From the NCBI RefSeq assembly GCF_008329985.2, contig NZ_CP038437.2, positions 4,831,270-4,895,269 on the forward strand: a stretch of 64,000 nucleotides of DNA, given 5' to 3'. This DNA comes from Halomonas binhaiensis (lineage in GTDB: Bacteria; Pseudomonadota; Gammaproteobacteria; Pseudomonadales; Halomonadaceae). The notes under the pieces are model-generated. The model was not told the origin of the DNA. It was given only the letters and a program-made list of their open reading frames with translations, and ran no database searches. Both the position numbers and the translations under genes were made by a program. This document shows positions 1-64,000 of this stretch, piece by piece (position 1 is the first letter of the stretch; each line of letters starts with the position of its first letter).

Positions 1-158
1 GCGCACATGGCAGCGTAAGTGCATCCGAATCGAGTGGAAATGGCACTTAAGTCGGGGGAGCTGGTGGCAAGGTATCGAAACGAGCCACCTGCAGAGCAGT
101 GTTGTCACTGTCGTTCCACAGGTGGCGGCGTGTTGTAGGTGTAGATCAGTGTTGGTCG

Positions 159-1421
159 TCAGGCATCGCGCCGGGCCGGTTTTACCAGCCACTCGCGGCC
201 CTTGAGCATGGCATTCCAGTATAGCCACGGCAGCTGGCGAGCCTTGATCCACCAGGCCAGCCGGGTCGCCTGTGTCGCTTCATTCACCCAGCGAGGGAAG
301 GTCGGCTGCAGTTGACCGTTATAGCCGAACTCGGCCAGTACCACGCGCCCTCGCTCCACGGTCAGCGGGCAGGCGCCATAACCGAGATAGGCTGCGGTCA
401 GCGGCTGGTCGTCGATGGAGGCCAGCAGGTTTTCCGCCACGACAGGTGCCTGCTTGCGTACGGCGGCGGCAGTCTTTGCGTTGCTGGTTCCACTGACATC
501 CCCCAGGCCAAAGATGTCAGGATGATGGACGTGTTGAAGTGTCTCTGGATTCAGTTCGAGCCAGCCTGCGGCATCGGCAAGGCCAGATGTGGCAATGAAT
601 GTGGGAGCCCGCTGAGGCGGCACGACGTGAAGCAGGTCGAAGGAGCGTTCCTGCTGGTGTTCCCCATCTTCCCCGGTGACAGCAAAGCAGGCGGTTTTCG
701 ATGGGCCATCCACGGCGATCAGACGATGCTGATAGTTCACGTCGATGTCGTAACGAGAGATGTAGCGCTCGAGAGCCGGGACAAAGGCCGATACCCCGAA
801 CAATACCGGTGCGGCATTGCAGAAGCTCACCTCGATATCCGCCAGGTGCCCCTGACGGCGCCAGTGGTCGCAGGACAGGTACATGGCCTTTTGCGGGGCG
901 CCCGCACACTTTATCGGCATCGGGGGCTGGGTGAACAGCGCGCGCCCCTTCTTCAATGACTGCACCTGTTCCCAGGTATAGGGCGCCAGGTCATAGCGAT
1001 AGTTGGACGTTACGCCGTGCTGGCCGAGCGTTGCTTCGAGCCCTTCTATCGCCCCCCAGTCGAGCACAAGTCCGGGTGCGACCACCAGCCGGGTGTAGCC
1101 CAGGCGATGGCCGTCAGCGAGCGTGACCTCATGGGCATGTGGATCGATTCGCTCAGCGTGAGTGGTATAGCGGGTTGCTTGAGAAGGAATGACCGCGGTC
1201 ATGTCGCGCCGGGTATCCGTGGCGGAAAACACGCCATTGCCTACCAGTGTCCAGCCAGGCTGATAGTAATGTGATGTGGCAGGCTCGATGATGGCGATGT
1301 CCAGATCGCCACGTCGTTTGAGCAGGCTTGCGCTGACAGCGATGCCCGCTGCACCGCCTCCGATGATCACGACATCATGGTGGCTCGGGGACGTGTGGGG
1401 TGTGGCTGTCGTATGGCTCAT
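159..1421 (-). CDS. sqr: Sulfide:quinone oxidoreductase, type II (eukaryote-like)
   Basis: This FAD enzyme oxidises sulfide to a persulfide or polysulfide and passes the electrons to the membrane quinone pool. The N-terminus has the dinucleotide motif VVIIGGGAAG. Two cysteines sit in the contexts PIKCAGAPQK (about residue 172) and GACPLT (about residue 351). They match the redox cysteine pair of SQOR-type enzymes, and the C-terminal LPWLYWNAMLKG segment is also typical of that group. An ATG lies 12 nt further upstream (1433), but the one at 1421 is preferred because GGAG lies 6 nt before it. It lies 56 bp downstream of the persulfide dioxygenase gene on the same strand, so the two are probably co-transcribed. 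Family assignment is secure; substrate is inferred from motif and neighbour. Confidence 0.88.
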   Translation of the reverse strand: MSHTTATPHTSPSHHDVVIIGGGAAGIAVSASLLKRRGDLDIAIIEPATSHYYQPGWTLVGNGVFSATDTRRDMTAVIPSQATRYTTHAERIDPHAHEVTLADGHRLGYTRLVVAPGLVLDWGAIEGLEATLGQHGVTSNYRYDLAPYTWEQVQSLKKGRALFTQPPMPIKCAGAPQKAMYLSCDHWRRQGHLADIEVSFCNAAPVLFGVSAFVPALERYISRYDIDVNYQHRLIAVDGPSKTACFAVTGEDGEHQQERSFDLLHVVPPQRAPTFIATSGLADAAGWLELNPETLQHVHHPDIFGLGDVSGTSNAKTAAAVRKQAPVVAENLLASIDDQPLTAAYLGYGACPLTVERGRVVLAEFGYNGQLQPTFPRWVNEATQATRLAWWIKARQLPWLYWNAMLKGREWLVKPARRDA

Positions 1422-1477
1422 GAAAGGCTCCATTGGGGTAGAGATACGTCCGTTTTACGCAGGATTCGCAGAAGAGG

Positions 1478-2347
1478 TCAGAAGCGGCCAATAGGCACCT
1501 TGAGATAGACATTGCCATCATCTTCCTCTGGTGGAAGGTGGCCGGCCCGCATGTTGATCTGCACCGAGGGCAACAGCAGCCGTGGCATACCCAGGGAGGC
1601 ATCGCGTTCGGTGCGTAGCCTGACAAAGGCCTCTTCGCTCACGCCGTTGCCGATATGAATGTTATGGCGGCGCTGTTCGGCCACGCTGGTCTGATACTGG
1701 TAGGTATCACGTCCGGGAGCCTTGTAGTCGTGGCACAGAAAGAGGCGTGTCTCGTCGGGCAATGCCAGTACCTTCTGGATCGATCGGTAGAGGGTGCGTG
1801 GGTCGCCGCCAGGGAAGTCACAACGTGCTGTGCCGTAATCAGGCATGAACAGGGTATCACCGACAAAGGCGGCATCACCGATCACATAGGTCAGACACGC
1901 CGGGGTATGGCCAGGGGTGTGGAGCACATACCCCTCAAGGTGGCCAATATGGAAATGGTCCCCGTCTGTGAAGAGGCGGTGGAACTGGCTGCCGTCCCGG
2001 GCAAATTCACTGCCTGCATTGAACACCTTGCCGAAGGTTTCCTGAACGGTGGTGATGTGGGCACCAATGGCGGTCTTGCCTCCCAGTTTCTCATGCAGGT
2101 AGGGGGCTGCCGAGAGGTGGTCTGCATGCACATGGGTTTCGAGAATCCATTCAACTTCAAGGCCTTCATGCTTGATGAAGTCGATGATAGCGGCAGCAGA
2201 GTCCATGTCGATGCGCCCGGCGGCATAGTCGAAGTCCAGTACTGAGTCGAGAATAGCGCAGGTGGCCGAATCGGGATCGCGTACCACATAGCTGAACGTA
2301 TTGGTGGGCTCGTTGAAGAAAGCCCTGACGATGGGCTGTCCGGACAT
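1478..2347 (-). CDS. Persulfide dioxygenase, MBL-fold (ETHE1/Blh-like)
   Basis: This metallo-beta-lactamase-fold protein of about 289 residues probably oxidises glutathione persulfide to sulfite, using the product of the adjacent SQR. The metal-binding motif THVHADH (His72, His74, Asp76, His77), a later HTPGHTPAC, the aspartate in VGDTLF and the histidine in LCHDY form the expected ligand set. The PDYGTARCDFPGGD stretch is characteristic of ETHE1-like persulfide dioxygenases. The ATG at 2347 is chosen because GGAGG lies 8 nt upstream; a TTG at 2371 would give eight extra residues. It is the first gene of the pair with sqr. A glyoxalase II role is a weaker alternative. Confidence 0.85.
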   Translation of the reverse strand: MSGQPIVRAFFNEPTNTFSYVVRDPDSATCAILDSVLDFDYAAGRIDMDSAAAIIDFIKHEGLEVEWILETHVHADHLSAAPYLHEKLGGKTAIGAHITTVQETFGKVFNAGSEFARDGSQFHRLFTDGDHFHIGHLEGYVLHTPGHTPACLTYVIGDAAFVGDTLFMPDYGTARCDFPGGDPRTLYRSIQKVLALPDETRLFLCHDYKAPGRDTYQYQTSVAEQRRHNIHIGNGVSEEAFVRLRTERDASLGMPRLLLPSVQINMRAGHLPPEEDDGNVYLKVPIGRF

Positions 2348-2766
2348 CTGAGTTGCCTCCGATGGTGACAAACGGGTGGAGTGCCGGGGGCGGTTGGTTC
2401 GCTCCAGCGACGTCGCAGACCCTCATCATAGACCTCTGTATTTGTATAAACATATACTTATTTTGAATAAGCTATTTGTCTGGCCTTGACCTTCTCGCAC
2501 TGGCAGGGAGGATAGCGGCGCCACATGAAGCGATATCAACAGCTAAGGCATGGCTTTGTGGTGGAAAAACATTCTCTTCACGTGGCCTTGAATGGAAAAA
2601 TATTCTTGTTCGGCGTCAGTGGATGATAATGATGAAATCCTGTTCTCTCCCTCTACGCTTAATATGTTCCATGCCGTCCCCTCATGATCCTGGGGCAATG
2701 CGGTACGGGTTCGATGTATGAATTTTTCGTATGAATTTCCCTGTATGAAAACCAGGTGCGAATGCC
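2348..2766. other. Intergenic region between divergent pdo-sqr operon and cds1
   Basis: About 420 bp without a convincing gene. It separates the minus-strand persulfide dioxygenase gene from the plus-strand desulfhydrase gene, so it should hold both promoters. It contains two overlapping palindromes (2444-2471) and a degenerate 13-bp tandem array (2716-2780) running into the cds1 start. Short open frames here have no recognisable features and differ in composition from the neighbours. Confidence 0.7.
2444..2471. promoter_or_regulatory. Overlapping AT-rich palindromes, candidate operator of pdo-sqr
   Basis: Two inverted repeats share one base: GTATA-aaca-TATAC (2444-2457) and CTTATT-ttg-AATAAG (2457-2471). 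They lie about 100 bp upstream of the persulfide dioxygenase start. Sulfide-oxidation operons are often controlled by persulfide-sensing ArsR-type repressors or by FisR. No such regulator gene is visible in the window, and the palindrome is not a clear match to a known consensus. Confidence 0.3.
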
Positions 2767-2780
2767 ATGTGTGAATGGGT
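2716..2780 (+). repeat. Degenerate ~13-bp tandem repeat across the cds1 start
   Basis: Five imperfect units begin GTATGAA, GTATGAA, GTATGAA, GTGCGAA and GTGTGAA at 2716, 2729, 2743, 2756 and 2769. The last two cover the proposed start codon at 2767, so the array multiplies ATG triplets just upstream of the gene. This may affect translation initiation or make start choice ambiguous. Confidence 0.6.
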
Positions 2781-3813
2781 ACGTAATGCCATGCGGCTGC
2801 TGGACAGCGATCAGCGTCGATCCGCTGATACACACTTGTATCGACTGGATATCCCCGGGCTCGAGGCGGCGGGTATCGATATCTATCTGAAGGATGAAAG
2901 TACTCATCCCAGCGGCAGTCTCAAGCACCGCCTGGCCAGGTCGCTGTTCCTGCATGCTATCTGCAGCGGCAAGATCCAGGAAGGCACGCCCGTCATCGAA
3001 GCCTCTTCAGGCAGCACAGCGGTTTCCGAAGCCTATTTTGCCCGTTTGCTAGGGTTGCCATTCACGGCTGTCATGCCGGCGAGTACCGCAGGCAGCAAGA
3101 TTGCACAGATCGAAAGGCTTGGCGGCACCTGCCACTTCGTCACGCGCTCTTCTCAGGTCTATACGGCGGCCCGGCAGCTGTCCGAGGAGCGGGAAGGGCA
3201 CTATATGGACCAGTTCACCTATGCCGAGAGTGCGACTGATTGGCGAGGTAACAACAACATCGCTGAAAGCATCTTTCGTCAGATGGAAATGGAACGTCAT
3301 GCGACGCCATATGCCGTGGTGATGAGTGCTGGAACCGGAGGTACGTCGGCGACCATCGGGCGCTATATCCGCTATTGTGGACATGCGACCCGGCTGGTGG
3401 TGGTCGACCCGGAAAACTCGGTATTTCATGACAGCTATCAACGGCGGGATCCGAGCCTGACGATCGAGGCCAGCAGCCGGATCGAGGGAATCGGCCGACC
3501 TCGTGTGGAGCCTTCCTTTCTGCCCGAGGTCATCGACGAGATGTTGCAGGTCGCGGATGCCTCCTCCATTGCGGCTATTCATTGGCTGGAACAGCGCCTG
3601 GGCCGTAAGGCGGGTGGTTCCACGGGTACTAACTTGTGGGGAGCCCTGACAATTGCGCAACGCATGCGCAGTGATGGCCACCAGGGTTCCATCGTGACCT
3701 TGATGTGTGATGGTGGTGAGCGTTACCTGGATACCTACTATGATGCCGACTGGATCAAGCGGCAGTTTGGTTCGCTGGAACAACCGACGACATGGTTGAA
3801 CAGCTTTCTCTAG
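2767..3813 (+). CDS. PLP-dependent L-cysteine desulfhydrase, Cds1-like
   Basis: A fold-type II PLP enzyme of 348 residues from the cysteine synthase family. The probable Schiff-base lysine is Lys53 in PSGSLKHRL, the substrate loop is [10 protein letters not shown], and the phosphate-binding glycine loop is [12 protein letters not shown]. The N-terminus (WVRNAM, then RRSADTHL) and the length resemble the Cds1 desulfhydrase group rather than CysK or CysM, so breakdown of cysteine to H2S, pyruvate and ammonia is more likely than synthesis. It converges on a DecR-like regulator, which in enterics responds to cysteine and controls cysteine degradation. Only a weak AGGTG precedes the ATG. Cysteine synthase activity remains possible. 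Confidence 0.75.
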
Positions 3814-3849
3814 GTCACTCGCTCCAGGTCATTCGCTCTAGGCCACTCG
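3808..3849. repeat. 14-bp x3 tandem repeat between convergent cds1 and decR stops
   Basis: Three consecutive 14-bp units (3808-3821, 3822-3835, 3836-3849) share the pattern CTCTAGGTCACTCG with two or three substitutions. The first unit contains the TAG stop codon of the desulfhydrase gene; the last ends 2 bp before the decR stop triplet. It fills the whole intergenic space between the two genes. Confidence 0.85.
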
Positions 3850-3851
3850 CA

Positions 3852-4319
3852 TCATGCGATCGGGAATGCGGTGGTGTATTTGATCTGTTCCATGGCGAAG
3901 TTTGAACTGACGTTGGTCAGACCTTCGGTGCTATTGATCAGTTTCTTGTAGAAGGCGTCATAGGCGCCAATGTCGCGCACAACGACGCGCAGCATGTAGT
4001 CCCATTCACCTGACATGCGGTAGAACTCCACCACTTCCTCGAAGCTCATCACCGTCTTGGCGAATGTTTCCAGCCAGCACTTGTCATGACGCTGTGTCTT
4101 GATCTGCACGAAGACCGAGAGACCAAGCCCCAGCTTTTCCGGATTAAGCAGGGCAACCCGGCTCCGAATGTAGCCGTTTTCTGCCAGGCGCTTGACGCGT
4201 TTCCAGCATGGCGTGGTGGAAAGGTTTACTGCTTCCGCGAGCTCCTTTATGGAAAGGGAGGCATCGCGTTGCAGGAGAAAGAGAATATGACGATCGAAGC
4301 CATCCAGGCTGGAAGGCAT
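3852..4319 (-). CDS. decR: Lrp/AsnC-family regulator, DecR-like
   Basis: A 155-residue Lrp-type regulator with an N-terminal helix-turn-helix (about residues 23-45, LAEAVNLSTTPCWKRVKRL) and a C-terminal RAM/ligand domain. The TTPCWKR signature, NPEKLGLGLSVFVQIKTQ and the tail FAMEQIKYTTAFPI closely resemble enteric DecR (YbaO), the activator of cysteine-degrading genes. Its position next to a Cds1-like desulfhydrase supports a role in cysteine detoxification and sulfide output. It is convergent with cds1, so its operator for that gene would lie in 2348-2766. The ATG at 4319 places the HTH at the usual distance. Confidence 0.85.
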   Translation of the reverse strand: MPSSLDGFDRHILFLLQRDASLSIKELAEAVNLSTTPCWKRVKRLAENGYIRSRVALLNPEKLGLGLSVFVQIKTQRHDKCWLETFAKTVMSFEEVVEFYRMSGEWDYMLRVVVRDIGAYDAFYKKLINSTEGLTNVSSNFAMEQIKYTTAFPIA

Positions 4320-4513
4320 AACCCCCCTCCTACATATCGGAAGCGAGAATGATAATTCTACTTCTATAAATATATATTTCTAATACCAATTTTGCGTTCA
4401 CAATGCCATAAAGTTCAAGAGATGTTGTGTAAAATTGTACTTAAATCAGTAATATGTGGTAGGCGATAAGCACGCTTACCAGTTCATCCTAAAGACTGGT
4501 TAATGATGGTGTC

Positions 4514-4552
4514 GAAATGCGTGCAAGAAATGCGTGCAAGAAATGGGTCGCC
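4514..4552. repeat. 13-bp tandem repeat downstream of fliA
   Basis: Two perfect copies of GAAATGCGTGCAA (4514-4526, 4527-4539) are followed by a degenerate third unit (4540-4552). It lies about 25 bp beyond the fliA stop codon on the minus strand. Confidence 0.8.
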
Positions 4553-4574
4553 AAGGAAGATGCCTGTACAGGTT

Positions 4575-5276
4575 CTAGTCATCACATAGCTGACTGCGTA
4601 GGCGTCGTATGGCCTGGCTGTGAAGCTGGCATACGCGTGATTCACTGACGCCCAATACCGCGCCGATCTCCTTGAGGTTTAACTCTTCCTGGTAATACAG
4701 GCCCATCAGCAGCTTTTCTCTTTCCGGAAGTTCAGCGATAGCGGCAATCAAGGCCTGGCGCTGTTCGCCTTCGATCAGCTCACTCAGCAGACAGGAGCTC
4801 TGTTGATCACAAAAGCCCTGTTCTCCCTTTTCTTCCAGGATCTCTTCGAACGGCAATAGCAACCCATTGTTGATATCGCCGAGCAGCTGCCGATAGCTGA
4901 CTAGATCCATGTCCATGGTGGCCGCTATTTCATGTTCTTCGGGAGCTCGCCCCAGTTTCTGCTGCAGCTCGCGGATAGTGGTTTCCAGGGCTCGGGCCTG
5001 GCGTCGTACTCTGCGAGGTAACCAGTCGCGACTACGCAGCTCATCCAGCATGGCTCCGTGTACGCGCTGACTGGCATAGGTTGACAATTGAGCTCCCTGG
5101 TTGGGGTCATAACGTCCCAGAGCCTCGATCAATCCGAGCATGCCGGCTTGAATGAGGTCATCGAGATCGACTCCGGCGGGCAGGCGTACCTGCAGCGCCA
5201 GTGCCTGACGCCGGACCATGGGGAGATAGGCTTCCAACTGGGCTTGTGGATCTATCTTGCCTTGGGCTGTGTACAT
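4575..5276 (-). CDS. fliA: RNA polymerase sigma factor FliA (sigma-28)
   Basis: Flagellar sigma-28 directs RNA polymerase to late flagellar, motor and chemotaxis promoters and is held inactive by FlgM. Region 2 (LPAGVDLDDLIQAGMLGLIEAL, then YASQRVHGAMLDELR and DWLPRRVRR) and region 4 (LKEIGAVLGVSESRVCQLHSQA) are both intact. The ATG at 5276 is preferred: AGGGA precedes it, and MYTAQGK matches the E. coli FliA N-terminus. An in-frame ATG at 5294 lacks a ribosome-binding site. The gene lies 30 bp (12 bp from the upstream ATG) after flhE at the end of the flhBAE cluster, whereas in enterics fliA is next to fliC. Confidence 0.95.
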   Translation of the reverse strand: MYTAQGKIDPQAQLEAYLPMVRRQALALQVRLPAGVDLDDLIQAGMLGLIEALGRYDPNQGAQLSTYASQRVHGAMLDELRSRDWLPRRVRRQARALETTIRELQQKLGRAPEEHEIAATMDMDLVSYRQLLGDINNGLLLPFEEILEEKGEQGFCDQQSSCLLSELIEGEQRQALIAAIAELPEREKLLMGLYYQEELNLKEIGAVLGVSESRVCQLHSQAIRRLRSQLCDD

Positions 5277-5306
5277 GACGGTTCCCTGTGACATGGAGGA
5301 TATGCC

Positions 5307-5756
5307 TCAGCGGTGGTTGACGAGCACGTCTAGCGCTTCGATCGTCACGGGGCGCTGGTCCGGGTGAAGTCGAAAGCGGAATTGCAGTGGGGCGGAGGCG
5401 GGCAGGCCGTGAAAGGCATCGCTGGCCCCGCCTTCTGCGGCCAGGTACTGGCAGTGCTGGTTCGCGCAGAGGTAAGCGGACAGCCGACTGCCGGGAGGCG
5501 CGCGGTAATGCCAGGACACCCGAGTGATCGCGCCCTTGATGGGGCCAGAAGGTGGCCGGAGAAGAGCAGAGCGTCGTGGTATCTCGCTGGAGGCGACATT
5601 CAGACGTGGGGCCGTTGCGCTCCAGGCACCTGGTGTGGCCGTGGCCGAACTGGCGAAGACAATGAGGCAGATGTTCAGCAGAACCACCTGGCCGATCTTG
5701 ATGGACCAAAGACGTAGAGCTCTGCATGAGGCCATGCTTATCTGGATGTTGGCCAT
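5307..5756 (-). CDS. flhE: Flagellar protein FlhE
   Basis: A small periplasmic flagellar protein of 149 residues with a cationic N-terminus and a hydrophobic segment (about residues 20-40) that fits a signal peptide ending near ATA-TPGAW. The mature part has the family pattern GAW then VSWHYRAPPGS and the paired cysteines in LCANQHCQYL. In enterics FlhE is linked to preventing proton leak through the export apparatus. Its start overlaps the last base of flhA, and fliA follows. FlhE is otherwise best known from peritrichous enteric-type systems, which agrees with the presence of flhDC here. Confidence 0.85.
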   Translation of the reverse strand: MANIQISMASCRALRLWSIKIGQVVLLNICLIVFASSATATPGAWSATAPRLNVASSEIPRRSALLRPPSGPIKGAITRVSWHYRAPPGSRLSAYLCANQHCQYLAAEGGASDAFHGLPASAPLQFRFRLHPDQRPVTIEALDVLVNHR

Positions 5757-7846
5757 CAGGGGGCTCCCCCGACTTCGGTGGTGATGCGCAGAATACGGTC
5801 GTCGGGGATCTCGGCCTGGGACATCACGACCAGATGGTGCAGGCGCTGACGCAGAAAGCGGGCCAGCAGGGGACGCAGGGAATGATGAACTACCATGACC
5901 GGCGGTTCCCCGCTGGCATCATGACGATGCAGGGCATCTTCGGTTTGCGTCATCAATGTTTCAGCGAGGCCAGGCTCCAGCGCACCGTTACCGCTCATGG
6001 CCTGGGTCAGAACATTTTCGAGCGAGGGTGCCAGGCCGATGACATGGAGTGTCTCCTGTCCAGCAAACCACTGCTCAGTGATGGCTCGGCCGAGTGCTAC
6101 CCGCACCATGGCAACCAATTCCATGGGGTCTTGCTGGTGGGGAGCATATTCAGCCAGTGTGTCGAGTAGCGTTCGCAGATCGCGGATCGACACGTCTTCA
6201 TTCAGCAGTTGCTGGAGAATGCGTGTGAAGGCCACCAGGGACAGTGTCTTGGGTATCACATCCTCGATCAGCGACTTGTCATCACTGTCTTTGGCCAGTT
6301 TATCGAGGAGCCTCTTCACCTCATGGCGGCCCAGCATCTCGGCGGCGTGGCGGTGAAGCAATTGGTTGAGGTGGGTGGCGATCACCGTGCTGGCATCGAC
6401 CACGGTGTAGCCATACACCTGGGCCCGTTCACGCTGCTCGGCATCGATCCATAAAGCTGGCAAGCCAAAAGCGGGGTCCTGGGTGGGGCTGCCATCGAGC
6501 TGGCCGGATACCTGCCCGGGATCGATGGCCAGCCAACGACCGGGCCAGGCTTCTGCGCGCCCTACCTCAGCCCCCTTGAGCGTGACCCGGTAGCTGTTGG
6601 CACCGAGCTCCAGGTTGTCGCGGATGTGTACAACAGGAGGCAGAAAGCCGACATCCTGGGCAAACTTCTTGCGCACACTCTTGATTCTTCCCAGCAGCTC
6701 GCCTTTCTGGCGTGAGTCGACCAGAGGAATCAAGCGATGACCGACCTCAAGACCGAGGGTATCGACCAGGCTGACATCATCCCAACTGGCCTCCGGCGCT
6801 TCTGGCGCGGTTGGGACTGTCTGTTGCTCCTGGGTTTCCACCAGGCGCTGCTCGGATGTTCGCGTCAGCCACCAGGCCAGGCCACCCAATAGAGCTGTGA
6901 ACATCAGGAATACCAGGTTGGGCATGCCAGGCACCAGGCCCAGCAGCCCCAGGACTCCGGCAGCCAGCCATAGGACCTTGGGATTGACGAACAGCTGGCT
7001 GATCATCTGTTCGCCGACATCCTGTTCGGTGTTGACCCGGGACACTGTGACACCTGCGGCAGTGGAGATCACCAGGGCCGGTATCTGTGCCACCAGGCCA
7101 TCACCGATGGCGAGCAGCACATAGGTACGGGCGGCATCGGCAAAGGCCATGTGATACTGCAGCAGTCCAATCATCAGGCCGCCGAGTATGTTGACGGCCA
7201 TGATGACCAGGCCCGCCATGGCATCGCCGCGGACGAATTTGCTGGCACCGTCCATGGAGCCGTAGAAGTCTGATTCCTGGGAAACCTCTGCACGCCGGCG
7301 TTTGGCGTCATCTTCTCCGATCAGGCCGGCATTGAGATCGGCATCAATGGCCATCTGCTTGCCCGGCATGGAGTCAAGCATGAAGCGGGCGCCCACCTCA
7401 GCGATACGGCCGGCTCCCTTGGTGATGACCATGAAGTTGATGATCACCAGGATCAGGAAGACCACCAATCCGACCGCGAAATTGCCACCGACCAGAAACT
7501 GACCGAACGCCTCGATGACCTTGCCCGCGGCGTCTCCCCCTTCGTGGCCATGCATCAATACGACCCGGGTCGAGGCCACGTTGAGCGATAGCCGCAGCAG
7601 GGTAGTGAACAACAGCACGGCAGGAAAGGCCGCGAAATCCAAGGGCCTTTCGGAGAACATGCTGACCAGCAGTACCATGACGGACAGCGCAATGTTGAAA
7701 GTGAACAGCACATCCAGAATGAAAGGTGGCAACGGCAGGATCATCATCGACAGGATCATGATGATCAGCAACGGGCCGGCGAGAACCTTCATCGGTAGCT
7801 GTTTGAGCACGCCGAACAGGCCGCCTTGATTCAGAAGGGCTTTCAT
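5756..7846 (-). CDS. flhA: Flagellar export apparatus protein FlhA
   Basis: FlhA forms the nonameric cytoplasmic ring and part of the proton-driven export gate. The 696-residue length is typical. The first ~330 residues hold about eight membrane segments and the FHIPEP signature region (KFVRGDAMAGLVI). The rest is the soluble domain that binds chaperone-substrate complexes. The ATG at 7846 overlaps the flhB stop by 4 bp (ATGA), with AGGAA upstream, so the two are translationally coupled. flhE follows with a one-base overlap. Confidence 0.97.
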   Translation of the reverse strand: MKALLNQGGLFGVLKQLPMKVLAGPLLIIMILSMMILPLPPFILDVLFTFNIALSVMVLLVSMFSERPLDFAAFPAVLLFTTLLRLSLNVASTRVVLMHGHEGGDAAGKVIEAFGQFLVGGNFAVGLVVFLILVIINFMVITKGAGRIAEVGARFMLDSMPGKQMAIDADLNAGLIGEDDAKRRRAEVSQESDFYGSMDGASKFVRGDAMAGLVIMAVNILGGLMIGLLQYHMAFADAARTYVLLAIGDGLVAQIPALVISTAAGVTVSRVNTEQDVGEQMISQLFVNPKVLWLAAGVLGLLGLVPGMPNLVFLMFTALLGGLAWWLTRTSEQRLVETQEQQTVPTAPEAPEASWDDVSLVDTLGLEVGHRLIPLVDSRQKGELLGRIKSVRKKFAQDVGFLPPVVHIRDNLELGANSYRVTLKGAEVGRAEAWPGRWLAIDPGQVSGQLDGSPTQDPAFGLPALWIDAEQRERAQVYGYTVVDASTVIATHLNQLLHRHAAEMLGRHEVKRLLDKLAKDSDDKSLIEDVIPKTLSLVAFTRILQQLLNEDVSIRDLRTLLDTLAEYAPHQQDPMELVAMVRVALGRAITEQWFAGQETLHVIGLAPSLENVLTQAMSGNGALEPGLAETLMTQTEDALHRHDASGEPPVMVVHHSLRPLLARFLRQRLHHLVVMSQAEIPDDRILRITTEVGGAP

Positions 7847-9012
7847 GACCGTTGTTCCTGGGATGGGGAGGCTGGGATGGCCAGGTGTTCTGGCACATCA
7901 ATGGAAGCTGGTCTGGGAGGGGGCTCAGAGCCTTCATGGACGGCGCGTTGGAGTCCAAAGGCCCAGGCCAGAACCTCGGCTACGGCGTTGTACAACTCGA
8001 CTGGGATTTCACGATCAAGGTCAACGTGGTGGTAGAGCGTTCGGGCCAGGGGGGGCGCGGATAACAGAGGAATGCCAGCCTCATGGGCAAGCTCACGAAT
8101 TCTTGTCGCCACGTGGTCCATGCCCTTGGCCACGACTTTCGGTGCACCCATGCTGTTCTCGCGGTAACTCAATGCCACTGCATAATGGGTGGGGTTGGTA
8201 ATGATCACGTCGGCCTGGGGTACCTGACTCATCATCCGGCTACGGGCCATGGCCTGTTGCTGTTGACGAATGCGGCCCTTGATCTGAGGGTCTCCTTCGG
8301 ATTCCTTGTGTTCCTGGCGGATGTCTTCCTTGCTCATGCGCAGTTTCTTGTTGTGGCTCCATAGCTGATAGGGAACATCGATAAGGACCACCACGACCAA
8401 GGTCATCACCATCAACCCACAAGCCCTGGCGATCAGCCGTACGGCCTCGGACAAGGCGGCGGTCAGTGGCAGGCTCATCAGGTCCATGGCATGGCCACGG
8501 TGATGGAGAAGAAGGATCGCCCCGATGCTGCCTACCAGCCCTGCCTTGGCAATCGCCTTCCCCAGTTCGGCCAGGGCATGGGTTGAGAGCATGCGTGATA
8601 ACCCCTTGACTGGGTTGAGCTTTGACAATTGAGGTTTGAGTGACTTGGCCGATAGCAGCCAGCCGCCGAGCAGTGCTGGTGCTGCCAACGCAACCACGCT
8701 GAGCAACACAAAAAGCGGTATCAGGTTGAACAGGCTGCGCTGACCGAGCGACAGGGCCTGGTCCAGCATCGGCATGGTCTCCATTGCCTCTCTGCGCTCG
8801 AACAGAAAGGCCTGTTCCATGACGGAGCTCAGCAGGTCATACAGCTGATGGCCCAGGGACCATAGGCCAATGACACCAGCCAGAAGCAACAGAAAGGTGG
8901 CAAGCTCCCTGGAGCGTGCTACCTGGCCTTCCTCCCGAGCTTTTTCCTTGCGTCGGGGGGTGGCGTCTTCGGTTTTTTCCTGATCGCTGCTTTGGTCGGC
9001 CATGACGGTCAT
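7843..9012 (-). CDS. flhB: Flagellar export switch protein FlhB
   Basis: FlhB is the export-gate protein that switches specificity from rod/hook to filament substrates after cleaving itself. It has four membrane segments in residues 40-220 and a cytoplasmic domain with the autocleavage motif NPTH at 273-276. The amphipathic N-terminus is rich in KTEDATPRRKEKAREEGQV, as in all FlhB proteins. The C-terminal ~30 residues are proline-rich and poorly conserved. A second ATG at 9003 (MADQ) is an equally good start. It is followed by flhA with a 4-bp overlap. The separate small FlhB-like protein at 21707-22048 is related to its C-terminal domain. Confidence 0.97.
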   Translation of the reverse strand: MTVMADQSSDQEKTEDATPRRKEKAREEGQVARSRELATFLLLLAGVIGLWSLGHQLYDLLSSVMEQAFLFERREAMETMPMLDQALSLGQRSLFNLIPLFVLLSVVALAAPALLGGWLLSAKSLKPQLSKLNPVKGLSRMLSTHALAELGKAIAKAGLVGSIGAILLLHHRGHAMDLMSLPLTAALSEAVRLIARACGLMVMTLVVVVLIDVPYQLWSHNKKLRMSKEDIRQEHKESEGDPQIKGRIRQQQQAMARSRMMSQVPQADVIITNPTHYAVALSYRENSMGAPKVVAKGMDHVATRIRELAHEAGIPLLSAPPLARTLYHHVDLDREIPVELYNAVAEVLAWAFGLQRAVHEGSEPPPRPASIDVPEHLAIPASPSQEQRS

Positions 9013-9122
9013 CGGGCGAGATAGTCACTGCCCATTGTGCGTCGAGCCATGCTGGTCAAAGGCCGGAAAAAGGCAGTAAAGGACTGTCTTCTCCGGCCTT
9101 CAGGATAGGGAAGGTGAAGGGG

Positions 9123-9806
9123 TTAGAAGCCCAGCTCATCAAGCAGGTCGTCGACCTGGTCCTGATTGGCCATGACATCGGCGTGGCTAGTATCGATCTG
9201 TGGCCCGTTGAGTAAGCCCTGGTCTCTTTCCTGGGCCTTCTGTCGTCGGTTTTCCCGGACGTCACTCGCAGGTACGTTATCGAGCAGGACCTGGACCAGT
9301 TGCTGCTCGATTTCCCGGATGACATCCATCATGCGCTTGATGACCTGTCCCGTCAGGTCTTGGAAATCCTGTGCCATCAATATTTCAAGCAGTTCCTGGC
9401 GGGTGGCCTGGGTATGTTCCGGTACTTCGGCTAGATAGGCCTGGGTATCGTGGATCAGCCTGGCGACTTCCGTGCTGCCTTGCTCCAACGGAAGGGTTTC
9501 CTGGCAGGTTGTCCAGCGCTGCTGAAGTGCATTGGCTCGCTCACTCATCAGGTCCTGCAGGGGCTGGGCGCGGTCGATGGCATTGAGAGAGCGCTCTGCG
9601 GCCTGCTCGGTCATGGTGGCGATGTAGCTCAATCTGTCTCGCGCATCGGGTATTGCCTCGGCGGCACGTTCGACTTCCTTGTCCAGGCCCAGTTCACGCA
9701 TGCTGTCGCGCAGCATGCGTGCCAACTGGCCGATGCGCTGCACCATTTCATCGTTGGATGCAGTGGACACAAGGCCGGGATTGATCGTCCGTGGTTCGCT
9801 CATCAT
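9123..9806 (-). CDS. cheZ: Chemotaxis protein phosphatase CheZ
   Basis: CheZ removes the phosphate from CheY-P and so ends the motor reversal signal. The 227-residue protein has the expected long helical hairpin. Its active-site stretch is [18 protein letters not shown], with the conserved aspartate and glutamine (QDFQDLTGQ). The far C-terminus [12 protein letters not shown] is the CheY-binding peptide. AGGAG precedes two adjacent ATG codons (9806 and 9803). It lies directly downstream of cheY, as in enterics, and upstream of flhB. Confidence 0.95.
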
Positions 9807-9830
9807 TGTCTCCTGGTAGTGTCCTGGATC

Positions 9831-10220
9831 TCATATGCCAAGCTTCTCGAATATCTTGTTCAACTTTTCCTCAAGTGTGGCGGCGGTGAAGGGCTTGACC
9901 ACATAACCGTTGGCTCCGGCCTGGGCGGCAGCGATGATGTTTTCCTTCTTGGCTTCGGCGGTGACCATCAGTACCGGCAAGGACTTCAGGCCATCATCTG
10001 CACGGATGCGCTTGAGCATTTCCAGGCCATCAAGGTTAGGCATGTTCCAGTCCGATACCACGAAATCGAAAGCTTCTGCGCGCAAGCGGGCCAGGCCTTC
10101 TTCACCATCTTCGGCTTCCTCGACATTGGTGTAGCCCAATTCCTTGAGCAGGCTGCGCACGATGCGACGCATGGTGGGAAAGTCATCCACCACCAGGATG
10201 CGCATATTCTTGTCGGCCAT
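9831..10220 (-). CDS. cheY: Chemotaxis response regulator CheY
   Basis: A single-domain receiver of 129 residues that, once phosphorylated by CheA, binds FliM at the motor switch. The key residues fall at E. coli positions: acidic pair Asp12-Asp13, phosphoacceptor Asp57 (SDWNMP), Thr87 and Lys109 (VVKPF). There is no output domain. It lies between an MCP gene and cheZ. Confidence 0.97.
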
Positions 10221-10258
10221 GGGATGTCCTCTATTGATCCGAATTGATGTGTCTAGCG

Positions 10259-11935
10259 TTAAAACGTTTCCCAGTCATCGGTATCTTCCGAGGGAGGTTT
10301 CTTGCCGGAAGTCTGGGGCGGTCTGGATGCGTCGTCTGTCTCCACCAGAGGCAGGAGCGTGAGCGTGCGATTGGCCAGGGAGGCTGTCTCGTGAGGGGAT
10401 GATGACAGCCTGAATACGGCCATGGAGCTTTCCAGAGAGTTCGCCTGACGAGACAGGCTTTCGGCTTCTCGGGAGACCTTCTGGACCAGAGAGGCATTGA
10501 GCTGTGTCGCCTGATCCATCTGCATCACGGCTTGGCCGATCTGGACGATGCCATCGCTCTGTTCGCGTGAAGCCACGGCGATCTCGTCGACGATATCGCT
10601 GACCCGACGCACCGAAGCCACGACGTCCCGCATGGTATCGCCCGCCTGGCGGGCCAAGGAGGCGCCATCTTCCACCTGGCTGGCGGATGTCTCGATCAGT
10701 GCCTTGATCTGACGCGCGGCTTCTGCGGAGCGGCTGGCCAGGCTGCGGACTTCTCCTGCCACCACGGCGAAGCCACGGCCCTGCTCGCCTGCGCGGGCGG
10801 CTTCGACCGAGGCATTCAAGGCCAGAATGTTGGTCTGGAAGGCAATGGAGTCGATCATGCCGGTAATTTCGGCAATTTCTCGGGAGCTTGAGCTGATGCG
10901 CCCCATGGTGTCGACAACCTGACCGACCACTTCGCCACCCTTTTCGGCAGTGTGAGAAGCTTCCAGTGCCAGGTGGCGTGCCTGGCCAGCATTGTCGGCG
11001 TTCTGTGCGACGGTGGTGGTGATCTCCTCCATACTGGAGGCGGTTTCCTCCAGTGAAGCTGCCTGCTGTTCGGTGCGTGATGCCAGGTCGATATTGCCGG
11101 TAGCGATTTCTTGACTGACGCTGACGAGCTGCATACTGCTCTGGCGTACTCCGCTGACAGTGTTGGTCAGACTGTCCTGCATGTTGCGCATGGCACTGAA
11201 CAGGCGGCTGAGTTCGTTGCGGCCCTCGACCCTGATCTCTGAACTCAGGTTACATCTGGCGATGTTTTCCAGCGTGGCCACTGACAGTTTCAGTGGCGTC
11301 ACGATCAGGCGGCGTATACATAGATAGACGGTGCCATAACCCAGCAGAATGGTGGCTAATGCGACGTACCTCAACATCGAGAAATTGGCGCTGACCTTCT
11401 CGAATGACGTCATGAGAGCATTGCTGCGATGATTGCCATAGTCGGCGAAGTCGCGCACAGTTCGGTTGAGCTCGAGGATATTCGGGGCCAGTTGGTCGCG
11501 CAGCTTGTCATAACCCTCGACATCGCCGTTCGTCAACGCTGTCACCAGTTGTGGTGCCGATAGGGCGACCGCATGATAGGCCTGTTCGACAGCGTCGCCG
11601 AGCGCGATACCATCTCCCAGGCGCTCCGATGCAGCGAAGGTGTTGAAATGATGCTCGGATTGCTCGATGCGTTCTGCTGATTTTTCCAGGAACCTGGGTT
11701 CGCCGGTGTCACGATAGACTTCCATGTCGAACAGGGCGCTCGAGAACGCCGCGCTGGTCTGATTGAGCTGATTAAGCTGCTGTATGTTGACCGCATCAAT
11801 TGACGCCATGGTTTGCTTGGCTTCGCCATTGGTCTTGGTGCCGATGGCCACGATCGTGCCGGTGAGCATAATCAGGAACAGCAGTAGCGCTATGATCAAC
11901 GAGTGAATACTTACATTGCGGAGTTGGTTGAACAT
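10259..11935 (-). CDS. Methyl-accepting chemotaxis protein with C-terminal CheR-binding peptide
   Basis: A 558-residue transmembrane receptor. The first membrane segment is about residues 11-33; a periplasmic helical domain (about 34-190) resembles four-helix-bundle ligand domains; the second membrane segment is about 190-210. HAMP and the methyl-accepting signalling domain follow, with the hairpin tip [20 protein letters not shown]. The protein ends DDWETF, nearly the NWETF pentapeptide that tethers CheR and CheB in high-abundance enteric receptors. The ligand cannot be told from sequence. It lies between cheB and cheY. Confidence 0.93.
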
Positions 11936-11975
11936 TTGAACGATCCTTGTCAGTCACATCTGGAGTGCCTGGTGT

Positions 11976-12046
11976 GGTTCAAGAGTGCTGTATTCGATAG
12001 CGCGATATTCGATGGCGCGATATTCAAGTGCTGTGTTCGAAAACGC
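11976..12046. repeat. 13-15-bp degenerate tandem array abutting the cheB stop
   Basis: About five units start near 11976, 11991, 12006, 12021 and 12034. The central two (TATTCGATAGCGCGA and TATTCGATGGCGCGA) differ at one base. The array runs up to the cheB stop codon and fills much of the gap before the downstream MCP gene. Confidence 0.8.
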
Positions 12047-13104
12047 TATACCCGCTGGGCTCGACCCGAGGCTGCGACCAGCGAAATCAAACGTGCCGCA
12101 ATATCATCCAGTGCGACCACTTCCATGGCTGCGTTCAAGGCAATGGCTTCCCGGGGCATGCCGAATACCACACAACTCTGCTCGTCCTGGGCCAATGTCG
12201 ACGCACCGGCCTGCCGCATGTCGAGCAAACCTATCGCACCGTCCTTGCCCATCCCGGTAAGTAGCGCAGCGACCGCGTTGCGCCCGGCACAGCGTGCGGC
12301 TGAACGGAACAGCACGTCGACCGAGGGGCGATGACGATTGACTGGGGGACCATCGTGCAGACGAGTGATGTAGTTGGCGCCACTTCTGGCTAGTTCGAGG
12401 TGGTGGTCGCCTGGCGCGATATAGGCATGACCGGGCAGTACACGCTCACCATCCTCGGCTTCCTTGACCGTGATCCGACACAGGCGGTCGAGGCGCTCGG
12501 CAAAGGAGCGAGTGAAGCCGCCAGGCATGTGTTGGGTGATCAGAATGGCTGGGCTGTTGGCGGGGAGTGGCTCCAACACCTGGCGAATGGCCTCGGTACC
12601 GCCGGTTGATGCGCCGATGATGATCAACTTTTCACTGGATACCATCGGGGCGGCAAGAGTCGCGACCGGAGCGTTGGTTCGGGGGCGCTGGCGGGGCTTC
12701 GAACGCGCTGCTGCGCGAATTCGACCGACAATCTCCTCGGCATAATCGAGCATGCCGTTGCGAATCCCCATCGATGGCTTGGAGATGAAATCGACCGCCC
12801 CCAGCTCCAGCGCTCGCAGGGTGACCTCGGAACCAGCCTGGGTCAGAGATGACACCATCAATACCGGCATTGGACGCAGTCGCATCAGGCGTTCGAGAAA
12901 ATCGAGGCCGTCCATGCGTGGCATTTCGACATCCAATGTCAGTACATCCGGGTTGTGCTGCTTGATCAGATCGCGGGCTATCAGAGGATCTGGCGCTACT
13001 GCCACGACCTCCATGTCCGGCTCGTCGTCGATGATCTCCTGGAGCAGGTTACGGATTAGCGCCGAGTCATCGACACACAGCACCTTTATTTTCGGCGTGC
13101 TCAA
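12046..13104 (-). CDS. cheB: Chemotaxis protein-glutamate methylesterase/deamidase CheB
   Basis: CheB removes methyl groups from, and deamidates, chemoreceptors when phosphorylated by CheA. An N-terminal receiver domain (phosphoacceptor Asp58 in [12 protein letters not shown]) is joined to a C-terminal esterase domain. The catalytic set is visible as [19 protein letters not shown] and LTGMGKDGA. The start is taken as TTG at 13104 ([13 protein letters not shown]) because AGGAG lies 7 nt upstream. A TTG at 13131 would add nine residues. It follows cheR and precedes an MCP gene. Confidence 0.95.
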
Positions 13105-13204
13105 ATGTCTCTCCTGGAAAACCGGTAGCAAGTGCAGGTTGTGAACGAAAACCGCTGTCGTATACGGCCTGATGGCAGTGTTATCGACGCAATGACGGTG
13201 GGCT

Positions 13205-14173
13205 TTAGGACTCTTTGGGGCTTCCAGATGTTTTTTTGACTTCTGTCGTCAATCCATGGGTTTTTCTCTTGCTCCCTGGCGGTAGCCCATAGACAGTTTG
13301 GCCACAGCGCAACAGGACTGTGCTCTGTGCCGCAATATGTTCCGAATGGCCAAGGAACAGCAGGCCATTGGGCTTGAGAAGGGGAATGAAGCGTCCGAGG
13401 ATGCGTTGTTGGGTAGCTTCGTCGAAATAGATCAGTACATTGCGACAGAAAATGGCATCGAAGGGACCTGTCAGATCCCAGTGGGAAGACAGCAGATTGA
13501 GAGAGGAAAAACTCAGGTGACTGGCCAGGTCTGGATGAATCCTGACCTGGCCTTGACGACTGCCTTTGCCGCGCAGGAAGTAGCGATGAACCAGGTCGTC
13601 ATCAAGCTGTGCAAGGCGTTCCCATGGGTAGATTCCGGCGCGAGCCTTGGCCAGTGCCTCAGTATCGATATCTGTCGCTATGACCTCGAAGCGTTGCTGC
13701 GCGAGGCTGCTGGGTCCCAGGGCATCGTTGAGGGTCATGGCAATGGAGTAGGGCTCTTCTCCAGTGGATGAGGCTGCACACCAGACACGCATTCGTCCCT
13801 GGCATTGCCGAGCATGCTTTGCCAGCAACGGAAAGTGATGCGATTCGCGAAAGAAAGCCGTCAGGTTGGTGGTCAGGGCATTGATGAAAATCTCCCACTC
13901 ACTGTTGTCCGGATGCCCATCAAGGCGACTGAGATAATCTCCGAAATGGCGGATGCCCAGCTGTCTCAAGCGCTTGGCCAGGCGTCCATAGACCATTTCC
14001 TGCTTGTGTTCGGCAAGCACGATACCCGCGTGCTGGTAAATAAGCGCGCGTATACGATTAAAATCATCTGCTGTCAGAATCAGGTCGCGCCCCAGCGATG
14101 CCCTGGCATCGCTGGATACGCTGCTCCCTGATGACTGGTGGAGGGAGGAGAGCCTGTTCAAAATGCCTCCCAT
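13205..14173 (-). CDS. cheR: Chemoreceptor methyltransferase CheR
   Basis: CheR methylates glutamates on chemoreceptors using S-adenosylmethionine. The N-terminal helical domain is followed by the SAM-binding fold. Visible signatures include [13 protein letters not shown], the motif-I region [19 protein letters not shown] and [13 protein letters not shown]. At 322 residues it has short N- and C-terminal extensions relative to E. coli CheR. The ATG at 14173 overlaps the 3' end of the upstream MCP gene by 16 bp, which suggests translational coupling; a later start cannot be excluded. The linked receptors carry tether peptides for it. Confidence 0.94.
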
Positions 14174-15861
14174 TCCTCAGTCTCGCGTTGTGAAGGAATA
14201 TTTGCTGAAGAAAGAGAAGGCGAATGTGATGAAGAATGTGGTGAGGATGCTATGGAAGCCTGAGAAGAGGCGGAAAATTCTGTCAGCAGGAAATGTCCCA
14301 TGGTGGTTGTCAGGCGGCGGGCCTCGGCTTCAAGCTGGGTGGAGGCGGTTGCGGATTGTTGTACCAGTTGAGCGTTCTGTTGAGTGACCTGCTCCATCTG
14401 GGTTACCGCATCATTGATCTGCTGAATACCATGGCTCTGTTCGATGGAAGCAGAGGCAATCTCATCCATGATGTCACTGACGCGTGCCACGGAGCTCACC
14501 ACCTCTTTCATCACTCGCCCGGCATCATCAACTCGCATGGAGCCAGCCTCGACCTGTTTCAATGAGGCGTCGATGAGTTCACGAATCTCGCTGGCAGCCC
14601 CTGATGAACGGCTGGCCAGCTTGCGAACTTCCTCTGCCACCACGGCGAATCCTCGGCCGTGTTCACCTGCCCGGGCGGCTTCCACTGACGCGTTGAGGGC
14701 CAGAATGTTGGTCTGGAAAGCAATGGCATCGATGGTGCTGATGATATCGGCAACGCGATGGGACCCTGTACGGATTCCCTGCATTGTTTCGATCACCTCG
14801 TTCACGACTTCTCCGCCCTGGCTGGCTGAGCTGCTGGCTTCTCTGGCGAGTTGACTGGCCTGACGAGCGTTGTCTGCATTCTGGCCCACGGTCGAGGAAA
14901 GCTCTTCCATGCTCGATGCCGTTTCCTCTAGTGAGGCTGCCTGTTGTTCTGTGCGTGCCGACAGGTCGTTATTGCCGGAGGCAATATGCTGGGAGCCCTG
15001 GTAGATCAGTTCTCCGCTGCTACGCGCTGTTCCCACGATGTTGACCAGACCTTCCTGCATCTGTGCAAGTGAGGTGTACAAGCGTCCGATACAGATAGGT
15101 ATGCTGGCTTTGTTGCCGATCAAGGGAATCTTGTGCGACAAGTCACCTTTTTCAACGGCCCCGAAGTAGGTGATCAAGCCCGTAAGTGGTCGGGCGACGT
15201 TGACTGTAGTGTCCCAGAGCATGCCAATGATGGTGATGATGGCGATGCTCAGCACGACGACGATGCACCACTGCATCAATTTCGTTTGTGCAAGAAAGTC
15301 TCGGTACAGCGTGGTGCCCTGGTCTGTGGCAGTGTAAAAGAAGTTCAGACAGGCTTGTTCGAAGCTGTCGACCATCTTTTGAACGTCAGGAGCATTGCGG
15401 GTAAAGGCTCCGACGTTATCGTCGGCCAGCCTTTGACGTTGTGGCAGCAGACCATCATTGAGAAGCGTGTCGTAGGTTGTGCGAATATTGCTGAGTAACT
15501 CGGTTTGATCAGGTTGTGTTGGCAGGGCGAAAAAACTCTTGATGAGTTGGTTGAGGTCATCGATGTTCTTGTCCAGGCCGGTGACATCCTGTTTAAGCTC
15601 TTCGGGCTTGTCGTGCCAGTCGTTGGCCAGCAGTCTGGCGCGGATATCACGCATTCCGACCTGGGTGACCAACTGCGTCGAGATAGCGCGATTCAGCATG
15701 GTACGCTGGTCTACATTGACTTCGTTCAACTCGCGGATAGACGATTCGCTGATAGCGGAGGTATAGAGCCCAAGGCCACTTAGAATGGTGACCAATGTAG
15801 CAAATAGGCAAAGTACCAGAGACCAGCGCACTTTAATGCTTATGTTATGGAGTTGTTTCAC
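14158..15861 (-). CDS. Methyl-accepting chemotaxis protein (Tar/Tsr type) with CheR tether
   Basis: A 567-residue chemoreceptor. A first membrane segment (about 11-33) and a periplasmic helical domain (about 34-190) precede the second segment (about 193-213), HAMP and the signalling domain with tip [20 protein letters not shown]. The last residues, EEWEAF, resemble the CheR-binding pentapeptide of Tar and Tsr. Its place between cheW and cheR is that of tar in enterics, but the periplasmic sequence does not let me name a ligand. It is probably in the motA operon. Confidence 0.93.
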   Translation of the reverse strand: MKQLHNISIKVRWSLVLCLFATLVTILSGLGLYTSAISESSIRELNEVNVDQRTMLNRAISTQLVTQVGMRDIRARLLANDWHDKPEELKQDVTGLDKNIDDLNQLIKSFFALPTQPDQTELLSNIRTTYDTLLNDGLLPQRQRLADDNVGAFTRNAPDVQKMVDSFEQACLNFFYTATDQGTTLYRDFLAQTKLMQWCIVVVLSIAIITIIGMLWDTTVNVARPLTGLITYFGAVEKGDLSHKIPLIGNKASIPICIGRLYTSLAQMQEGLVNIVGTARSSGELIYQGSQHIASGNNDLSARTEQQAASLEETASSMEELSSTVGQNADNARQASQLAREASSSASQGGEVVNEVIETMQGIRTGSHRVADIISTIDAIAFQTNILALNASVEAARAGEHGRGFAVVAEEVRKLASRSSGAASEIRELIDASLKQVEAGSMRVDDAGRVMKEVVSSVARVSDIMDEIASASIEQSHGIQQINDAVTQMEQVTQQNAQLVQQSATASTQLEAEARRLTTTMGHFLLTEFSASSQASIASSPHSSSHSPSLSSANIPSQRETEEWEAF

Positions 15862-15950
15862 AGCTCTAACCTTCCATGTTTTATGCGATAGAATCGTTGA
15901 TTGAAAAAATATTTAAATAACTTTTATAAATGGCTGTTTCGCCATGTGGT

Positions 15951-16004
15951 TGAAGTTGCTCAGAGAGGTGAAGCTAGCCAGAGAGATGAATCCACCCAGA
16001 GGCT
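15951..16004. repeat. 18-bp x3 tandem array abutting the cheW stop
   Basis: Three units of exactly 18 bp (15951-15968, 15969-15986, 15987-16004) share the pattern TGAAGTTGCTCAGAGAGG with several substitutions. The array ends on the first base of the cheW stop triplet (16004-16006). Confidence 0.85.
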
Positions 16005-16507
16005 CAATGGCTTTCAGAAATATGCTCGACGAGTGCGATTTCCTCACTGGTAAGTAAGCGTTCGATATCCACCAGCACCAGCATGCGGTCGTCAAGACAG
16101 CCAAGGCCATTGAGATAGTCAGATGACAGGGTGGAGCCGAATTCCGGAGCAGGCTTGATCTGCTCGGGGAGCAAGGTCATGACATCAGAGACACTATCGA
16201 CCACGATGCCGATCACTCTCTGACCGACGTTGGTCACAATGACGACGGTCTGCCCATCGTAGGCGACCCTTTCGAGGGCGAACTTGATGCGCAGGTCGAC
16301 GATGGGAACGATGGTTCCGCGTAAGTTAGTGACTCCTTTGATGAAGTTCGGCGCATTGGCGATACGGGTGACATTCTCGTAGCCGCGGATTTCCTGAACC
16401 TTGAGAATGTCGATGGCGTATTCCTCGTCACCGAGAGAGAAGACAAGGAATTCCTGATGGTTGAGGTCGCTGGCGACAAGTGCAGAGCCTTCACTCAAGT
16501 CGGTCAT
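16004..16507 (-). CDS. cheW: Chemotaxis coupling protein CheW
   Basis: CheW couples chemoreceptors to the CheA kinase in the polar or lateral arrays. The 167-residue protein has the expected beta-barrel pattern, with [20 protein letters not shown] near the N-terminus and [18 protein letters not shown], a strongly conserved receptor- and CheA-contact region. The ATG overlaps the cheA stop by 4 bp. It is followed by a tandem-repeat array and then the MCP gene. Confidence 0.97.
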
Positions 16508-18540
16508 GGCATCATTTCCTGTGACATAGGTGGCTGGGGCAGAAAAGCAGGTATCGTCTGGTCATGCTGGCCTGGTGACAGGGTGGCTTTCTTGTGACGA
16601 TGCAGGCGATGTAGATCAGTGATATCAAGAATCAGCGCAACGCTACCGTCGCCGAGAATGGTGGCCGCAGAAACACCGGGAACGCGGCGATAGTTGGTCT
16701 CAAGATTTTTCACCACCACTTGTTGCTGGCCGATGAGATCATCTACCAGCAAGGCATAGCGCCGCCCTTCTCCCTGCACGATTACGGCAATAGCTTCGGT
16801 TGGCTCGGTACAGGCTCCGTCCACGTCCAGTGCTTCGTGAACAGTCACAATAGGGAGATATTCATCACGGACCTTGAGTACCAGGTCATCGCCGGTGATG
16901 GCGTAAAGGTCTTGCTTGGCTGGCTGTAGCGATTCGATAACTGCTGACAGAGGCAGAATGAAGGTTTCCTTGCCAGCCCGGATCGACATGCCATCGAGAA
17001 TGGCGAGTGTCAGCGGCAACACGATGCGAGTGGTGGTGCCTTGCCCGGGACGTGAGAGAATCTCGACATGCCCGCCCATGGCCTGGATGTTGCGCTTGAC
17101 CACATCCATGCCAACGCCGCGCCCGGAGACATCGCTGATTTCTGCGGCAGTGGAGAAACCCGGAGCAAAGATCAACTGCCAGACTTCCTCATCGCTCATG
17201 GCGTCCGAGACGTTTAGCCCGCTTTCGCTGGCCTTGGCGAGAATGCGCTCGCGATTCAACCCGGTGCCGTCATCCATCACCTCGATGAGAATGTTGCCGC
17301 CCTGATGCTGAGCCGACAGCGTCAGGCGCCCGGTAGAGGGTTTGCCGGCCGCCGCTCGCGCATCGGGGAGCTCGATACCGTGGTCGAGACTGTTGCGCAC
17401 AAGGTGGGTAAGGGGATCGATGATGCGTTCGGTCAGGCTCTTGTCGAGTTCGGTGGACTCTCCTTCGGTGACCAGTTCGATCTGTTTGCCGAGCTTGCTG
17501 GCCAGGTCGCGAACCAGGCGAGGGAAGCGGCTGAAGACATAGTCCATTGGCACCATGCGAATGGACATCACGGCTTCCTGCAAGTCTCGTGCATTGCGCT
17601 GCAGTAGGCTCATTCCGCCGAGCAGCGCGGCATGCTCGTTGCCCTGCAACTCGCTGACGGTCTGGTCAAGCATCGACTGGGTGATGATCAGCTCACCAAC
17701 CAGGTTGATGATCTGATCGACCTTGTCCACGGCAACCCGAATGGAGCCATTTTCCTGGGCGGGCTTGGCTTTTGCAGGCCGGATGGCTGGGGAGCTGGCT
17801 TTCCTGGAGGGGGGCGTGTCAGTAGCCGGCACCTTGTCGACGGGCGTTGGTGTGGTGCTCGCCATGGGAGTGATGCTGACCTGCTCTGGTTCGACAATGA
17901 AGCACATCACCGCCTCGATGGCATCGGCATCTTCTGTCGTGGCCAATACAACCCGGCACTGGTCTGCATCACTGTGCTGTTCAACTATGTCTCCCAACTG
18001 CCCCAGCTCTTCTATCAGCAGACCTATATCCTGTTCGCTGACGTTGTTCAGTGTGACAATCAGGGATTGCGCGGCCTGTGGGGCCTGTGCGGAAGGCAGA
18101 GAGGTGGCACTACTCTCGGATGCCGAAGTGCCGGAGGTTTTCTGGCCGTCGCCAATTTCCTGGTCAGCGATGCTGTTCAGGACATGGCAGGCCTGCTCGA
18201 AGGCCGCTTGATCAGGAGTGGTGCCATGGCGATAGGCCGCCAGCTGGTCACTAAGTTCGTCCTTGGTGGCAAGAAACGCATCGATGAGTTCCCCTCGCAG
18301 CTTCAATTCACCACGTCGGGCGTGATCGAGCAGGTTCTCCAGCAGGTGCGTGGTGCGCTGAAGCGCTTCAAAGCCGAAGGTTCCGGCGCCTCCTTTGATT
18401 GAATGAGCGGCGCGGAAGATGGCATTGAGCTGCTCGATGTCCGGCACGTCAGGGTCAAGGGCCAGAAGATGCCCTTCCATGTCTGCCAGCAGTTCTTCGG
18501 CTTCCTCGAAAAAGGTATCGCTGAAATCTTGGATATCCAT
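16504..18540 (-). CDS. cheA: Chemotaxis sensor histidine kinase CheA
   Basis: CheA autophosphorylates in response to receptor state and donates phosphate to CheY and CheB. Domain order: HPt with His46 in [14 protein letters not shown]; a CheY/CheB-binding P2 region (about 155-225); a proline-rich linker; dimerisation P3 (about 260); the ATPase domain with [18 protein letters not shown] and GRGVGMDVV; and a C-terminal CheW-like domain (about 535-650). The length of 678 is slightly above E. coli CheA. It lies 12 bp after motB, overlaps cheW, and follows the enteric mocha operon order. Confidence 0.97.
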
Positions 18541-18552
18541 ATCGGTGTGGGC

Positions 18553-19482
18553 TCAAGGAGTGTTCGTGGAGCGGGAAGGCGGCGTGACCGGGCCGGCAAG
18601 CATGTGGTCCTTGGCCTGGGTCTGCTGTGATGCAGGCAGATCCAGAGTGCCTGGGTGGCGGATCGATTCCGCTACACTCGGGAACAGTACGACCAGCTCG
18701 ATACGTCGATTGATGGGGTTGTCTACTGTGGTGCCCGGCATTGCGACCTGATCGGCCAGTCCTGCCACTCGTAGCAGTTTGTCGGCATCAAGGCCGTTGG
18801 CCACGAGTGCTCGCCGGGATGCATTGGCCCGTGCAGCCGAGAGTTCCCAGTTGCTGTAGCCCATGCGTCCATTCAAATAGGCCAGGCTATCGGTGTGGCC
18901 ACTGATGCTGATGGCATTGGGCTGGTCATTGAGCAGAGGTGCCATGGCCCGCAGTAGCTCACGCAGATAGGGCGCAACATCATCGCTTCCAAGCTCGAAC
19001 ATGGGACGCTTGGCGTTGTCGAGCAATTGAATGCGCAGCCCTTCCTGGGTGATATCGAAGCGCAGCTGCTTGCGTAAATCCTTCAAGTCAGGATTCTTCA
19101 GCAGTGCCTGTTCAATACGCCGCTGCAGTTCACGAAAGGCCCGTCGTTGTTGCTCGCTTGGCCGATGCTGCATACGAGGATTGAGGCGAGCCTTCTCTCC
19201 CTCGATGGAGGTCGGGTCGGGGCCTCCTCCGGGAATGACCTGAGAGCTGATAGCCTGGCTGTCGCCGTTGGAAAGTGCGGTGATCAAGGGTGTGCTGAAG
19301 TAGTCAGCAATGGCCTCGCGGGTCTCGGGGCTGGATGATGAAAGGATCCACATCACCAGAAACAGAGCCATCAGAGCGGTCATGAAATCAGCCAGGGCAA
19401 TCTTCCAGCTACCGCCATGATGCGCGTGCACGATCTTCTTGCGACGGATGATGATGGGGCGAGACTTGCCTGGTGCACTCAT
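18553..19482 (-). CDS. motB: Flagellar motor stator protein MotB
   Basis: MotB anchors the stator to peptidoglycan and carries the proton-binding aspartate. The single membrane helix (about residues 28-50) contains Asp32 in LADFMTALMALFLVMWIL, the same position as in E. coli. The C-terminal OmpA-like domain has ISGHTDSLAY and NRRIELVVL. The lack of residues typical of sodium-type PomB suggests proton drive, which is an inference. The ATG overlaps the motA stop by 4 bp. Confidence 0.96.
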   Translation of the reverse strand: MSAPGKSRPIIIRRKKIVHAHHGGSWKIALADFMTALMALFLVMWILSSSSPETREAIADYFSTPLITALSNGDSQAISSQVIPGGGPDPTSIEGEKARLNPRMQHRPSEQQRRAFRELQRRIEQALLKNPDLKDLRKQLRFDITQEGLRIQLLDNAKRPMFELGSDDVAPYLRELLRAMAPLLNDQPNAISISGHTDSLAYLNGRMGYSNWELSAARANASRRALVANGLDADKLLRVAGLADQVAMPGTTVDNPINRRIELVVLFPSVAESIRHPGTLDLPASQQTQAKDHMLAGPVTPPSRSTNTP

Positions 19483-20375
19483 GAGCCTCCCCCTTGGGAT
19501 TTGGCGTCACGAACATGGCTTTCCAGTTCGCTGAAACTGGGGCGCTCGCTGCTATGCAAGGCCTTGCGGCCAAACTCTACCGCCAACTGCGGAGGGTAGC
19601 CGTGCAGGCTGGCCAACAGGGTGACGCGTAGGCACTGCAGGACCTTCAGGGCCTCATTGGTCTGTCGTTCGATACGTGATGCCAGTGGGCTGATGAAGCC
19701 GTAACCCAGCAAGATGCCGAGAAAAGTACCGACCAGAGCATGGGCAATCATTTCCCCCATTTCGCTTGGATCGGCTGTTGCCGAGCTAAGCGCCTTCACC
19801 ACTCCCATGACGGCAGCCACGATGCCGAAAGCCGGCATGGCATCCGCCACCTTGTTGATGGCATCGGCGGGCATGTGGGCTTCCTGTTCGAACATCTCGA
19901 TTTCGTGCAGCATCAGCTCATCGATCTCCATGGGATCCATGTTTCCCGTCACCATCAGACGCAGATAATCGGTGAGGAAATTCATGATCATGGGATCGGC
20001 AAGCACCTTGGGGTAGTCATTGAACAGAGGGCTGGAGGAAGGGTCGTCAATGTCGCGTTCAATACTGAGCATTCCATCCTTGCGGGCTTTGGAAAGCAGG
20101 CGGTACTGAAGGGCCATCAGTTCCATGTACATGGCCTTGTTGTAGCTATTGGAGCGGCGTAACCGGGAGAAGATGCGGAAGGTGGACTTGAGTGCCTTGC
20201 CATGATTGGAGGCGACGAAAGCACCTGCGCCAGCACCACCGATCATCAGTAGCTCCAGCGGTTGAAAGAGAGGCCCCAGGCTGCCGCCCGAAAGTACATA
20301 ACCGCCGAATACCGACGCTAGAACAATCACAAATCCAATAGGTATCAGCACGTCCGGGATCCTCAGCAGAGCCAT
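19479..20375 (-). CDS. motA: Flagellar motor stator protein MotA
   Basis: MotA forms the ion channel with MotB and drives torque on FliG. The 298-residue length and the N-terminus (VFGGYVLSGGSLGPLFQPLELLMIGGAG) match enteric MotA, with four membrane segments at about 7-27, 34-52, 170-190 and 202-222. It heads the motAB-cheAW group, and a sigma-28 promoter lies just upstream (20394-20420), so it is a class 3 gene. Confidence 0.97.
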   Translation of the reverse strand: MALLRIPDVLIPIGFVIVLASVFGGYVLSGGSLGPLFQPLELLMIGGAGAGAFVASNHGKALKSTFRIFSRLRRSNSYNKAMYMELMALQYRLLSKARKDGMLSIERDIDDPSSSPLFNDYPKVLADPMIMNFLTDYLRLMVTGNMDPMEIDELMLHEIEMFEQEAHMPADAINKVADAMPAFGIVAAVMGVVKALSSATADPSEMGEMIAHALVGTFLGILLGYGFISPLASRIERQTNEALKVLQCLRVTLLASLHGYPPQLAVEFGRKALHSSERPSFSELESHVRDAKSQGGGS

Positions 20376-20393
20376 GGAGAAGGTATGCTGAGG

Positions 20394-20420
20394 TTATCGA
20401 CCGAAAATGCGGGAACTTGA
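20394..20420 (-). promoter_or_regulatory. Sigma-28 promoter of motA operon
   Basis: Read on the minus strand: TCAAGTTC, an 11-nt spacer, then GTCGATAA. The consensus is TAAAGTTT-N11-GCCGATAA, so the -10 differs at one base and the spacing is exact. It ends 19 bp before the motA start codon. Confidence 0.75.
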
Positions 20421-20463
20421 GAAAATGGACATATGAAAAGTGGACAGACAATGAAGCGGGCCG

Positions 20464-21012
20464 TCAGGCCCGCTTGGCTTCAGCTTCTCGGCGTTGCCGA
20501 GTCTTCCCAGCCCGGGATGGTGGCTGACAGATGCCACACACATAACCATGGGCCGGTGTATGTGCATGAGCAACAAAACGGCCTCGGCAGCGGGTACAGC
20601 TGGAGAGTTGCAACAGGTCGTTCTCGAAGAAGCGAATCAGGGTCCATGCTCGTGTAAGTCCCAGTACAGGCTCCGCTTCCTCATCTCCTGCGGCGACTTG
20701 CTCGGCGTATAATCGGTAACCTTTGACAAAGGCTTCCATACGCACGCAACCCTGTATTCTCAGTCGCTGATAGTAGGCATAGAACAGCGATGAATGAATA
20801 TTGGGTAACCAGGTAATGAACCAGTCAGTGGAGAATGGCAGCATGCCCTTGGGGGGGGATTTGCCCCGAACCTCCTTGAACAGGCGGATCAACCGGGCGC
20901 GGCTCAGGTCTGTCTCGGTTTCCAGTACCTGGAGTCGGGCACCCAGCATGATCAGGTCGATGGCCAATTGAACCTGGCGCATCTCATCGACAAGACTCTT
21001 GGTGGATACCAT
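20464..21012 (-). CDS. flhC: Flagellar master regulator FlhC
   Basis: FlhC binds DNA as part of the FlhD4C2 complex and activates class 2 flagellar operons. The 182-residue protein has the zinc-binding cysteines at 139, 142, 159 and 162 (CTRC and CGIC), close to the E. coli positions. A run of eight C (20851-20858 as G on plus) encodes part of KSPPKG near residue 53; slippage there would inactivate the gene. flhD lies 11 bp upstream. Confidence 0.95.
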   Translation of the reverse strand: MVSTKSLVDEMRQVQLAIDLIMLGARLQVLETETDLSRARLIRLFKEVRGKSPPKGMLPFSTDWFITWLPNIHSSLFYAYYQRLRIQGCVRMEAFVKGYRLYAEQVAAGDEEAEPVLGLTRAWTLIRFFENDLLQLSSCTRCRGRFVAHAHTPAHGYVCGICQPPSRAGKTRQRREAEAKRA

Positions 21013-21023
21013 GCTCGGAATTC

Positions 21024-21341
21024 CTAAGACATTGGAGTGGCGCTAGGGGTTGCCATCAATAGCGATGAGTGAATATGACTGAGTCCCTGTTCCCGTGGGT
21101 TGTCGGTGATCTGGCGAAGCTGTTCCGCTGAACCGACTCCCAGGTGGCATAACAGCTGGGTGGTACGGGATAGTCGAGTGAGCTGACGAGCATTCAGGTT
21201 GGCCAACAGGCTGGCTTGCTGTGGATCGATGTTCAAACGGAGCATGGCCGTGTCTCGATCTTCTGCCAATAGCCGCTGAGCGAGAAGAAGGTAGGCGAGA
21301 TTCAGTTCTTGAATCTCGTTGATTAGTGTCGTGGAGCTCAT
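21024..21341 (-). CDS. flhD: Flagellar master regulator FlhD
   Basis: FlhD pairs with FlhC to activate early flagellar operons. The 105-residue protein has the family core ELNLAYLLLAQRL, then the helix-turn-helix-like LLCHLGVGSAEQLRQIT. The ATG at 21341 is chosen because GAGG lies about 9 nt upstream; a TTG at 21356 would put that site inside the gene. A 365-bp AT-rich non-coding region precedes it, as expected for a heavily regulated master operon. Confidence 0.93.
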   Translation of the reverse strand: MSSTTLINEIQELNLAYLLLAQRLLAEDRDTAMLRLNIDPQQASLLANLNARQLTRLSRTTQLLCHLGVGSAEQLRQITDNPREQGLSHIHSSLLMATPSATPMS

Positions 21342-21706
21342 CTTTGCTTGCCTCAATACCTAGATTGATCTGAGTAACAAACGCCGGTCTGAGCTGGCGT
21401 CTGGGACAAGGCAAAGGCAAGGTGTATATTGATGGGGTTTTTAATACATTGCATGCCGCATGCTTGTCGTAAGGCTAGTGTCCCTTAATGAATAATACGC
21501 ACAAGTCGTGATATTAAATCTCATGATGAAAGTCACTTTTTTCTAATCGTCAGGGAAACTGTTCATGACAAAAATCATTAAATGAAAAATATATGAAAAG
21601 AGGTATTTTTCTGAAATTTAATTACTTATTTATTTGTTTATTCCAAATGACGACTGTTTGTGTTTGTTCGTTTTGTTATGTAATTGTATTGTGAGTTTGG
21701 TTTATT
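21342..21706. other. AT-rich regulatory region upstream of flhDC
   Basis: About 365 bp with no plausible gene and markedly lower GC than the flanks, especially 21520-21700. It contains many A/T runs typical of curved, nucleoid-protein-binding promoter DNA. It should contain the flhD promoter and a long leader. I could not assign a specific -35/-10 pair or operator with confidence. Confidence 0.6.
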
Positions 21707-22048
21707 TTATTTATTGTTCTCTTGAGTGCCTGAAGCAGCATTGTCCAGCTCCATAACCCATATCAGTATTTCAGCGATGACATGATAAAGACGAGGAGGG
21801 ATCTGTTCATCCAGGTCCAACTGCATTAACAGTCCCACCAGTTCCGGTTCATCATGAACGTAAATATCATGAAGCCTGGCTTCAGCAATGATGCGATCAG
21901 CCAATTCCCCGTATCCCTTGGCAAGTACTCGCGGAGCATCGTCACTGTCGGGGGCATAGCCCAGTGCCAAGGCTTGGCGAGGCGGTGATGAAAGGTGTTG
22001 CTGGGGTGAAGACCGAAATCCGCTGGAAGGACTGTCAGGGTGTGCCAT
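21707..22048 (-). CDS. FlhB-like C-terminal domain protein (FlhX type)
   Basis: A 113-residue cytoplasmic protein equal to only the FlhB domain that follows the cleavage site. It aligns with FlhB from ALALGYAPDSDDAPRVLAKG through IPPRLYHVIAEILIWVMEL. The NPTH motif and all membrane segments are missing. Such stand-alone FlhB-like proteins sit beside a FliK-like gene in other bacteria, as here. The ATG at 22048 has GGAGG 8 nt upstream and overlaps the preceding gene by 14 bp. A role in export specificity switching is inferred. Confidence 0.75.
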   Translation of the reverse strand: MAHPDSPSSGFRSSPQQHLSSPPRQALALGYAPDSDDAPRVLAKGYGELADRIIAEARLHDIYVHDEPELVGLLMQLDLDEQIPPRLYHVIAEILIWVMELDNAASGTQENNK

Positions 22049-23048
22049 GGTGGGGGCCTCCATCTTCCGCTGGCGATGAAAGTGTTACCTGAACATGTTC
22101 AAGGCCATGTCCACGCAAGCGTGCCTCGAGTGCAGCCTTGTGATGTTCCAGATATGGCCTGCGTGCTTCGTCAAAGTTGGTCAACGCAATATCCAGGTGA
22201 GACTTCGTCATGCACAGATGGGCACTGATGCAACCTAGCGTATTCAGGTCGAGGTGCAATTGGGTGTCCCAGGCGTTCTCCCGCCCGGCGTCGTCTTCCT
22301 TTGTGACAGAAGGGTTGTCATGATCCGGGCACTGCCATGCCGCTGGCTGCATCAACAGGGTCATGAACATCCCAAGCCAGGCCTCCCCTTCCCAGCGCAG
22401 TTGAGGCGTCACCAGCATTTCCAGCTGATGACGCATGAGGGCTTCCAGGACATTTGTGGTGGGAGAGGGAAGGTGGTTGTGCGGTTCCCGGGTGAGTTGC
22501 GTGATATCCATGTCGCCCTTGAACCAGCGCGCCAGGTGCGCTTCATAGAACAGACCGCTGTCACGCACGCTGCCATTCAGTCGTCCAGATAGTTCATGCA
22601 CGATATTGGCATGTTCGTCACTGGGGGGGGCGTTGGTGCCTGGTGTCTGGGACGTGGAAAGGCGCATGGGCATGGTGTCCAGAAGCGGCCGGGATGGCGC
22701 AAGCCGCGAAGGCATGGCAGGAAACCGTTGCAGCAATTCGGCGATGCGCCACGCGGACTTGCTCAGGTGAGGCACCGCCGACGCATTGGCGGGTTCGCCA
22801 GAACGGGCCAATGATGCGGAGGCAGCCGGTCGGGACGGGTTGCCTGTCGTCTGTTTCGTCGCATGTGCTCCAACGCTGGTGCTGGCGGTTTCACCTTGCA
22901 GGCGCGAGTCACTATGTGCCGGACGTGTGAAGCGACTTGGGTCGACAGGCGTCACCGGAGCATGAGGGGCCCGCGTCGCCGGCACATCCACTCGCTTGCC
23001 GAGTACCTGATGCAGCAGAGTATCGATGAGGGGGGTCAGGCCGCTCAC
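22035..23048 (-). CDS. Second FliK-like (hook-length control) protein
   Basis: A 337-residue protein with a low-complexity, proline-, serine- and alanine-rich N-terminal part and a compact C-terminal domain (about 215-330). The pattern LHLDLNTLGCISAHLCMTKS resembles the FliK C-terminal domain that contacts FlhB. The true fliK is at 50884-52278, so this is a second copy paired with an FlhB-like gene. It overlaps the fliT stop by 4 bp. It contains a run of eight C (G at 22623-22630). Function is inferred from domain and context. Confidence 0.6.
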   Translation of the reverse strand: MSGLTPLIDTLLHQVLGKRVDVPATRAPHAPVTPVDPSRFTRPAHSDSRLQGETASTSVGAHATKQTTGNPSRPAASASLARSGEPANASAVPHLSKSAWRIAELLQRFPAMPSRLAPSRPLLDTMPMRLSTSQTPGTNAPPSDEHANIVHELSGRLNGSVRDSGLFYEAHLARWFKGDMDITQLTREPHNHLPSPTTNVLEALMRHQLEMLVTPQLRWEGEAWLGMFMTLLMQPAAWQCPDHDNPSVTKEDDAGRENAWDTQLHLDLNTLGCISAHLCMTKSHLDIALTNFDEARRPYLEHHKAALEARLRGHGLEHVQVTLSSPAEDGGPHHGTP

Positions 23049-23401
23049 GATGTTTTCTGCCGAAACCGGTTGCCCGCATTGATGATTCTGCCGCCAACAT
23101 AAGTGCGATTGAGGTCCTGCTTGCAGCGTGAAACCTGGATCAGGTGTCCCAGTGCATCACGGTGTTCAATGAGCTGTTGGCGCAAGGCCTGGTCATTGGC
23201 AAGAATGGCTTCGATCAACTCGCGCAGACGTTTCTGAGAAGCTTGATCGAGTTGATCCGGGGTCACAGTGGGGAGGCTTGCTGTCTTCTCCATATAATCT
23301 GTTTCCAGGGCAATCAGCTCTTCCCATGAGGCATTGCGGGAAAGCTCCAGCATGCGACAGGTCATTTCCAGCAGCGTTTCGTAGCGATTGACGAGTGGCA
23401 T
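23045..23401 (-). CDS. fliT: Flagellar export chaperone FliT
   Basis: FliT chaperones the filament cap FliD and, in enterics, inhibits FlhDC. The 118-residue protein is all helical, with the family-like N-terminus LVNRYETLLEMTCRMLELSRN and an acidic second helix ELIALETDYMEKTASL. The ATG at 23401 is supported by AGGAA 7 nt upstream; an upstream ATG at 23440 would extend into fliS. It follows fliS in the fliDST order. Confidence 0.8.
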   Translation of the reverse strand: MPLVNRYETLLEMTCRMLELSRNASWEELIALETDYMEKTASLPTVTPDQLDQASQKRLRELIEAILANDQALRQQLIEHRDALGHLIQVSRCKQDLNRTYVGGRIINAGNRFRQKTS

Positions 23402-23429
23402 GAGGTTTCCTGCTTGGCAATGTTTGACT

Positions 23430-23855
23430 TCAGGAGGCATGGGGATCTCTGTCTGGTGAAATCTCACGCCAGGCAGAGGCGATGGTCTCAAGCAAGTGTT
23501 CCGCCTCATCGAGAGCGACAGTATCGTTATTCAGATTGGCCACGATCAGACGACGTGCAATGTATTCGTACAGCGAATCGAGCTGGTGGGCGATATCAGC
23601 TCCGCGTTCATGATCAAGGGCTGCTCGTAATCCGCTGTTGACGATATCCAACGCCTTGGCAATGGCTTCTCCCTTGGCCGTCGTATGGCCTTCCTCGAGG
23701 TGCAGGCGAGCTGTTCGTATCGACATCAGAGCGCCATCGAACAGCATGACGATCAGTTGATGAGGGCTGGCTGACATTGCGCTGGTTTCGATGCCGATAC
23801 GGGCATAGGCATATGCTCCCCGTCCATGCCCGGGGGAGCTGGTCATCATGGCCAT
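23430..23855 (-). CDS. fliS: Flagellin export chaperone FliS
   Basis: FliS binds the C-terminus of flagellin and prevents early polymerisation in the cytoplasm. The 141-residue helical protein begins with the GRGAYAYARIGIETSAMSASPHQLIVMLFDGAL-type stretch that marks the family (residues 10-42). It lies between fliD and fliT in the usual order, and shares the fliD sigma-28 promoter. Confidence 0.95.
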   Translation of the reverse strand: MAMMTSSPGHGRGAYAYARIGIETSAMSASPHQLIVMLFDGALMSIRTARLHLEEGHTTAKGEAIAKALDIVNSGLRAALDHERGADIAHQLDSLYEYIARRLIVANLNNDTVALDEAEHLLETIASAWREISPDRDPHAS

Positions 23856-23900
23856 CTGGAGGTTCCTGTCAGTTGGATCATGGTGGATAGGCGGTTGGGT

Positions 23901-25280
23901 TTATTGGCTTGTCTGAGCATTGAGAGCATCAAATTGCTGCGTCAGATAATTGCTGGTCTGGTTCATGCTGGCGATCATGGTGTCGAGCTGGCTGAACTGC
24001 TTGCGATAGCGTTCTACGGTATCGTTGATGGTCTGCTCAGTGCGCACGTATTGCGCATTGACTGTCTTGAGACGTGTTTCGAGGCCGGTGGTGGCGTTTT
24101 CCAGCAGGCCATCGTCATCCAGGATGTTGTCCAGAGTGGTGGCGAGTTGATCGGCATATCCGGACTTGGCGGTTTCTTCGGTGCTGCCACCGCTGAAAAA
24201 GGTCACCAGGTCTTCGCGCTGGTGAGCGATGACGTCGTCCAGGCGTTTGTCATCGAGTTCGAGAGTGCCATTGAGCTGCAAGGTAATACCGGTATCGCTG
24301 AGAGAACCCAGGCCTTCGGCGTCAGGGGTGAAGGCAAGCGCACTGCGCAGGCGTTCATCGATACTTCGCAGCGTAGCGTCGCCCAGTAGCTCACCGGCTG
24401 CACCGCTATCCGCGTTGAAGCTGGTCAGCTCGCCGATGGTGCCCTGCAGGTCGTTGTAGCTATCAACGAAGGAAGTGATGGTATCGCGCAAGGCAAAGTT
24501 GTCGTTCTCTACGGTGACGATACTGTCGCCTGTGGCACTGAGTGTCAGGGTGACGCCTTCGATAGCACCTTCGACCTTGTTCGAGGCACTGCTGATGGCA
24601 ATGCCATTGACCGTCATTTCAGCGTTCTGGGCGCTGACAGTCTCTTCCATGTTACCGAGATCAAGCGCACCTTCGAGAGTCGTGTCACTGCCCGACGCGG
24701 TATATGACAGATCCGATACAGTGGCTTCAGTGCCTGTTTCCTTGCTTGTCAGCACCAGGCGGTAGGGGGCATCGGGGGCGCCATTATTGACGATGGTGGC
24801 ACGCACACCAGCATCGGAGGCATTGATGGCATCACGAATGCCTTCCAGTGAACTGTCTTCCTGGCTGATGTCGATATCGAGGCTTTTGCCTCCCACCGTC
24901 AACGACAGCGTTCCACCACCCAGTTCAGCATCACGTTTGTCGAAACCTGCCGAGGCAAGGCTTTGGGCTCGAGCCAGTTGGCTCACACTGATGTTATAGC
25001 GTCCAGCTTGAGCACTGGTGCTGTCGCTGGCGGTGATGCCCTCTCCCTCGACATTGCTCGACAGGCTATTGAAAAGATCCGGATCCTTGAGCTTGCTCAC
25101 CGCATCCTGGAAGCTTGTCAGGGCGCTGTCGAGTTTGCCATAGGCAGAAATCTTGGCCTCGTAACTTGCCTGTCGGGCCTTGATGGGGTCCAACTGCTTG
25201 CGCTCGGCCGCTTCCAGCTGATCAAGCAGGCCATTGAGATCCAGGCCAGAGCCGATACCAAGGCTAGAGATAGAGGGCAT
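23901..25280 (-). CDS. fliD: Flagellar filament cap protein FliD
   Basis: FliD forms the cap that assembles flagellin at the filament tip. The 459-residue length is typical. The N-terminus SSLGIGSGLDLNGLLDQLEAAERK and the C-terminal coiled helix ETRLKTVNAQYVRTEQTI are conserved, flanking the variable central domains. The gene is divergent from fliC and starts the fliDST-fliK-like-flhX group under its own sigma-28 promoter. Confidence 0.96.
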   Translation of the reverse strand: MPSISSLGIGSGLDLNGLLDQLEAAERKQLDPIKARQASYEAKISAYGKLDSALTSFQDAVSKLKDPDLFNSLSSNVEGEGITASDSTSAQAGRYNISVSQLARAQSLASAGFDKRDAELGGGTLSLTVGGKSLDIDISQEDSSLEGIRDAINASDAGVRATIVNNGAPDAPYRLVLTSKETGTEATVSDLSYTASGSDTTLEGALDLGNMEETVSAQNAEMTVNGIAISSASNKVEGAIEGVTLTLSATGDSIVTVENDNFALRDTITSFVDSYNDLQGTIGELTSFNADSGAAGELLGDATLRSIDERLRSALAFTPDAEGLGSLSDTGITLQLNGTLELDDKRLDDVIAHQREDLVTFFSGGSTEETAKSGYADQLATTLDNILDDDGLLENATTGLETRLKTVNAQYVRTEQTINDTVERYRKQFSQLDTMIASMNQTSNYLTQQFDALNAQTSQ

Positions 25281-25369
25281 AGCGTCATTCCTTTTCAGTG
25301 GTCATAGTTTGCCCGTGTCATATGCGACCAGTCGCTCGAAAAGCGGCCGTCGACAGGGGCATATCTCTT

Positions 25370-25396
25370 TTATCGGCGTCATCCTTGTTGGCTTGA
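25370..25396 (-). promoter_or_regulatory. Sigma-28 promoter of fliD operon
   Basis: Minus strand reads TCAAGCCA, 11 nt, GCCGATAA. The -10 is a perfect match to the sigma-28 consensus, the -35 is partial, and the spacing is exact. It lies 90 bp from the fliD start. Confidence 0.75.
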
Positions 25397-25515
25397 GGGA
25401 AGAAAGAGGTGGCATGAGGGAGGTGGAAAAAACAATGAGAAAGTAGGCCAGGCAGATAGAGGGAGGCATGACGGAGCTTTCGTTACCGGGAAAGGAAAAA
25501 TTTTTGCATGGAGGC

Positions 25516-25542
25516 TAAAGGTTCTGATTCAGACTCCGATAA
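25516..25542 (+). promoter_or_regulatory. Sigma-28 promoter of fliC
   Basis: TAAAGGTT, 11 nt, TCCGATAA. One base in the -10 and one to two in the -35 differ from consensus. It leaves a leader of about 80 nt before the flagellin ATG at 25629. Confidence 0.85.
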
Positions 25543-25628
25543 CAGGGGTAACGGCCAATGGCGCCGTTGCGGTGGGCCAGAAGCTCGCCAATGGAGCCTT
25601 AACTCTTATCCTTGGAAAGGAAGACATC

Positions 25629-26729
25629 ATGTCCGTCATCAACACCAACATCACTTCCATGATTGGTCAGCAGAACCTGAACCGTTCACAAAACTCTCTG
25701 ACCACTGCCATGGAGCGCCTTTCCTCCGGTCTGCGTATCAACAGCGCCAAGGATGACGCTGCCGGTCAGGCCATCGCCAACCGCATGACCTCTCAGGTCA
25801 CGGGTCTGAACCAGGCGCAGCGTAACGCCAACGATGGTATCTCTGTTGCCCAGACTGCTGAAGGCGCCCTCAACCAGGTCAACGACAACCTGCAGCGTGT
25901 TCGTGAGCTGACTGTTCAGGCCCAGAATGGCACCAACTCTGCCAAGGACTTGAACTCCATCCAGAAGGAAATCGGTCAGCGCCTTGACGAGATCGATCGC
26001 ATCTCCGAAGAAACCAGCTTCAACGGCGTCAAGGTGCTGGCCAAGGACCAGGACCTGTCTATCCAGGTCGGTGCCAATGATGGCGAGCAGATCACTCTCA
26101 ACCTGAAGGAAATCAATGCCGAGACACTGGGTCTGGATACCTTCAATGTCAACTCTTATCAGGGGACTCTGGCCGCCGCTGCCGATGGAGACCTGAAGGA
26201 TTCCACTGGTGTTGATGTCAAGGCTGCTGACATTACGGTCACGGATAGTGAAGGCGCTATCAGCGATGCCACTCTGCAGAAGGATGAAGCAGGCAACTAC
26301 TTCGTCCAGGGTACCAATGCCAAAGGCGATACGGTGTCCTTCGCCGTTGACGAGAACGACTTCGCTATCACTGATAGCCCGGATGGTGGTACTACTGCCC
26401 CGACAGCAGCCGTCACTTTCAGCTCCAAGGATACTGAGCTGACAGAAGCCAAGACCGCTGATCCGCTGGCGACTCTGGATACTGCGCTGAACTCTGTCGA
26501 TACCCTGCGTTCCGACCTCGGTGCGATCCAGAACCGTTTCGAATCTGCCATCACCAACCTGAGTACCACTGAAACTAACCTGTCTGCGGCTCGTTCACGC
26601 ATCGAAGACGCCGACTACGCGGTGGAAGTGGCCAACATGACTCGCGCTCAGATCCTGCAGCAGGCCGGTACTTCTGTGCTAGCCCAGGCCAACCAAGTGC
26701 CACAGGGCGTTCTCTCCTTGCTGCGCTGA
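25629..26729 (+). CDS. fliC: Flagellin
   Basis: The filament subunit, 366 residues. The conserved N-terminal D0/D1 region (SVINTNITSMIGQQNLN through LQRVRELTVQAQNGTN) and C-terminal region (ESAITNLSTTETNLSAARSRIEDADYAVE to QGVLSLLR) flank a central variable part (about 165-275). The LQRVRELTVQA stretch is the segment bound by TLR5 in other gammaproteobacterial flagellins. AAGGAA precedes the ATG at 25629; an upstream in-frame ATG is rejected because it would add a non-flagellin leader. It is a single-gene class 3 transcript with its own promoter and terminator. Confidence 0.97.
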   Translation: MSVINTNITSMIGQQNLNRSQNSLTTAMERLSSGLRINSAKDDAAGQAIANRMTSQVTGLNQAQRNANDGISVAQTAEGALNQVNDNLQRVRELTVQAQNGTNSAKDLNSIQKEIGQRLDEIDRISEETSFNGVKVLAKDQDLSIQVGANDGEQITLNLKEINAETLGLDTFNVNSYQGTLAAAADGDLKDSTGVDVKAADITVTDSEGAISDATLQKDEAGNYFVQGTNAKGDTVSFAVDENDFAITDSPDGGTTAPTAAVTFSSKDTELTEAKTADPLATLDTALNSVDTLRSDLGAIQNRFESAITNLSTTETNLSAARSRIEDADYAVEVANMTRAQILQQAGTSVLAQANQVPQGVLSLLR

Positions 26730-26741
26730 TGCTTCCTTGAT

Positions 26742-26811
26742 CCTTGGTACTACCCCTTTTAGTACTGCTTCCTTGGTACTACCCCTTTAGTACCGCTTCC
26801 TTGGTACTACC
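26742..26811. repeat. 28-29-bp tandem repeat downstream of fliC
   Basis: Two near-identical units (26742-26770, 26771-26798) and a partial third (26799-26811) share the core CCTTGGTACTACCCCTTT. The array starts 12 bp after the flagellin stop and ends just before the terminator stem. Confidence 0.9.
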
Positions 26812-26812
26812 T

Positions 26813-26843
26813 ATCGGGCTGGCATATGCCAGCCCGATTTTTT
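26813..26843 (+). terminator. Rho-independent terminator of fliC
   Basis: A perfect 11-bp stem, ATCGGGCTGGC / GCCAGCCCGAT, with a four-base loop and a six-T tract. It lies about 85 bp after the fliC stop and ends before the convergent adhesin gene. Confidence 0.95.
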
Positions 26844-26860
26844 ATCTGATACGTCCCGCA

Positions 26861-27919
26861 TCAGGGAATGGTTACCGTGATGGTCACTGTCGTGTTATAG
26901 GGGCCCGGAGTCACCAGGCTTTCCTGACCGGGGACGAGAGTGGGGTAAAACAATAATCGTGTCTGTGAGCTGCCACCCTGGAGTGGCCGTATCATGCCAT
27001 TTTCCATCCCTAGTCCCAGCAGGTTGCCGGAGGCATCCGTCATGGCCACTCCAATACCGGGTTTGCTGGTGGCGATATAAGGGCCGTTGGCATCAGGGGT
27101 GCCCGTTGCTGTGGCAAAGAATTCAAGTCCTGAGAGATTGCCATGTGTACTGTTGGTGCAATCCACTGACAGGTCGATCGGCCTGGGTATATAACCTAAC
27201 CCTGGTGGAGCTCCAATATTGAGTTGGTTGATTGCTGTGCTGCCCAGGTCCACGGTAAAAGTATCTCCTGCACGGAAGGAGCAGGTTTGTGTCGTCCTGA
27301 CCGTAAAGTCAGCGCTTATTCTGATAAATGGGTGGTCAAGGTCTGGACCACCGATAGCGCTGGTGAACTGCCAGTAAACCTTGGCCAGTTCCCCGGAAAA
27401 GTGAGACTCTCCGAGAAAACTTCGGTCGACTCGAAGCTCAATCTGCCCTCGAGTTCCCGAGCTCACGTCAGCAGGTGTGTTATTAAGGGGGGCACAATTG
27501 GTGCCACCAGCATTCTGAACCTGGAAGAAGGGTACCGATACATTGCCACGACCAAAGATGAAAACAGATACTCGAGCTGAAAGGTGATCATTTAACCTGA
27601 TCCAACCATCGGTTGTGGGCAGAGCAGGCTCGCCAGTAAATAACGAAAACTCTCGAATCTCGCTTGGGCAGTGGCAGACAGCGTTTCCCTGTGAGCGGTC
27701 GGAAAAGTCGCGTGAAGTGGTATTTCCTGACAGATTGGAACCATCAACCTGTTCAGTGGCTTGCACAAGGAACGACCCAGGGCCAGAGCACTGCCATTCA
27801 GGCAAGCCCGTGGGCACAGGGGCAGCCAAACTGGTAGTGCTAATCAAGCTGGTAGCAACCACTGCGGCAAGGGTGGCAAGGGTAAGAAGGTGGCGAATGA
27901 ATGGGTAAGGTGTCATCAT
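26861..27919 (-). CDS. Fimbrial tip adhesin-like protein, copy 1
   Basis: A secreted protein of about 352 residues, the last gene of a chaperone-usher operon. A signal peptide (hydrophobic HLLTLATLAAVVATSLISTTSLA) precedes an N-terminal domain beginning LPEWQCSG with several cysteines. The C-terminal pilin-like domain (about 225-352) ends TVTITVTIP, an alternating strand suited to chaperone donor-strand binding. It is clearly paralogous to the next gene. The two-domain form is typical of tip adhesins; the receptor is unknown. The start at 27919 or 27916 precedes the signal peptide; no clear ribosome-binding site is visible. Confidence 0.7.
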   Translation of the reverse strand: MMTPYPFIRHLLTLATLAAVVATSLISTTSLAAPVPTGLPEWQCSGPGSFLVQATEQVDGSNLSGNTTSRDFSDRSQGNAVCHCPSEIREFSLFTGEPALPTTDGWIRLNDHLSARVSVFIFGRGNVSVPFFQVQNAGGTNCAPLNNTPADVSSGTRGQIELRVDRSFLGESHFSGELAKVYWQFTSAIGGPDLDHPFIRISADFTVRTTQTCSFRAGDTFTVDLGSTAINQLNIGAPPGLGYIPRPIDLSVDCTNSTHGNLSGLEFFATATGTPDANGPYIATSKPGIGVAMTDASGNLLGLGMENGMIRPLQGGSSQTRLLFYPTLVPGQESLVTPGPYNTTVTITVTIP

Positions 27920-28114
27920 TTTTCGTATTTTAATGGGAGGTAGGAACGAGATTTTAATTATTTGTCCATCTGTTTGTGGATGGTGAATGATGCATGTTTT
28001 ACACAATGAATTCTGTGTGTTGTTCGCAGATAAAAGTGAAATTAAATGTTTGTTTTTACAGGTGAATAGAGTGATGTAAATCGTATTTATGTCTCATGCC
28101 GGGTATGTCTTTCT

Positions 28115-29176
28115 TCAGGGAATAGTTACCGTGATGGTCACTGTTGCATTATAAGGCCCGGGAGTGACCTCGCTTTTCTGACCTGGGACGATAGTAGGGT
28201 AGAACTGTACTTTTTTTAGGGAACTTCCCCCTTGTAAAGGATGAATCTCACTATTCTCCATGCCTAGTCCCAGCAGGTTGCCGGAGACATCTGTCATCGC
28301 TACTCCGATACCTGGTTTACTGGTGGCGATATAGGGGCCATTGGTATTGGGAATACCTGCGGCTGTGGCAAAGAATTCAAGCCCTTGAATATCGCTATCC
28401 GAGATGTTGTCGCAGTTCACTGACAGGTCGATTTGCCTTGGTATATAACCAAGCTCTGGTGGTGCACCAACCTTGAGATGATTGATCGGTGTGCTTCCCA
28501 GGTCCACAGTAAAGGTATTTCCCGCACGGAAGGAGCAGTTTTGCGTGGTCTTGACCGAAATGTCAGCGTTTATTCTGGCAAAAGGATAGTTATGCGCTGG
28601 CCCGCCATCGGCACCTTGAAACTGCCTGTAGACTCTGGATAACTCACCAGAAAAGTGAGACTCACCGAGAAAACTCTTGTCGACCCGGAACTCGACCTGG
28701 CCATCGGCTGCTGGGGAGCGAGGGCCATAGCTGCTGGTGCCAGGAAAGCATCCACTCTGTTGGGAACTCCTGATCTGGAAAAAAGGTACTTGTTGATTGT
28801 CTAATCCATTGCCATGAATGATCACTCGCGCTGAAAGGTTATCGTTCAGCTTGAGCCAACCATTGGTTTCTGGCTGGGATGCGGTAGCTGTATATAACAC
28901 ATTGCCAGTATGAGATCTTGGGCAGTGACAAACAGTATGTATATCTGAATAGACAGAAAAACGACGTGAAGTGATGTTCCCCACCTGACGGGAACCATCA
29001 ATTTTCTCAGTTGCTCCTACGAAAACTGAGGTTGGGCTGGCACATTGCCAGACAGGCAAGCCTTCTGGTAAAGGGTCGGTCGTAGTGATCGTGCTACCAA
29101 TGGATATGCTGGAAACAAGGCATCCGTAAATGGCAAGGGAATGGCGAAGGTGAGAGGAAGATAACAACATCATCAT
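28115..29176 (-). CDS. Fimbrial tip adhesin-like protein, copy 2
   Basis: A 353-residue paralogue of the adjacent adhesin-like gene. Identical stretches include FLGESHFSGEL and SKPGIGVAMTD, and both proteins end TVTITVTIP, while the N-terminal domains diverge more. A signal peptide (about residues 1-30) precedes GLPVWQCASP. Three successive ATG codons make the exact start uncertain. The pair looks like a tandem duplication with faster change in the putative binding domain. Confidence 0.7.
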   Translation of the reverse strand: MMMLLSSSHLRHSLAIYGCLVSSISIGSTITTTDPLPEGLPVWQCASPTSVFVGATEKIDGSRQVGNITSRRFSVYSDIHTVCHCPRSHTGNVLYTATASQPETNGWLKLNDNLSARVIIHGNGLDNQQVPFFQIRSSQQSGCFPGTSSYGPRSPAADGQVEFRVDKSFLGESHFSGELSRVYRQFQGADGGPAHNYPFARINADISVKTTQNCSFRAGNTFTVDLGSTPINHLKVGAPPELGYIPRQIDLSVNCDNISDSDIQGLEFFATAAGIPNTNGPYIATSKPGIGVAMTDVSGNLLGLGMENSEIHPLQGGSSLKKVQFYPTIVPGQKSEVTPGPYNATVTITVTIP

Positions 29177-29185
29177 GCTCCGCCA

Positions 29186-29920
29186 TTATAATGAATAATG
29201 AATAGTAGATGAGGAACCGTAATCATTGATCCACCTGCCATTGATGCTGGCATTTGATGGTGCATTTCTTAGCTGTTTTACAATGAATATATGCTGGCCT
29301 TTCGGTGGGATAGGTGCGATATCAATGCTATCGCCACCCCCTGGCCAGGAAATCTGAAAACTGGCAAAATTGAGATAGAAGGGCGATGAGTTTTCGGCTA
29401 TCAGCTCTTGCCCTGCTGGAGTGATATTTCCCCAGCGCCACTGCAGACGTTCGGCACCTTGGGCGACACTTCCCTTTAGCCCTGCTGGACGAAACAGCAT
29501 TTTGATACGTGTGCGCAATGCCACCTGCATGGTGTTCAGATTTTCTGCCGCTGATAATTTCGGCGGTATTTCCAATACATTGAGCCAGAATAGTGATTCA
29601 CGATCCTGGGGGAGAATACGGTTGATGTAGGCTAGTCGCAGTGTCTGCCCGGATCGGGCCTCAACGCGTGTTACCGGTGGTGTGATAACAAAGGGGAGGG
29701 CCTCCTCTCCAGGTTGGCGGCTGGCATCGCCACTATCCAGCCAGGATTGGACAAGGACTGCTGTATCTCCTTTGTTGGTCAATTCGATACTGACGTTCTT
29801 GCGCTCGCCTGGATAAATAACCCGAGAACCGGCAAGGGTGATGGCTGCTTGAGTCTGGCCTATGCTGAGCAGCAGCATGCACAGGATAAAGAGGACTGTC
29901 TTGATTCGGCGTGATTTCAT
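29186..29920 (-). CDS. Fimbrial periplasmic chaperone, PapD/FimC family
   Basis: A periplasmic chaperone that caps fimbrial subunits before delivery to the usher. The ATG at 29920 gives a good signal peptide (KTVLFILCMLLLSIGQTQA) after a basic start, with AGGG upstream. The mature protein has two immunoglobulin-like domains. The family pattern VIYPGERKNVSIELTNKGD, then LFWLNVLEIPP and LRTRIKMLFRP (with the conserved lysine/arginine for subunit C-termini) is present. It lies between usher and adhesins. Confidence 0.93.
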   Translation of the reverse strand: MKSRRIKTVLFILCMLLLSIGQTQAAITLAGSRVIYPGERKNVSIELTNKGDTAVLVQSWLDSGDASRQPGEEALPFVITPPVTRVEARSGQTLRLAYINRILPQDRESLFWLNVLEIPPKLSAAENLNTMQVALRTRIKMLFRPAGLKGSVAQGAERLQWRWGNITPAGQELIAENSSPFYLNFASFQISWPGGGDSIDIAPIPPKGQHIFIVKQLRNAPSNASINGRWINDYGSSSTIHYSL

Positions 29921-29984
29921 GGGCTGGCCCTGCTGGTTGGCTACGTGATGACTTGGTCGTATGCATGACATTTGTCAGGCCTCA

Positions 29985-32639
29985 TTAACCTGCTATCGAA
30001 AGTCGCTGTTCGGCTGAGGAACATGGCAGCTCGAGTCTGTGATAACCGTGTTCATCCACCGGTAGAGACTCGATGTCGGGTAGTTGCAGTTGGCAGGTGA
30101 TGTCTGGCTCCAGCTCCACTTCCAGTGCACTATATGTTCCGCGAAAATAAATCAGCCCCCCCTGGCCCACCATGGTGATCATCTTTCCTGTTTGCGGATC
30201 GATGACGGATGAAGCAAATGGAACTTCATGACGGTTGGTGACCGATATCAGCACTGGCAAGCCGGAATTTGTCGGATATTCGACGGCCACGATGGCCCCA
30301 CGTGTCGGTACCACATCCTGACCTGTTGAGCCCAGCTCTATGCTGTGGTCGAGAGCACTGGTATCAAGGCTCAAGCGGTTATATCGGTATGGTGTCAAGG
30401 TTGCTGCTAGAGCGTATCCCTGTTCATTCACAAACGTGCCTCGTGATGAACGTAATGCAGCACCATCAGCCCCTTCGGCCTTGATCAACGCCATGGTTTC
30501 ACCGCGTTCGGGGCTGAACACCAGGCCCTCGGAGTGTGCCAATACTGTGCCACTCACGCTGGCGGAATACTGATTGGATGCATCCCCGATACTGGCATTG
30601 GCGCCTAGTGCCGTTGCTGGAGTATTCCATTGCAAGGAGCCGCCAAACTCTCCAGAGCTTTCCCCTATGAATGTATTGTTGGAAGCGTAGAGCTGATAGC
30701 TGCCTTGGTCACGTTTACCCGCAATTCCATTTACGCTGGTACGTAACTGATAGTTGTCCGAGTCTTCATAATTGCTGCTGAGTGATAGCCTGGGACGTTG
30801 GGTGCCCTGGCCAATGGGGAAGCTGAAAGAGGCGAAATAACGTGTCTCCGCTACATCGTCGGATAGGTCGCGGCTAGCGGACAGGGAAAGGCTGCCCCAA
30901 TCAAAGGAATGGTTATAGTTGACCTGAAAGGTCGTGGTGTCTGCGCGCTCATCCCACCAGGAACTCGAGATGCCGCTGACGCCCAGGTTGCCGTATCTTC
31001 CCAGCGGCTGGCTGACACTGACCTGAAGACGATCACGCTCGCGTCGGAGGCTATCAAAGCTACTATTGCCGGATTCAAGTTGGGCATAATCAGCAAAGTT
31101 CAGGAATTCATCCGTCGAGAAGCGGTAGGCCGCCAGCGATACGTTGGTGGCACTGGTATCCAGTCGCTTGCTGTAACTGATCCGATAACTCTCGCCGGAT
31201 AGTGTTTCGTGTTCACCTGATGATATCCGTACATCTTGAGCCCGGGACACCGTAGCATCAGCGCTCAGGGCGCCGATGGGGGTCGCGAAGGCGGCACCGA
31301 CGATAGATGCCGCGTACTGTTCTGCCAGAGTGCCTCCGCCGTACACCGTCATGAAATTGTTGATTCCACGACGATAGGTTGCCTGGCTGAACAGTGGGCC
31401 ATCGCTGCCTTCAACATTTCGATATTGTCCCAGGGTTGCGCTGAATCGTGAGGCTCCAGGTCTAAGCAGTTGCACCACTGATGAAAAAGGAAGCGTGAAG
31501 CTATGCTCGCTGCCATCGGCTTCGGTGACGGTTACCTCCAGGTCTCCGGCAAAGCTGGTGGCATACAGGTCGTTGATGACAAACTCACCAGGGGGAACGG
31601 ATGTTTCGTAGATGACGGCATTGGCCTGGCGCACTGTGACAACCGCGCTTGAGTTGGCAATGCCACGAATTACCGGTGCAAAGCCGCGTTCTGACTCGGG
31701 CAGCATCTGGTCATCACTGGCCAATTGCACACCAGTGAACGGCACACTATTGAATTGGTCGCCTGGCGTGAAGTATTCACCCGCGGTAAATTGCGCTGTC
31801 ACTGCAGTCACATCACGCTGGGCATAGGTATTGATGGCTTCATACCCTGTCTCGTCACCCCCCTGTATGTTGGCATTGTGACGCCATCGCCAGTCGCCAA
31901 TATTGAAACCAGCTCCAAGATTGGCGTTGTAACGGGTTGAGCTTTCCCCTGTATCCGGGCGCGAGTGGAAAGCATTGGCCATGTATCCCAGAAAGCCAGC
32001 AGTAATGCCGTTGTCCCAGTCGGAAGGAGAGATGTAACCGCGCTTCACCTGGCCTAGATAGATTTGTGGAATGCTGACATCCGCGCGCAGGCTGGCGGAA
32101 TCAACACTTACCTCTGCATTGGGTATGAGTGTCTTGACCTCCAGGCATTGCTGTTGAATCTGTCGCTGCAGAAGGGGTTGGTCTGGAAGCGCCTCCAAGT
32201 TGACTCCCCATTGCTGTAGCGCGCTTTCGCTGAAACATTGGGTTGTTTCCCCATCCGGGCTGGTAACGACCAGCATCTCCTGATCAAAGACGTCCTTGTC
32301 ATTCAGCCATACGGAGAGTTCGTAGCGGCCATCAGTCAGCAGGTTCGAGCGTTCGAAGTGTGTCAGGTTGACGTTGCTGCCATTGCCTCTCAGAAATCGG
32401 GGGTCGAATTCGAGTATTGATTCTTCTTCAGCAAAGGCAACGGAAATATCTGAAATAGATAATGACACGATGGATGCCAGGATTATTGGAAAGTGAAATC
32501 GTGGGATACATGAAAGACAATAATGAAAGGCAATAGGGAGAGTGAATTTTAGAGACTCCAAGATAGATGCAGGAGCCAGTTTTGAGTGTTGTTTAAATAT
32601 CTGTTGAGTTAAATTGACACAACCAGAAAGAGCAGACAT
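29985..32639 (-). CDS. Fimbrial outer-membrane usher, FimD/PapC family
   Basis: The outer-membrane usher that assembles and exports the fimbria. The 884-residue protein has a long N-terminal leader whose hydrophobic part (about 47-67) fits a signal peptide, then the N-terminal domain starting EFDPRFLRGNGSNVNLTHFE. The usher signature VSVSQPLGRYGNLGVS lies in the barrel, with a plug region around residues 240-330 and two C-terminal beta domains. Cysteines near the end (ITCQLQ, PCSSAEQ) fit the usual disulfide. GGAG lies 10 nt before the ATG; an internal start nearer the signal peptide is possible. Confidence 0.93.
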   Translation of the reverse strand: MSALSGCVNLTQQIFKQHSKLAPASILESLKFTLPIAFHYCLSCIPRFHFPIILASIVSLSISDISVAFAEEESILEFDPRFLRGNGSNVNLTHFERSNLLTDGRYELSVWLNDKDVFDQEMLVVTSPDGETTQCFSESALQQWGVNLEALPDQPLLQRQIQQQCLEVKTLIPNAEVSVDSASLRADVSIPQIYLGQVKRGYISPSDWDNGITAGFLGYMANAFHSRPDTGESSTRYNANLGAGFNIGDWRWRHNANIQGGDETGYEAINTYAQRDVTAVTAQFTAGEYFTPGDQFNSVPFTGVQLASDDQMLPESERGFAPVIRGIANSSAVVTVRQANAVIYETSVPPGEFVINDLYATSFAGDLEVTVTEADGSEHSFTLPFSSVVQLLRPGASRFSATLGQYRNVEGSDGPLFSQATYRRGINNFMTVYGGGTLAEQYAASIVGAAFATPIGALSADATVSRAQDVRISSGEHETLSGESYRISYSKRLDTSATNVSLAAYRFSTDEFLNFADYAQLESGNSSFDSLRRERDRLQVSVSQPLGRYGNLGVSGISSSWWDERADTTTFQVNYNHSFDWGSLSLSASRDLSDDVAETRYFASFSFPIGQGTQRPRLSLSSNYEDSDNYQLRTSVNGIAGKRDQGSYQLYASNNTFIGESSGEFGGSLQWNTPATALGANASIGDASNQYSASVSGTVLAHSEGLVFSPERGETMALIKAEGADGAALRSSRGTFVNEQGYALAATLTPYRYNRLSLDTSALDHSIELGSTGQDVVPTRGAIVAVEYPTNSGLPVLISVTNRHEVPFASSVIDPQTGKMITMVGQGGLIYFRGTYSALEVELEPDITCQLQLPDIESLPVDEHGYHRLELPCSSAEQRLSIAG

Positions 32640-32658
32640 TTCTACAACACTCCAAGGC

Positions 32659-32699
32659 CCCGCTTTTCTGGGATTTCGAGTAAAGTTCTCGAAAGCGGG
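32659..32699 (-). promoter_or_regulatory. Stem-loop between major pilin and usher genes
   Basis: An inverted repeat with outer arms CCCGCTTT / AAAGCGGG and an alternative inner stem TTTCGAG / CTCGAAA, without a clear T tract. In fimbrial operons such structures after the major subunit gene lower expression of downstream genes or stabilise the pilin transcript. That role is inferred. Confidence 0.5.
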
Positions 32700-32797
32700 A
32701 GCTACGACAAGGACCTGTTAATCTGAATGCGATTAATCGACCTATCTTCGGATAGATCAGTCATTGCCATCCCTGGCCGATATATAAAAATATCTAT

Positions 32798-33325
32798 TTA
32801 CTGATACTCTACGGTATAGACCAGTTGAGTATCCACATCCCCCGGCGTGGCTGCGCCACCAACAGCGATATACTGAGCGCTGTAAGTCAAATTGGCATTG
32901 CCAGACGTGTCAAAGCTGACAAAGGGGTTGTTTTCATTGCTTCGCAGGTCGATGGATGTTCCGCCAGCATCAATAATTTGTACCTGAGTGTTACCAGCAG
33001 GTGTAGCTGAATTGTTGACCAGGTTGCCAGTGCTTGAATCGACATTGGTCGACTCAAAGTAAGCGCGAGCGCCGCCAGTTGTCGGACATTCCGTCAAATT
33101 GAATGTAAACGCCGTGGCACCTGCCACTGCCCCGTTAGTGGTCAGGGAAGCGGTTGAAATGGTAGGCAATACCACACTACTGCTGGCGCTACCTCCATTT
33201 ATGGTGACGGTACATGATGTATCTGTGACAGTGCCCGAGATATCGATGGTTCCATCGATTGCAAAGACACTACCAGACACCATGGAGCAGCAAGCTGCCA
33301 TGATTAGTTTGGGCGAAAGTTTCAT
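32798..33325 (-). CDS. Major fimbrial subunit, type 1 pilin family
   Basis: The structural pilin, 175 residues. A signal peptide (to about Ala22, SGSVFA-IDG) precedes the family start GTIDISGTVTDTSCTV. The first conserved cysteine lies there and the second is in FNLTECPTTGG; the penultimate tyrosine (YTVEYQ) is also typical. It is the first gene of the operon pilin-usher-chaperone-adhesin-adhesin. AAGGAGATGAGAA before the ATG is a strong ribosome-binding site, in keeping with high expression. Confidence 0.92.
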   Translation of the reverse strand: MKLSPKLIMAACCSMVSGSVFAIDGTIDISGTVTDTSCTVTINGGSASSSVVLPTISTASLTTNGAVAGATAFTFNLTECPTTGGARAYFESTNVDSSTGNLVNNSATPAGNTQVQIIDAGGTSIDLRSNENNPFVSFDTSGNANLTYSAQYIAVGGAATPGDVDTQLVYTVEYQ

Positions 33326-33821
33326 TTCTCATCTCCTTGGGAAGGGTTGTCTAATGAATTTATAAAGTATTCGTTCATGTGGCTTGTCACATTAAGAAAC
33401 TACCATTTTTTCGACTGTTTTTATGAAAACGATTATGATCGTTTCGGTTGTGATCTACGGAACTCTGGCTTGTTTTCTTATGTTTATAACTTGTCTTTGA
33501 TATATGGATATAATTGTGTGTTATTGGTATTGCTATTTATATTTTGAGAATGAAGCTTAAGTTTCGAAGTGAGTAGAGGTATTGATCTGTGTCAATTTTG
33601 TGCAGATATAGGCATAAGCTATGAGTGGTTTGGCTGTAACCATTGATTTTTTTAAATCTATTTGGTTGTTTGTTCTAGTTATTTGATCTGGTCTTTTTTA
33701 ATCCAGTGAATATTTATATTTTCCATTATTTTTGTTGCTGTTTTTGGCTCTTGTCGCATAAGCCTTAAGGGTTAGTTGCCGAGTCCCGGATGGCATTGGC
33801 AATCCGGGGCCGGTGATGGGA
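33326..33821. other. AT-rich junction between fimbrial operon and flgN
   Basis: About 500 bp of low-GC DNA without a convincing gene. It should hold the fimbrial promoter (transcribed towards lower coordinates) and marks the edge between the fimbrial and flagellar blocks. I see no tRNA gene, integrase, insertion sequence or flanking direct repeat. Confidence 0.6.
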
Positions 33822-34271
33822 TCAAGCAGAAACGTCAAGCCGGGGAGATTGCAAGGGCGCACGGCCATTAGCGTGGTAGACATTGGCTGCGGCGATGCGG
33901 TGGAGATGATCGAGCATATGCTGGTTGTGGTCCATGCGCAGTTGCAGTAACTCACCATTGCGTCGGTTAGCACGGGAGATTTCCTGAGCGATCTGACGAA
34001 TGCTGAGCCAGATCGGTTCACAGCCATTGTCCCTGGCAATCTGAAGAGCACCATGATCATCATCGCTGTAGTTCAGTTGACATTGGGTCTGGTGCCGTCT
34101 GCTTTCTGCCTTTGCCAATGCCTGTTGTAGCGAGGACTTTGCGTCAGTCAGTTGGACGAGGTGCAGTGCATCGACCTGTCCCTGAACCAGGCATTCCTGT
34201 TCTTCCTGCAACAACGCCAGTAACTGGCTGAGGTACTGGCGTTGCATATCAAGTAATAACGACAGGTTCAC
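33822..34271 (-). CDS. flgN: Flagellar export chaperone FlgN
   Basis: FlgN chaperones the hook-filament junction proteins FlgK and FlgL. The 149-residue helical protein has heptad-like patterning (LLALLQEEQECLVQGQVDAL) and the family position after flgM. The start is GTG at 34271, overlapping the flgM stop (GTGA) with AAGGAA upstream. It shares the flgM sigma-28 promoter. Confidence 0.85.
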   Translation of the reverse strand: MNLSLLLDMQRQYLSQLLALLQEEQECLVQGQVDALHLVQLTDAKSSLQQALAKAESRRHQTQCQLNYSDDDHGALQIARDNGCEPIWLSIRQIAQEISRANRRNGELLQLRMDHNQHMLDHLHRIAAANVYHANGRAPLQSPRLDVSA

Positions 34272-34561
34272 TGGGGTGTTTCCTTATCGAGCATGTCACG
34301 CACACTGGCCAACAAGCCGTCAGCAATGCGCTCGGGGGAGATATGCAAGCGGCCCTCGCGAATGGCATCACGTATCTCTGTCACACGGGCCATGTCGATA
34401 TCCTGGCGGGTATCTGCATGGGGATGACTGAGATGTGTCAGGCTGGATGGAGCCCCCTGTTCATGGCCAGCTGGCAGGTTCGTCACCTTCTGCGACTGGG
34501 TGGTGGCACTCTTCTCGGTGGAGGCTGAGTGAGCCAGCGGTGTATTGGGGCTGATCTTCAT
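34268..34561 (-). CDS. flgM: Anti-sigma-28 factor FlgM
   Basis: FlgM binds FliA until the hook is finished and is then exported. The 97-residue protein has a polar, disordered N-terminus and the conserved C-terminal FliA-binding part RVTEIRDAIREGRLHISPERIADGLL. A near-consensus sigma-28 promoter lies 43 bp upstream, giving the usual feedback loop. flgN overlaps its stop. Confidence 0.95.
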   Translation of the reverse strand: MKISPNTPLAHSASTEKSATTQSQKVTNLPAGHEQGAPSSLTHLSHPHADTRQDIDMARVTEIRDAIREGRLHISPERIADGLLASVRDMLDKETPQ

Positions 34562-34603
34562 GGTGAACGCTCTCTGGGCTGGAGAATGGGAGTCTTGCCC
34601 GAA

Positions 34604-34630
34604 TTATCGGCCACGGACGTGAGAACTTTA
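34604..34630 (-). promoter_or_regulatory. Sigma-28 promoter of flgMN
   Basis: Minus strand reads TAAAGTTC, 11 nt, GCCGATAA. Only one base of sixteen differs from the consensus. Confidence 0.9.
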
Positions 34631-34647
34631 TAGCGTCGGGCCCAGAT

Positions 34648-35406
34648 CTAGAACGTCACGCTGAGGATGCCCGGTCCGGCCACTCTGGCTTCGATGATGT
34701 TGCGTTGAGAAATACGGACTCGAATCATGTCACCAAGCCCGCCGGCATCCAGTGCCTTGCCCTGACGCTGTAGACGAAAACCTTGGCCAGATGCTTCGAT
34801 GGTAACGGTCTGGTCACGATCTACCAGGCGCGGGGCCTGAAGATCGCGCGTGGAGAGACTATGCCCCTTTTGCAGGGGACGTCTGGCCTGTAGGCCAATC
34901 GCATTGATCGGGTCGTGCAGGATGTGGGCAGGCATCCGGCTCAGGTCGACCTGCTCCTGGCGCAGCATCTCCGGACGAATGCGCTCGCCGGTAGCAACAT
35001 CCTGTGTGATGACCAGGCGATTCCCGAAGCGATGCACCTCAGCTTGCAAGTAACGAACATTCTGGGAGTTTTCTGCGCAGCGCACACCAATAGCGATTCG
35101 GCCCGACAGCGGTTGGTCCGGTCGAGGCAGGAACGGAACAGGGCTGTGGCAGGCATCAAGATGGTCTGCGGGAGGAAAGACTTGTATATCGGTGTCTTCA
35201 GGGGTGGCTCCCTCTGCCTGCAAACGCGTGCTGAGAAAGGCTTCAACTTGTGCCGTTATGGTATTTCCGTTGGGGGAAACAGCAGCGATAGCAGGCAGCG
35301 TAAAGACCATGATCAGCGCGCTCAGTCGCCATTGGCTGGCCATCCTCACTAGGGCATGTACTCCACATCGATAATGTCTGATGTTACGGGGCAGGCGCCT
35401 CGTCAT
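34648..35406 (-). CDS. flgA: Flagellar P-ring assembly chaperone FlgA
   Basis: A periplasmic chaperone for P-ring (FlgI) assembly. The 252-residue protein has a basic N-terminus with a hydrophobic segment (about 27-43) and then a SAF-type domain at the C-terminus (QVDLSRMPAHIL through VRISQRNIIEARVAGPGILSV). AGGA precedes the ATG at 35406; one at 35343 would also keep a signal peptide. It is divergent from flgB, as in enterics, so the 170-bp gap should hold class 2 promoters. Confidence 0.92.
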   Translation of the reverse strand: MTRRLPRNIRHYRCGVHALVRMASQWRLSALIMVFTLPAIAAVSPNGNTITAQVEAFLSTRLQAEGATPEDTDIQVFPPADHLDACHSPVPFLPRPDQPLSGRIAIGVRCAENSQNVRYLQAEVHRFGNRLVITQDVATGERIRPEMLRQEQVDLSRMPAHILHDPINAIGLQARRPLQKGHSLSTRDLQAPRLVDRDQTVTIEASGQGFRLQRQGKALDAGGLGDMIRVRISQRNIIEARVAGPGILSVTF

Positions 35407-35576
35407 GTTGTCCTGCAGGCAATGACTTGGGCCATCGTCTCGAATATGAGTCTATCTCCGGGCGGTAGGCAGCATGCTTTGAATTGCCATAGGGATTGTG
35501 GGCTGTTTGACGCTTTGTCATGACGCCTGCCTGCTTATGCTCCATCGTCGAACCTATGCCGTTGGAGTGCTGCACG

Positions 35577-35993
35577 ATGATCGACCAGATCGAAGCCTCT
35601 CTCGCTTTTCACCAGCGGGCCCTGACGCTGCGCCAGGAGCGCCAAAAGGTGCTGGCCAGCAATATCGCCAATGCCGATACCCCGGGCTACAAGGCCCGGG
35701 ACCTGGACTTTTCCCGGGCCTTGGAAGATGCCATGTCCGACGTTTCTCAGTCTGGTCTGGCGCTGAAGCGCACCTCTGACCGTCACTTGATGGGACAAGG
35801 TGCTTCGGGCGCGCTGGATAACCGCCACTTGCTGTATCGGGTCCCTGACCAGCCGAGTCTGGATGGCAATACCGTGGATATGGATCGTGAACGCAGTGCC
35901 TTTGCTGACAATTCGGTGCGTTATCAAGCCGCACTGACCATTCTTGACCAGCGTCTTCAAGGCCTGAGACAAGCCATGCAGCCGGAACGCTGA
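35577..35993 (+). CDS. flgB: Flagellar proximal rod protein FlgB
   Basis: A proximal rod subunit of 138 residues with the rod-protein motif LASNIANADTPGYKARDLDF near residue 30 and a C-terminal helix. The ATG at 35577 follows GGAG at 8 nt; an in-frame ATG upstream at 35520 has no support. It begins the flgBCDEFGHIJ operon, divergent from flgA. Confidence 0.95.
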   Translation: MIDQIEASLAFHQRALTLRQERQKVLASNIANADTPGYKARDLDFSRALEDAMSDVSQSGLALKRTSDRHLMGQGASGALDNRHLLYRVPDQPSLDGNTVDMDRERSAFADNSVRYQAALTILDQRLQGLRQAMQPER

Positions 35994-36067
35994 TGTGTTT
36001 TCAGTGAGCCGATGGCTCTGCCAGTGAGCTGAAGGCTCTGTCATTTGAGCTGATGGCTCTCTCAGCA
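35989..36067. repeat. 19-21-bp x4 tandem array spanning the flgB stop
   Basis: Four units start GCTGATG, GCCGATGG, GCTGAAGG and GCTGATGG at 35989, 36008, 36028 and 36049. The first contains the flgB stop codon (35991-35993). The array fills most of the flgB-flgC gap. Confidence 0.8.
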
Positions 36068-36105
36068 GATGCCACTGCAAGTATCGCGCATAAAGGAATT
36101 CACCT

Positions 36106-36510
36106 ATGTCGATGTTTTCCATTTTCGATATCGCTGCCTCGGGCATGAGTGCTCAGGCCCAGCGTATGAATGTCACCGCCAGCAATCTGGCCAATGCCGA
36201 CAGCGTTTCAGGCCCAGATGGTCAACCATACCGGGCCCGGCAGGTGATGTTTGAATCGAAAGCTTCATCCAGCGGAATCGGCGGTGTCATGGTCAGCCAG
36301 GTGGTCGAGGATCCTTCCCCCATGCGCCGGGAATACCACCCTGGACACCCACTGGCGGATGACGCCGGCTACGTGACCATGCCGAACGTCGATCCGGTGG
36401 GCGAGATGGTCAACATGATCTCGGCCTCGCGCTCCTATCAGGCCAATGTCGAGATCATGAATACCAGTAAGCAGTTGATGCTCAAGACCCTCACTCTCGG
36501 AGAAGGATAA
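36106..36510 (+). CDS. flgC: Flagellar proximal rod protein FlgC
   Basis: A rod subunit of 134 residues with the N-terminal [23 protein letters not shown] and the C-terminal [22 protein letters not shown], both typical of rod/hook axial proteins. Its stop overlaps the flgD start (TAATG). Confidence 0.96.
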
Positions 36511-37205
36511 TGCCCAATACCATCGACGCGGGGATCTACACCAGCGTTAACTCTGTCACGGCCAAAGCCAGCTCTGTTCAGGCTTCCGATGAGCTGAGCG
36601 ACAACTTCATGACCTTGCTGGTGACGCAACTGCAGAACCAGGATCCGCTCAAGCCCATGGATAACAGCCAGATGACATCGCAACTGGCTCAGATCAATAC
36701 CGTGGCTGGCATCGAAGAACTCAATGCTTCCATCGCGGTGATCAACGATCAGATCGATGCCGGGCAAGCCATGCAGGCTGCGGCGCTGATCGGTAAAGGG
36801 GTGCTGGTGCCTGGCGACAATCTACTGCTGACGCATACCGATGATGGTGAACAAGTCACGACGCCCTTTGGTATCGAGCTCGATACACCCGCCTCAAGTG
36901 TCAAGGTCAAGATCACCAACGAGTCCGGTGAAGTCATCAACAGTTACGACCTTGGCCCGGTATCAGCCGGTGTCGAGTCCTTCCAGTGGGATGGTCTGTC
37001 CGATAGTGGCGAGGCGGCGGTTGAAGGGGGGTATCACGTCAGTGTGGAAGCGACTGGAGCCGATGGTGAATCCATCGATGTCACTACGCTCAACTACGCC
37101 ATTGTCGGTGCGGTAACACCCGCGGATAAGAGTGGCAAGGTCATGCTGGATCTTGGTGCGGTATATGGACAGGTTGAACTCAAGGATGTGCGTCAGATCC
37201 TGTGA
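36510..37205 (+). CDS. flgD: Flagellar hook assembly (cap) protein FlgD
   Basis: FlgD caps the growing hook. The 231-residue protein has the conserved N-terminal motif FMTLLVTQLQNQDPLKPMDN and a C-terminal beta-sandwich region. It overlaps the flgC stop by one base, and flgE follows. Confidence 0.96.
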   Translation: MPNTIDAGIYTSVNSVTAKASSVQASDELSDNFMTLLVTQLQNQDPLKPMDNSQMTSQLAQINTVAGIEELNASIAVINDQIDAGQAMQAAALIGKGVLVPGDNLLLTHTDDGEQVTTPFGIELDTPASSVKVKITNESGEVINSYDLGPVSAGVESFQWDGLSDSGEAAVEGGYHVSVEATGADGESIDVTTLNYAIVGAVTPADKSGKVMLDLGAVYGQVELKDVRQIL

Positions 37206-37258
37206 TGACCACGGTGCTGACGAAACGAAACTCAGGGAATAGGTAAAAGGAGCAGGAA

Positions 37259-38500
37259 ATGGGATTTTCACAAGCACTTAGCGGCCTGAATGCGGCAGCC
37301 AGCAGCCTGGATGTACTGGGCAACAATATCGCCAACTCCCAGACGGTGGGCTACAAGAGCGGCAGTGCCCAGTTTGCCGATGTCTTTGCCAACTCCCGCG
37401 TTGGACTGGGGACTCGGGTCTCCACGGTATTGCAGGATTTTGGTGGCGGCAACCTGGAAGCCACTAACCGACCGCTGGACCTGGGAATCAGTGGCCAAGG
37501 GTTCTTCCGCATGGAGCAAAACGGTCAGGTGGTCTATTCGCGCAATGGTCAACTCACCCTGACACCTGACGGCTATTTGCAGAACGCTTCTGGCGCCCGA
37601 ATCATGGGCTATGGCACCAATGCTACCGGCGATGTACAGGTAGGCGGGCAGCCAACGGTTCTCCAGATTGATGCCGACGAAATGCCGGCCAGTGCCACCT
37701 CAAGAGTATCGACAACCTTCAATCTGGATTCCCGCTCAGTAGTCGGTGAGGACCTCAACAAGGTCGATCTGCATGATCCTGCCGGTAATGATGTCAGCAT
37801 CGATTACCACTATTCCAATAATTTCACTGCATATGATTCGCTGGGCAATCCGCGCAATGTGACGGTCTATTACGAGAAAACGGGCCCCAATGCCTGGAGC
37901 GCGAACATCGCCATGGATGGAAAAGTACTGATGGACGGGGCTGCACCTCAATCCTTTGACATGGCCTTCGACCAGAACGGACAGCTGACTTCGCCATCGC
38001 CTGCTGAGTTCAACATGGCGTTCGCCAGTGCAGACTTCTTCGACGGTGCCGCAGCGGACATGCCACTGAAGTTCGATGTTGCGGGCTCCACTCAGTTCGG
38101 CAACGACGCCAGCACAACGGCTCTGACACAGAACGGTTATACCTCCGGCGCTCTGGTCGGGATCACCATCGAAGACGATGGCACCGTGGTGCGTAATTAT
38201 GCCAATGAGCAGTCGCGGCCAGCCGGTCAAATTGCCTTGGCCAACTTCCGTAACCCCGAAGGACTCAATCCCGTCGGCAACAATGCCTGGGTGGCCACCG
38301 ATGCTTCCGGCCAGGAACTGGTAGGTGCGCCGAACACTGGACTCCTGGGAGGTATCGAGTCCGGTATGGTGGAGACTTCCAATGTCGATATGGCTCGTGA
38401 GCTGGTCAAGATGATCGTCACCCAGCGTGCCTATCAGGCCAACTCGCAGACGATCAAGACTCAGGATGAAGTCTTGCAGACGGCTATCAGCCTGCGCTGA
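37259..38500 (+). CDS. flgE: Flagellar hook protein FlgE
   Basis: The hook subunit, 413 residues. The axial N-terminus SQALSGLNAAASSLDVLGNN and the C-terminus MARELVKMIVTQRAYQANSQ frame variable surface domains. A ribosome-binding site AAGGAG precedes the ATG. Confidence 0.97.
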   Translation: MGFSQALSGLNAAASSLDVLGNNIANSQTVGYKSGSAQFADVFANSRVGLGTRVSTVLQDFGGGNLEATNRPLDLGISGQGFFRMEQNGQVVYSRNGQLTLTPDGYLQNASGARIMGYGTNATGDVQVGGQPTVLQIDADEMPASATSRVSTTFNLDSRSVVGEDLNKVDLHDPAGNDVSIDYHYSNNFTAYDSLGNPRNVTVYYEKTGPNAWSANIAMDGKVLMDGAAPQSFDMAFDQNGQLTSPSPAEFNMAFASADFFDGAAADMPLKFDVAGSTQFGNDASTTALTQNGYTSGALVGITIEDDGTVVRNYANEQSRPAGQIALANFRNPEGLNPVGNNAWVATDASGQELVGAPNTGLLGGIESGMVETSNVDMARELVKMIVTQRAYQANSQTIKTQDEVLQTAISLR

Positions 38501-38514
38501 CGGAGTATTGACTC

Positions 38515-39273
38515 ATGGATCGCATGCTTTACACCGCCATGAGCGGTGCCCGTCAGAGCATGGAACAGCAAGCTGTGGTCAGCCACAACCTGGCCAATGC
38601 CTCTACTGCAGGTTTTCGTGCCCAGCTGCATGCCATGCGCGCAGTACCTGTTCAGGGAGAGGCGCGTTTGGCGACTCGCGTTTCAGTGGCCGCTTCCACT
38701 CCGGGAGCGGACTTCACCCCCGGACCGATCACCCGCACCGGACGTACCCTGGATGTGGCGATCGATGGCCCAGGTTTCTTTGCCGTACAGACGCAGGATG
38801 GCCAGGAAGCCTATACCCGCCAAGGTGATTTCCAGGTGGATGGCAATGGCCAGCTGATGTCCGCTGGCCGACCGGTGATCGGTGAAGGTGGGCCGATCCA
38901 GGTGCCTCTTGGAGCGGAATTGTTCATGGGCGCTGATGGCACCATCAGTGGTATCGGCATGGGAGAAGATCCCGATGCCTTGGCGGAAGTCGGTCGCCTG
39001 AAGCTGGTCGAGCCTGGCGAGGCCGAGGTAGTGCGTGGTGATGATGGGTTGTTTCGCGCCAAGCCGGATGCCCAGGGACAGAACACGCCGTTAGCTGCCT
39101 CTGAAAATGTGCGAGTGGTGGCCGGTGCCCTGGAGGGAAGTAACGTCAATCCGGTGGAATCCATGGTGGCCATGATCGATGTGGCCAGACGCTATGAACT
39201 GCAGACCCAGGCGATCAGTGACGCTGATGAAAACGCTCAGCAGGCCAATAGCTTGTTGCTGCTCAATGGCTGA
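38515..39273 (+). CDS. flgF: Flagellar rod protein FlgF
   Basis: A proximal rod subunit of 252 residues: MDRMLYTAMSGARQSMEQQ at the N-terminus, the rod-type TLDVAIDGPGFFAVQT segment and the C-terminal ESMVAMIDVARRYELQTQ. It lies between flgE and flgG. Confidence 0.96.
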   Translation: MDRMLYTAMSGARQSMEQQAVVSHNLANASTAGFRAQLHAMRAVPVQGEARLATRVSVAASTPGADFTPGPITRTGRTLDVAIDGPGFFAVQTQDGQEAYTRQGDFQVDGNGQLMSAGRPVIGEGGPIQVPLGAELFMGADGTISGIGMGEDPDALAEVGRLKLVEPGEAEVVRGDDGLFRAKPDAQGQNTPLAASENVRVVAGALEGSNVNPVESMVAMIDVARRYELQTQAISDADENAQQANSLLLLNG

Positions 39274-39315
39274 TGATTTCTTTAAGCTTAGTCGCCTGAT
39301 AAACAAGGAAAAAAT

Positions 39316-40098
39316 ATGATCAAGTCGTTGTGGTCGGCCAAGACAGGGCTGGAAGCCCAGCAGGTCAAGCTGGATGTCATTTCCAATAACCTGGCGAACG
39401 TTTCGACCAATGGTTTCAAGCAGTCGCGGGCAGTATTCGAGGACCTGCTGTATCAGAACCTGCGCCAGCCAGGTGCCCAGAACAATGTCCAGGACCGCTT
39501 GCCGTCAGGCATGCAGATAGGAACCGGGGTGCGTCCGGTCGCCACTGAGCGGCTGCATACCCAGGGAAGCCTGGAAGAGACCCAGAACTCCAGGGATCTA
39601 GCGATCAATGGCAAGGGGTTCTTTCAGGTGGTGATGCCGGATGGCTCCACTGCCTATACCCGGGATGGCAGCTTCCAACTGGATGAAAACGGCCAGGTGG
39701 TAACGGCCAACGGCTATCCACTGGAGCCGGCGATCATCGTTCCCGATAACGCACTGTCGGTATCTATTGGCGAGGATGGCATCGTCTCGGTGACAGAGCC
39801 CGGCACCAGTGAAACCAATGAAGTCGGCCAGATCTCGTTGAGCACGTTTATCAATCCGACGGGGCTCGAAGCCATTGGCGGCAATCTCTATGTGGAGACG
39901 TCCTCCTCCGGGCCACGTAACGAAAGTATTCCTGGCATGAACGGAGCAGGCCGTCTGTTGCAGGGCTATGTGGAGACGTCCAACGTCAATGTGGTCGAGG
40001 AGATGGTCAGCATGATCCAGACTCAGCGCGCCTACGAGATCAACAGCAAGGCCGTGCAGACCAGCGACGAAATGCTGGCACGCTTGGCCCAGCTGTAA
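39316..40098 (+). CDS. flgG: Flagellar distal rod protein FlgG
   Basis: The distal rod subunit, exactly 260 residues as in E. coli. [20 protein letters not shown], the FlgG-specific loop [18 protein letters not shown] and the C-terminus [20 protein letters not shown] are all present. AAGGAAAAAAT precedes the ATG. Confidence 0.97.
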
Positions 40099-40110
40099 GC
40101 AGGGGGACGC

Positions 40111-40785
40111 ATGGATAGTCGCGCTGGCTTTGTTGGCTTGGCCCTGGTAACGCTGCTCGTGTTGGGTGGTTGTGCCCAGATACCGCGTGCTTCGGTAGTC
40201 GGGGAGCAGGAGAAAATCGAGATTCCGGATCGCCCGGAGCCAGTGGCCAATGGTTCCATCTATCAGAGGCCTCGTGGCTACCAGCCATTGTTCGAGGACC
40301 GTCGCCCTCGGAGTGTCGGCGATATCCTCACCATTGTCCTCGATGAAGAGGTCAGCGCGAGCAAGAACTCTACCTCCAACGCCTCCCGTTCGGGGGGGAC
40401 CAGTCTGACATTCACCACTGTGCCCAAAGGTGCAGAAGACTTGCTGGATTATAACCTCGAGGTAGATGGAGACGCAGATTTCAAAGGAGGTGGGGGATCT
40501 CGGGCCAATAACACCTTTACCGGCACCATCACTGTCTCGGTGGTCCAGGTGATGAACAATGGCAATTTACGGGTGCGTGGTGAAAAGCAGATTGCCATCA
40601 ACCAGGGAACCGAGTTCATTCGCTTCGCCGGAGTGGTCAATCCGCGCACCATCACCGCCGAGAACAGTGTGCCTTCTACTGCGGTGGCCGATGCGCGTAT
40701 CGAATACGTCGGCAATGGTTATATCAACGAAGCGCAGACCATGGGCTGGTTGCAACGCTTCTTCCTCAATGTATCGCCGTTCTGA
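40111..40785 (+). CDS. flgH: Flagellar L-ring lipoprotein FlgH
   Basis: The outer-membrane ring protein, 224 residues, with a lipoprotein signal peptide and lipobox VLGGC (about Cys21). The mature part contains [28 protein letters not shown] and [20 protein letters not shown] sequences found in all FlgH. It lies between flgG and flgI. Confidence 0.97.
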
Positions 40786-40799
40786 TTGGCAGGCCCCGC

Positions 40800-41936
40800 A
40801 TGCGTAATCCCATTCATCGTCGTCCCACCCTGACCCTTGGTTCTCTGATGCTGGTGCTGTTGACGGGTTTGATGCTGTTTTCAGGCTTGACCAAGGCTGA
40901 GCAAGTCCGTGACCTGGCATCCTTTGCTGGAGTACGTGATAACCCCCTGGTGGGCTATGGGCTGGTCGTCGGCCTGGATGGTACGGGCGACCAGACCATG
41001 CAGGCGCCATTCACTGGGCAGAGCCTCAATAACATGCTTTCGCAGCTTGGTATCACGGTACCGCCAGGCACCAATATGCAATTGCGCAATATCGCCGCTG
41101 TCATGGTGACTGCCGATCTGCCTCCCTTTGCTACGCCAGGACAGCGTCTCGATATTGTGGTGTCTTCGGTGGGAAATGCCCGGAGCTTGCGTGGCGGAAC
41201 TTTGCTGATGACGCCTCTTAAAGGGGCCGATGGTGATGTCTATGCTTTGGCCCAGGGAAACTTGCTGATCAATGGCGCGAGTGCGCAGTCCGCTGGTAGC
41301 AGTGCACAGACTGGACATCAGGCCAGTGGTCGCATCGCTGGTGGCGCCACAGTAGAGCAAAGTGTGCCGTTGTCCCTGGGCGATCAGTACGGTGGTCTGG
41401 AGTTGCATCTCAAGCAAGCTGATTTCGGTACTGCCGAGCGCGTAGTCAGTGCCATCAATGCGGATTTTGGTTATCCCGTTGCTTCAGCGCGCAACGGTGG
41501 TGTCATCCTGCTCAACGGGCCAACCAATGCCAACTCCCGAGTCAACTTCATGGCCCAGGTCGAGAGTGTCGATGTGTCACCCGTCCAGCCACCTGCGAGA
41601 GTCGTGCTGAATTCGCGTACTGGATCGATCGTACTCAATGGGGCGGTGACCTTGAGTCGGGCCGCAGTGGCTCATGGCAACCTGTCCGTTGTCATTGATA
41701 CCTCCCTTGGTGTCAGCCAGCCTGCCCCTTTCAGCAAGGGTAGGACGCGTGTGGTACCGAAATCGGATATCTCCATCAATGAGGAAACTGGCACGTTGCG
41801 GGTCGTGGAAGGCGCTAATCTGCTCGACGTGGTGGATGCCCTCAATGCCCTCGGTGCTACGCCAAATGACCTGATGGCGATCCTTGAAGCGCTCAAGGCT
41901 GCAGGCTCTCTACATGCCGAACTGGAGATCATCTGA
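40800..41936 (+). CDS. flgI: Flagellar P-ring protein FlgI
   Basis: The periplasmic P-ring subunit, 378 residues. A signal peptide (about 1-33, LMLFSGLTKA) precedes the conserved mature start VRDLASFAGVRDNPLVGYGL. Further family blocks are GTGDQTMQAPFTGQSLNNML and VVEGANLLDVVDALNALG. It overlaps flgJ by one base. Confidence 0.97.
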   Translation: MRNPIHRRPTLTLGSLMLVLLTGLMLFSGLTKAEQVRDLASFAGVRDNPLVGYGLVVGLDGTGDQTMQAPFTGQSLNNMLSQLGITVPPGTNMQLRNIAAVMVTADLPPFATPGQRLDIVVSSVGNARSLRGGTLLMTPLKGADGDVYALAQGNLLINGASAQSAGSSAQTGHQASGRIAGGATVEQSVPLSLGDQYGGLELHLKQADFGTAERVVSAINADFGYPVASARNGGVILLNGPTNANSRVNFMAQVESVDVSPVQPPARVVLNSRTGSIVLNGAVTLSRAAVAHGNLSVVIDTSLGVSQPAPFSKGRTRVVPKSDISINEETGTLRVVEGANLLDVVDALNALGATPNDLMAILEALKAAGSLHAELEII

Positions 41937-43138
41937 TGAGTAGCGGCGTCAGCGGCATTTCAGGGTTATCGGCAACGGCATTGAGCAGTGCCAGCCTGGC
42001 CACCGGCAGTACCGGACAAGCTGGATTTACCCTGGATATCAATGGCCTGGAAAGGCTCAAGACAGACGCTCGGGTGGATCGACAAGGTGCTGCTGACGAG
42101 GTGGCCCGTCAGATAGAGGCGCTGTTCATCGACATGATGATGAAGAGCATGCGACAGGCGATGCCGGATTCAGGACTGACGAATTCTCGAGACACCCAGT
42201 TCTACCAGTCATTGCTCGACAAACAGTGGTCACAGGTCATGGCTCGACGTGGTATCGGTCTTGCTGATCAGTTGCTTGGCCAGTTGGGAGCACCTCAAGC
42301 CAGTGAACGTGCCGAACAGATGGAAAGCCTGATAGCGGGGATTCCGCGAGGTGCGCCCCGACCGCTGGCGAATACCCTGCGTAGTGTGATGGATGAGGGG
42401 CGTGAAGAGGTTCCGGTGCCGCAGAGCTTCCTGGATGAGCTTGGCGCTGTGGATCAAGGAATGAATGCTGTCCAGGCCAGCATGCAGGTTGCTGGGCAGG
42501 ATGTGCGAGAAGCACCTGCCCATGTCCGCGACTTCCTGGCCAGGCTTGCTGAGCCAGCCCAGGAGGCAAGCCGCAATTCAGGAGTACCGGCAGAGCTGAT
42601 GTTGGCCCAGGCGGCACTAGAAACGGGTTGGGGGCGTCGCGAGATTGCGGCGCCAAATGGTGGCAACAGCTACAACCTGTTTGGTATCAAGGCAGGCAGC
42701 CAGTGGCGCGGCCCCACGACACGCATTACGACACATGAAGTAGTGAATGGAACGCGGCAGCGCATCTGTGATGAGTTCCGGGTCTATGGCTCTTTCGAGG
42801 AAGCCTTCACGGATTATGCACGGTTGGTGACCGGTAACTCTCGCTATGCCGGAGTGGTAAAGGCAGGGAGTGGTGCTGAAGCAGCGCGGGCCTTGCAGCG
42901 AGGAGGATACGCCACCGACCCGGCCTATGCCGCCAAGCTGATTGCCATCATGTACACCATGGGGCCATTGGAAGATAACGCGGTTGCCATTGATGGCGAG
43001 GCCAACGATCAGGCAGTGGGCAGTGCCAGTGTGGCCGATGGGCATTTGGCCACGGCACAACGTCATGAGGTTCTACCCCCATCTTATGCACCGGTTCATT
43101 GGGTGGCCGAGGCTGACTTGAAGAAAGAGCATCTCTAG
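41936..43138 (+). CDS. flgJ: Rod cap and peptidoglycan hydrolase FlgJ
   Basis: FlgJ caps the growing rod and cuts peptidoglycan to let it through. The rod-capping N-terminal domain (about 50-110) contains IEALFIDMMMKSMRQAMPD. The C-terminal glucosaminidase-type domain (about 195-345) has the probable catalytic Glu229 in AQAALETGWGRR and NSYNLFGIKAGSQW. At 400 residues it is longer than E. coli FlgJ (313), owing to a central linker (about 115-195) and a C-terminal tail of about 50 residues. Confidence 0.95.
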   Translation: MSSGVSGISGLSATALSSASLATGSTGQAGFTLDINGLERLKTDARVDRQGAADEVARQIEALFIDMMMKSMRQAMPDSGLTNSRDTQFYQSLLDKQWSQVMARRGIGLADQLLGQLGAPQASERAEQMESLIAGIPRGAPRPLANTLRSVMDEGREEVPVPQSFLDELGAVDQGMNAVQASMQVAGQDVREAPAHVRDFLARLAEPAQEASRNSGVPAELMLAQAALETGWGRREIAAPNGGNSYNLFGIKAGSQWRGPTTRITTHEVVNGTRQRICDEFRVYGSFEEAFTDYARLVTGNSRYAGVVKAGSGAEAARALQRGGYATDPAYAAKLIAIMYTMGPLEDNAVAIDGEANDQAVGSASVADGHLATAQRHEVLPPSYAPVHWVAEADLKKEHL

Positions 43139-43164
43139 AGAAACACGGAAAGCCCATGTTTTCC

Positions 43165-43191
43165 TAAAGTTTCTCTGTCGCTGGCCGATAG
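43165..43191 (+). promoter_or_regulatory. Sigma-28 promoter of flgKL
   Basis: TAAAGTTT, 11 nt, GCCGATAG: fifteen of sixteen consensus bases, with exact spacing. It lies 28 bp before the flgK start and uncouples flgKL from the class 2 flgB operon. Confidence 0.93.
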
Positions 43192-43219
43192 ACGTCATAT
43201 TGGCGCAAGGAGCTGAAAC

Positions 43220-44869
43220 ATGAGCATTTTCTCCATCGGTCTGAGCGGTCTCAATGCCGCTCAGGTTGCCTTGGGAACCACCAGCAACAATATCAGCAAT
43301 GTCTATACGCCCGGCTACAATCGCCAGGTAACGGTACTCGGTGAAGGAAGTAGCGGGGCTCAAGGGGTTCAGGTCAATGACATTCAGCGACAGTTCAATC
43401 GCTATGTCGCTGATCAGCTCAATGGGGCCACTAGCGCAACCTCGGCATTGGAAACCTATGCCACTCAGGTTGAGCAGATCGACAGTTTGCTTGCCGACAA
43501 GGACGCAGGACTCGCACCATTGATGCAAAAGTTCTTCTCTGCCATGGGGGATCTGGCCAGCGCGCCATCCGATCCGGCAGCTCGTCAAGGAGTGCTTGGT
43601 TCTGCGGATACGCTCTCCGCCCAATTTCGTTCATTCGATGCTTACCTGCAGGATATGCAGGAAGGGATCAATGGCCAGGTTCGTGATGAAGTCACCCAGA
43701 TCAATAATGCCACTGAACAACTGGCATCGCTCAATCGCCAGATAACCCTGGCGCGAGCCAAGCAGGGAGAAGCGCCCAATGCGTTGCTCGACCAGCGTGA
43801 TCAACTGGTTCAGGAGCTCAGCCAGCGACTGGATGTCGAGCTGACCGTGCAGGATGGTTCGTCCTATCAGATCAGCCTACCCAGTGGCCAGCCTCTGGTG
43901 TCAGGCACTCAAGCATATCAGCTGGAGGCCGTGTCCTCTGCCAATGACCCTCAGCGTATCGTGCTGGGGTATCGTGACCCGGGCGGTGGCCTTCAGATCC
44001 TGGATGAAGACGCTATCAAAGGCGGAAGTCTTGGTGGAGCGATGCGTTTTCGCGCCGAGACTCTGGATCGTACCCAGAACCAGATCGGTCAACTGGCGGT
44101 GTCCTTGGCCGTTGCCTTCAACGAGCAACATGCTCAAGGCACAACCCTTGAAGGACAAGCGGGAGGCACGTTCTTCGATATTGGTCAGCCACGGGTGTTT
44201 TCTAACAACACCAATAAAGGCAGTGCTGAGGTCAGCGCCTCGTTTGACAATGACAACATCGCGGCGTTGGCGGCTGCCGATTATACAGTGGAGGTCGTCG
44301 ACGCGGACGGCAGCCCACCGAAGTTTGAAATTATTCGCAAGGATACGGGGAAAGCGCTGGATGCCAGTGACGTCAGTTATGACGTGGCGAGTGGAGAGCT
44401 GAGCTTTGCTGGCGTGAAGCTGAGTATTGATGACCCGGCGAAGCTTGCGACTGGTGATAGCTTCGAGGTACAGCCCGTACGGCGTGCTGCGGGAGGTTTT
44501 GCCTGTGCGATCGATGATCCAGACGAGATCGCTGCGGGCCTTGGTGGTGGCAGTGGTGACAACGAGAATGCCCTGGCCATGCAGAAGCTGCAGGACAAGC
44601 TGCTGGTCGGAGGCAGTGCTACGTTCAGTCAGGCTTATGCTTCGCTGGTCAGTGACGTGGGTAATCGTACCAACGTGGTGAAGGTCAACCTGGCCGCCCA
44701 ACAGGGGCTGAGCGAGCAATTGCGAGCGGTCCAGCAGTCCGAATCCGGGGTCAATCTTGATGAAGAAGCGGCCAATCTGATTCGTTATCAGCAGTATTAC
44801 CAGGCCAACGCCAAGGTGATTGATACGGCGACAGCCGTTGTCGACACCATCCTTGGGCTGCGCTCCTGA
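43220..44869 (+). CDS. flgK: Flagellar hook-filament junction protein FlgK
   Basis: The first hook-associated protein, 549 residues. The N-terminal axial region SIFSIGLSGLNAAQVALGTTSNN and the C-terminal ESGVNLDEEAANLIRYQQYYQANAK-type helix are typical. AAGGAG precedes the ATG. A class 3 gene with flgL; FlgN is its chaperone. Confidence 0.97.
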   Translation: MSIFSIGLSGLNAAQVALGTTSNNISNVYTPGYNRQVTVLGEGSSGAQGVQVNDIQRQFNRYVADQLNGATSATSALETYATQVEQIDSLLADKDAGLAPLMQKFFSAMGDLASAPSDPAARQGVLGSADTLSAQFRSFDAYLQDMQEGINGQVRDEVTQINNATEQLASLNRQITLARAKQGEAPNALLDQRDQLVQELSQRLDVELTVQDGSSYQISLPSGQPLVSGTQAYQLEAVSSANDPQRIVLGYRDPGGGLQILDEDAIKGGSLGGAMRFRAETLDRTQNQIGQLAVSLAVAFNEQHAQGTTLEGQAGGTFFDIGQPRVFSNNTNKGSAEVSASFDNDNIAALAAADYTVEVVDADGSPPKFEIIRKDTGKALDASDVSYDVASGELSFAGVKLSIDDPAKLATGDSFEVQPVRRAAGGFACAIDDPDEIAAGLGGGSGDNENALAMQKLQDKLLVGGSATFSQAYASLVSDVGNRTNVVKVNLAAQQGLSEQLRAVQQSESGVNLDEEAANLIRYQQYYQANAKVIDTATAVVDTILGLRS

Positions 44870-44897
44870 GCCAGCGATTGATTGCGGAGAGACTGTC

Positions 44898-46157
44898 ATG
44901 CGTATCAGTACCGTCACCATGTTCGAGCAGAGTGTCAGCTCCATGAACCGTCAGCAGGCTGATTTCATGCACCTGAGCGAGCAGATGGCCTCAGGTCGGC
45001 GAGTCGTTAACCCTTCCGATGACCCACAGGCCGCCTCCCGTGCGGTTGCGGTCAGTCAGGCTCAGGCTGCGACCAAGCAGTTCTCTGATGCCCGGGTCAG
45101 CGCCCGTAATGCCCTGTCCCAGGAAGAAAGTGTTCTCAATAGCGTCAGTGATGCGATTTCCAGTGCCAAGGCACTGATTGTCCAGGCCGCCAATGGAACG
45201 CTCAGTGATGCTGACCGCCAATCGGTAGCCAGTGAATTGCGTGGCATCTATGAAAGTGTCATCGGTCAGGCCAATGCAACCGATGGCAATGGTCGCTACC
45301 TGTTCGGTGGTTATCAGGACGGCAGCGAACCCTTCATTGATAATGGGCATGGTGTCGAGTACATCGGCGATGACCAGGTTCGTCGTCAGCGCGTGGATGC
45401 TTCACGGGAAATGCGGATTGGGGACAGTGGGCGGGATATCTTCCTCAGTGTGCCTAGCGGGGCAGATTATGTTGCGCAGCAGGGACGAGTCGATGCCGAC
45501 GGCAATGTTGAGACCGTCAATACAGGCAGTGTGACGTTCAAGGGGCCACAGGTGATCGATAATGGTGATCCTGGCTATGGTCAATCCTACCAGGTGGTAT
45601 TCGCCTCGGATGCAGACGGCAACGCAACGTATAGCGTCCAGCAGCAGGCGGCCGATGGTAGCTGGCAGAGTGCAGGCATCGACAATCAGCCCTATGACCC
45701 ACAAGGCACGAGTGTGGAGGTGGGTGGATTGCGCCTGGACCTGCAAGGGCAACCTGCAGATGGAGATGCCATTACCTATGCCCCGGCAAATGAAATGGAC
45801 ACCAACCTGTTCCATACCTTCGAAAAAGCGCTGGCAGTGCTGGAGAGTCCGGCACAAACACCTGCTGAACAGGCGACCATGAACAACGCCCTCAGCACTG
45901 CGATGCGTGAGTTCGATGCCAGCCTGGATAATGTGCTGACCACACGGGCTTCGGTAGGCGCGCGCCTCAATGAATTAGATGTGATCGATTCGGTCAGCGG
46001 AAACCGCGAACTGAACTATGCCCAGACCATGTCGGATCTGGTCGACCTGGATTACAACCAGGCCATTTCAGAATATTGTCTGCGCCAGGTCGGCATGCAG
46101 GCCGCCCAGCAGGCTTTCGTCGGTATTCGCGATCTGTCGTTGTTCAAGTACTTGTAG
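44898..46157 (+). CDS. flgL: Flagellar hook-filament junction protein FlgL
   Basis: The second junction protein, 419 residues. The ATG at 44898 (MRISTVTMFEQSVSSMNRQQ) gives the canonical start; an upstream ATG would run into flgK. LSEQMASGRRVVNPSDDP and RYLFGGYQDGSEPF are family motifs. It ends with the usual helix containing LDYNQAISEYCLRQVGMQAAQ; the cysteine there is not usual. The C-terminal tail and the following hairpin converge on fliR. Confidence 0.96.
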   Translation: MRISTVTMFEQSVSSMNRQQADFMHLSEQMASGRRVVNPSDDPQAASRAVAVSQAQAATKQFSDARVSARNALSQEESVLNSVSDAISSAKALIVQAANGTLSDADRQSVASELRGIYESVIGQANATDGNGRYLFGGYQDGSEPFIDNGHGVEYIGDDQVRRQRVDASREMRIGDSGRDIFLSVPSGADYVAQQGRVDADGNVETVNTGSVTFKGPQVIDNGDPGYGQSYQVVFASDADGNATYSVQQQAADGSWQSAGIDNQPYDPQGTSVEVGGLRLDLQGQPADGDAITYAPANEMDTNLFHTFEKALAVLESPAQTPAEQATMNNALSTAMREFDASLDNVLTTRASVGARLNELDVIDSVSGNRELNYAQTMSDLVDLDYNQAISEYCLRQVGMQAAQQAFVGIRDLSLFKYL

Positions 46158-46170
46158 ACGGGGCCTCAAG

Positions 46171-46206
46171 TTGAGTTTCTGCTGACAGCAGGTAGTAGAA
46201 ACTCAA
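46171..46206. terminator. Hairpin between convergent flgL and fliR
   Basis: Arms TTGAGTTTCT / AGAAACTCAA enclose an inner GCTG-a-CAGC hairpin. There is no strong T tract on either strand, so it may be a weak bidirectional terminator or a 3'-end stabiliser. Confidence 0.45.
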
Positions 46207-46257
46207 CAATTACGAGGTTGCTGTCACCGAGAAGACTGGGAATGTACAGCGTGAGGC

Positions 46258-46299
46258 TTTACTGAGAGGGGCTTACTGAAAGGGTCTTACTGAGTGAGC
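46258..46299. repeat. 14-bp x3 tandem array spanning the fliR stop
   Basis: Three units of exactly 14 bp (46258-46271, 46272-46285, 46286-46299) share TTACTGA followed by a G-rich part. The third contains the fliR stop codon (TTA on plus, 46287-46289). Confidence 0.85.
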
Positions 46300-47087
46300 G
46301 GTGCCATGCTGTCCAGTATCAGATGTAGATAGCTAAGCCCCTGGTGAACATGGCGTTCAAGGAATGGACCAAGCTCTTTCATCAGAGCAATCAGCAGAAC
46401 CAGTCCAACAGTCAGGGTCGTAGGAAAGCCGATATTGAACACGGTCAGTTGTGGGGCTGCGCGGTTGAGAATCCCCAGCGCCAGGTTGATGACCAGTAGC
46501 GAAGCGACCAATGGCAGGGCCAGTAGTAACCCTGTGGCAAAAATGCTGGCGCTATAGCGGACAACCAGAATGAAGGCCTCGGGATTGAAGTGCTGGATAC
46601 CGATCGGCAGGGTGATGAAGCTATTGACCAATGTTTCCAGAACAATCAGATGGCCATTCAGAGAAAGAAAGATCAATAGCATGAACATATAGAGGTAACG
46701 GGACACCACCGTCATGTTGGTCCCGATGGATGGGTCAAAGAAGGTAGCAAACGCCAATCCCATCTGCAGGCCAATGAACTCGCCGCTGGCCTGCACCATT
46801 CCTAGCATCACACGCACCGTCATGCCGATGGTCACGCCGATGATGATCTGTTCCACAATCAGACCAAATCCCGACCAGGACGATATCGGTATGGCCGGCA
46901 TCGGAGGAATCAGAGGCGCAATCATCATGCTGATGGCTGCTGCCAGGGCAACCTTGACCTGGGTGGGAATCGCCCCATGCCCCCACAGTGGTGCGCTCAG
47001 CATCAGTGAGGATATGCGGAAGAAGGGCCACAGGAAGATAACCAGCCAATCCTGCAGTTGGTTAGAGGTGAGCTCGATCATCGGCAT
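46287..47087 (-). CDS. fliR: Flagellar export gate protein FliR
   Basis: A membrane component of the export gate with FliP and FliQ. The 266-residue protein has six hydrophobic segments; the family block MLSAPLWGHGAIPTQVKVAL lies near the N-terminus, followed by the GEFIGLQMGLAFATFFDP region. It is the last gene of the long fli operon, after fliQ. Confidence 0.96.
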   Translation of the reverse strand: MPMIELTSNQLQDWLVIFLWPFFRISSLMLSAPLWGHGAIPTQVKVALAAAISMMIAPLIPPMPAIPISSWSGFGLIVEQIIIGVTIGMTVRVMLGMVQASGEFIGLQMGLAFATFFDPSIGTNMTVVSRYLYMFMLLIFLSLNGHLIVLETLVNSFITLPIGIQHFNPEAFILVVRYSASIFATGLLLALPLVASLLVINLALGILNRAAPQLTVFNIGFPTTLTVGLVLLIALMKELGPFLERHVHQGLSYLHLILDSMAPLTQ

Positions 47088-47110
47088 TGCATGCTCATGA
47101 GGCCTGCCAT

Positions 47111-47380
47111 CTATGAAGCCAACCCCGGGATCTGCTGGAACAGTTCTCGGGTAAAACCCAGGATCAATTGCAGCATCCAGGGGCCGGCCAGCACCAGCAC
47201 GGTGAATACGGCCAGAATCTTGGGGATGAATGACAGCGTCATCTCGTTGATCTGAGTGGCTGCCTGAAACAAGCTGACCAGTAATCCACTGAACAGCGCA
47301 GTCAGCAGTAAGGGAGCGCCAAGCAGCAAGGTCACTCGCATGCCCTGGTGGGCCAGGTCCATCACGAATCCGGGAGTCAT
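47111..47380 (-). CDS. fliQ: Flagellar export gate protein FliQ
   Basis: A small gate protein of 89 residues with two membrane helices. LLGAPLLLTALFSGLLVSLFQAATQINEMTLSFIPKI-type sequence (residues 17-53) is the conserved core. It sits between fliP and fliR. Confidence 0.96.
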   Translation of the reverse strand: MTPGFVMDLAHQGMRVTLLLGAPLLLTALFSGLLVSLFQAATQINEMTLSFIPKILAVFTVLVLAGPWMLQLILGFTRELFQQIPGLAS

Positions 47381-47438
47381 GGCTGGTGTCTCTTGAACAT
47401 TGAACTGAACGATTCAGGCCGAATTTTCATTTACATCG

Positions 47439-47498
47439 AGCTTTTAAAACAAACCTTCAAACCGCTTTTTAAACCACTTCTTAAACCATTCTTTAAAC
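47439..47498 (-). repeat. 12-bp x5 tandem array repeating the fliP stop codon in frame
   Basis: Five 12-bp units fill 47439-47498. On the coding strand four begin GTTTAA or GTTTGA and the last begins GTTTTA. The first unit carries the real fliP end (Val codon GTT and stop TAA at 47493-47495). Because 12 is a multiple of three, three more in-frame stops follow at 12-nt intervals (two TAA, one TGA). Confidence 0.9.
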
Positions 47499-48263
47499 AT
47501 AGAAACTCTGTGCCAACGAACCGATGATCAACTGCCAACCATCGACCAGGACAAATAGCATCAATTTGAATGGGAGCGAGATAGTGACGGGAGGCACCAT
47601 CATCATGCCCAGCGACATCAGCACACTGGCCACGACCAGGTCGATGATGAGAAAGGGAATGAAGATGGTGAAGCCGATCTGAAAGGCGGTCTTCAATTCG
47701 CTGGTGACGAAGGCTGGCACCAGTACCTGAAATGGGACATCTCTTGATGATTGCATGGGAGCGGTATCCGCCAGGCGTGCAAACATCGCCAGGTCGGGTT
47801 GTCGGGTCTGGCCCAGCATGAACTCCCGCAGTGGCTCCTGGGCGTGTTGCAGGAACTCTTCGAAGCCGATCTCGTTGGCAGCCAGCGGCTCCCAGGCATG
47901 TTGGTAAATGTCTGAAAATACGGGCGACATGATGAACGCAGTGAGAAACAGGGCCATGCCGAGCAAGACTTGGTTGGGAGGTGTCGTTGAGGTGCCCATG
48001 GCGGTGCGCAACAGGCTCAACACAATGATGATGCGAGTGAAGCTGGTCATCATCAGCAGCGCAGCCGGCAGGAAGGCCATGGCGCTGAGCAGAATCAAGG
48101 TTTGCACCGACAGGGACCATTTTTGTCCACCATCAGTCAGTGGTTGGCTGACGATGGCGGGCAGTTGTTGCGCCAGAGCCGGTGAGGCGAACACCAGGGC
48201 CAGAAAGCAAACGGACCAGGTGAGATGTCGTCTTGAAAGCCCAGTGTTGCGTAGAAGGGTCAT
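47493..48263 (-). CDS. fliP: Flagellar export gate protein FliP
   Basis: The core pore-forming protein of the export gate, 256 residues with a signal peptide and four membrane segments. Hallmarks: [28 protein letters not shown] and the C-terminal [25 protein letters not shown]. It overlaps fliO by 4 bp. Its stop codon lies in a repeated 12-bp unit. Confidence 0.97.
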
Positions 48264-48703
48264 TGTGCTCGGTCCTTGCTACGAAGGGGAGCGACACACC
48301 GTCGAGCCAAGTACTCTTGGAAGCGACCGCTGTGGACGTCCGGGTTGCCAGCCTCTGCAGAAGATGTCTCTTGCTGGGCTTCAAGGGTGTCGAGCAGAGT
48401 AATCTGGCTGCCCCCTACGCCCAATACCAACCAGCGGTCCTGAACCTCCATGACCACGACTTTCTCTTTCGCACCCACTGGCAGGCTGCCGACGATGCGC
48501 AAGCGAGCCCCCGTTCCCTGACATGAACGGTTTCGACGGCGCAGCAGGGCGGCCAAGGTCAGGATCAAGACCACCACCACCGCCAGAGAAAAAGCGGTCT
48601 TGCTCAGCATGGCAAGCCCGGACAGGTCGTTGCCACCGAGAGTGGCGAGGGTCTGGGTTGTTGTTTCCTGGGCGGAGTCCAGTGTGATGCTGGAGGCTGT
48701 CAT
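48260..48703 (-). CDS. fliO: Flagellar protein FliO
   Basis: A bitopic membrane protein that helps FliP assemble. One membrane helix (about 33-52) and a cytoplasmic domain with [29 protein letters not shown], the diagnostic block. 147 residues; 4-bp overlaps with fliN and fliP. Confidence 0.93.
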
Positions 48704-49209
48704 CGATTGAGCTTCTGCACGCGTTCAGAAGGTGTGATGATCTCCGTGATACGGATGCCGTAGTGATCATCCACTACCACCACTTCACCCTGGGCGATCA
48801 GGTAGCCATTGATCAGAATGTCCATTGGCTCTCCTGCCAGCCCTTCCAGCTCAACCACTGAACCCTGAGTGAGTTCCAGCAGTTGCTTGATGGTCAGCCG
48901 AGTTCGTCCCAGCTCTACCGTGAGCTTGACGGGGATATCCATGACCATCTCAAGATCACGAGGCCCCGTTGACTCCTGGCTGACCTGTGCAGAGTCGGTT
49001 AAAGGTCGAAACACGCTATCTCTTGTTGCGTCGTTTCTCGTGTTGCCATCGTCTGTTTCGTTGTCCGAGGCATCGTTGTCTGAGGCATCGCTGTCATCCG
49101 TATTGGAGGACGCCTCGGAGGCTTGCTCGGCCATGGCTTCCGCCCAGGGGTCGTCTTCGGCAAGCGGAGTGTCGGATTCGGCTAGCTCAGAATGGTTGAG
49201 ATCAGTCAT
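48700..49209 (-). CDS. fliN: Flagellar motor switch protein FliN
   Basis: A C-ring protein of 169 residues. The ATG at 49209 has AAGGAAG upstream and overlaps no upstream gene; a longer frame upstream is inside fliM. The N-terminal half is acidic and low-complexity (repeated ASDNDASDNE), and the C-terminal SpoA domain has DIPVKLTVELGRTRLTIKQLL and GSVVELEGLAGEPMDILINGYL-type sequence. The acidic linker is longer than in E. coli FliN (137 residues). Confidence 0.96.
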   Translation of the reverse strand: MTDLNHSELAESDTPLAEDDPWAEAMAEQASEASSNTDDSDASDNDASDNETDDGNTRNDATRDSVFRPLTDSAQVSQESTGPRDLEMVMDIPVKLTVELGRTRLTIKQLLELTQGSVVELEGLAGEPMDILINGYLIAQGEVVVVDDHYGIRITEIITPSERVQKLNR

Positions 49210-49210
49210 G

Positions 49211-50245
49211 TCACGCTTCCTTGGGTGAAAGGCAGGAGTCTTTGACAAAGGTGCCGCCAGGAGCATGGCCGGCGGAATGATTGAACATGTTCAGGACGCG
49301 CAGAGCTTTCAAGTCGTGCTGACTGCCGTATTCACACTCCATCACTGGCACGCCATCGACCCGGGCGGTAACGGTCTCCGGCAGGTCCAGAGGCAGAATG
49401 TCGCCGATGGAAAGGTGCATCACTTCATCGATACGAGAGGCAATTGTGGCAAAGTCGGCCACCAGTTCGATGACGGGGTTGCGCAGTTGACCCGCCATGC
49501 GCCGATGGAATGTCCCATCCTTGTCACGGCTGCCGTCGCTGAGAGGGTTGCTGAGCAGGTCGCGCAGAGGCTCGATCATGGTGTAGGGAATGCAGACCTG
49601 AAAGTTCGAGGCCAGGTTGCCGACTTCCAGGTGAAAAGTGGTATTGACCACGATCTCGTTGGGAGAGTTGGTGATGTTGGCGAATTTTGACTGCATTTCT
49701 GAACGCAGATAGCTGATTTCCAAAGGATAGACTGACTTCCAGGCTTCGCTGTAGCCATCGATGGCCAGTTGCAGCACACGTTGGATGATGCGTTGTTCGG
49801 TATCCGTGAACTCGCGTCCTTCGGACTTGGTCACGAAGCGCCCATCACCACCGAAGAGGTTGTCGACCACCATGAACACCAGGCTCGGCGGGAAGACGAT
49901 CAGTGCGGTCCCCTTCAAGGGCTTCATGGCGATCATGTTGATATTGGTGGGGACTGGCACATTGCGCGAGAAATCGCTGTAGCTCTGGTATTGCACTGAT
50001 TCCACGGTGATATCGGCGCTTCGTCTGAGCAAGTTGAACATGCCCATACGGAAGTGGCGGGCGAAGCGTTCGTTGATGATATCCAGTGCCTGGAGTCGTT
50101 CACGAATGACACGGTGCAAGGTAGCGGGATCGAAAGGGCGGGCGTGGCTGTGGGTGGTGCTTCCCTTGCTTTCACTCTCATCATCTCCGACGCCCTTGAG
50201 CAGGGCGTCGATTTCTTCCTGGGACAGATGATCGTCGTGGGACAT
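49211..50245 (-). CDS. fliM: Flagellar motor switch protein FliM
   Basis: The CheY-binding C-ring protein, 344 residues. The N-terminal LSQEEIDALLKGV is the CheY-P-binding peptide, the middle domain has HFRMGMFNLLRRSADITV, and the C-terminal SpoA domain ends in MECEYGSQHDLKALRVL. It precedes fliN by 1 bp. Confidence 0.97.
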   Translation of the reverse strand: MSHDDHLSQEEIDALLKGVGDDESESKGSTTHSHARPFDPATLHRVIRERLQALDIINERFARHFRMGMFNLLRRSADITVESVQYQSYSDFSRNVPVPTNINMIAMKPLKGTALIVFPPSLVFMVVDNLFGGDGRFVTKSEGREFTDTEQRIIQRVLQLAIDGYSEAWKSVYPLEISYLRSEMQSKFANITNSPNEIVVNTTFHLEVGNLASNFQVCIPYTMIEPLRDLLSNPLSDGSRDKDGTFHRRMAGQLRNPVIELVADFATIASRIDEVMHLSIGDILPLDLPETVTARVDGVPVMECEYGSQHDLKALRVLNMFNHSAGHAPGGTFVKDSCLSPKEA

Positions 50246-50257
50246 GGCAATACCGAC

Positions 50258-50743
50258 CTATTGGACGATGAACTGAGTGAACAGTACCTTGATGATCTTT
50301 GCTTCGTGGCTGCTTTCAGCCAGGTCGCTGCATAAGCGCTGCGCGATGTCATCGGCGAGCTGCTGCTTTCCCTGCGGGGTCACCAGATCTTCGGCTTTAT
50401 GCCCGGAGAGCAGTTTCAATAAGCAATCCTGTACTTGAGGGAGTTGCTGCTGCAGGGCATCACGATCGGCTTCAGAAGCCAGCTCCAGCGTAATGCCGGC
50501 ATAGAGCATGCGCGGTCCATCCCCATCATCGGCCAGATTGACGGTAAGTGGCTGGAGGGCCAGATAAACAGGATCCGCAGGTGGCGTGTCGGCTTTATCG
50601 GTGATGGCCGGTGAATCGCTGGCAGGAGGTTGGGCCGTTTCGGCTCGCTCTTGCAAGAGCAAGTAGACGGCTATTGCCGTGGAGGCGAGAGCCAGCACCA
50701 CCACGACGATCAAGCTCCTTATCAGCCAACGTGACTTTGCCAT
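50258..50743 (-). CDS. fliL: Flagellar basal-body protein FliL
   Basis: A stator-associated inner-membrane protein of 161 residues. One membrane helix (about 8-30) and a periplasmic domain with PVYLALQPLTVNLADD and the C-terminal IKVLFTQFIVQ are typical. It precedes fliM. Confidence 0.94.
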   Translation of the reverse strand: MAKSRWLIRSLIVVVVLALASTAIAVYLLLQERAETAQPPASDSPAITDKADTPPADPVYLALQPLTVNLADDGDGPRMLYAGITLELASEADRDALQQQLPQVQDCLLKLLSGHKAEDLVTPQGKQQLADDIAQRLCSDLAESSHEAKIIKVLFTQFIVQ

Positions 50744-50883
50744 CTGCGTGAAACTCCCCTTCGAGCATTACAGGCGTTGAGACCCGGGTTCAGCACGGGT
50801 ATATGGACGCTCAGTATGGCCATGGAGAAGGGGAGACGAAGGTTCGAACAGGGCTGAACTTTGTTGCTATCTCAGGGTTTTGC

Positions 50884-52278
50884 TCAAGCATACAGGTCGA
50901 TGCGACCCTCCATCCTGCTGGCACGGGGGCTGGTGCCCTGAGTGACTTCTGCCACCGCGGTTATCTGAAGGTCTTCGGTCTCAGCCAATCTGGCAGATGT
51001 GCTGGAGTGGGAAGACTCGTCCTGGGCAAACCCTTGGCTACCAACAGAAGTATCGCCCAGTTGGATACCTTGTTCTGCCAGGGCTTCGCGCAGTTGTGGA
51101 ATGGCCTGTTCCACGGCATGGCGCACCTGGGGGTGAGTCGAGAAGAACTGGGCCTGGGCGCCGTGCTCGCCAAGACGCAGGCTAATGGATAAAGGCCCTA
51201 GCTCGGCGGGGTGCAGGCGCAATTCGACACGATGATCGCCCTCGGCCGTGCTTCTTGCCTGGCTGAAGCGGGCCAGGGTGGAACTGAGCTGTCCTGACCA
51301 GGCAGGGTCGTTGACGGGCAGGGCAATGCTGGCCTGAAAAGTGCCGGGACCTGATGCTCCCGGAAGACGAGCGCTGCTGGAAGTCATGGTCGATCCAGCG
51401 GGGGTGAGCGCTGAGTCATGGGAGTGGACGCTGGAAGCGGTGGACACCGCCTCTTTTTTCTCCAGACCTCCTGCATACTCTGTACTGGCCATTCTATCGG
51501 GTAATGCTGCGGGCGTCCGGTTGTCAAAGTGAGCTGGATAAGCAGGACCGGGCCCGGCTGGTCTATTACCTTCTGCTGCTTCCACTGGCTGGTCATTGAG
51601 CGTCTGGTGCCTTGTCTGTTCTTCACGACCCGTCAGAGCCAATATGGCGGAATTCGATGAAGGTGCTTGCACGACGTTTTCTGGCACTGAAGAAACTGAC
51701 CTGGAGAGTGGAGAGAGTGAGCCGGGAGAGACAGGGAAAGCACTTGACGATGTGACGGCGCCCCGGCGCTCCTGGCGGACTTCGATCATCTGGGCAAGAC
51801 GTTCTCCAGCCTGGTCGAGTGGCCTGGCATCCTGGCCTGCAGACATGAGGCGTTCATTGGGAAGTGCCCCATGGGAAATCGGTTCATGGGTGAGTGATTC
51901 ATTGAGAAGCGGCTTACTGGAGAGTAGCTCACTAGAAAGTGGCTCAGCAGTGCCAGCGGCAAGCCCCGCAACGACGAGTCCGGTGTAGGCCGGTGGCAGT
52001 GTACTGGCGTCAGCAGGCAAGGCCGCGTAATGGGCATCCGGTACCAGGCTGTGCTGTGGATCAGACGGATTGTCTGCTGAGTCCTGATGGTCGTGCTTGC
52101 CTTCAGAGGGCACCTCCGAGGCTGAATCGGAGGAGGCGTCAGGTGATCTAGCAGCATCCAGTTGTTCGGCAAAGCTTTTACCGTTCATGAGGGAAGGGTC
52201 GACAGTATCATCCTGGGCAGCAGGTGCCGATGAGGATGCGGAAGTGCCATTGGGGGTGAATGCGAGCAGAATATCCAT
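50884..52278 (-). CDS. fliK: Flagellar hook-length control protein FliK
   Basis: The molecular ruler that ends hook growth, 464 residues. The N-terminal 300 residues are polar and low-complexity, including five-residue repeats (about 108-140). The C-terminal domain has the conserved VELRLHPAELGPLSISLRLGEHGAQAQFFS-type stretch and LREALAEQGIQLGDTSV. It follows fliJ, the standard place. A second FliK-like gene is at 22035-23048. Confidence 0.94.
   Translation of the reverse strand: MDILLAFTPNGTSASSSAPAAQDDTVDPSLMNGKSFAEQLDAARSPDASSDSASEVPSEGKHDHQDSADNPSDPQHSLVPDAHYAALPADASTLPPAYTGLVVAGLAAGTAEPLSSELLSSKPLLNESLTHEPISHGALPNERLMSAGQDARPLDQAGERLAQMIEVRQERRGAVTSSSAFPVSPGSLSPLSRSVSSVPENVVQAPSSNSAILALTGREEQTRHQTLNDQPVEAAEGNRPAGPGPAYPAHFDNRTPAALPDRMASTEYAGGLEKKEAVSTASSVHSHDSALTPAGSTMTSSSARLPGASGPGTFQASIALPVNDPAWSGQLSSTLARFSQARSTAEGDHRVELRLHPAELGPLSISLRLGEHGAQAQFFSTHPQVRHAVEQAIPQLREALAEQGIQLGDTSVGSQGFAQDESSHSSTSARLAETEDLQITAVAEVTQGTSPRASRMEGRIDLYA
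51850..51950 (-). repeat. 15-bp in-frame repeats in fliK encoding pentapeptides
   Basis: About six consecutive degenerate 15-bp units encode PLSSE, LLSSK, PLLNE, SLTHE, PISHG and ALPNE. Ends are approximate. The array lies in the low-complexity ruler part of FliK, so copy-number change would alter ruler length. Confidence 0.7.
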
Positions 52279-52295
52279 GTTCAGACTCCAAGGGG

Positions 52296-52754
52296 TCAGA
52301 GGCCGTTGGGTAGAGCGTTTTCGCGCTGCCGGCGTCCATTGATCAGATCATCGAGGGTGCGTTGTTCGCGGCGTGACAGGTGATAGGCCTGTTCGCCGGC
52401 CCGTCGGCTGGCCAGCGTGTCATAGGCTTTCAGGCGGCGTTGCTCCTGCTGCCAGTGCTGCTGGCAACGTTCCACCTTGTGGCGTTGGGCTTCAATGCCA
52501 TCGCGGGCCTTGCATAGTGCGGTATCCAGGGAAGCAAGAAAGCGTTGGGTGTTATGCAGGGTGGCCGTGGCCACACCTTGGCGCATGGCATCGTTGAGAT
52601 AGCAAGCGTACTCCTGGCGGTAACGCTGCAAGGATTCAAGCTGCTGATGTGCCTGCTGTTCGGTGCTGCGTTCATTGGCCAGATGCTGGCCAGCCTGATC
52701 TCGTGCCTCTCGGGCCAGTTCTATCAGAGTGTCGAGGGGCGTCGTATTGCTCAT
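52296..52754 (-). CDS. fliJ: Flagellar export protein FliJ
   Basis: A coiled-coil stalk protein of the export ATPase, 152 residues, almost entirely helical and rich in Q, R and E. The pattern [22 protein letters not shown] and [21 protein letters not shown] fits the family. Its ATG overlaps the fliI stop. Confidence 0.9.
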
Positions 52755-54262
52755 GAACTACCTCCAAGGACGGTATTTCCAAGGACGGTATTTCCAAGGA
52801 CAGTATTCAGCGCTTGCCGTGACTGCTCGAGGTTGGAGCATTCATCGGTGCGTTGCTGCAGGAAAGCTTCCAGTTTCGGATAGCGACGTACGGCTTCATC
52901 CAGACGTGGGTCGTGGCCTGGCTGGTAGGCGCCGACGCTGATCAGGTCTCGATTGCGCTGATAGCGTGACAGCATGCCCTTGAACGCCTGGGCCTGGCGG
53001 CACTGGTTATCATCGGCGACGGCATTCATGACACGGCTGATGGATGCTTCTATATCGATGGCGGGATAATGACCGGCTTCTGCCAGGGTGCGTGACAACA
53101 CCACGTGTCCGTCGAGAATCGCACGTGCGGAATCGGCAATGGGGTCCTGCTGGTCGTCACCTTCGGTAAGCACGGTATAGAACGCGGTGATGGAGCCTCC
53201 ACCGACACCGGCATTGCCAGCACGCTCGACCAGGCTGGGCAGCTTGGCGAAGACAGAAGGGGGATAGCCCTTGGTGGCGGGCGGCTCACCGATCGCCAGA
53301 GCAATCTCGCGCTGAGCCATGGCATAGCGAGTGAGCGAGTCCATGATCAACAGGACATTCTTGCCTTCATCTCGGAAACCCTCGGCAAGGCGAGTGGCAT
53401 AGGCCGCCCCTTGCAGACGCTGCAAGGGAGAAGTATCTGCCGGGGCTGCGACGACAACGGAGCGGCGCAGGCCTTCCTTACCGAGAATGTTATCGATGAA
53501 GTCCTGTACTTCACGGCCACGCTCTCCTATCAGGCCGACCACGATGACGTCGGCTTGGGTGTAACGCGCCATCATGCCAAGCAGAACCGATTTACCTACA
53601 CCTGATCCGGCAAACAGCCCCATGCGCTGACCCCTTCCAACGCATAGCAGGGCATTGATGGCGCGGATACCGACATCAATCTGCTGTTCTATGGGGGCTC
53701 TGGACAAGGGGTTCAGCTGCGGTGTGGCCAGAGGGGCTCGGGGTGCTTCATCCAGGCTTCCGAGGTCATCCAGAGGAGCGCCGTTACCATCTAGCACCCT
53801 GCCGAGCAGCGTTTGCCCCAGGGGGAAGCGCCGAGCACTGCCGGGCGCCCCATCACCGAGAGGAAGCACTTTTGCACCTGGAATCAGGCCATTGACCTCG
53901 GCCAATGGCATCAGATACAGGCGTTCGCCTGAAAAGCCTACAACCTGTGCTTCAGCATAATTTGCTCGGTCGTCTATGCCATTCTTCGGTAGTTCGATCA
54001 GACAGCCATCACCCAGTGCCACCTGGATACCTACAGCCTCAATCACCATTCCTGTGGCTCGCACGACCCGACCGCTGATGCGCTGGCTTGGCAAGTTCAC
54101 GAGGCGCTGGGCAACGGCGTTCAGGGCCTGTTGCCAATGACGCTGATGAGGGCATGTCAGGGATGTGTTGGGCATGGAGAGTGTGTCATTGGGTGCCAGA
54201 CGAACTGCCTCGCCTGCGGACTTGTGAACTGACTGACTGCCAGCGTTGCTCCCAGGTGGCAT
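52751..54262 (-). CDS. fliI: Flagellum-specific export ATPase FliI
   Basis: The F1-beta-like ATPase of the export apparatus. Walker A is GSGVGKS (about residue 220), Walker B lies in [17 protein letters not shown], and an ATPase signature follows. Start choice: ATG at 54262 has GGAG 6 nt upstream but overlaps fliH by 77 bp, and ATG at 54175 gives a start just after fliH but has no ribosome-binding site. The C-terminus carries three in-frame TVLGN-type repeats (52764-52808) not expected in the family. fliJ overlaps. Confidence 0.95.
52764..52808 (-). repeat. 15-bp x3 tandem repeat at the 3' end of fliI
   Basis: Three 15-bp units (52764-52778, 52779-52793, 52794-52808); the first two are identical, and the third differs at two bases. 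They encode NTVLG repeats just before the stop, lengthening the C-terminus. Confidence 0.95.
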
Positions 54263-54908
54263 CGATTTCTCCATATTCGCTGGTAATCCGGCATCCACCG
54301 CGGTGCAGGCTATCGTCTGCTTTCAGGGTCCAGCCGGCGGCTGCTAAAGTGTCCCCCAGATGTCGTTCGACGAGCACGAGGTCCTGAGGGTGCAGCCAGA
54401 GGCGCTGGCTGCCGACCAGTGGAGGATCGCTACGCAGTAATTCTTCAACCACTGACACTATCTGGCGTGGACGAGCCTTGAGCGCATCTCCAGCGAGCTG
54501 GCGCCCCGTTGCCAGCGCCAGGTCGATAAGTTGTGCGGCAATGGCGGTGTCCAGATCCTTCAAGGCGCGGTGGAAGTTTTCTATCAAGTCAGATAGCGGA
54601 CTCAGGGCTTCATGGGCCCGCTTTTCCAGTGCTTCGGCTATCTCGGCTTCAGCCTGGCTCCGTCCTTCGGCCAGCCCCTCATGCATTCCTTTCATGAAGC
54701 CCGCTTCATGCCCCTGTTCATGCCCCTCGCGGCGGCCTTGTTCAATACCTTGCAACCAGGCCTTGTGGTATAGCTCATCTGGAGAAAGAAGAGCTCCGTC
54801 ATCGTCATCACAAGAGGATTCGTCAGCGCTACAGGAGCTCTCGACGGAAAGCTCGTCCATGCACCATGGCTGCCAGGCAGCAGGCGCTGCGATGGGCTGG
54901 TCACTCAT
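54186..54908 (-). CDS. fliH: Flagellar export ATPase regulator FliH
   Basis: FliH binds FliI and holds it at the export gate. The 240-residue protein has the glycine-spaced helix typical of FliH ([18 protein letters not shown]), then the C-terminal domain with [14 protein letters not shown]. It lies between fliG and fliI. Confidence 0.93.
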
Positions 54909-54935
54909 TCTGAAGGCCCCTGTGAATGGATGAGG

Positions 54936-55940
54936 TTACACATAAGCCTCGTCACCTCCACTGAGTACGATTTCTCCACTGTCGGCCAGACGGCGAACAA
55001 TCTGCAGAATGGCTTTTTGTTCAGTTTCCACCTGCGAGACCCGAATCGGGCCACGAGAGTCCATTTCTTCCTGCAGCAGGTCGGCGGCGCGCTGGGACAT
55101 GTTGCGCATGAACCTGGTCTTGAGGTCTTCTGGTGCACCCTTGAGTGCCACCACCAGGCTATTGTTGTCGATCTCCTTGAGCAGCAACTGGATACTGCGA
55201 TCATCCAGATCGACAAGATTCTCGAACAGGAACATTTCGTCGATGATGCGTTGGGCCAGTTCTTCGCTGTGGGCACGCACTGTGTCGATGGCTGCGCTTT
55301 CCTGGTTGGAGTTCATCAGGTTGAGAATCTCGGCAGCGGTACGCACCCCTCCCATCTTGCTGCGCTTGAGGTTCTGGCCATCAAGCATATTGGTCAACAC
55401 CTCGGTGAGCTCTTGCAGAGCCGCTGGCTGAACACCATTGAAGGTAGCGACGCGTAGCACGACATCGTTGCGCAACTTTTCAGTGAAGTGTTCCAGTACA
55501 TCGGCAGCCTGATGACGTTCCAGGTGAACCAGTACCGTGGCAATGATCTGCGGATGCTCATCGCGGATGAGTTCTGCCACCATCGATGGATCCATCAGGT
55601 TGAGGGCATCGATACCAGTGCTGCCGGAGGTGCTCTCGAGTACATCTTCGATCAGGCTGGAAGCCCGTTCGCTTCCCAGAGCCTTGGTCAACACGGCGCG
55701 AATGTGATCGCTGGAGTTGAGGTTGAAGCCGATGAACTCTCCTGCTTCTTTATGGAAGTCCTGCAGTACTTTGCGCATTTCGTCGTGGGAGATCTGGCTG
55801 AGTAACGTCATCTCCCGGGACAAATTCTGAATTTCCTTGGCACTGAGAAACTTGAACACTTCTGCCGCGCTGTCCTCATCGAGGGCCAGCAGCAGGACAG
55901 CACTGCGTCGCAGGCCGGGAGAAGCTTCAGGATGGGTCAT
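54936..55940 (-). CDS. fliG: Flagellar motor switch protein FliG
   Basis: The rotor protein that meets the stator, 334 residues of ARM-like helical repeats. SAVLLLALDEDSAAEVFKFL near the N-terminus, the EHPQIIATVLVHLE motif, and the charged torque helix DDRSIQLLLKEIDNNSLVVALKG-type region are intact. Its start overlaps fliF by 14 bp. Confidence 0.97.
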   Translation of the reverse strand: MTHPEASPGLRRSAVLLLALDEDSAAEVFKFLSAKEIQNLSREMTLLSQISHDEMRKVLQDFHKEAGEFIGFNLNSSDHIRAVLTKALGSERASSLIEDVLESTSGSTGIDALNLMDPSMVAELIRDEHPQIIATVLVHLERHQAADVLEHFTEKLRNDVVLRVATFNGVQPAALQELTEVLTNMLDGQNLKRSKMGGVRTAAEILNLMNSNQESAAIDTVRAHSEELAQRIIDEMFLFENLVDLDDRSIQLLLKEIDNNSLVVALKGAPEDLKTRFMRNMSQRAADLLQEEMDSRGPIRVSQVETEQKAILQIVRRLADSGEIVLSGGDEAYV

Positions 55941-57657
55941 TTTCGTTCATCCAGCCGCGCACGATCATGGCTACCAGGCGAGGGTCTTCCTGGGCTAGCT
56001 CGCGCAGTTCATTGAGATGCTGTTCATAGGTCGTGGCCTTGCGCCGCTGTGCTGAAGCCCTTGTATAAGTGGTATCGCCTGAATCGGGCTCTTCGCTGTC
56101 GTCGGTTCGTCCCATATCGGTATCGTCCTCTGTCTCTTCCCGAGCTTGCAGGGCTGTCTGGGGAGCAGAGGTTTCCAAGTAATGCTTCACCACAGGGCGA
56201 AGCAGACGGCGGTACACGAACAGGATGATCAGCCCGACCAGCAGGTAGCGGCCGATTTCGATGGCCAAGTGTTGCAGGTCTGAGTTCTGCCACCAGGGCA
56301 GCGGCGTCTCTTCGGAAGCGGTGATGAAGGGGCGATTGACTACCACGAGATCATCGCCTCGATCTGCTGAATACCCCATGGCCTGGCGAACCAGCTTGTC
56401 AATCTGCGCCAATTGAGCCTCATCCAGAGGATGCGGCTTCTGTGCTTCCGCATTATCACTGGCGCCTGCAAGAGCATCGTCGCTGATATAGTTGATGACC
56501 ACCGCCGCTGTCAGGCGCTTAATTTGCCCTCGCTGATGCTGTATGTGGGAGACCTGGTGATCGACTTCATAGTTGATCACGTCGTCACGCCGCATGCGTT
56601 CAGACTGAGCGTTGTCAGTGCCTTGCTGATTGGCAGTAGCTCCATCCTTGGGTTCTTCTGTCGGTGTGCCTTCGACAGGAGAGGGTGCTGTGCCGGGGGG
56701 CGTGTTGCTGAGGGCGCCGGGGATACCTTTGGCCAGATCCCCCTTGCCGTCGACATCAAGGCTTGTCTGGCGGCTACGAACGGCCGCTTCGTTAGGAGGC
56801 TGATTGGGGACGAAGTGCTCGGCAGTTTCCTCATGAGAGGAAAAGTCGATTTGGGCGGTCACCTGGGCCTGTACATTATGTGGGCCAACGATAGGTCCCA
56901 GAATCTTTTCGATACGCTGGCGAAGAGCGCTTTCCACGCTTGCAACATAGTCGAGCTGTGTGCTGTCAAGACCACTATTCTGGGTCGTTGGAGTAGATAG
57001 CAGGTGCCCGTTCTGGTCGATCACCGTGACATCTTCGGCAGTCAGGTCCGGGACGCTGGAAGACACCAGGTGGATCATGGCTGCGACCTGTCCGCCTCCA
57101 AGGGTGCGGCCAGGCTCCAGGGTCAATACCACCGAGGCTTTGGCCGGTTTTCTGTCGCGAACGAATACCGAATCCTTGGCTAGCGCCAGATGCACGCGGG
57201 CACTGGCTACAGGGCCAAGAGAGGAGATGGAGCGGGCCAGTTCACCTTCAAGGCCGCGTTGATAATTGATCTGCTCGGCAAACTGGCTGATGCCAAAGGC
57301 CTGGTGCTCCATCAATTCCATGCCAACATTACCAGCATGGGGCAGACCCTTCTCGGCCAGTTGCAGCCGCAGGCTATGGACCAGGTTGCTGGGTACCAGC
57401 AATGCCTGGCCACCAGCAGCAAACTGATAAGGGACACCGCGGCTGTCCAGCTCATTGATGATGGCTCCACCATCAGACTCGGAGAGGTTGCTGAACAGAA
57501 CCCGATAGGGTGGGCGCGTGGCCCACATGACCAAGGCTACGACCAGGGCAATAGCCATGGCACTGCCAATGATCAGGCCCAGCAACGGGTTATTGCGCAG
57601 CTTGGTGACGAGCTTTGACAATGGTGCTGGTCCCGCAGGTTTGGTTGCAGTGCTCAT
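55927..57657 (-). CDS. fliF: Flagellar MS-ring protein FliF
   Basis: The MS-ring subunit, 576 residues from the ATG at 57657 (GGGAG upstream); an open frame continues upstream but has no FliF-like sequence. Membrane segments lie at about 28-48 and 440-460. The periplasmic ring-building part has YRVLFSNLSESDGGAIINEL and KDSVFVRDRKPAKASVVL. The C-terminal helix (NELRELAQEDPRLVAMIVRGWM) binds FliG. It starts the long fliF-R operon, divergent from fliE. Confidence 0.97.
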   Translation of the reverse strand: MSTATKPAGPAPLSKLVTKLRNNPLLGLIIGSAMAIALVVALVMWATRPPYRVLFSNLSESDGGAIINELDSRGVPYQFAAGGQALLVPSNLVHSLRLQLAEKGLPHAGNVGMELMEHQAFGISQFAEQINYQRGLEGELARSISSLGPVASARVHLALAKDSVFVRDRKPAKASVVLTLEPGRTLGGGQVAAMIHLVSSSVPDLTAEDVTVIDQNGHLLSTPTTQNSGLDSTQLDYVASVESALRQRIEKILGPIVGPHNVQAQVTAQIDFSSHEETAEHFVPNQPPNEAAVRSRQTSLDVDGKGDLAKGIPGALSNTPPGTAPSPVEGTPTEEPKDGATANQQGTDNAQSERMRRDDVINYEVDHQVSHIQHQRGQIKRLTAAVVINYISDDALAGASDNAEAQKPHPLDEAQLAQIDKLVRQAMGYSADRGDDLVVVNRPFITASEETPLPWWQNSDLQHLAIEIGRYLLVGLIILFVYRRLLRPVVKHYLETSAPQTALQAREETEDDTDMGRTDDSEEPDSGDTTYTRASAQRRKATTYEQHLNELRELAQEDPRLVAMIVRGWMNENDPS

Positions 57658-57894
57658 CGGATACTCCCGGTAATGGGGAGGCTGTCGACTTGTAGATGTT
57701 CGGATGGCATTGAGGCAGTCCGTTATGCGGCTAGGCTGGTCCCTTGGTCGGGTTCTATGACGATATCCATTATCCGCAGGGCTGCTGAGGTGAAAGGTCG
57801 AAATAGCCACGGTTTTGACGGCCAATTGGGGCGATGGCCTGAGTAACAGGCTTGTTAGTCTGGGTCGGGTCTTTTGGTCTCCCAGGAAATTGTC

Positions 57895-58227
57895 ATGGCT
57901 ACTCCCGCGATGCAGTCGGCCTTTACCCAGATGAAGGTGCTGGCCCAGCAGGCCCATCAGACTGGAGATTCCCTGCCGCATGCTGCCAATGCAGAATCCG
58001 GCGGTGTCGGCTTTGCCGATGCATTGGTTTCCTCGATTCGGCGCATCAACGAGTTGAAGGTAAATGCCGATGCACAGGCTCAGGCTTTTCAGGCTGGTGT
58101 GCCTGGTGTCGAGCTAAATGACGTCATGGTCGACATGCAGAAAGCCAGCCTGGCCTTTCAAATGGGGCAACAGGTGCGTAATCGCCTGGTCAGTGCCTAC
58201 CATGATGTGATGAATATGCAGGTATAA
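57895..58227 (+). CDS. fliE: Flagellar basal-body protein FliE
   Basis: The adaptor between MS ring and rod, 110 residues. GFADALVSSIRRINELKVNADAQAQAF and VMVDMQKASLAFQMGQQVRNRLVSAYHDVMNMQV match the family. The ATG at 57895 has AGGAA upstream. It is a single gene divergent from fliF, as in enterics. Confidence 0.96.
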   Translation: MATPAMQSAFTQMKVLAQQAHQTGDSLPHAANAESGGVGFADALVSSIRRINELKVNADAQAQAFQAGVPGVELNDVMVDMQKASLAFQMGQQVRNRLVSAYHDVMNMQV

Positions 58228-58305
58228 AAGAAAAGGTTAGCCTCGTATCTAGTGCATATAAAAAGCACATGTGATGAGTACATGTAACAGGTGCGTATAA
58301 AAAGG
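58221..58305 (+). repeat. Degenerate ~33-36-bp repeats after fliE, including its stop
   Basis: The core TATAAAA occurs with similar flanks at about 58223, 58256 and 58295. The first core contains the fliE stop codon. The third copy runs into the terminator stem. Confidence 0.5.
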
Positions 58306-58330
58306 GCCTGCGAGATATCGCAGGCCCTTT
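58301..58330. terminator. Bidirectional terminator between fliE and ahpF
   Basis: A perfect 13-bp stem AAAGGGCCTGCGA / TCGCAGGCCCTTT with loop GATA. On the minus strand it is followed by a T-rich tract, so it best serves ahpF; it can also end fliE transcription. Confidence 0.92.
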
Positions 58331-58374
58331 GGCTTGTAATGCTGGTTATTATTCTCTTTCTCCTCCTCACGCTG

Positions 58375-58403
58375 CTCTGTGGAACAGGGTGTGCTCCACA
58401 GAG
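58375..58403 (-). promoter_or_regulatory. Stem-loop at the 3' end of ahpF
   Basis: A 9-bp stem CTCTGTGGA / TCCACAGAG, extended by imperfect outer pairing, lies just after the ahpF stop and before the terminator. It may protect the 3' end of the message. Confidence 0.4.
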
Positions 58404-58414
58404 AGGTGAGCGCG

Positions 58415-59971
58415 TTACTGACGAATCATGTAGTCGAAAGCACCTAGCGCAGCAGTAGCACCGGAGCCAAGCGCAATGACAATCTGCTTGTAGGGCACGT
58501 GGGTGACATCGCCGGCAGCGAAAATGCCGGGAACGTTGGTCATGCCATGGGCATTGGTGATGATCTCTCCTCGTTCGCTCAATGCGACAGGGGAATCCAC
58601 CAGCCATTCAGTATTGGGGACCAGGCCTATCTGGACGAAGACACCTTCCAGTTCCACGTGCTTCATTTCACCACTAGCCCGTTCTTCATAGCTGATGCCA
58701 TTGACTCGGTTACCATCGCCATGAATCTCGGTGGTCCGGGCTCCCTTGATGATATCAACGTTGGGCAGGCTGGCCAGTTTCTTCTGCAGTACAGCATCGG
58801 CGCGTAGCTCATCCATGAATTCGAACAATGTGACATGAGCCACGATGCCTGCCAGGTCAATGGCTGCTTCGACCCCAGAGTTACCGCCACCAATGACAGC
58901 AACACGTTTGCCCTTGAACAGAGGGCCATCGCAGTGAGGACAGTAGGCGACGCCTCGGTTGCGATACTCGGCTTCACCGGGCACGTTCATCTCACGCCAG
59001 CGTGCACCAGTGGCAAGTACCAGTGTCTTGGCCTTGAGACTGGCACCGGATGCGAAGCGCACTTCATGCTCGCCTCCTGGGCGGGCAGCCGGGATCAGCT
59101 CGACAGCTCGCTGGAGGTTCATGATATCCACGTCGTATTCCTTGACGTGCTCCTCCAGGGCTGTCGCCAGTTTCGGGCCCTCGGTTGCAGGGACTGAGAT
59201 GAAATTCTCTATCGCCATGGTATCGAGGACCTGACCACCGAAGCGTTCCGCGGCAACACCTGTACGAATGCCTTTGCGAGCAGCATAGATAGCGGCAGCT
59301 GCGCCAGCAGGGCCTCCACCGATGGTCAACACTTCGAAGGCGGCCTTGGTACTAAGTTTTTCGGCTTCGCGTTTTTCAGCGCCTGTATCCACTTTGGCCA
59401 GAATCTGCTCGAGGCTCATGCGGCCCTGGTCGAACAGCTGACCATTGAGGTAGACACTTGGAACGGACATGATCTCGCGAGTTTCGACTTCGTCCTGGAA
59501 CAGGGCTCCATCGATGGCATCGTGAGAGATTCGTGGGTTGAGGATCGCCATCAAGTTGAGGGCCTGAACCACATCCGGACAGTTCTGACAGGACAGCGAG
59601 AAATATGTCTCGAAATGCAGGTCTGCATCAAGTGCCTGAATCTGCTCGAGGACTTCAGGGCTGGCCTTGGGAGGATGGCCTCCCGCCTGCAGCAGGGCGA
59701 GCACCAGCGAGGTGAACTCATGACCCATGGGAATACCGGCAAACACCACACCGCTGGGCTTGCCGTCGCGATATATGGCAAAGGACGGTACGCGCTTGTC
59801 GTTACCTTCGGTAGAAAGGGTAATCTTGTCCGAGAGTGAAGCGATATCACTCAGCAGACCATGGAGTTCCTTGGACTTGGTGCCGTCATCCAGAGTGGCG
59901 ACCAGCTCAAACGGTTGCGTGACCTTGTCCAGATAGGTTTTCAGCTGTTGCTTCAGAGAGTCGTCCAGCAT
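58415..59971 (-). CDS. ahpF: Alkyl hydroperoxide reductase subunit F
   Basis: The NAD(P)H flavoprotein that keeps AhpC reduced, 518 residues. The N-terminal thioredoxin-like part has the redox pair in SCQNCPD (about 129-132); the FAD motif [19 protein letters not shown] and the second pair in AYCPHCDGP follow. It lies downstream of ahpC and ends at a strong terminator. Confidence 0.96.
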
Positions 59972-60069
59972 GACGGCGACAGTCCTTCATGTTCGGGAAT
60001 GAGAGCAGACAAACGCCATCCGTGCGGACAGCCGGTGTCTGCATCAATATCGTATGGGGTGATGAGAAT

Positions 60070-60142
60070 CCCATCTGAGTGAAAGGAATACCGTTCTCGC
60101 GTGAACGACTGGTAGGTCGAACGGCAAGTACACTCAGATGGG
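60070..60142 (-). promoter_or_regulatory. 73-bp cruciform/stem-loop between ahpC and ahpF
   Basis: Perfect 12-bp outer arms CCCATCTGAGTG / CACTCAGATGGG (60070-60081, 60131-60142) enclose an inner pair CCGTTC / GAACGG. In a co-transcribed pair it could reduce ahpF relative to ahpC or stabilise the ahpC message. Confidence 0.65.
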
Positions 60143-60157
60143 AAATAACCGCGTTGC

Positions 60158-60721
60158 TTAGATCTTGCCAACCAGGTCCAGAGACGGGGCCAGGGTTTCT
60201 TCGCCTTCTTTCCACTTGGCCGGGCAGACTTCATTCGGGTGAGCTGCCACATACTGTGCTGCTTTCACCTTGCGTAACAGCTCTTCAGCGTTGCGGCCGA
60301 TGTTACCGGCGTTGATCTCGACGATCTGGATGGTGCCTTCCGGATCAATGACGAAGGTACCGCGCTCGGCCAGGCCATCTTCTTCGATTAGAACTTCGAA
60401 GTTGCGGGAAATCTGCAGTGTTGGGTCGGCCAGCATGGGGAACTGCAGCTTGGAGATGGTCTCTGAGCTGTCGTGCCAGGCCTTGTGGGTAAAGTGAGTG
60501 TCAGTGGACACACTGTAGATTTCAACACCCAGCTTCTGGAACTCGGCATAGTTGTCAGCCAGGTCGCCCAACTCGGTCGGGCAGACGAAAGTGAAGTCGG
60601 CCGGGTAGAAGAAGAAGATGCTCCACTTGCCTTTCAGGCTTTCTTCGCTGACATCGATGAACTCGCCATTGTGGAAAGCAGTAGCCTTGAATGGCTTGAC
60701 TTGAGTGTTGATCAGGGACAT
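60158..60721 (-). CDS. ahpC: Alkyl hydroperoxide reductase subunit C (peroxiredoxin)
   Basis: A typical 2-Cys peroxiredoxin of 187 residues that reduces H2O2 and organic peroxides. The peroxidatic cysteine is Cys47 in [10 protein letters not shown], and the resolving cysteine is in NEVCPAKW. The ATG at 60721 is chosen because AAGGAG lies 6 nt upstream and MSLINTQ matches the E. coli start. An OxyR-like site lies upstream. Confidence 0.97.
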
Positions 60722-60794
60722 GCCCATCTCCTTAGACCAGTAAGTTTGTGTCGTAGACGGAAGACACCTTACCGCCCCGGAACTGATAGGATAA

Positions 60795-60831
60795 ATTGAA
60801 TGACATGATGGTTATGATAAGCAGGGCCTAT
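60795..60831 (-). promoter_or_regulatory. Candidate OxyR site upstream of ahpC
   Basis: On the minus strand four tetramers, ATAG, TTAT, ATCA and CAAT, are each separated by exactly 7 nt. The OxyR pattern is ATAG-N7-CTAT-N7-ATAG-N7-CTAT; twelve of sixteen bases agree. It lies about 75-110 bp from the ahpC start. Confidence 0.5.
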
Positions 60832-61956
60832 CGGTATGGTCTCTGGCGTCAACATGCTGATTCCTGCTACCTGGAATGAGATGCCGAGCAAGTTTCGGAT
60901 GAAAGGTGTAAGTCAAGAACGGATTATGCGGCTTCATGCAGACATGGAGTGTTTCTCGGTAAGAGGATGAGAGATATCTCATTCTTTTGAGGGGCGTCTT
61001 TTCTTTATTTTTCAGGAAACCCCATACATGTAATATGCTTTTTCTAGATGAAATGACCAATAATCTCTCATATATTTTCTGCATTTTTGAGCAAAATGTG
61101 CTTTTTCTTGCATCCATAATATAAGAGATGATTACCGGGAAAATTCAGGGTAATACAAATGGATTCTCTCAATTACATCTCACTTGTTTTCCATATTTAT
61201 TGAAAATTGTTCTCGTTATTTTATTAAAAATGATGCTGTGCAGTGCTCCAACACTTTGTGATGGTACATGTGTTTCATGTGCCTAAAAATGTGATTCTGG
61301 TTTAGTGGCGGCGTCTATAAGTTACCTTTAGCATCGCTATTTTTTCGAGACTCACGGACAGATGATTCCTCTAAGCAAGGTCGTAGGTAATTGATTTTTA
61401 TGAAATATTAAATTGTAGAGATTCTCAGGCATCTATTGATCTATTTTGTTTTTCACTCTTGAGAGTCCATAAACTCTTGGTGGTGAAGCATATTTCACCT
61501 GGATTTACGAAAACAAAATCCACAATTCATAGGTGGTGGATGAAAAGGTAGTTTTATTTTTCCTCATATCAATTTTTCATGATTTTTTCTCGGAAATTTA
61601 AAAAAATATTCTGTCATATATGTCTAATGGAAATGTATTTTTATATTCTTAAAATTGGAAAATGCATTTTATCCTTTATGCGTTTTATGGCAAAAAAGAA
61701 AAATGTATGTTTAATATATTTTTAGAAGAAAAATACAATTTATACGCAGAGTTGGTTTATGAAATTTTGTGAGAATCATCTGAAAACAAAGTGCCAAAGT
61801 AATTAAATATTAGCTGGATTAATAATAAGCAATTGATATTTCGCGTTTTTTTTATAACTCATGTGTTTAACAATTCCTAATAATACTTTGTTTTGCGCGA
61901 AGTGGCGTAGGAGATTTAAAGAGATTTTCTGATTTTTATTTGTGTCAATTTTCATG

Positions 61957-61985
61957 AAAATCACCCAAGTATGGGTGATTTTTTT
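61957..61985 (+). terminator. Orphan intrinsic terminator in the AT-rich region
   Basis: Stem AAAATCACCC / GGGTGATTTT with loop AAGTAT, continuing into a tract of about nine T. No protein gene lies upstream on the plus strand, so its transcript is unknown. Confidence 0.85.
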
Positions 61986-62156
61986 ATGCCTGAATTTCTT
62001 GGTATAAGCGCTTTATGCCGAGGATAAAAACCAGAGATTCTCTAAAAATATTTCTGTGGATTGACTCTTAACCAGAAGAAAGGTTTCCAGGTTACTTCGG
62101 CAAAAGTTGATCTTGGCGAAGTGAAGGGTAAGGGAATCGCCCGGACATAATCCTGG

Positions 62157-62168
62157 GGCGGTAGCGTG
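62157..62168 (+). promoter_or_regulatory. ops element (JUMPstart core), RfaH recruitment site
   Basis: GGCGGTAGCGTG matches the ops core of enteric JUMPstart sequences, including the upstream GG. The following bases form a perfect TAGCG-tga-CGCTA palindrome (62162-62174), as expected for the non-template hairpin that RfaH reads. It lies 169 bp before the first polysaccharide-export gene, on the coding strand. Confidence 0.85.
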
Positions 62169-62336
62169 ACGCTATTACCACCAACGGCGTGACATCGTTG
62201 GCAGAAAATCGCTGGCAACAACATGCCGCGCTGGTAGACCACTGCTGAAGGCTGGAAGGAGAGCTCGTCCTACTGCTCCTGTCGTGTCCGCATAACGCCT
62301 AGATACCTTGTTCAGACAGTGCATTCAGGGAGCCAC

Positions 62337-62744
62337 ATGTCTTACATCCGATCACTTGCACGTCACCAGCTATCTTGGGCCAGTGCCCTGGCATTGCTGT
62401 TAAGCGGCTGTGTAGTGCCACCTCCCCAGGCAGGAGGCTCGGCGGGCTCGGTCATCGTGGGTGGGCAACAGGGATATCCTCTGGATGCCGAGCTCAGCGA
62501 TGCAGTCGCACAAGCCTCCGCTGGTGAGACACTCAATCTGGTGTCCAGTCCATGGGGACCCAATGTCAGGTTGCTCGTTGGCGCTCCTTATCATGCAGGT
62601 AGTGGTCGTACTTGTCGTCATGCCGATGTCTGGCGACAGGGCAGCCCTACCAGCCAAGCCATTGTCGCGTGTGAAGCCTCTACCGGGTGGGTATATCGCC
62701 GTCGAGTGACTGCATTGATGAATGGTGCGGAGGGTATCCGGTGA
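62337..62744 (+). CDS. Small lipoprotein of the polysaccharide-export operon
   Basis: A 135-residue predicted lipoprotein. The signal peptide ends in LLLSGC, a clear lipobox (about Cys25). The mature part is glycine/alanine-rich and then has a conserved-looking block, SSPWGPNVRLLVGAPYHAGSGRTCR, with two further cysteines. I do not recognise a family with confidence. The ATG at 62337 follows CAGGGAG. Its stop overlaps the next gene (TGATG), so it is translationally coupled to the exporter and may be an accessory of the export channel. Confidence 0.75.
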   Translation: MSYIRSLARHQLSWASALALLLSGCVVPPPQAGGSAGSVIVGGQQGYPLDAELSDAVAQASAGETLNLVSSPWGPNVRLLVGAPYHAGSGRTCRHADVWRQGSPTSQAIVACEASTGWVYRRRVTALMNGAEGIR

Positions 62745-64000
62745 TGGGAAGACATCAGTACGGTAAGCAGATAGGTGGTATAGCGGCCTGTTTCATTGTT
62801 CTAGTTGTCGCCATGCTTCTGTCCGAATCAGTCATGGCACAAAGCCTGTCGGTACCAGGTGAAGTTCTGCCCGAACAAGAACAGGTGGCGCCGACCACTG
62901 CCATTGATACGACACCTCGGGCCAATTGGAGCAATGATCGCTATGGCCCGGTGGCTTCTGCTCCGAAGATCAATATCGACTCCTTGCCGCCTTTCGGTGC
63001 CAATCTCTTTGAAGGAGGCTTTCGCGGCACCATGGCCGATGGCCTGAACGCCAGCTATCGCATCAAGCCTGGAGACCAGATCACCGTGCGTGCATGGGGG
63101 GCTGTAGAGTTTGATGGTGTGATGCCTGTGGATGCCCAGGGCAATATCTTCATCCCCTCGGTAGGGCCCCTTCATGTGCAGGGCTTGAGCAATGCTGAGT
63201 TGGATGGCCGGGTACGTCAGGCCATTCAGGGGGTCTACCCGGATCAGGTGAATGTCTATACCAACCTGCAAGGTGTGCAGCCTGTGGGTGTCTTTGTCAC
63301 TGGCTATGTCACTAATCCTGGCCGTTATGCTGGAACGCCTTCAGACTCAGTACTCTATTTTCTTGATCAAGCGGGGGGGATCGACAACTCCCTCGGCAGT
63401 TACCGTAACGTACGCGTGATGCGCGGCGGCAGTCTTATTGCCAATGTTGATCTCTATGACTTTTTGCTACATGGCCAACTCCCCCAACAGCAGTTTCGGG
63501 ATGGAGACACGATTGTTGTCGGTGAGCGGGGGCCTGCCATTGCAGTCACCGGAGATGTCGACCGTGAATATCGTTACGAGCTACTGGGTAGTCACCTGAT
63601 AGGTTCCGAGATCGTCAGGCTTGCACGTTTGAAAAGCGGTGTATCTCACGCACTGGTGCGAGGAACACGCACTACTGGCCCATTCGCAACGTACGTGCCG
63701 ATTAGCCAGTTTTCTGCAATGAACGTCTATAGCGGTGATGAGGTGTCCTTCAGTGCTGATGCTCGCGCGGGGACCATCGTTGTCAGCCTCGAGGGCAGCT
63801 ATTTCGGGCCTTCTCGCTACGCGTTACCTCGCGATGCACGTTTGGGGGAGTTTCTGGATGCCATTTCCACTCCAGCCAACATGACGGCAGTGGAAAGTGT
63901 CTCCATCAAACGTGAAAGCGTGGCTAAGCAGCAGGGAGAAGCGCTGAAGGAAAGTCTGAGGCGCCTGGAAACCACGTACCTTGGGGCATCTTCTTCAACA
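62744..64000 (+). CDS. Polysaccharide export protein, Wza/KpsD-like (cut by window end)
   Basis: The first 419 codons of an outer-membrane polysaccharide export protein; the frame stays open to the last base. A signal peptide (IGGIAACFIVLVVAMLLSES, ending near MAQ) is followed by a poly-export domain (about 100-190: YRIKPGDQITVRAWG, then GNIFIPSVGPLHVQGL) and SLBB-type repeats (VFVTGYVTNPGRYAGTPSDS; VVSLEGSYFGPSRYALP). No lipobox cysteine is seen, more like KpsD than Wza. It probably begins an exopolysaccharide or capsule operon continuing beyond 64000. Confidence 0.9.
   Translation, partial: MGRHQYGKQIGGIAACFIVLVVAMLLSESVMAQSLSVPGEVLPEQEQVAPTTAIDTTPRANWSNDRYGPVASAPKINIDSLPPFGANLFEGGFRGTMADGLNASYRIKPGDQITVRAWGAVEFDGVMPVDAQGNIFIPSVGPLHVQGLSNAELDGRVRQAIQGVYPDQVNVYTNLQGVQPVGVFVTGYVTNPGRYAGTPSDSVLYFLDQAGGIDNSLGSYRNVRVMRGGSLIANVDLYDFLLHGQLPQQQFRDGDTIVVGERGPAIAVTGDVDREYRYELLGSHLIGSEIVRLARLKSGVSHALVRGTRTTGPFATYVPISQFSAMNVYSGDEVSFSADARAGTIVVSLEGSYFGPSRYALPRDARLGEFLDAISTPANMTAVESVSIKRESVAKQQGEALKESLRRLETTYLGASSST

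Follow-up and report, generated by a model that had tools for sequence, protein, structure and literature searches.

Short tandem arrays lie at or just behind the stop codons of nine gene ends in the window, a 64,000-nucleotide stretch of the Halomonas binhaiensis chromosome. A first-pass annotation attributed them to a repeated process of local duplication at gene ends, tied perhaps to transcription–replication conflicts, 3'-end protection or stop-codon insurance. The locus thus raises the question of whether such duplications are provoked at gene ends, are kept there for a function, or arise widely and survive best behind genes.

Tandem arrays at nine gene ends of the window

The arrays at all nine gene ends are real. 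In a lag-match test of each end against 300 dinucleotide shuffles (ten tests, cds1 and decR standing on one array), every end beats at least 299 of the 300; eight tests were never reached by any shuffle, and those of cheW and fliE were each reached by one. TRF returns arrays at eight of the nine named loci. At fliE it is negative even at score 30, and a weak degenerate repeat with a best lag of 39 lies 3' of the stop (58215..58305, approximate limits). The names of cds1, fliA, fliC, cheB, cheW, fliP, fliR and fliE match in an NCBIfam/Pfam check, by which decR is an Lrp/AsnC-family regulator, and flgB is a flagellar rod protein (Pfam). Rfam and tRNA scans of the window gave no match.

Most of these arrays differ from their counterparts in the closest relative, a metagenome-assembled genome that is 84–96% identical in aligned blocks and represents a separate species, so that the comparison is not at strain level. 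The cds1 array (14 bp ×3.1, 3808..3850) spans the stop and occupies the whole convergent cds1/decR gap, and the relative is shorter there by 14 bp, one unit. About 30 bp 3' of the fliA stop lie exact copies of a 13-bp unit (×2.5, 4514..4545; relative 12 bp shorter), and 20 bp 3' of the cheB stop lies an array of 15 bp ×2.3 flanked by degenerate copies (11991..12025; relative 14 bp longer). The cheW array (18 bp ×2.3, 15961..16001; relative 44 bp shorter) follows its stop by 2 bp. The fliC array (28 bp ×2.5, 26741..26811; relative 27 bp shorter) starts 11 bp 3' of the stop and lies ahead of a hairpin with a T run behind it. The array at flgB (20 bp ×3.2, 36001..36065; relative 56 bp shorter) separates the flgB stop (35993) from the flagellar rod gene that follows. 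The fliR array (14 bp ×2.6, 46259..46294) spans its stop and is degraded in the relative, and the fliP array (12 bp ×3.3, 47459..47498) also spans its stop, in a gap of 112 bp vs 69 bp in the relative.

The stop codon had been described as part of the repeat unit at several loci. This is the case at cds1, fliR and fliP, where the stop lies within the TRF array, but not at flgB, where it precedes the array by 7 bp. The copy numbers first given were higher than those of TRF (5 vs 2.3 at cheB, 4 vs 3.2 at flgB, 5 vs 3.3 at fliP), probably because degenerate flanking copies had been included. Arrays of the same kind also occur away from any stop, as exemplified by a noncoding TRF array upstream of cds1 (13 bp ×2.6, 2715..2749), whose length is within 1 bp of that in the closest relative. 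Among gene ends of the window that have 40 bp or more of room, a set that leaves out the cds1/decR gap (38 bp), a threshold of at most 1 in 100 shuffles is passed by 9 of 32 at the 3' side and by 4 of 35 at the 5' side.

Abundance and unit size across the genome

The arrays are not confined to the nine loci; they form a genome-wide pattern. Noncoding DNA in 40 evenly spaced 20-kb stretches (800 kb of chromosome) holds 124–126 arrays, vs 4, 2 and 1 in three shuffles of the same noncoding DNA, and a larger sample of 1.115 Mb holds 159. All H. binhaiensis counts cover either the even 0.8 Mb or the 1.115 Mb of a total of 4.895 Mb, with genes called by a purpose-written script using a set of ribosome-site words instead of an annotation pipeline. 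Single arrays are short and degenerate, as chance or assembly error would also make them, yet this explanation is hardly credible given the shuffled counts and the fact that several independently assembled relatives carry arrays of the same class. Equal frequency in unrelated genomes would have spoken against the annotated pattern, but few arrays were found in E. coli and in two megaplasmids, small controls of 200 kb and of 50 kb each, respectively. Litchfieldella also has few.

Unit length peaks at about 15 bp, and of the 159 noncoding arrays counted in 1.115 Mb, 125 fall within 12–19 bp, a size not expected from simple slippage. The class reappears among exact duplications in the noncoding DNA of that 1.115 Mb, with 37 of 48 at 12–19 bp, 6 at 8–11 bp and 5 at 20–60 bp. 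The class is clear in H. binhaiensis, in the genome G038 and in H. cupida, and unclear in G004 (6 of 17 arrays) and G024 (6 of 14, plus 7 heptamer arrays). Most arrays consist of two to three degenerate copies, and 19 of 126 noncoding ones are fully matched. Within genes, 74 of 84 units are divisible by three, whereas noncoding units are evenly split (46/42/38; 800 kb).

The unit was said to differ from locus to locus, as opposed to a dispersed repeat of the REP or ERIC type, and this holds for the bulk of the arrays. MIRU, REP and ERIC are intergenic elements, often beside stop or start codons, and each is a dispersed family of one sequence; heptanucleotide short tandem repeats (STRR type) have a 7-bp unit. 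The Halomonas arrays resemble the former in being intergenic and often near stops or starts, but they mostly lack a single family; from the latter they differ in their mostly locus-specific main class of 12–19 bp, the likeness being limited to a minor class of 12 heptamer arrays among the 159. One heptamer unit recurs at four sites, and words of 10–14 bp are common to a few longer arrays, as a dispersed family (REP, ERIC, MITE or heptanucleotide) would predict. However, only 12 related pairs were found among 144 arrays (period at least 10, E<0.01), 4 of them neighbours, vs 0 pairs for shuffled units, which makes such a family a very improbable source of these arrays.

Position relative to stops and starts

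The claimed enrichment at stops is borne out in part. Array coverage reaches 9.5% in the 60 bp 3' of stops, compared to 3.7% before starts and 5.8% in other noncoding DNA, and 20 of the 126 noncoding arrays in 800 kb span a stop while 2 span a start. It is not, however, confined to stops: coverage stays at 7–10% out to about 200 bp 3' of the stop and is about 10% in DNA lying over 200 bp 5' of starts. Depletion at starts is among the observed facts, alongside the genome-wide excess, the unit size in H. binhaiensis and the whole-unit changes between relatives.

These observations fit best, in our judgement, an ongoing, lineage-typical, slippage-type tandem duplication whose position is filtered by selection, an explanation that we favour with moderate confidence. 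Segments mostly of 12–19 bp would be duplicated in tandem in noncoding DNA at large, and probably in coding DNA as well, where selection would mostly retain units in multiples of three. Near starts, selection would remove most duplications, because ribosome binding and promoters are presumably disturbed, while at and after stops they would be tolerated, since a duplication spanning the stop keeps the first copy, and hence the protein, intact. That stop-spanning units are silent for the protein follows from the genetic code, and arrays are probably abundant after genes mainly because changes there do little harm. The substitution level is 5% immediately 5' of starts and 12% immediately 3' of stops.

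The constraint visible in substitutions leaves the position of the arrays not fully explained, given the density near stops and the behaviour of indels. Relative to the stop, the density of array starts at −20..+29 exceeds that at +30..+199 by a factor of 2.1 in H. binhaiensis and of 2.8 in the relatives. Over nine position classes, array coverage tracks indel load (rho 0.82) more closely than substitution load (rho 0.50, p=0.17). Substitutions are highest inside divergent gaps (0.13–0.18), but array coverage there is modest (0.04–0.05). Indels of at least 5 bp per substitution are most frequent in convergent gaps (0.146, vs 0.062 in co-directional and 0.051 in divergent gaps at least 100 bp from a start), an excess that holds in 0.996 and 0.999 of bootstraps, respectively.

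Together, the density near stops and the indels of convergent gaps make a transcription-end component possible, as the first-pass annotation suggested. A duplication process actually tied to gene ends, in which termination, converging polymerases or transcription–replication conflict stall replication and trigger duplication, is a tentative alternative that we consider rather unlikely. In H. binhaiensis, array starts peak at −10..−1 (15/394, vs 31/2830 at +30..+199; p=0.0002), a bin spotted post hoc among several position tests. In the relatives, with counts pooled from 79 loci, starts are again in excess at −20..+29 (43/3916, vs 21/5259 at +30..+199; p=0.0001), but the −10..−1 bin is no higher than the following ones (8, 12, 10 and 8 in successive bins). 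Neither is the excess significant in convergent gaps alone (p=0.24 for −20..+29 and 0.052 for the peak bin), and the confidence intervals of array coverage overlap among convergent (0.056–0.142), co-directional (0.043–0.087) and divergent gaps (0.019–0.082). The coverage of remaining noncoding DNA and of regions far upstream of starts also argues against a process restricted to gene ends, and the same contrast could result if selection removes indels from regulatory sites.

On the other hand, the arrays might be functional 3' elements under selection, acting as spare stops, RNA-stabilising structures or terminators, which we regard as very unlikely. Some stop-spanning units do repeat the stop, and insurance of this sort predicts units in multiples of three; these make up 16 of 34 stop-spanning arrays in the relatives (same 79 loci), but in H. 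binhaiensis 10 of 29, about the expected one third, so that stop-codon insurance is not upheld. Protection of 3' ends finds little support either: the folding of the arrays surpasses that of simulated random-unit tandems (p=0.001), but has no clear advantage over that of matched 3' windows (p=0.08). Terminator-like sites accompany 19 of 100 genes with arrays vs 95 of 363 without, unit number and sequence often differ between relatives, and substitutions are denser immediately 3' of the stop than beyond, all of which argue against a selected role.

Change between relatives and kinship with known repeats

Where array lengths differ from the closest relative, about two thirds of the differences are by whole units. 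Of 34 H. binhaiensis arrays located in that genome, length differs at 21, and at 14 of these by whole units; in the reverse direction, 23 of 32 arrays differ, 15 of them by whole units; the rule applied (within 0.15 of an integer) would be satisfied by chance in about 30% of cases, and the two array lists have loci in common. Clean indels are tandem in 8 of 10 cases at 14–19 bp, 4 of 20 at 3–13 bp and 1 of 11 that are longer, in a count made after the unfiltered one. Unfiltered alignments, which are noisy due to many indels in badly aligned stretches, give 8 tandem-like cases among 52 indels of 12–19 bp under a stricter rule. One extra unit in the closest relative is a composite of the two units beside it, the product expected from misaligned copying.

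Such changes suggest that whole units are gained and lost through misalignment of copies, by slippage during replication or a comparable joining of short homologous stretches; it is our inference that slippage makes the arrays and that selection mainly determines where they lie. In the exact two-copy arrays of H. binhaiensis, the match extends beyond the two copies by a median of 3 bp and is zero in 2 of 27, vs a calculated 56% or so without end homology, although this extra match could be the remains of a third copy. In the relatives, 6 of 14 exact two-copy arrays are without end homology, as is the clearest duplication between H. binhaiensis and its closest relative. The weaker end homology in relatives, together with the unclear size class in G004 and G024, lowers confidence in slippage filtered by selection and raises that in duplication tied to gene ends.

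Halomonas and some relatives might also duplicate DNA by a mechanism whose inherent step is about 12–19 bp and which is more active where transcription ends or converges, a speculative reading that we consider rather improbable. The step would be set by an enzyme or a replication intermediate, such as a displaced Okazaki flap or a polymerase footprint, and the process would add a second mutational signature to that of ordinary short-unit slippage, slowly rewriting the DNA 3' of genes. If the size class is a mutational signature, this free-living group with its main repair genes present would be suited to finding what sets the duplication length.

Members of the dnaQ, polA, mutS, sbcB, sbcD and recJ families were found in all eight genomes examined for them (recJ above its curated cut-off in two and just below it in six). 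Loss of repair genes as a cause is therefore rejected for these six families. This separates Halomonas from 'Candidatus Portiera aleyrodidarum' of Bemisia tabaci, which carries intergenic tandem repeats and is a reduced endosymbiont, with Halomonas among its free-living relatives, that lacks dnaQ, mutL and other genes (PMC5322561). If the size class in Halomonas is a mutational signature, it may give a background to the spread of repeats in Portiera.

As tandem direct copies that change by whole units relative to the closest relative, the arrays belong with the VNTR or minisatellite kind. They share with it head-to-tail, locus-specific units of tens of bp, but differ in their abundance (more than 100 noncoding arrays per Mb), in their mostly two to three degenerate copies and in their narrow unit size. 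Among the papers listed in our search of the literature, none reports such arrays in free-living Halomonas in its title or the beginning of its abstract, which is weak evidence of absence. The limits of three surveys (units of 1–9 bp across the tree of life, PMC12699852; tandem units up to 11 bp, PMC4060949; at least four copies for prokaryote satellites, PMC6749651) would cause most of these arrays to be missed. The arrays could serve as markers for typing strains of industrial Halomonas and as a source of rapid change at the 3' ends of mRNAs. They also caution that clusters at stop codons can arise largely by selection, with no stop-linked mechanism required.

The repeats of Borgs are similar in that every site has a unit of its own, turnover is rapid, the edges carry partial repeats and units within genes come in multiples of three, but their units are near-perfect and strongly A-rich (PMC9879509), whereas those of Halomonas lie on a bacterial chromosome and are mostly degenerate and only slightly A-richer (28% vs 24%). 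The hairpin content of the Halomonas units is not raised (stem 2.92 vs 2.81 in shuffled units). No reading is based on the word AGCT, which is over-represented in H. binhaiensis arrays (23 of 144, vs 7.8 expected) but, among the relatives, significantly so in G024 only (3 of 6).

Tandem arrays in the window and across the genome

The short degenerate tandem arrays are real, genome-wide, and common to several Halomonadaceae. The first-pass annotation, which read them as local duplication tied to stop codons, was right about the arrays, but partly misread them. In the window, which carries flagellar and chemotaxis genes (checked with NCBIfam and Pfam), TRF detects arrays at eight of the nine named loci (the ends of cds1/decR, fliA, cheB, cheW, fliC, flgB, fliR, fliP, and fliE). 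Each of the 10 gene ends tested, with one array common to cds1 and decR, exceeds at least 299 of its 300 dinucleotide shuffles; fliE is the weakest locus, with no TRF array. Two genes adjoining fliC within the flagellar region (window 26861–29176) are weakly similar to the long polar fimbrial protein LpfD, under the curated cut-off.

The H. binhaiensis genome is a single contig of 4,895,269 bases, of which the window spans positions 4831270–4895269. Forty evenly stepped stretches of 20 kb, with genes called by a hexamer script and TRF set to a score of at least 40 and a period of at least 5, hold 126 or 124 noncoding arrays, varying with the gene call, while three shuffles of their noncoding parts gave 4, 2, and 1. 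In an extended set of 1.115 Mb (sample, flanks, and window), 125 of 159 noncoding TRF arrays have units of 12–19 bp and 12 have units of 7 bp. Because TRF leans towards longer units in arrays of few, degenerate copies, exact duplications of 8–60 bp were counted too, giving 6 at 8–11 bp, 37 at 12–19 bp, and 5 at 20–60 bp, and 2, both of 8 bp, in one shuffled set. The relatives summed, namely the closest relative G038 (a metagenome-assembled genome), comparison genomes G004, G007, G024, G039, G046, and G049, and 80 flagellar loci (one of which, L044, lies in G038), yield 11, 19, and 4, respectively. Units are divisible by three in 74 of 84 coding arrays of the sample, against 46 of 126 noncoding ones.

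Position relative to stops and starts

In the same sample, arrays cover 9.5% of the 60 bp after stops, 3.7% of the same distance upstream of starts, 4.9% where these zones overlap, 5.8% of the remaining noncoding DNA, and 0.6% of coding DNA. Coverage is 7–10% up to ~200 bp downstream of stops and 3–5% beyond, and upstream of starts it rises from 2% to ~10% past 200 bp. Thus, the enrichment after stops that the annotation anticipated is present, and is in good part a depletion at starts. A duplication across a stop leaves the protein unaltered. Relative to G038, substitutions per site amount to 0.116 at 0–30 bp after stops, 0.09–0.10 farther downstream, and 0.053 immediately upstream of starts, so arrays are scarcest at the most constrained sequence. 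Stop-codon insurance, also proposed, finds no backing in the stop-spanning units, which are not tuned to an in-frame second stop: 10 of 29 are divisible by three in H. binhaiensis, and 16 of 34, slightly over one third, in the relatives. In a folding comparison, array structure was not clearly above that of matched 3′ windows.

The preference for gene ends is modest. Where the next start is at least 100 bp away, or within the nearer half of a convergent gap, counts of array starts per 10-bp bin gave 44 of 1950 at −20 to +29 versus 31 of 2830 at +30 to +199 (p = 0.002; p = 0.24 for convergent gaps alone and 0.02 for co-directional ones), and 43 of 3916 versus 21 of 5259 in the relatives (p = 0.0001). 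Indels of at least 5 bp per kb number 15.4 in convergent gaps (34 gaps, 0.106 substitutions per site), 6.6 in co-directional gaps (67 gaps, 0.106), and 7.8 in divergent gaps (17 gaps, 0.154). Over nine position classes, coverage by arrays tracks the indel share (rho 0.82) more closely than it does substitutions (rho 0.50; p = 0.17), and divergent-gap interiors show the greatest divergence, yet modest coverage. These patterns would reflect either a stronger purging of indels at regulatory sites than substitutions reveal, or a commoner duplication at transcription ends.

Turnover against the closest relative

Among noncoding arrays in two joined H. binhaiensis runs, 34 of 38 are placeable in G038, 13 with equal length (within 2 bp) and 21 differing; in 14 of the latter the difference is a whole number of units (within 0.15). 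Conversely, 32 of 38 G038 arrays are placeable in H. binhaiensis (9 equal, 23 differing, 15 by whole units), with both lists overlapping in loci and some neighbouring arrays sharing a single length difference. Clean indels of at least 3 bp (n = 41) are tandem in 8 of 10 cases at 14–19 bp, 4 of 20 at 3–13 bp, and 1 of 11 among those longer than 19 bp. Before filtering, when a large number of indels fell in badly aligned regions, the alignments gave 8 tandem-like indels out of 52 at 12–19 bp. In paired sequences, a gained unit blends those of its neighbours. In exact two-copy arrays of H. binhaiensis, the match runs on past the second copy for a median of 3 bp, and 2 of 27 lack any extra match where our calculation expects ~56% without end homology, which favours misalignment at short homologies in this genome. 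A decayed third copy would look similar, and the relatives, with no extra match in 6 of 14, lend no added support to misalignment. In yeast rad27 work, unremoved replication flaps reportedly lead to tandem duplications between short direct repeats.

G038-specific arrays occupy gaps that are array-free in H. binhaiensis (G038:C8, at locus L174 and neighbours), such as the one adjoining fliR, which is 68 bp in G038 and 29 bp in H. binhaiensis.

Other genomes and shared words

Per 10 kb of noncoding DNA, the density of noncoding arrays (with number of arrays; number at 12–19 bp) reaches 12.9 in H. binhaiensis (124; 98), 9.8 in H. cupida (27; 20), 9.4 in G038 (40; 34), 7.1 in G004 (17; 6), 7.0 in G024 (14; 6, alongside 7 heptamers), and 4.8 in G007 (8; 5), followed by 2.7 in another family of the order (6; 1), 1.9 in H. 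socia (5; 4), 1.5 in Litchfieldella anticariensis (3; 1), 1.1 in C. necator pHG1 (50 kb; 1; 0), 1.0 in E. coli K-12 (200 kb; 3; 0), and 0 in S. meliloti pSymB (50 kb). Therefore, some Halomonadaceae carry a high load and others lie close to the shuffled level; the narrow 12–19 bp class is clear only in H. binhaiensis, G038, and H. cupida. The 80 flagellar loci, retrieved via fliR, hold 58 arrays spread over 37 loci (47 with 12–18 bp units), and their shuffles 5, 2, and 4. The window FliR protein shares 92% identity with its counterpart in Halomonas sp. bin15 and 64–70% with those of H. litopenaei, H. cupida, H. elongata, and others.

Base composition was rejected as the cause of the load, as Litchfieldella has equal G+C (0.566 versus 0.571), yet few arrays. 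The polA, mutS, sbcB (exoI), sbcD, recJ, and dnaQ families were found in all eight genomes searched, array-rich and array-poor alike, with recJ above the curated cut-off in two and slightly below it in six. Portiera from Bemisia tabaci, an endosymbiont with Halomonas among its free-living relatives, is described as having intergenic tandem repeats and as having lost dnaQ and mutL, among others (PMC5322561), unlike these eight genomes, where the dnaQ family is present. Eight tandem repeats are reported for Evansia (PMC4122945), and fast-evolving ones of independent origin for Borg elements (PMC9879509). The limits described for earlier repeat surveys miss two to three copies of 12–19 bp (PMC12699852, PMC4060949, PMC6749651).

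Some arrays are unusual. Near-perfect 7-bp arrays of up to 17.7 copies lie at genome positions 4725551–4725651, 4739199–4739322, and 4755668–4755740, and in sampled stretches at L011:11423–11477 and L027:8247–8307; the cyclic unit ACGAGCT is common to 4 of 12 such arrays, and three differ from the closest relative by 4–6 units. The top-scoring noncoding array of the sample by far (L005:11119–11385) has a 25-bp unit in 10.7 copies with a 98% match. AGCT occurs in 23 of 144 H. binhaiensis array units with a period of at least 10, about three times the 7.8 expected, and CGCC and CGGC are almost missing from such units; of the relatives, G024 alone shows a significant excess of AGCT. Words of 13–14 bp inside arrays are common to unrelated loci, such as window 36001–36065 and L021:3111, L021:3111 and L018:6335, or L014:15002 and L006:8651. 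Noncoding occurrences of GCTGAAGGC lie inside arrays in 11 of 15 cases, and those of GAAAGGTGCT in six of six.
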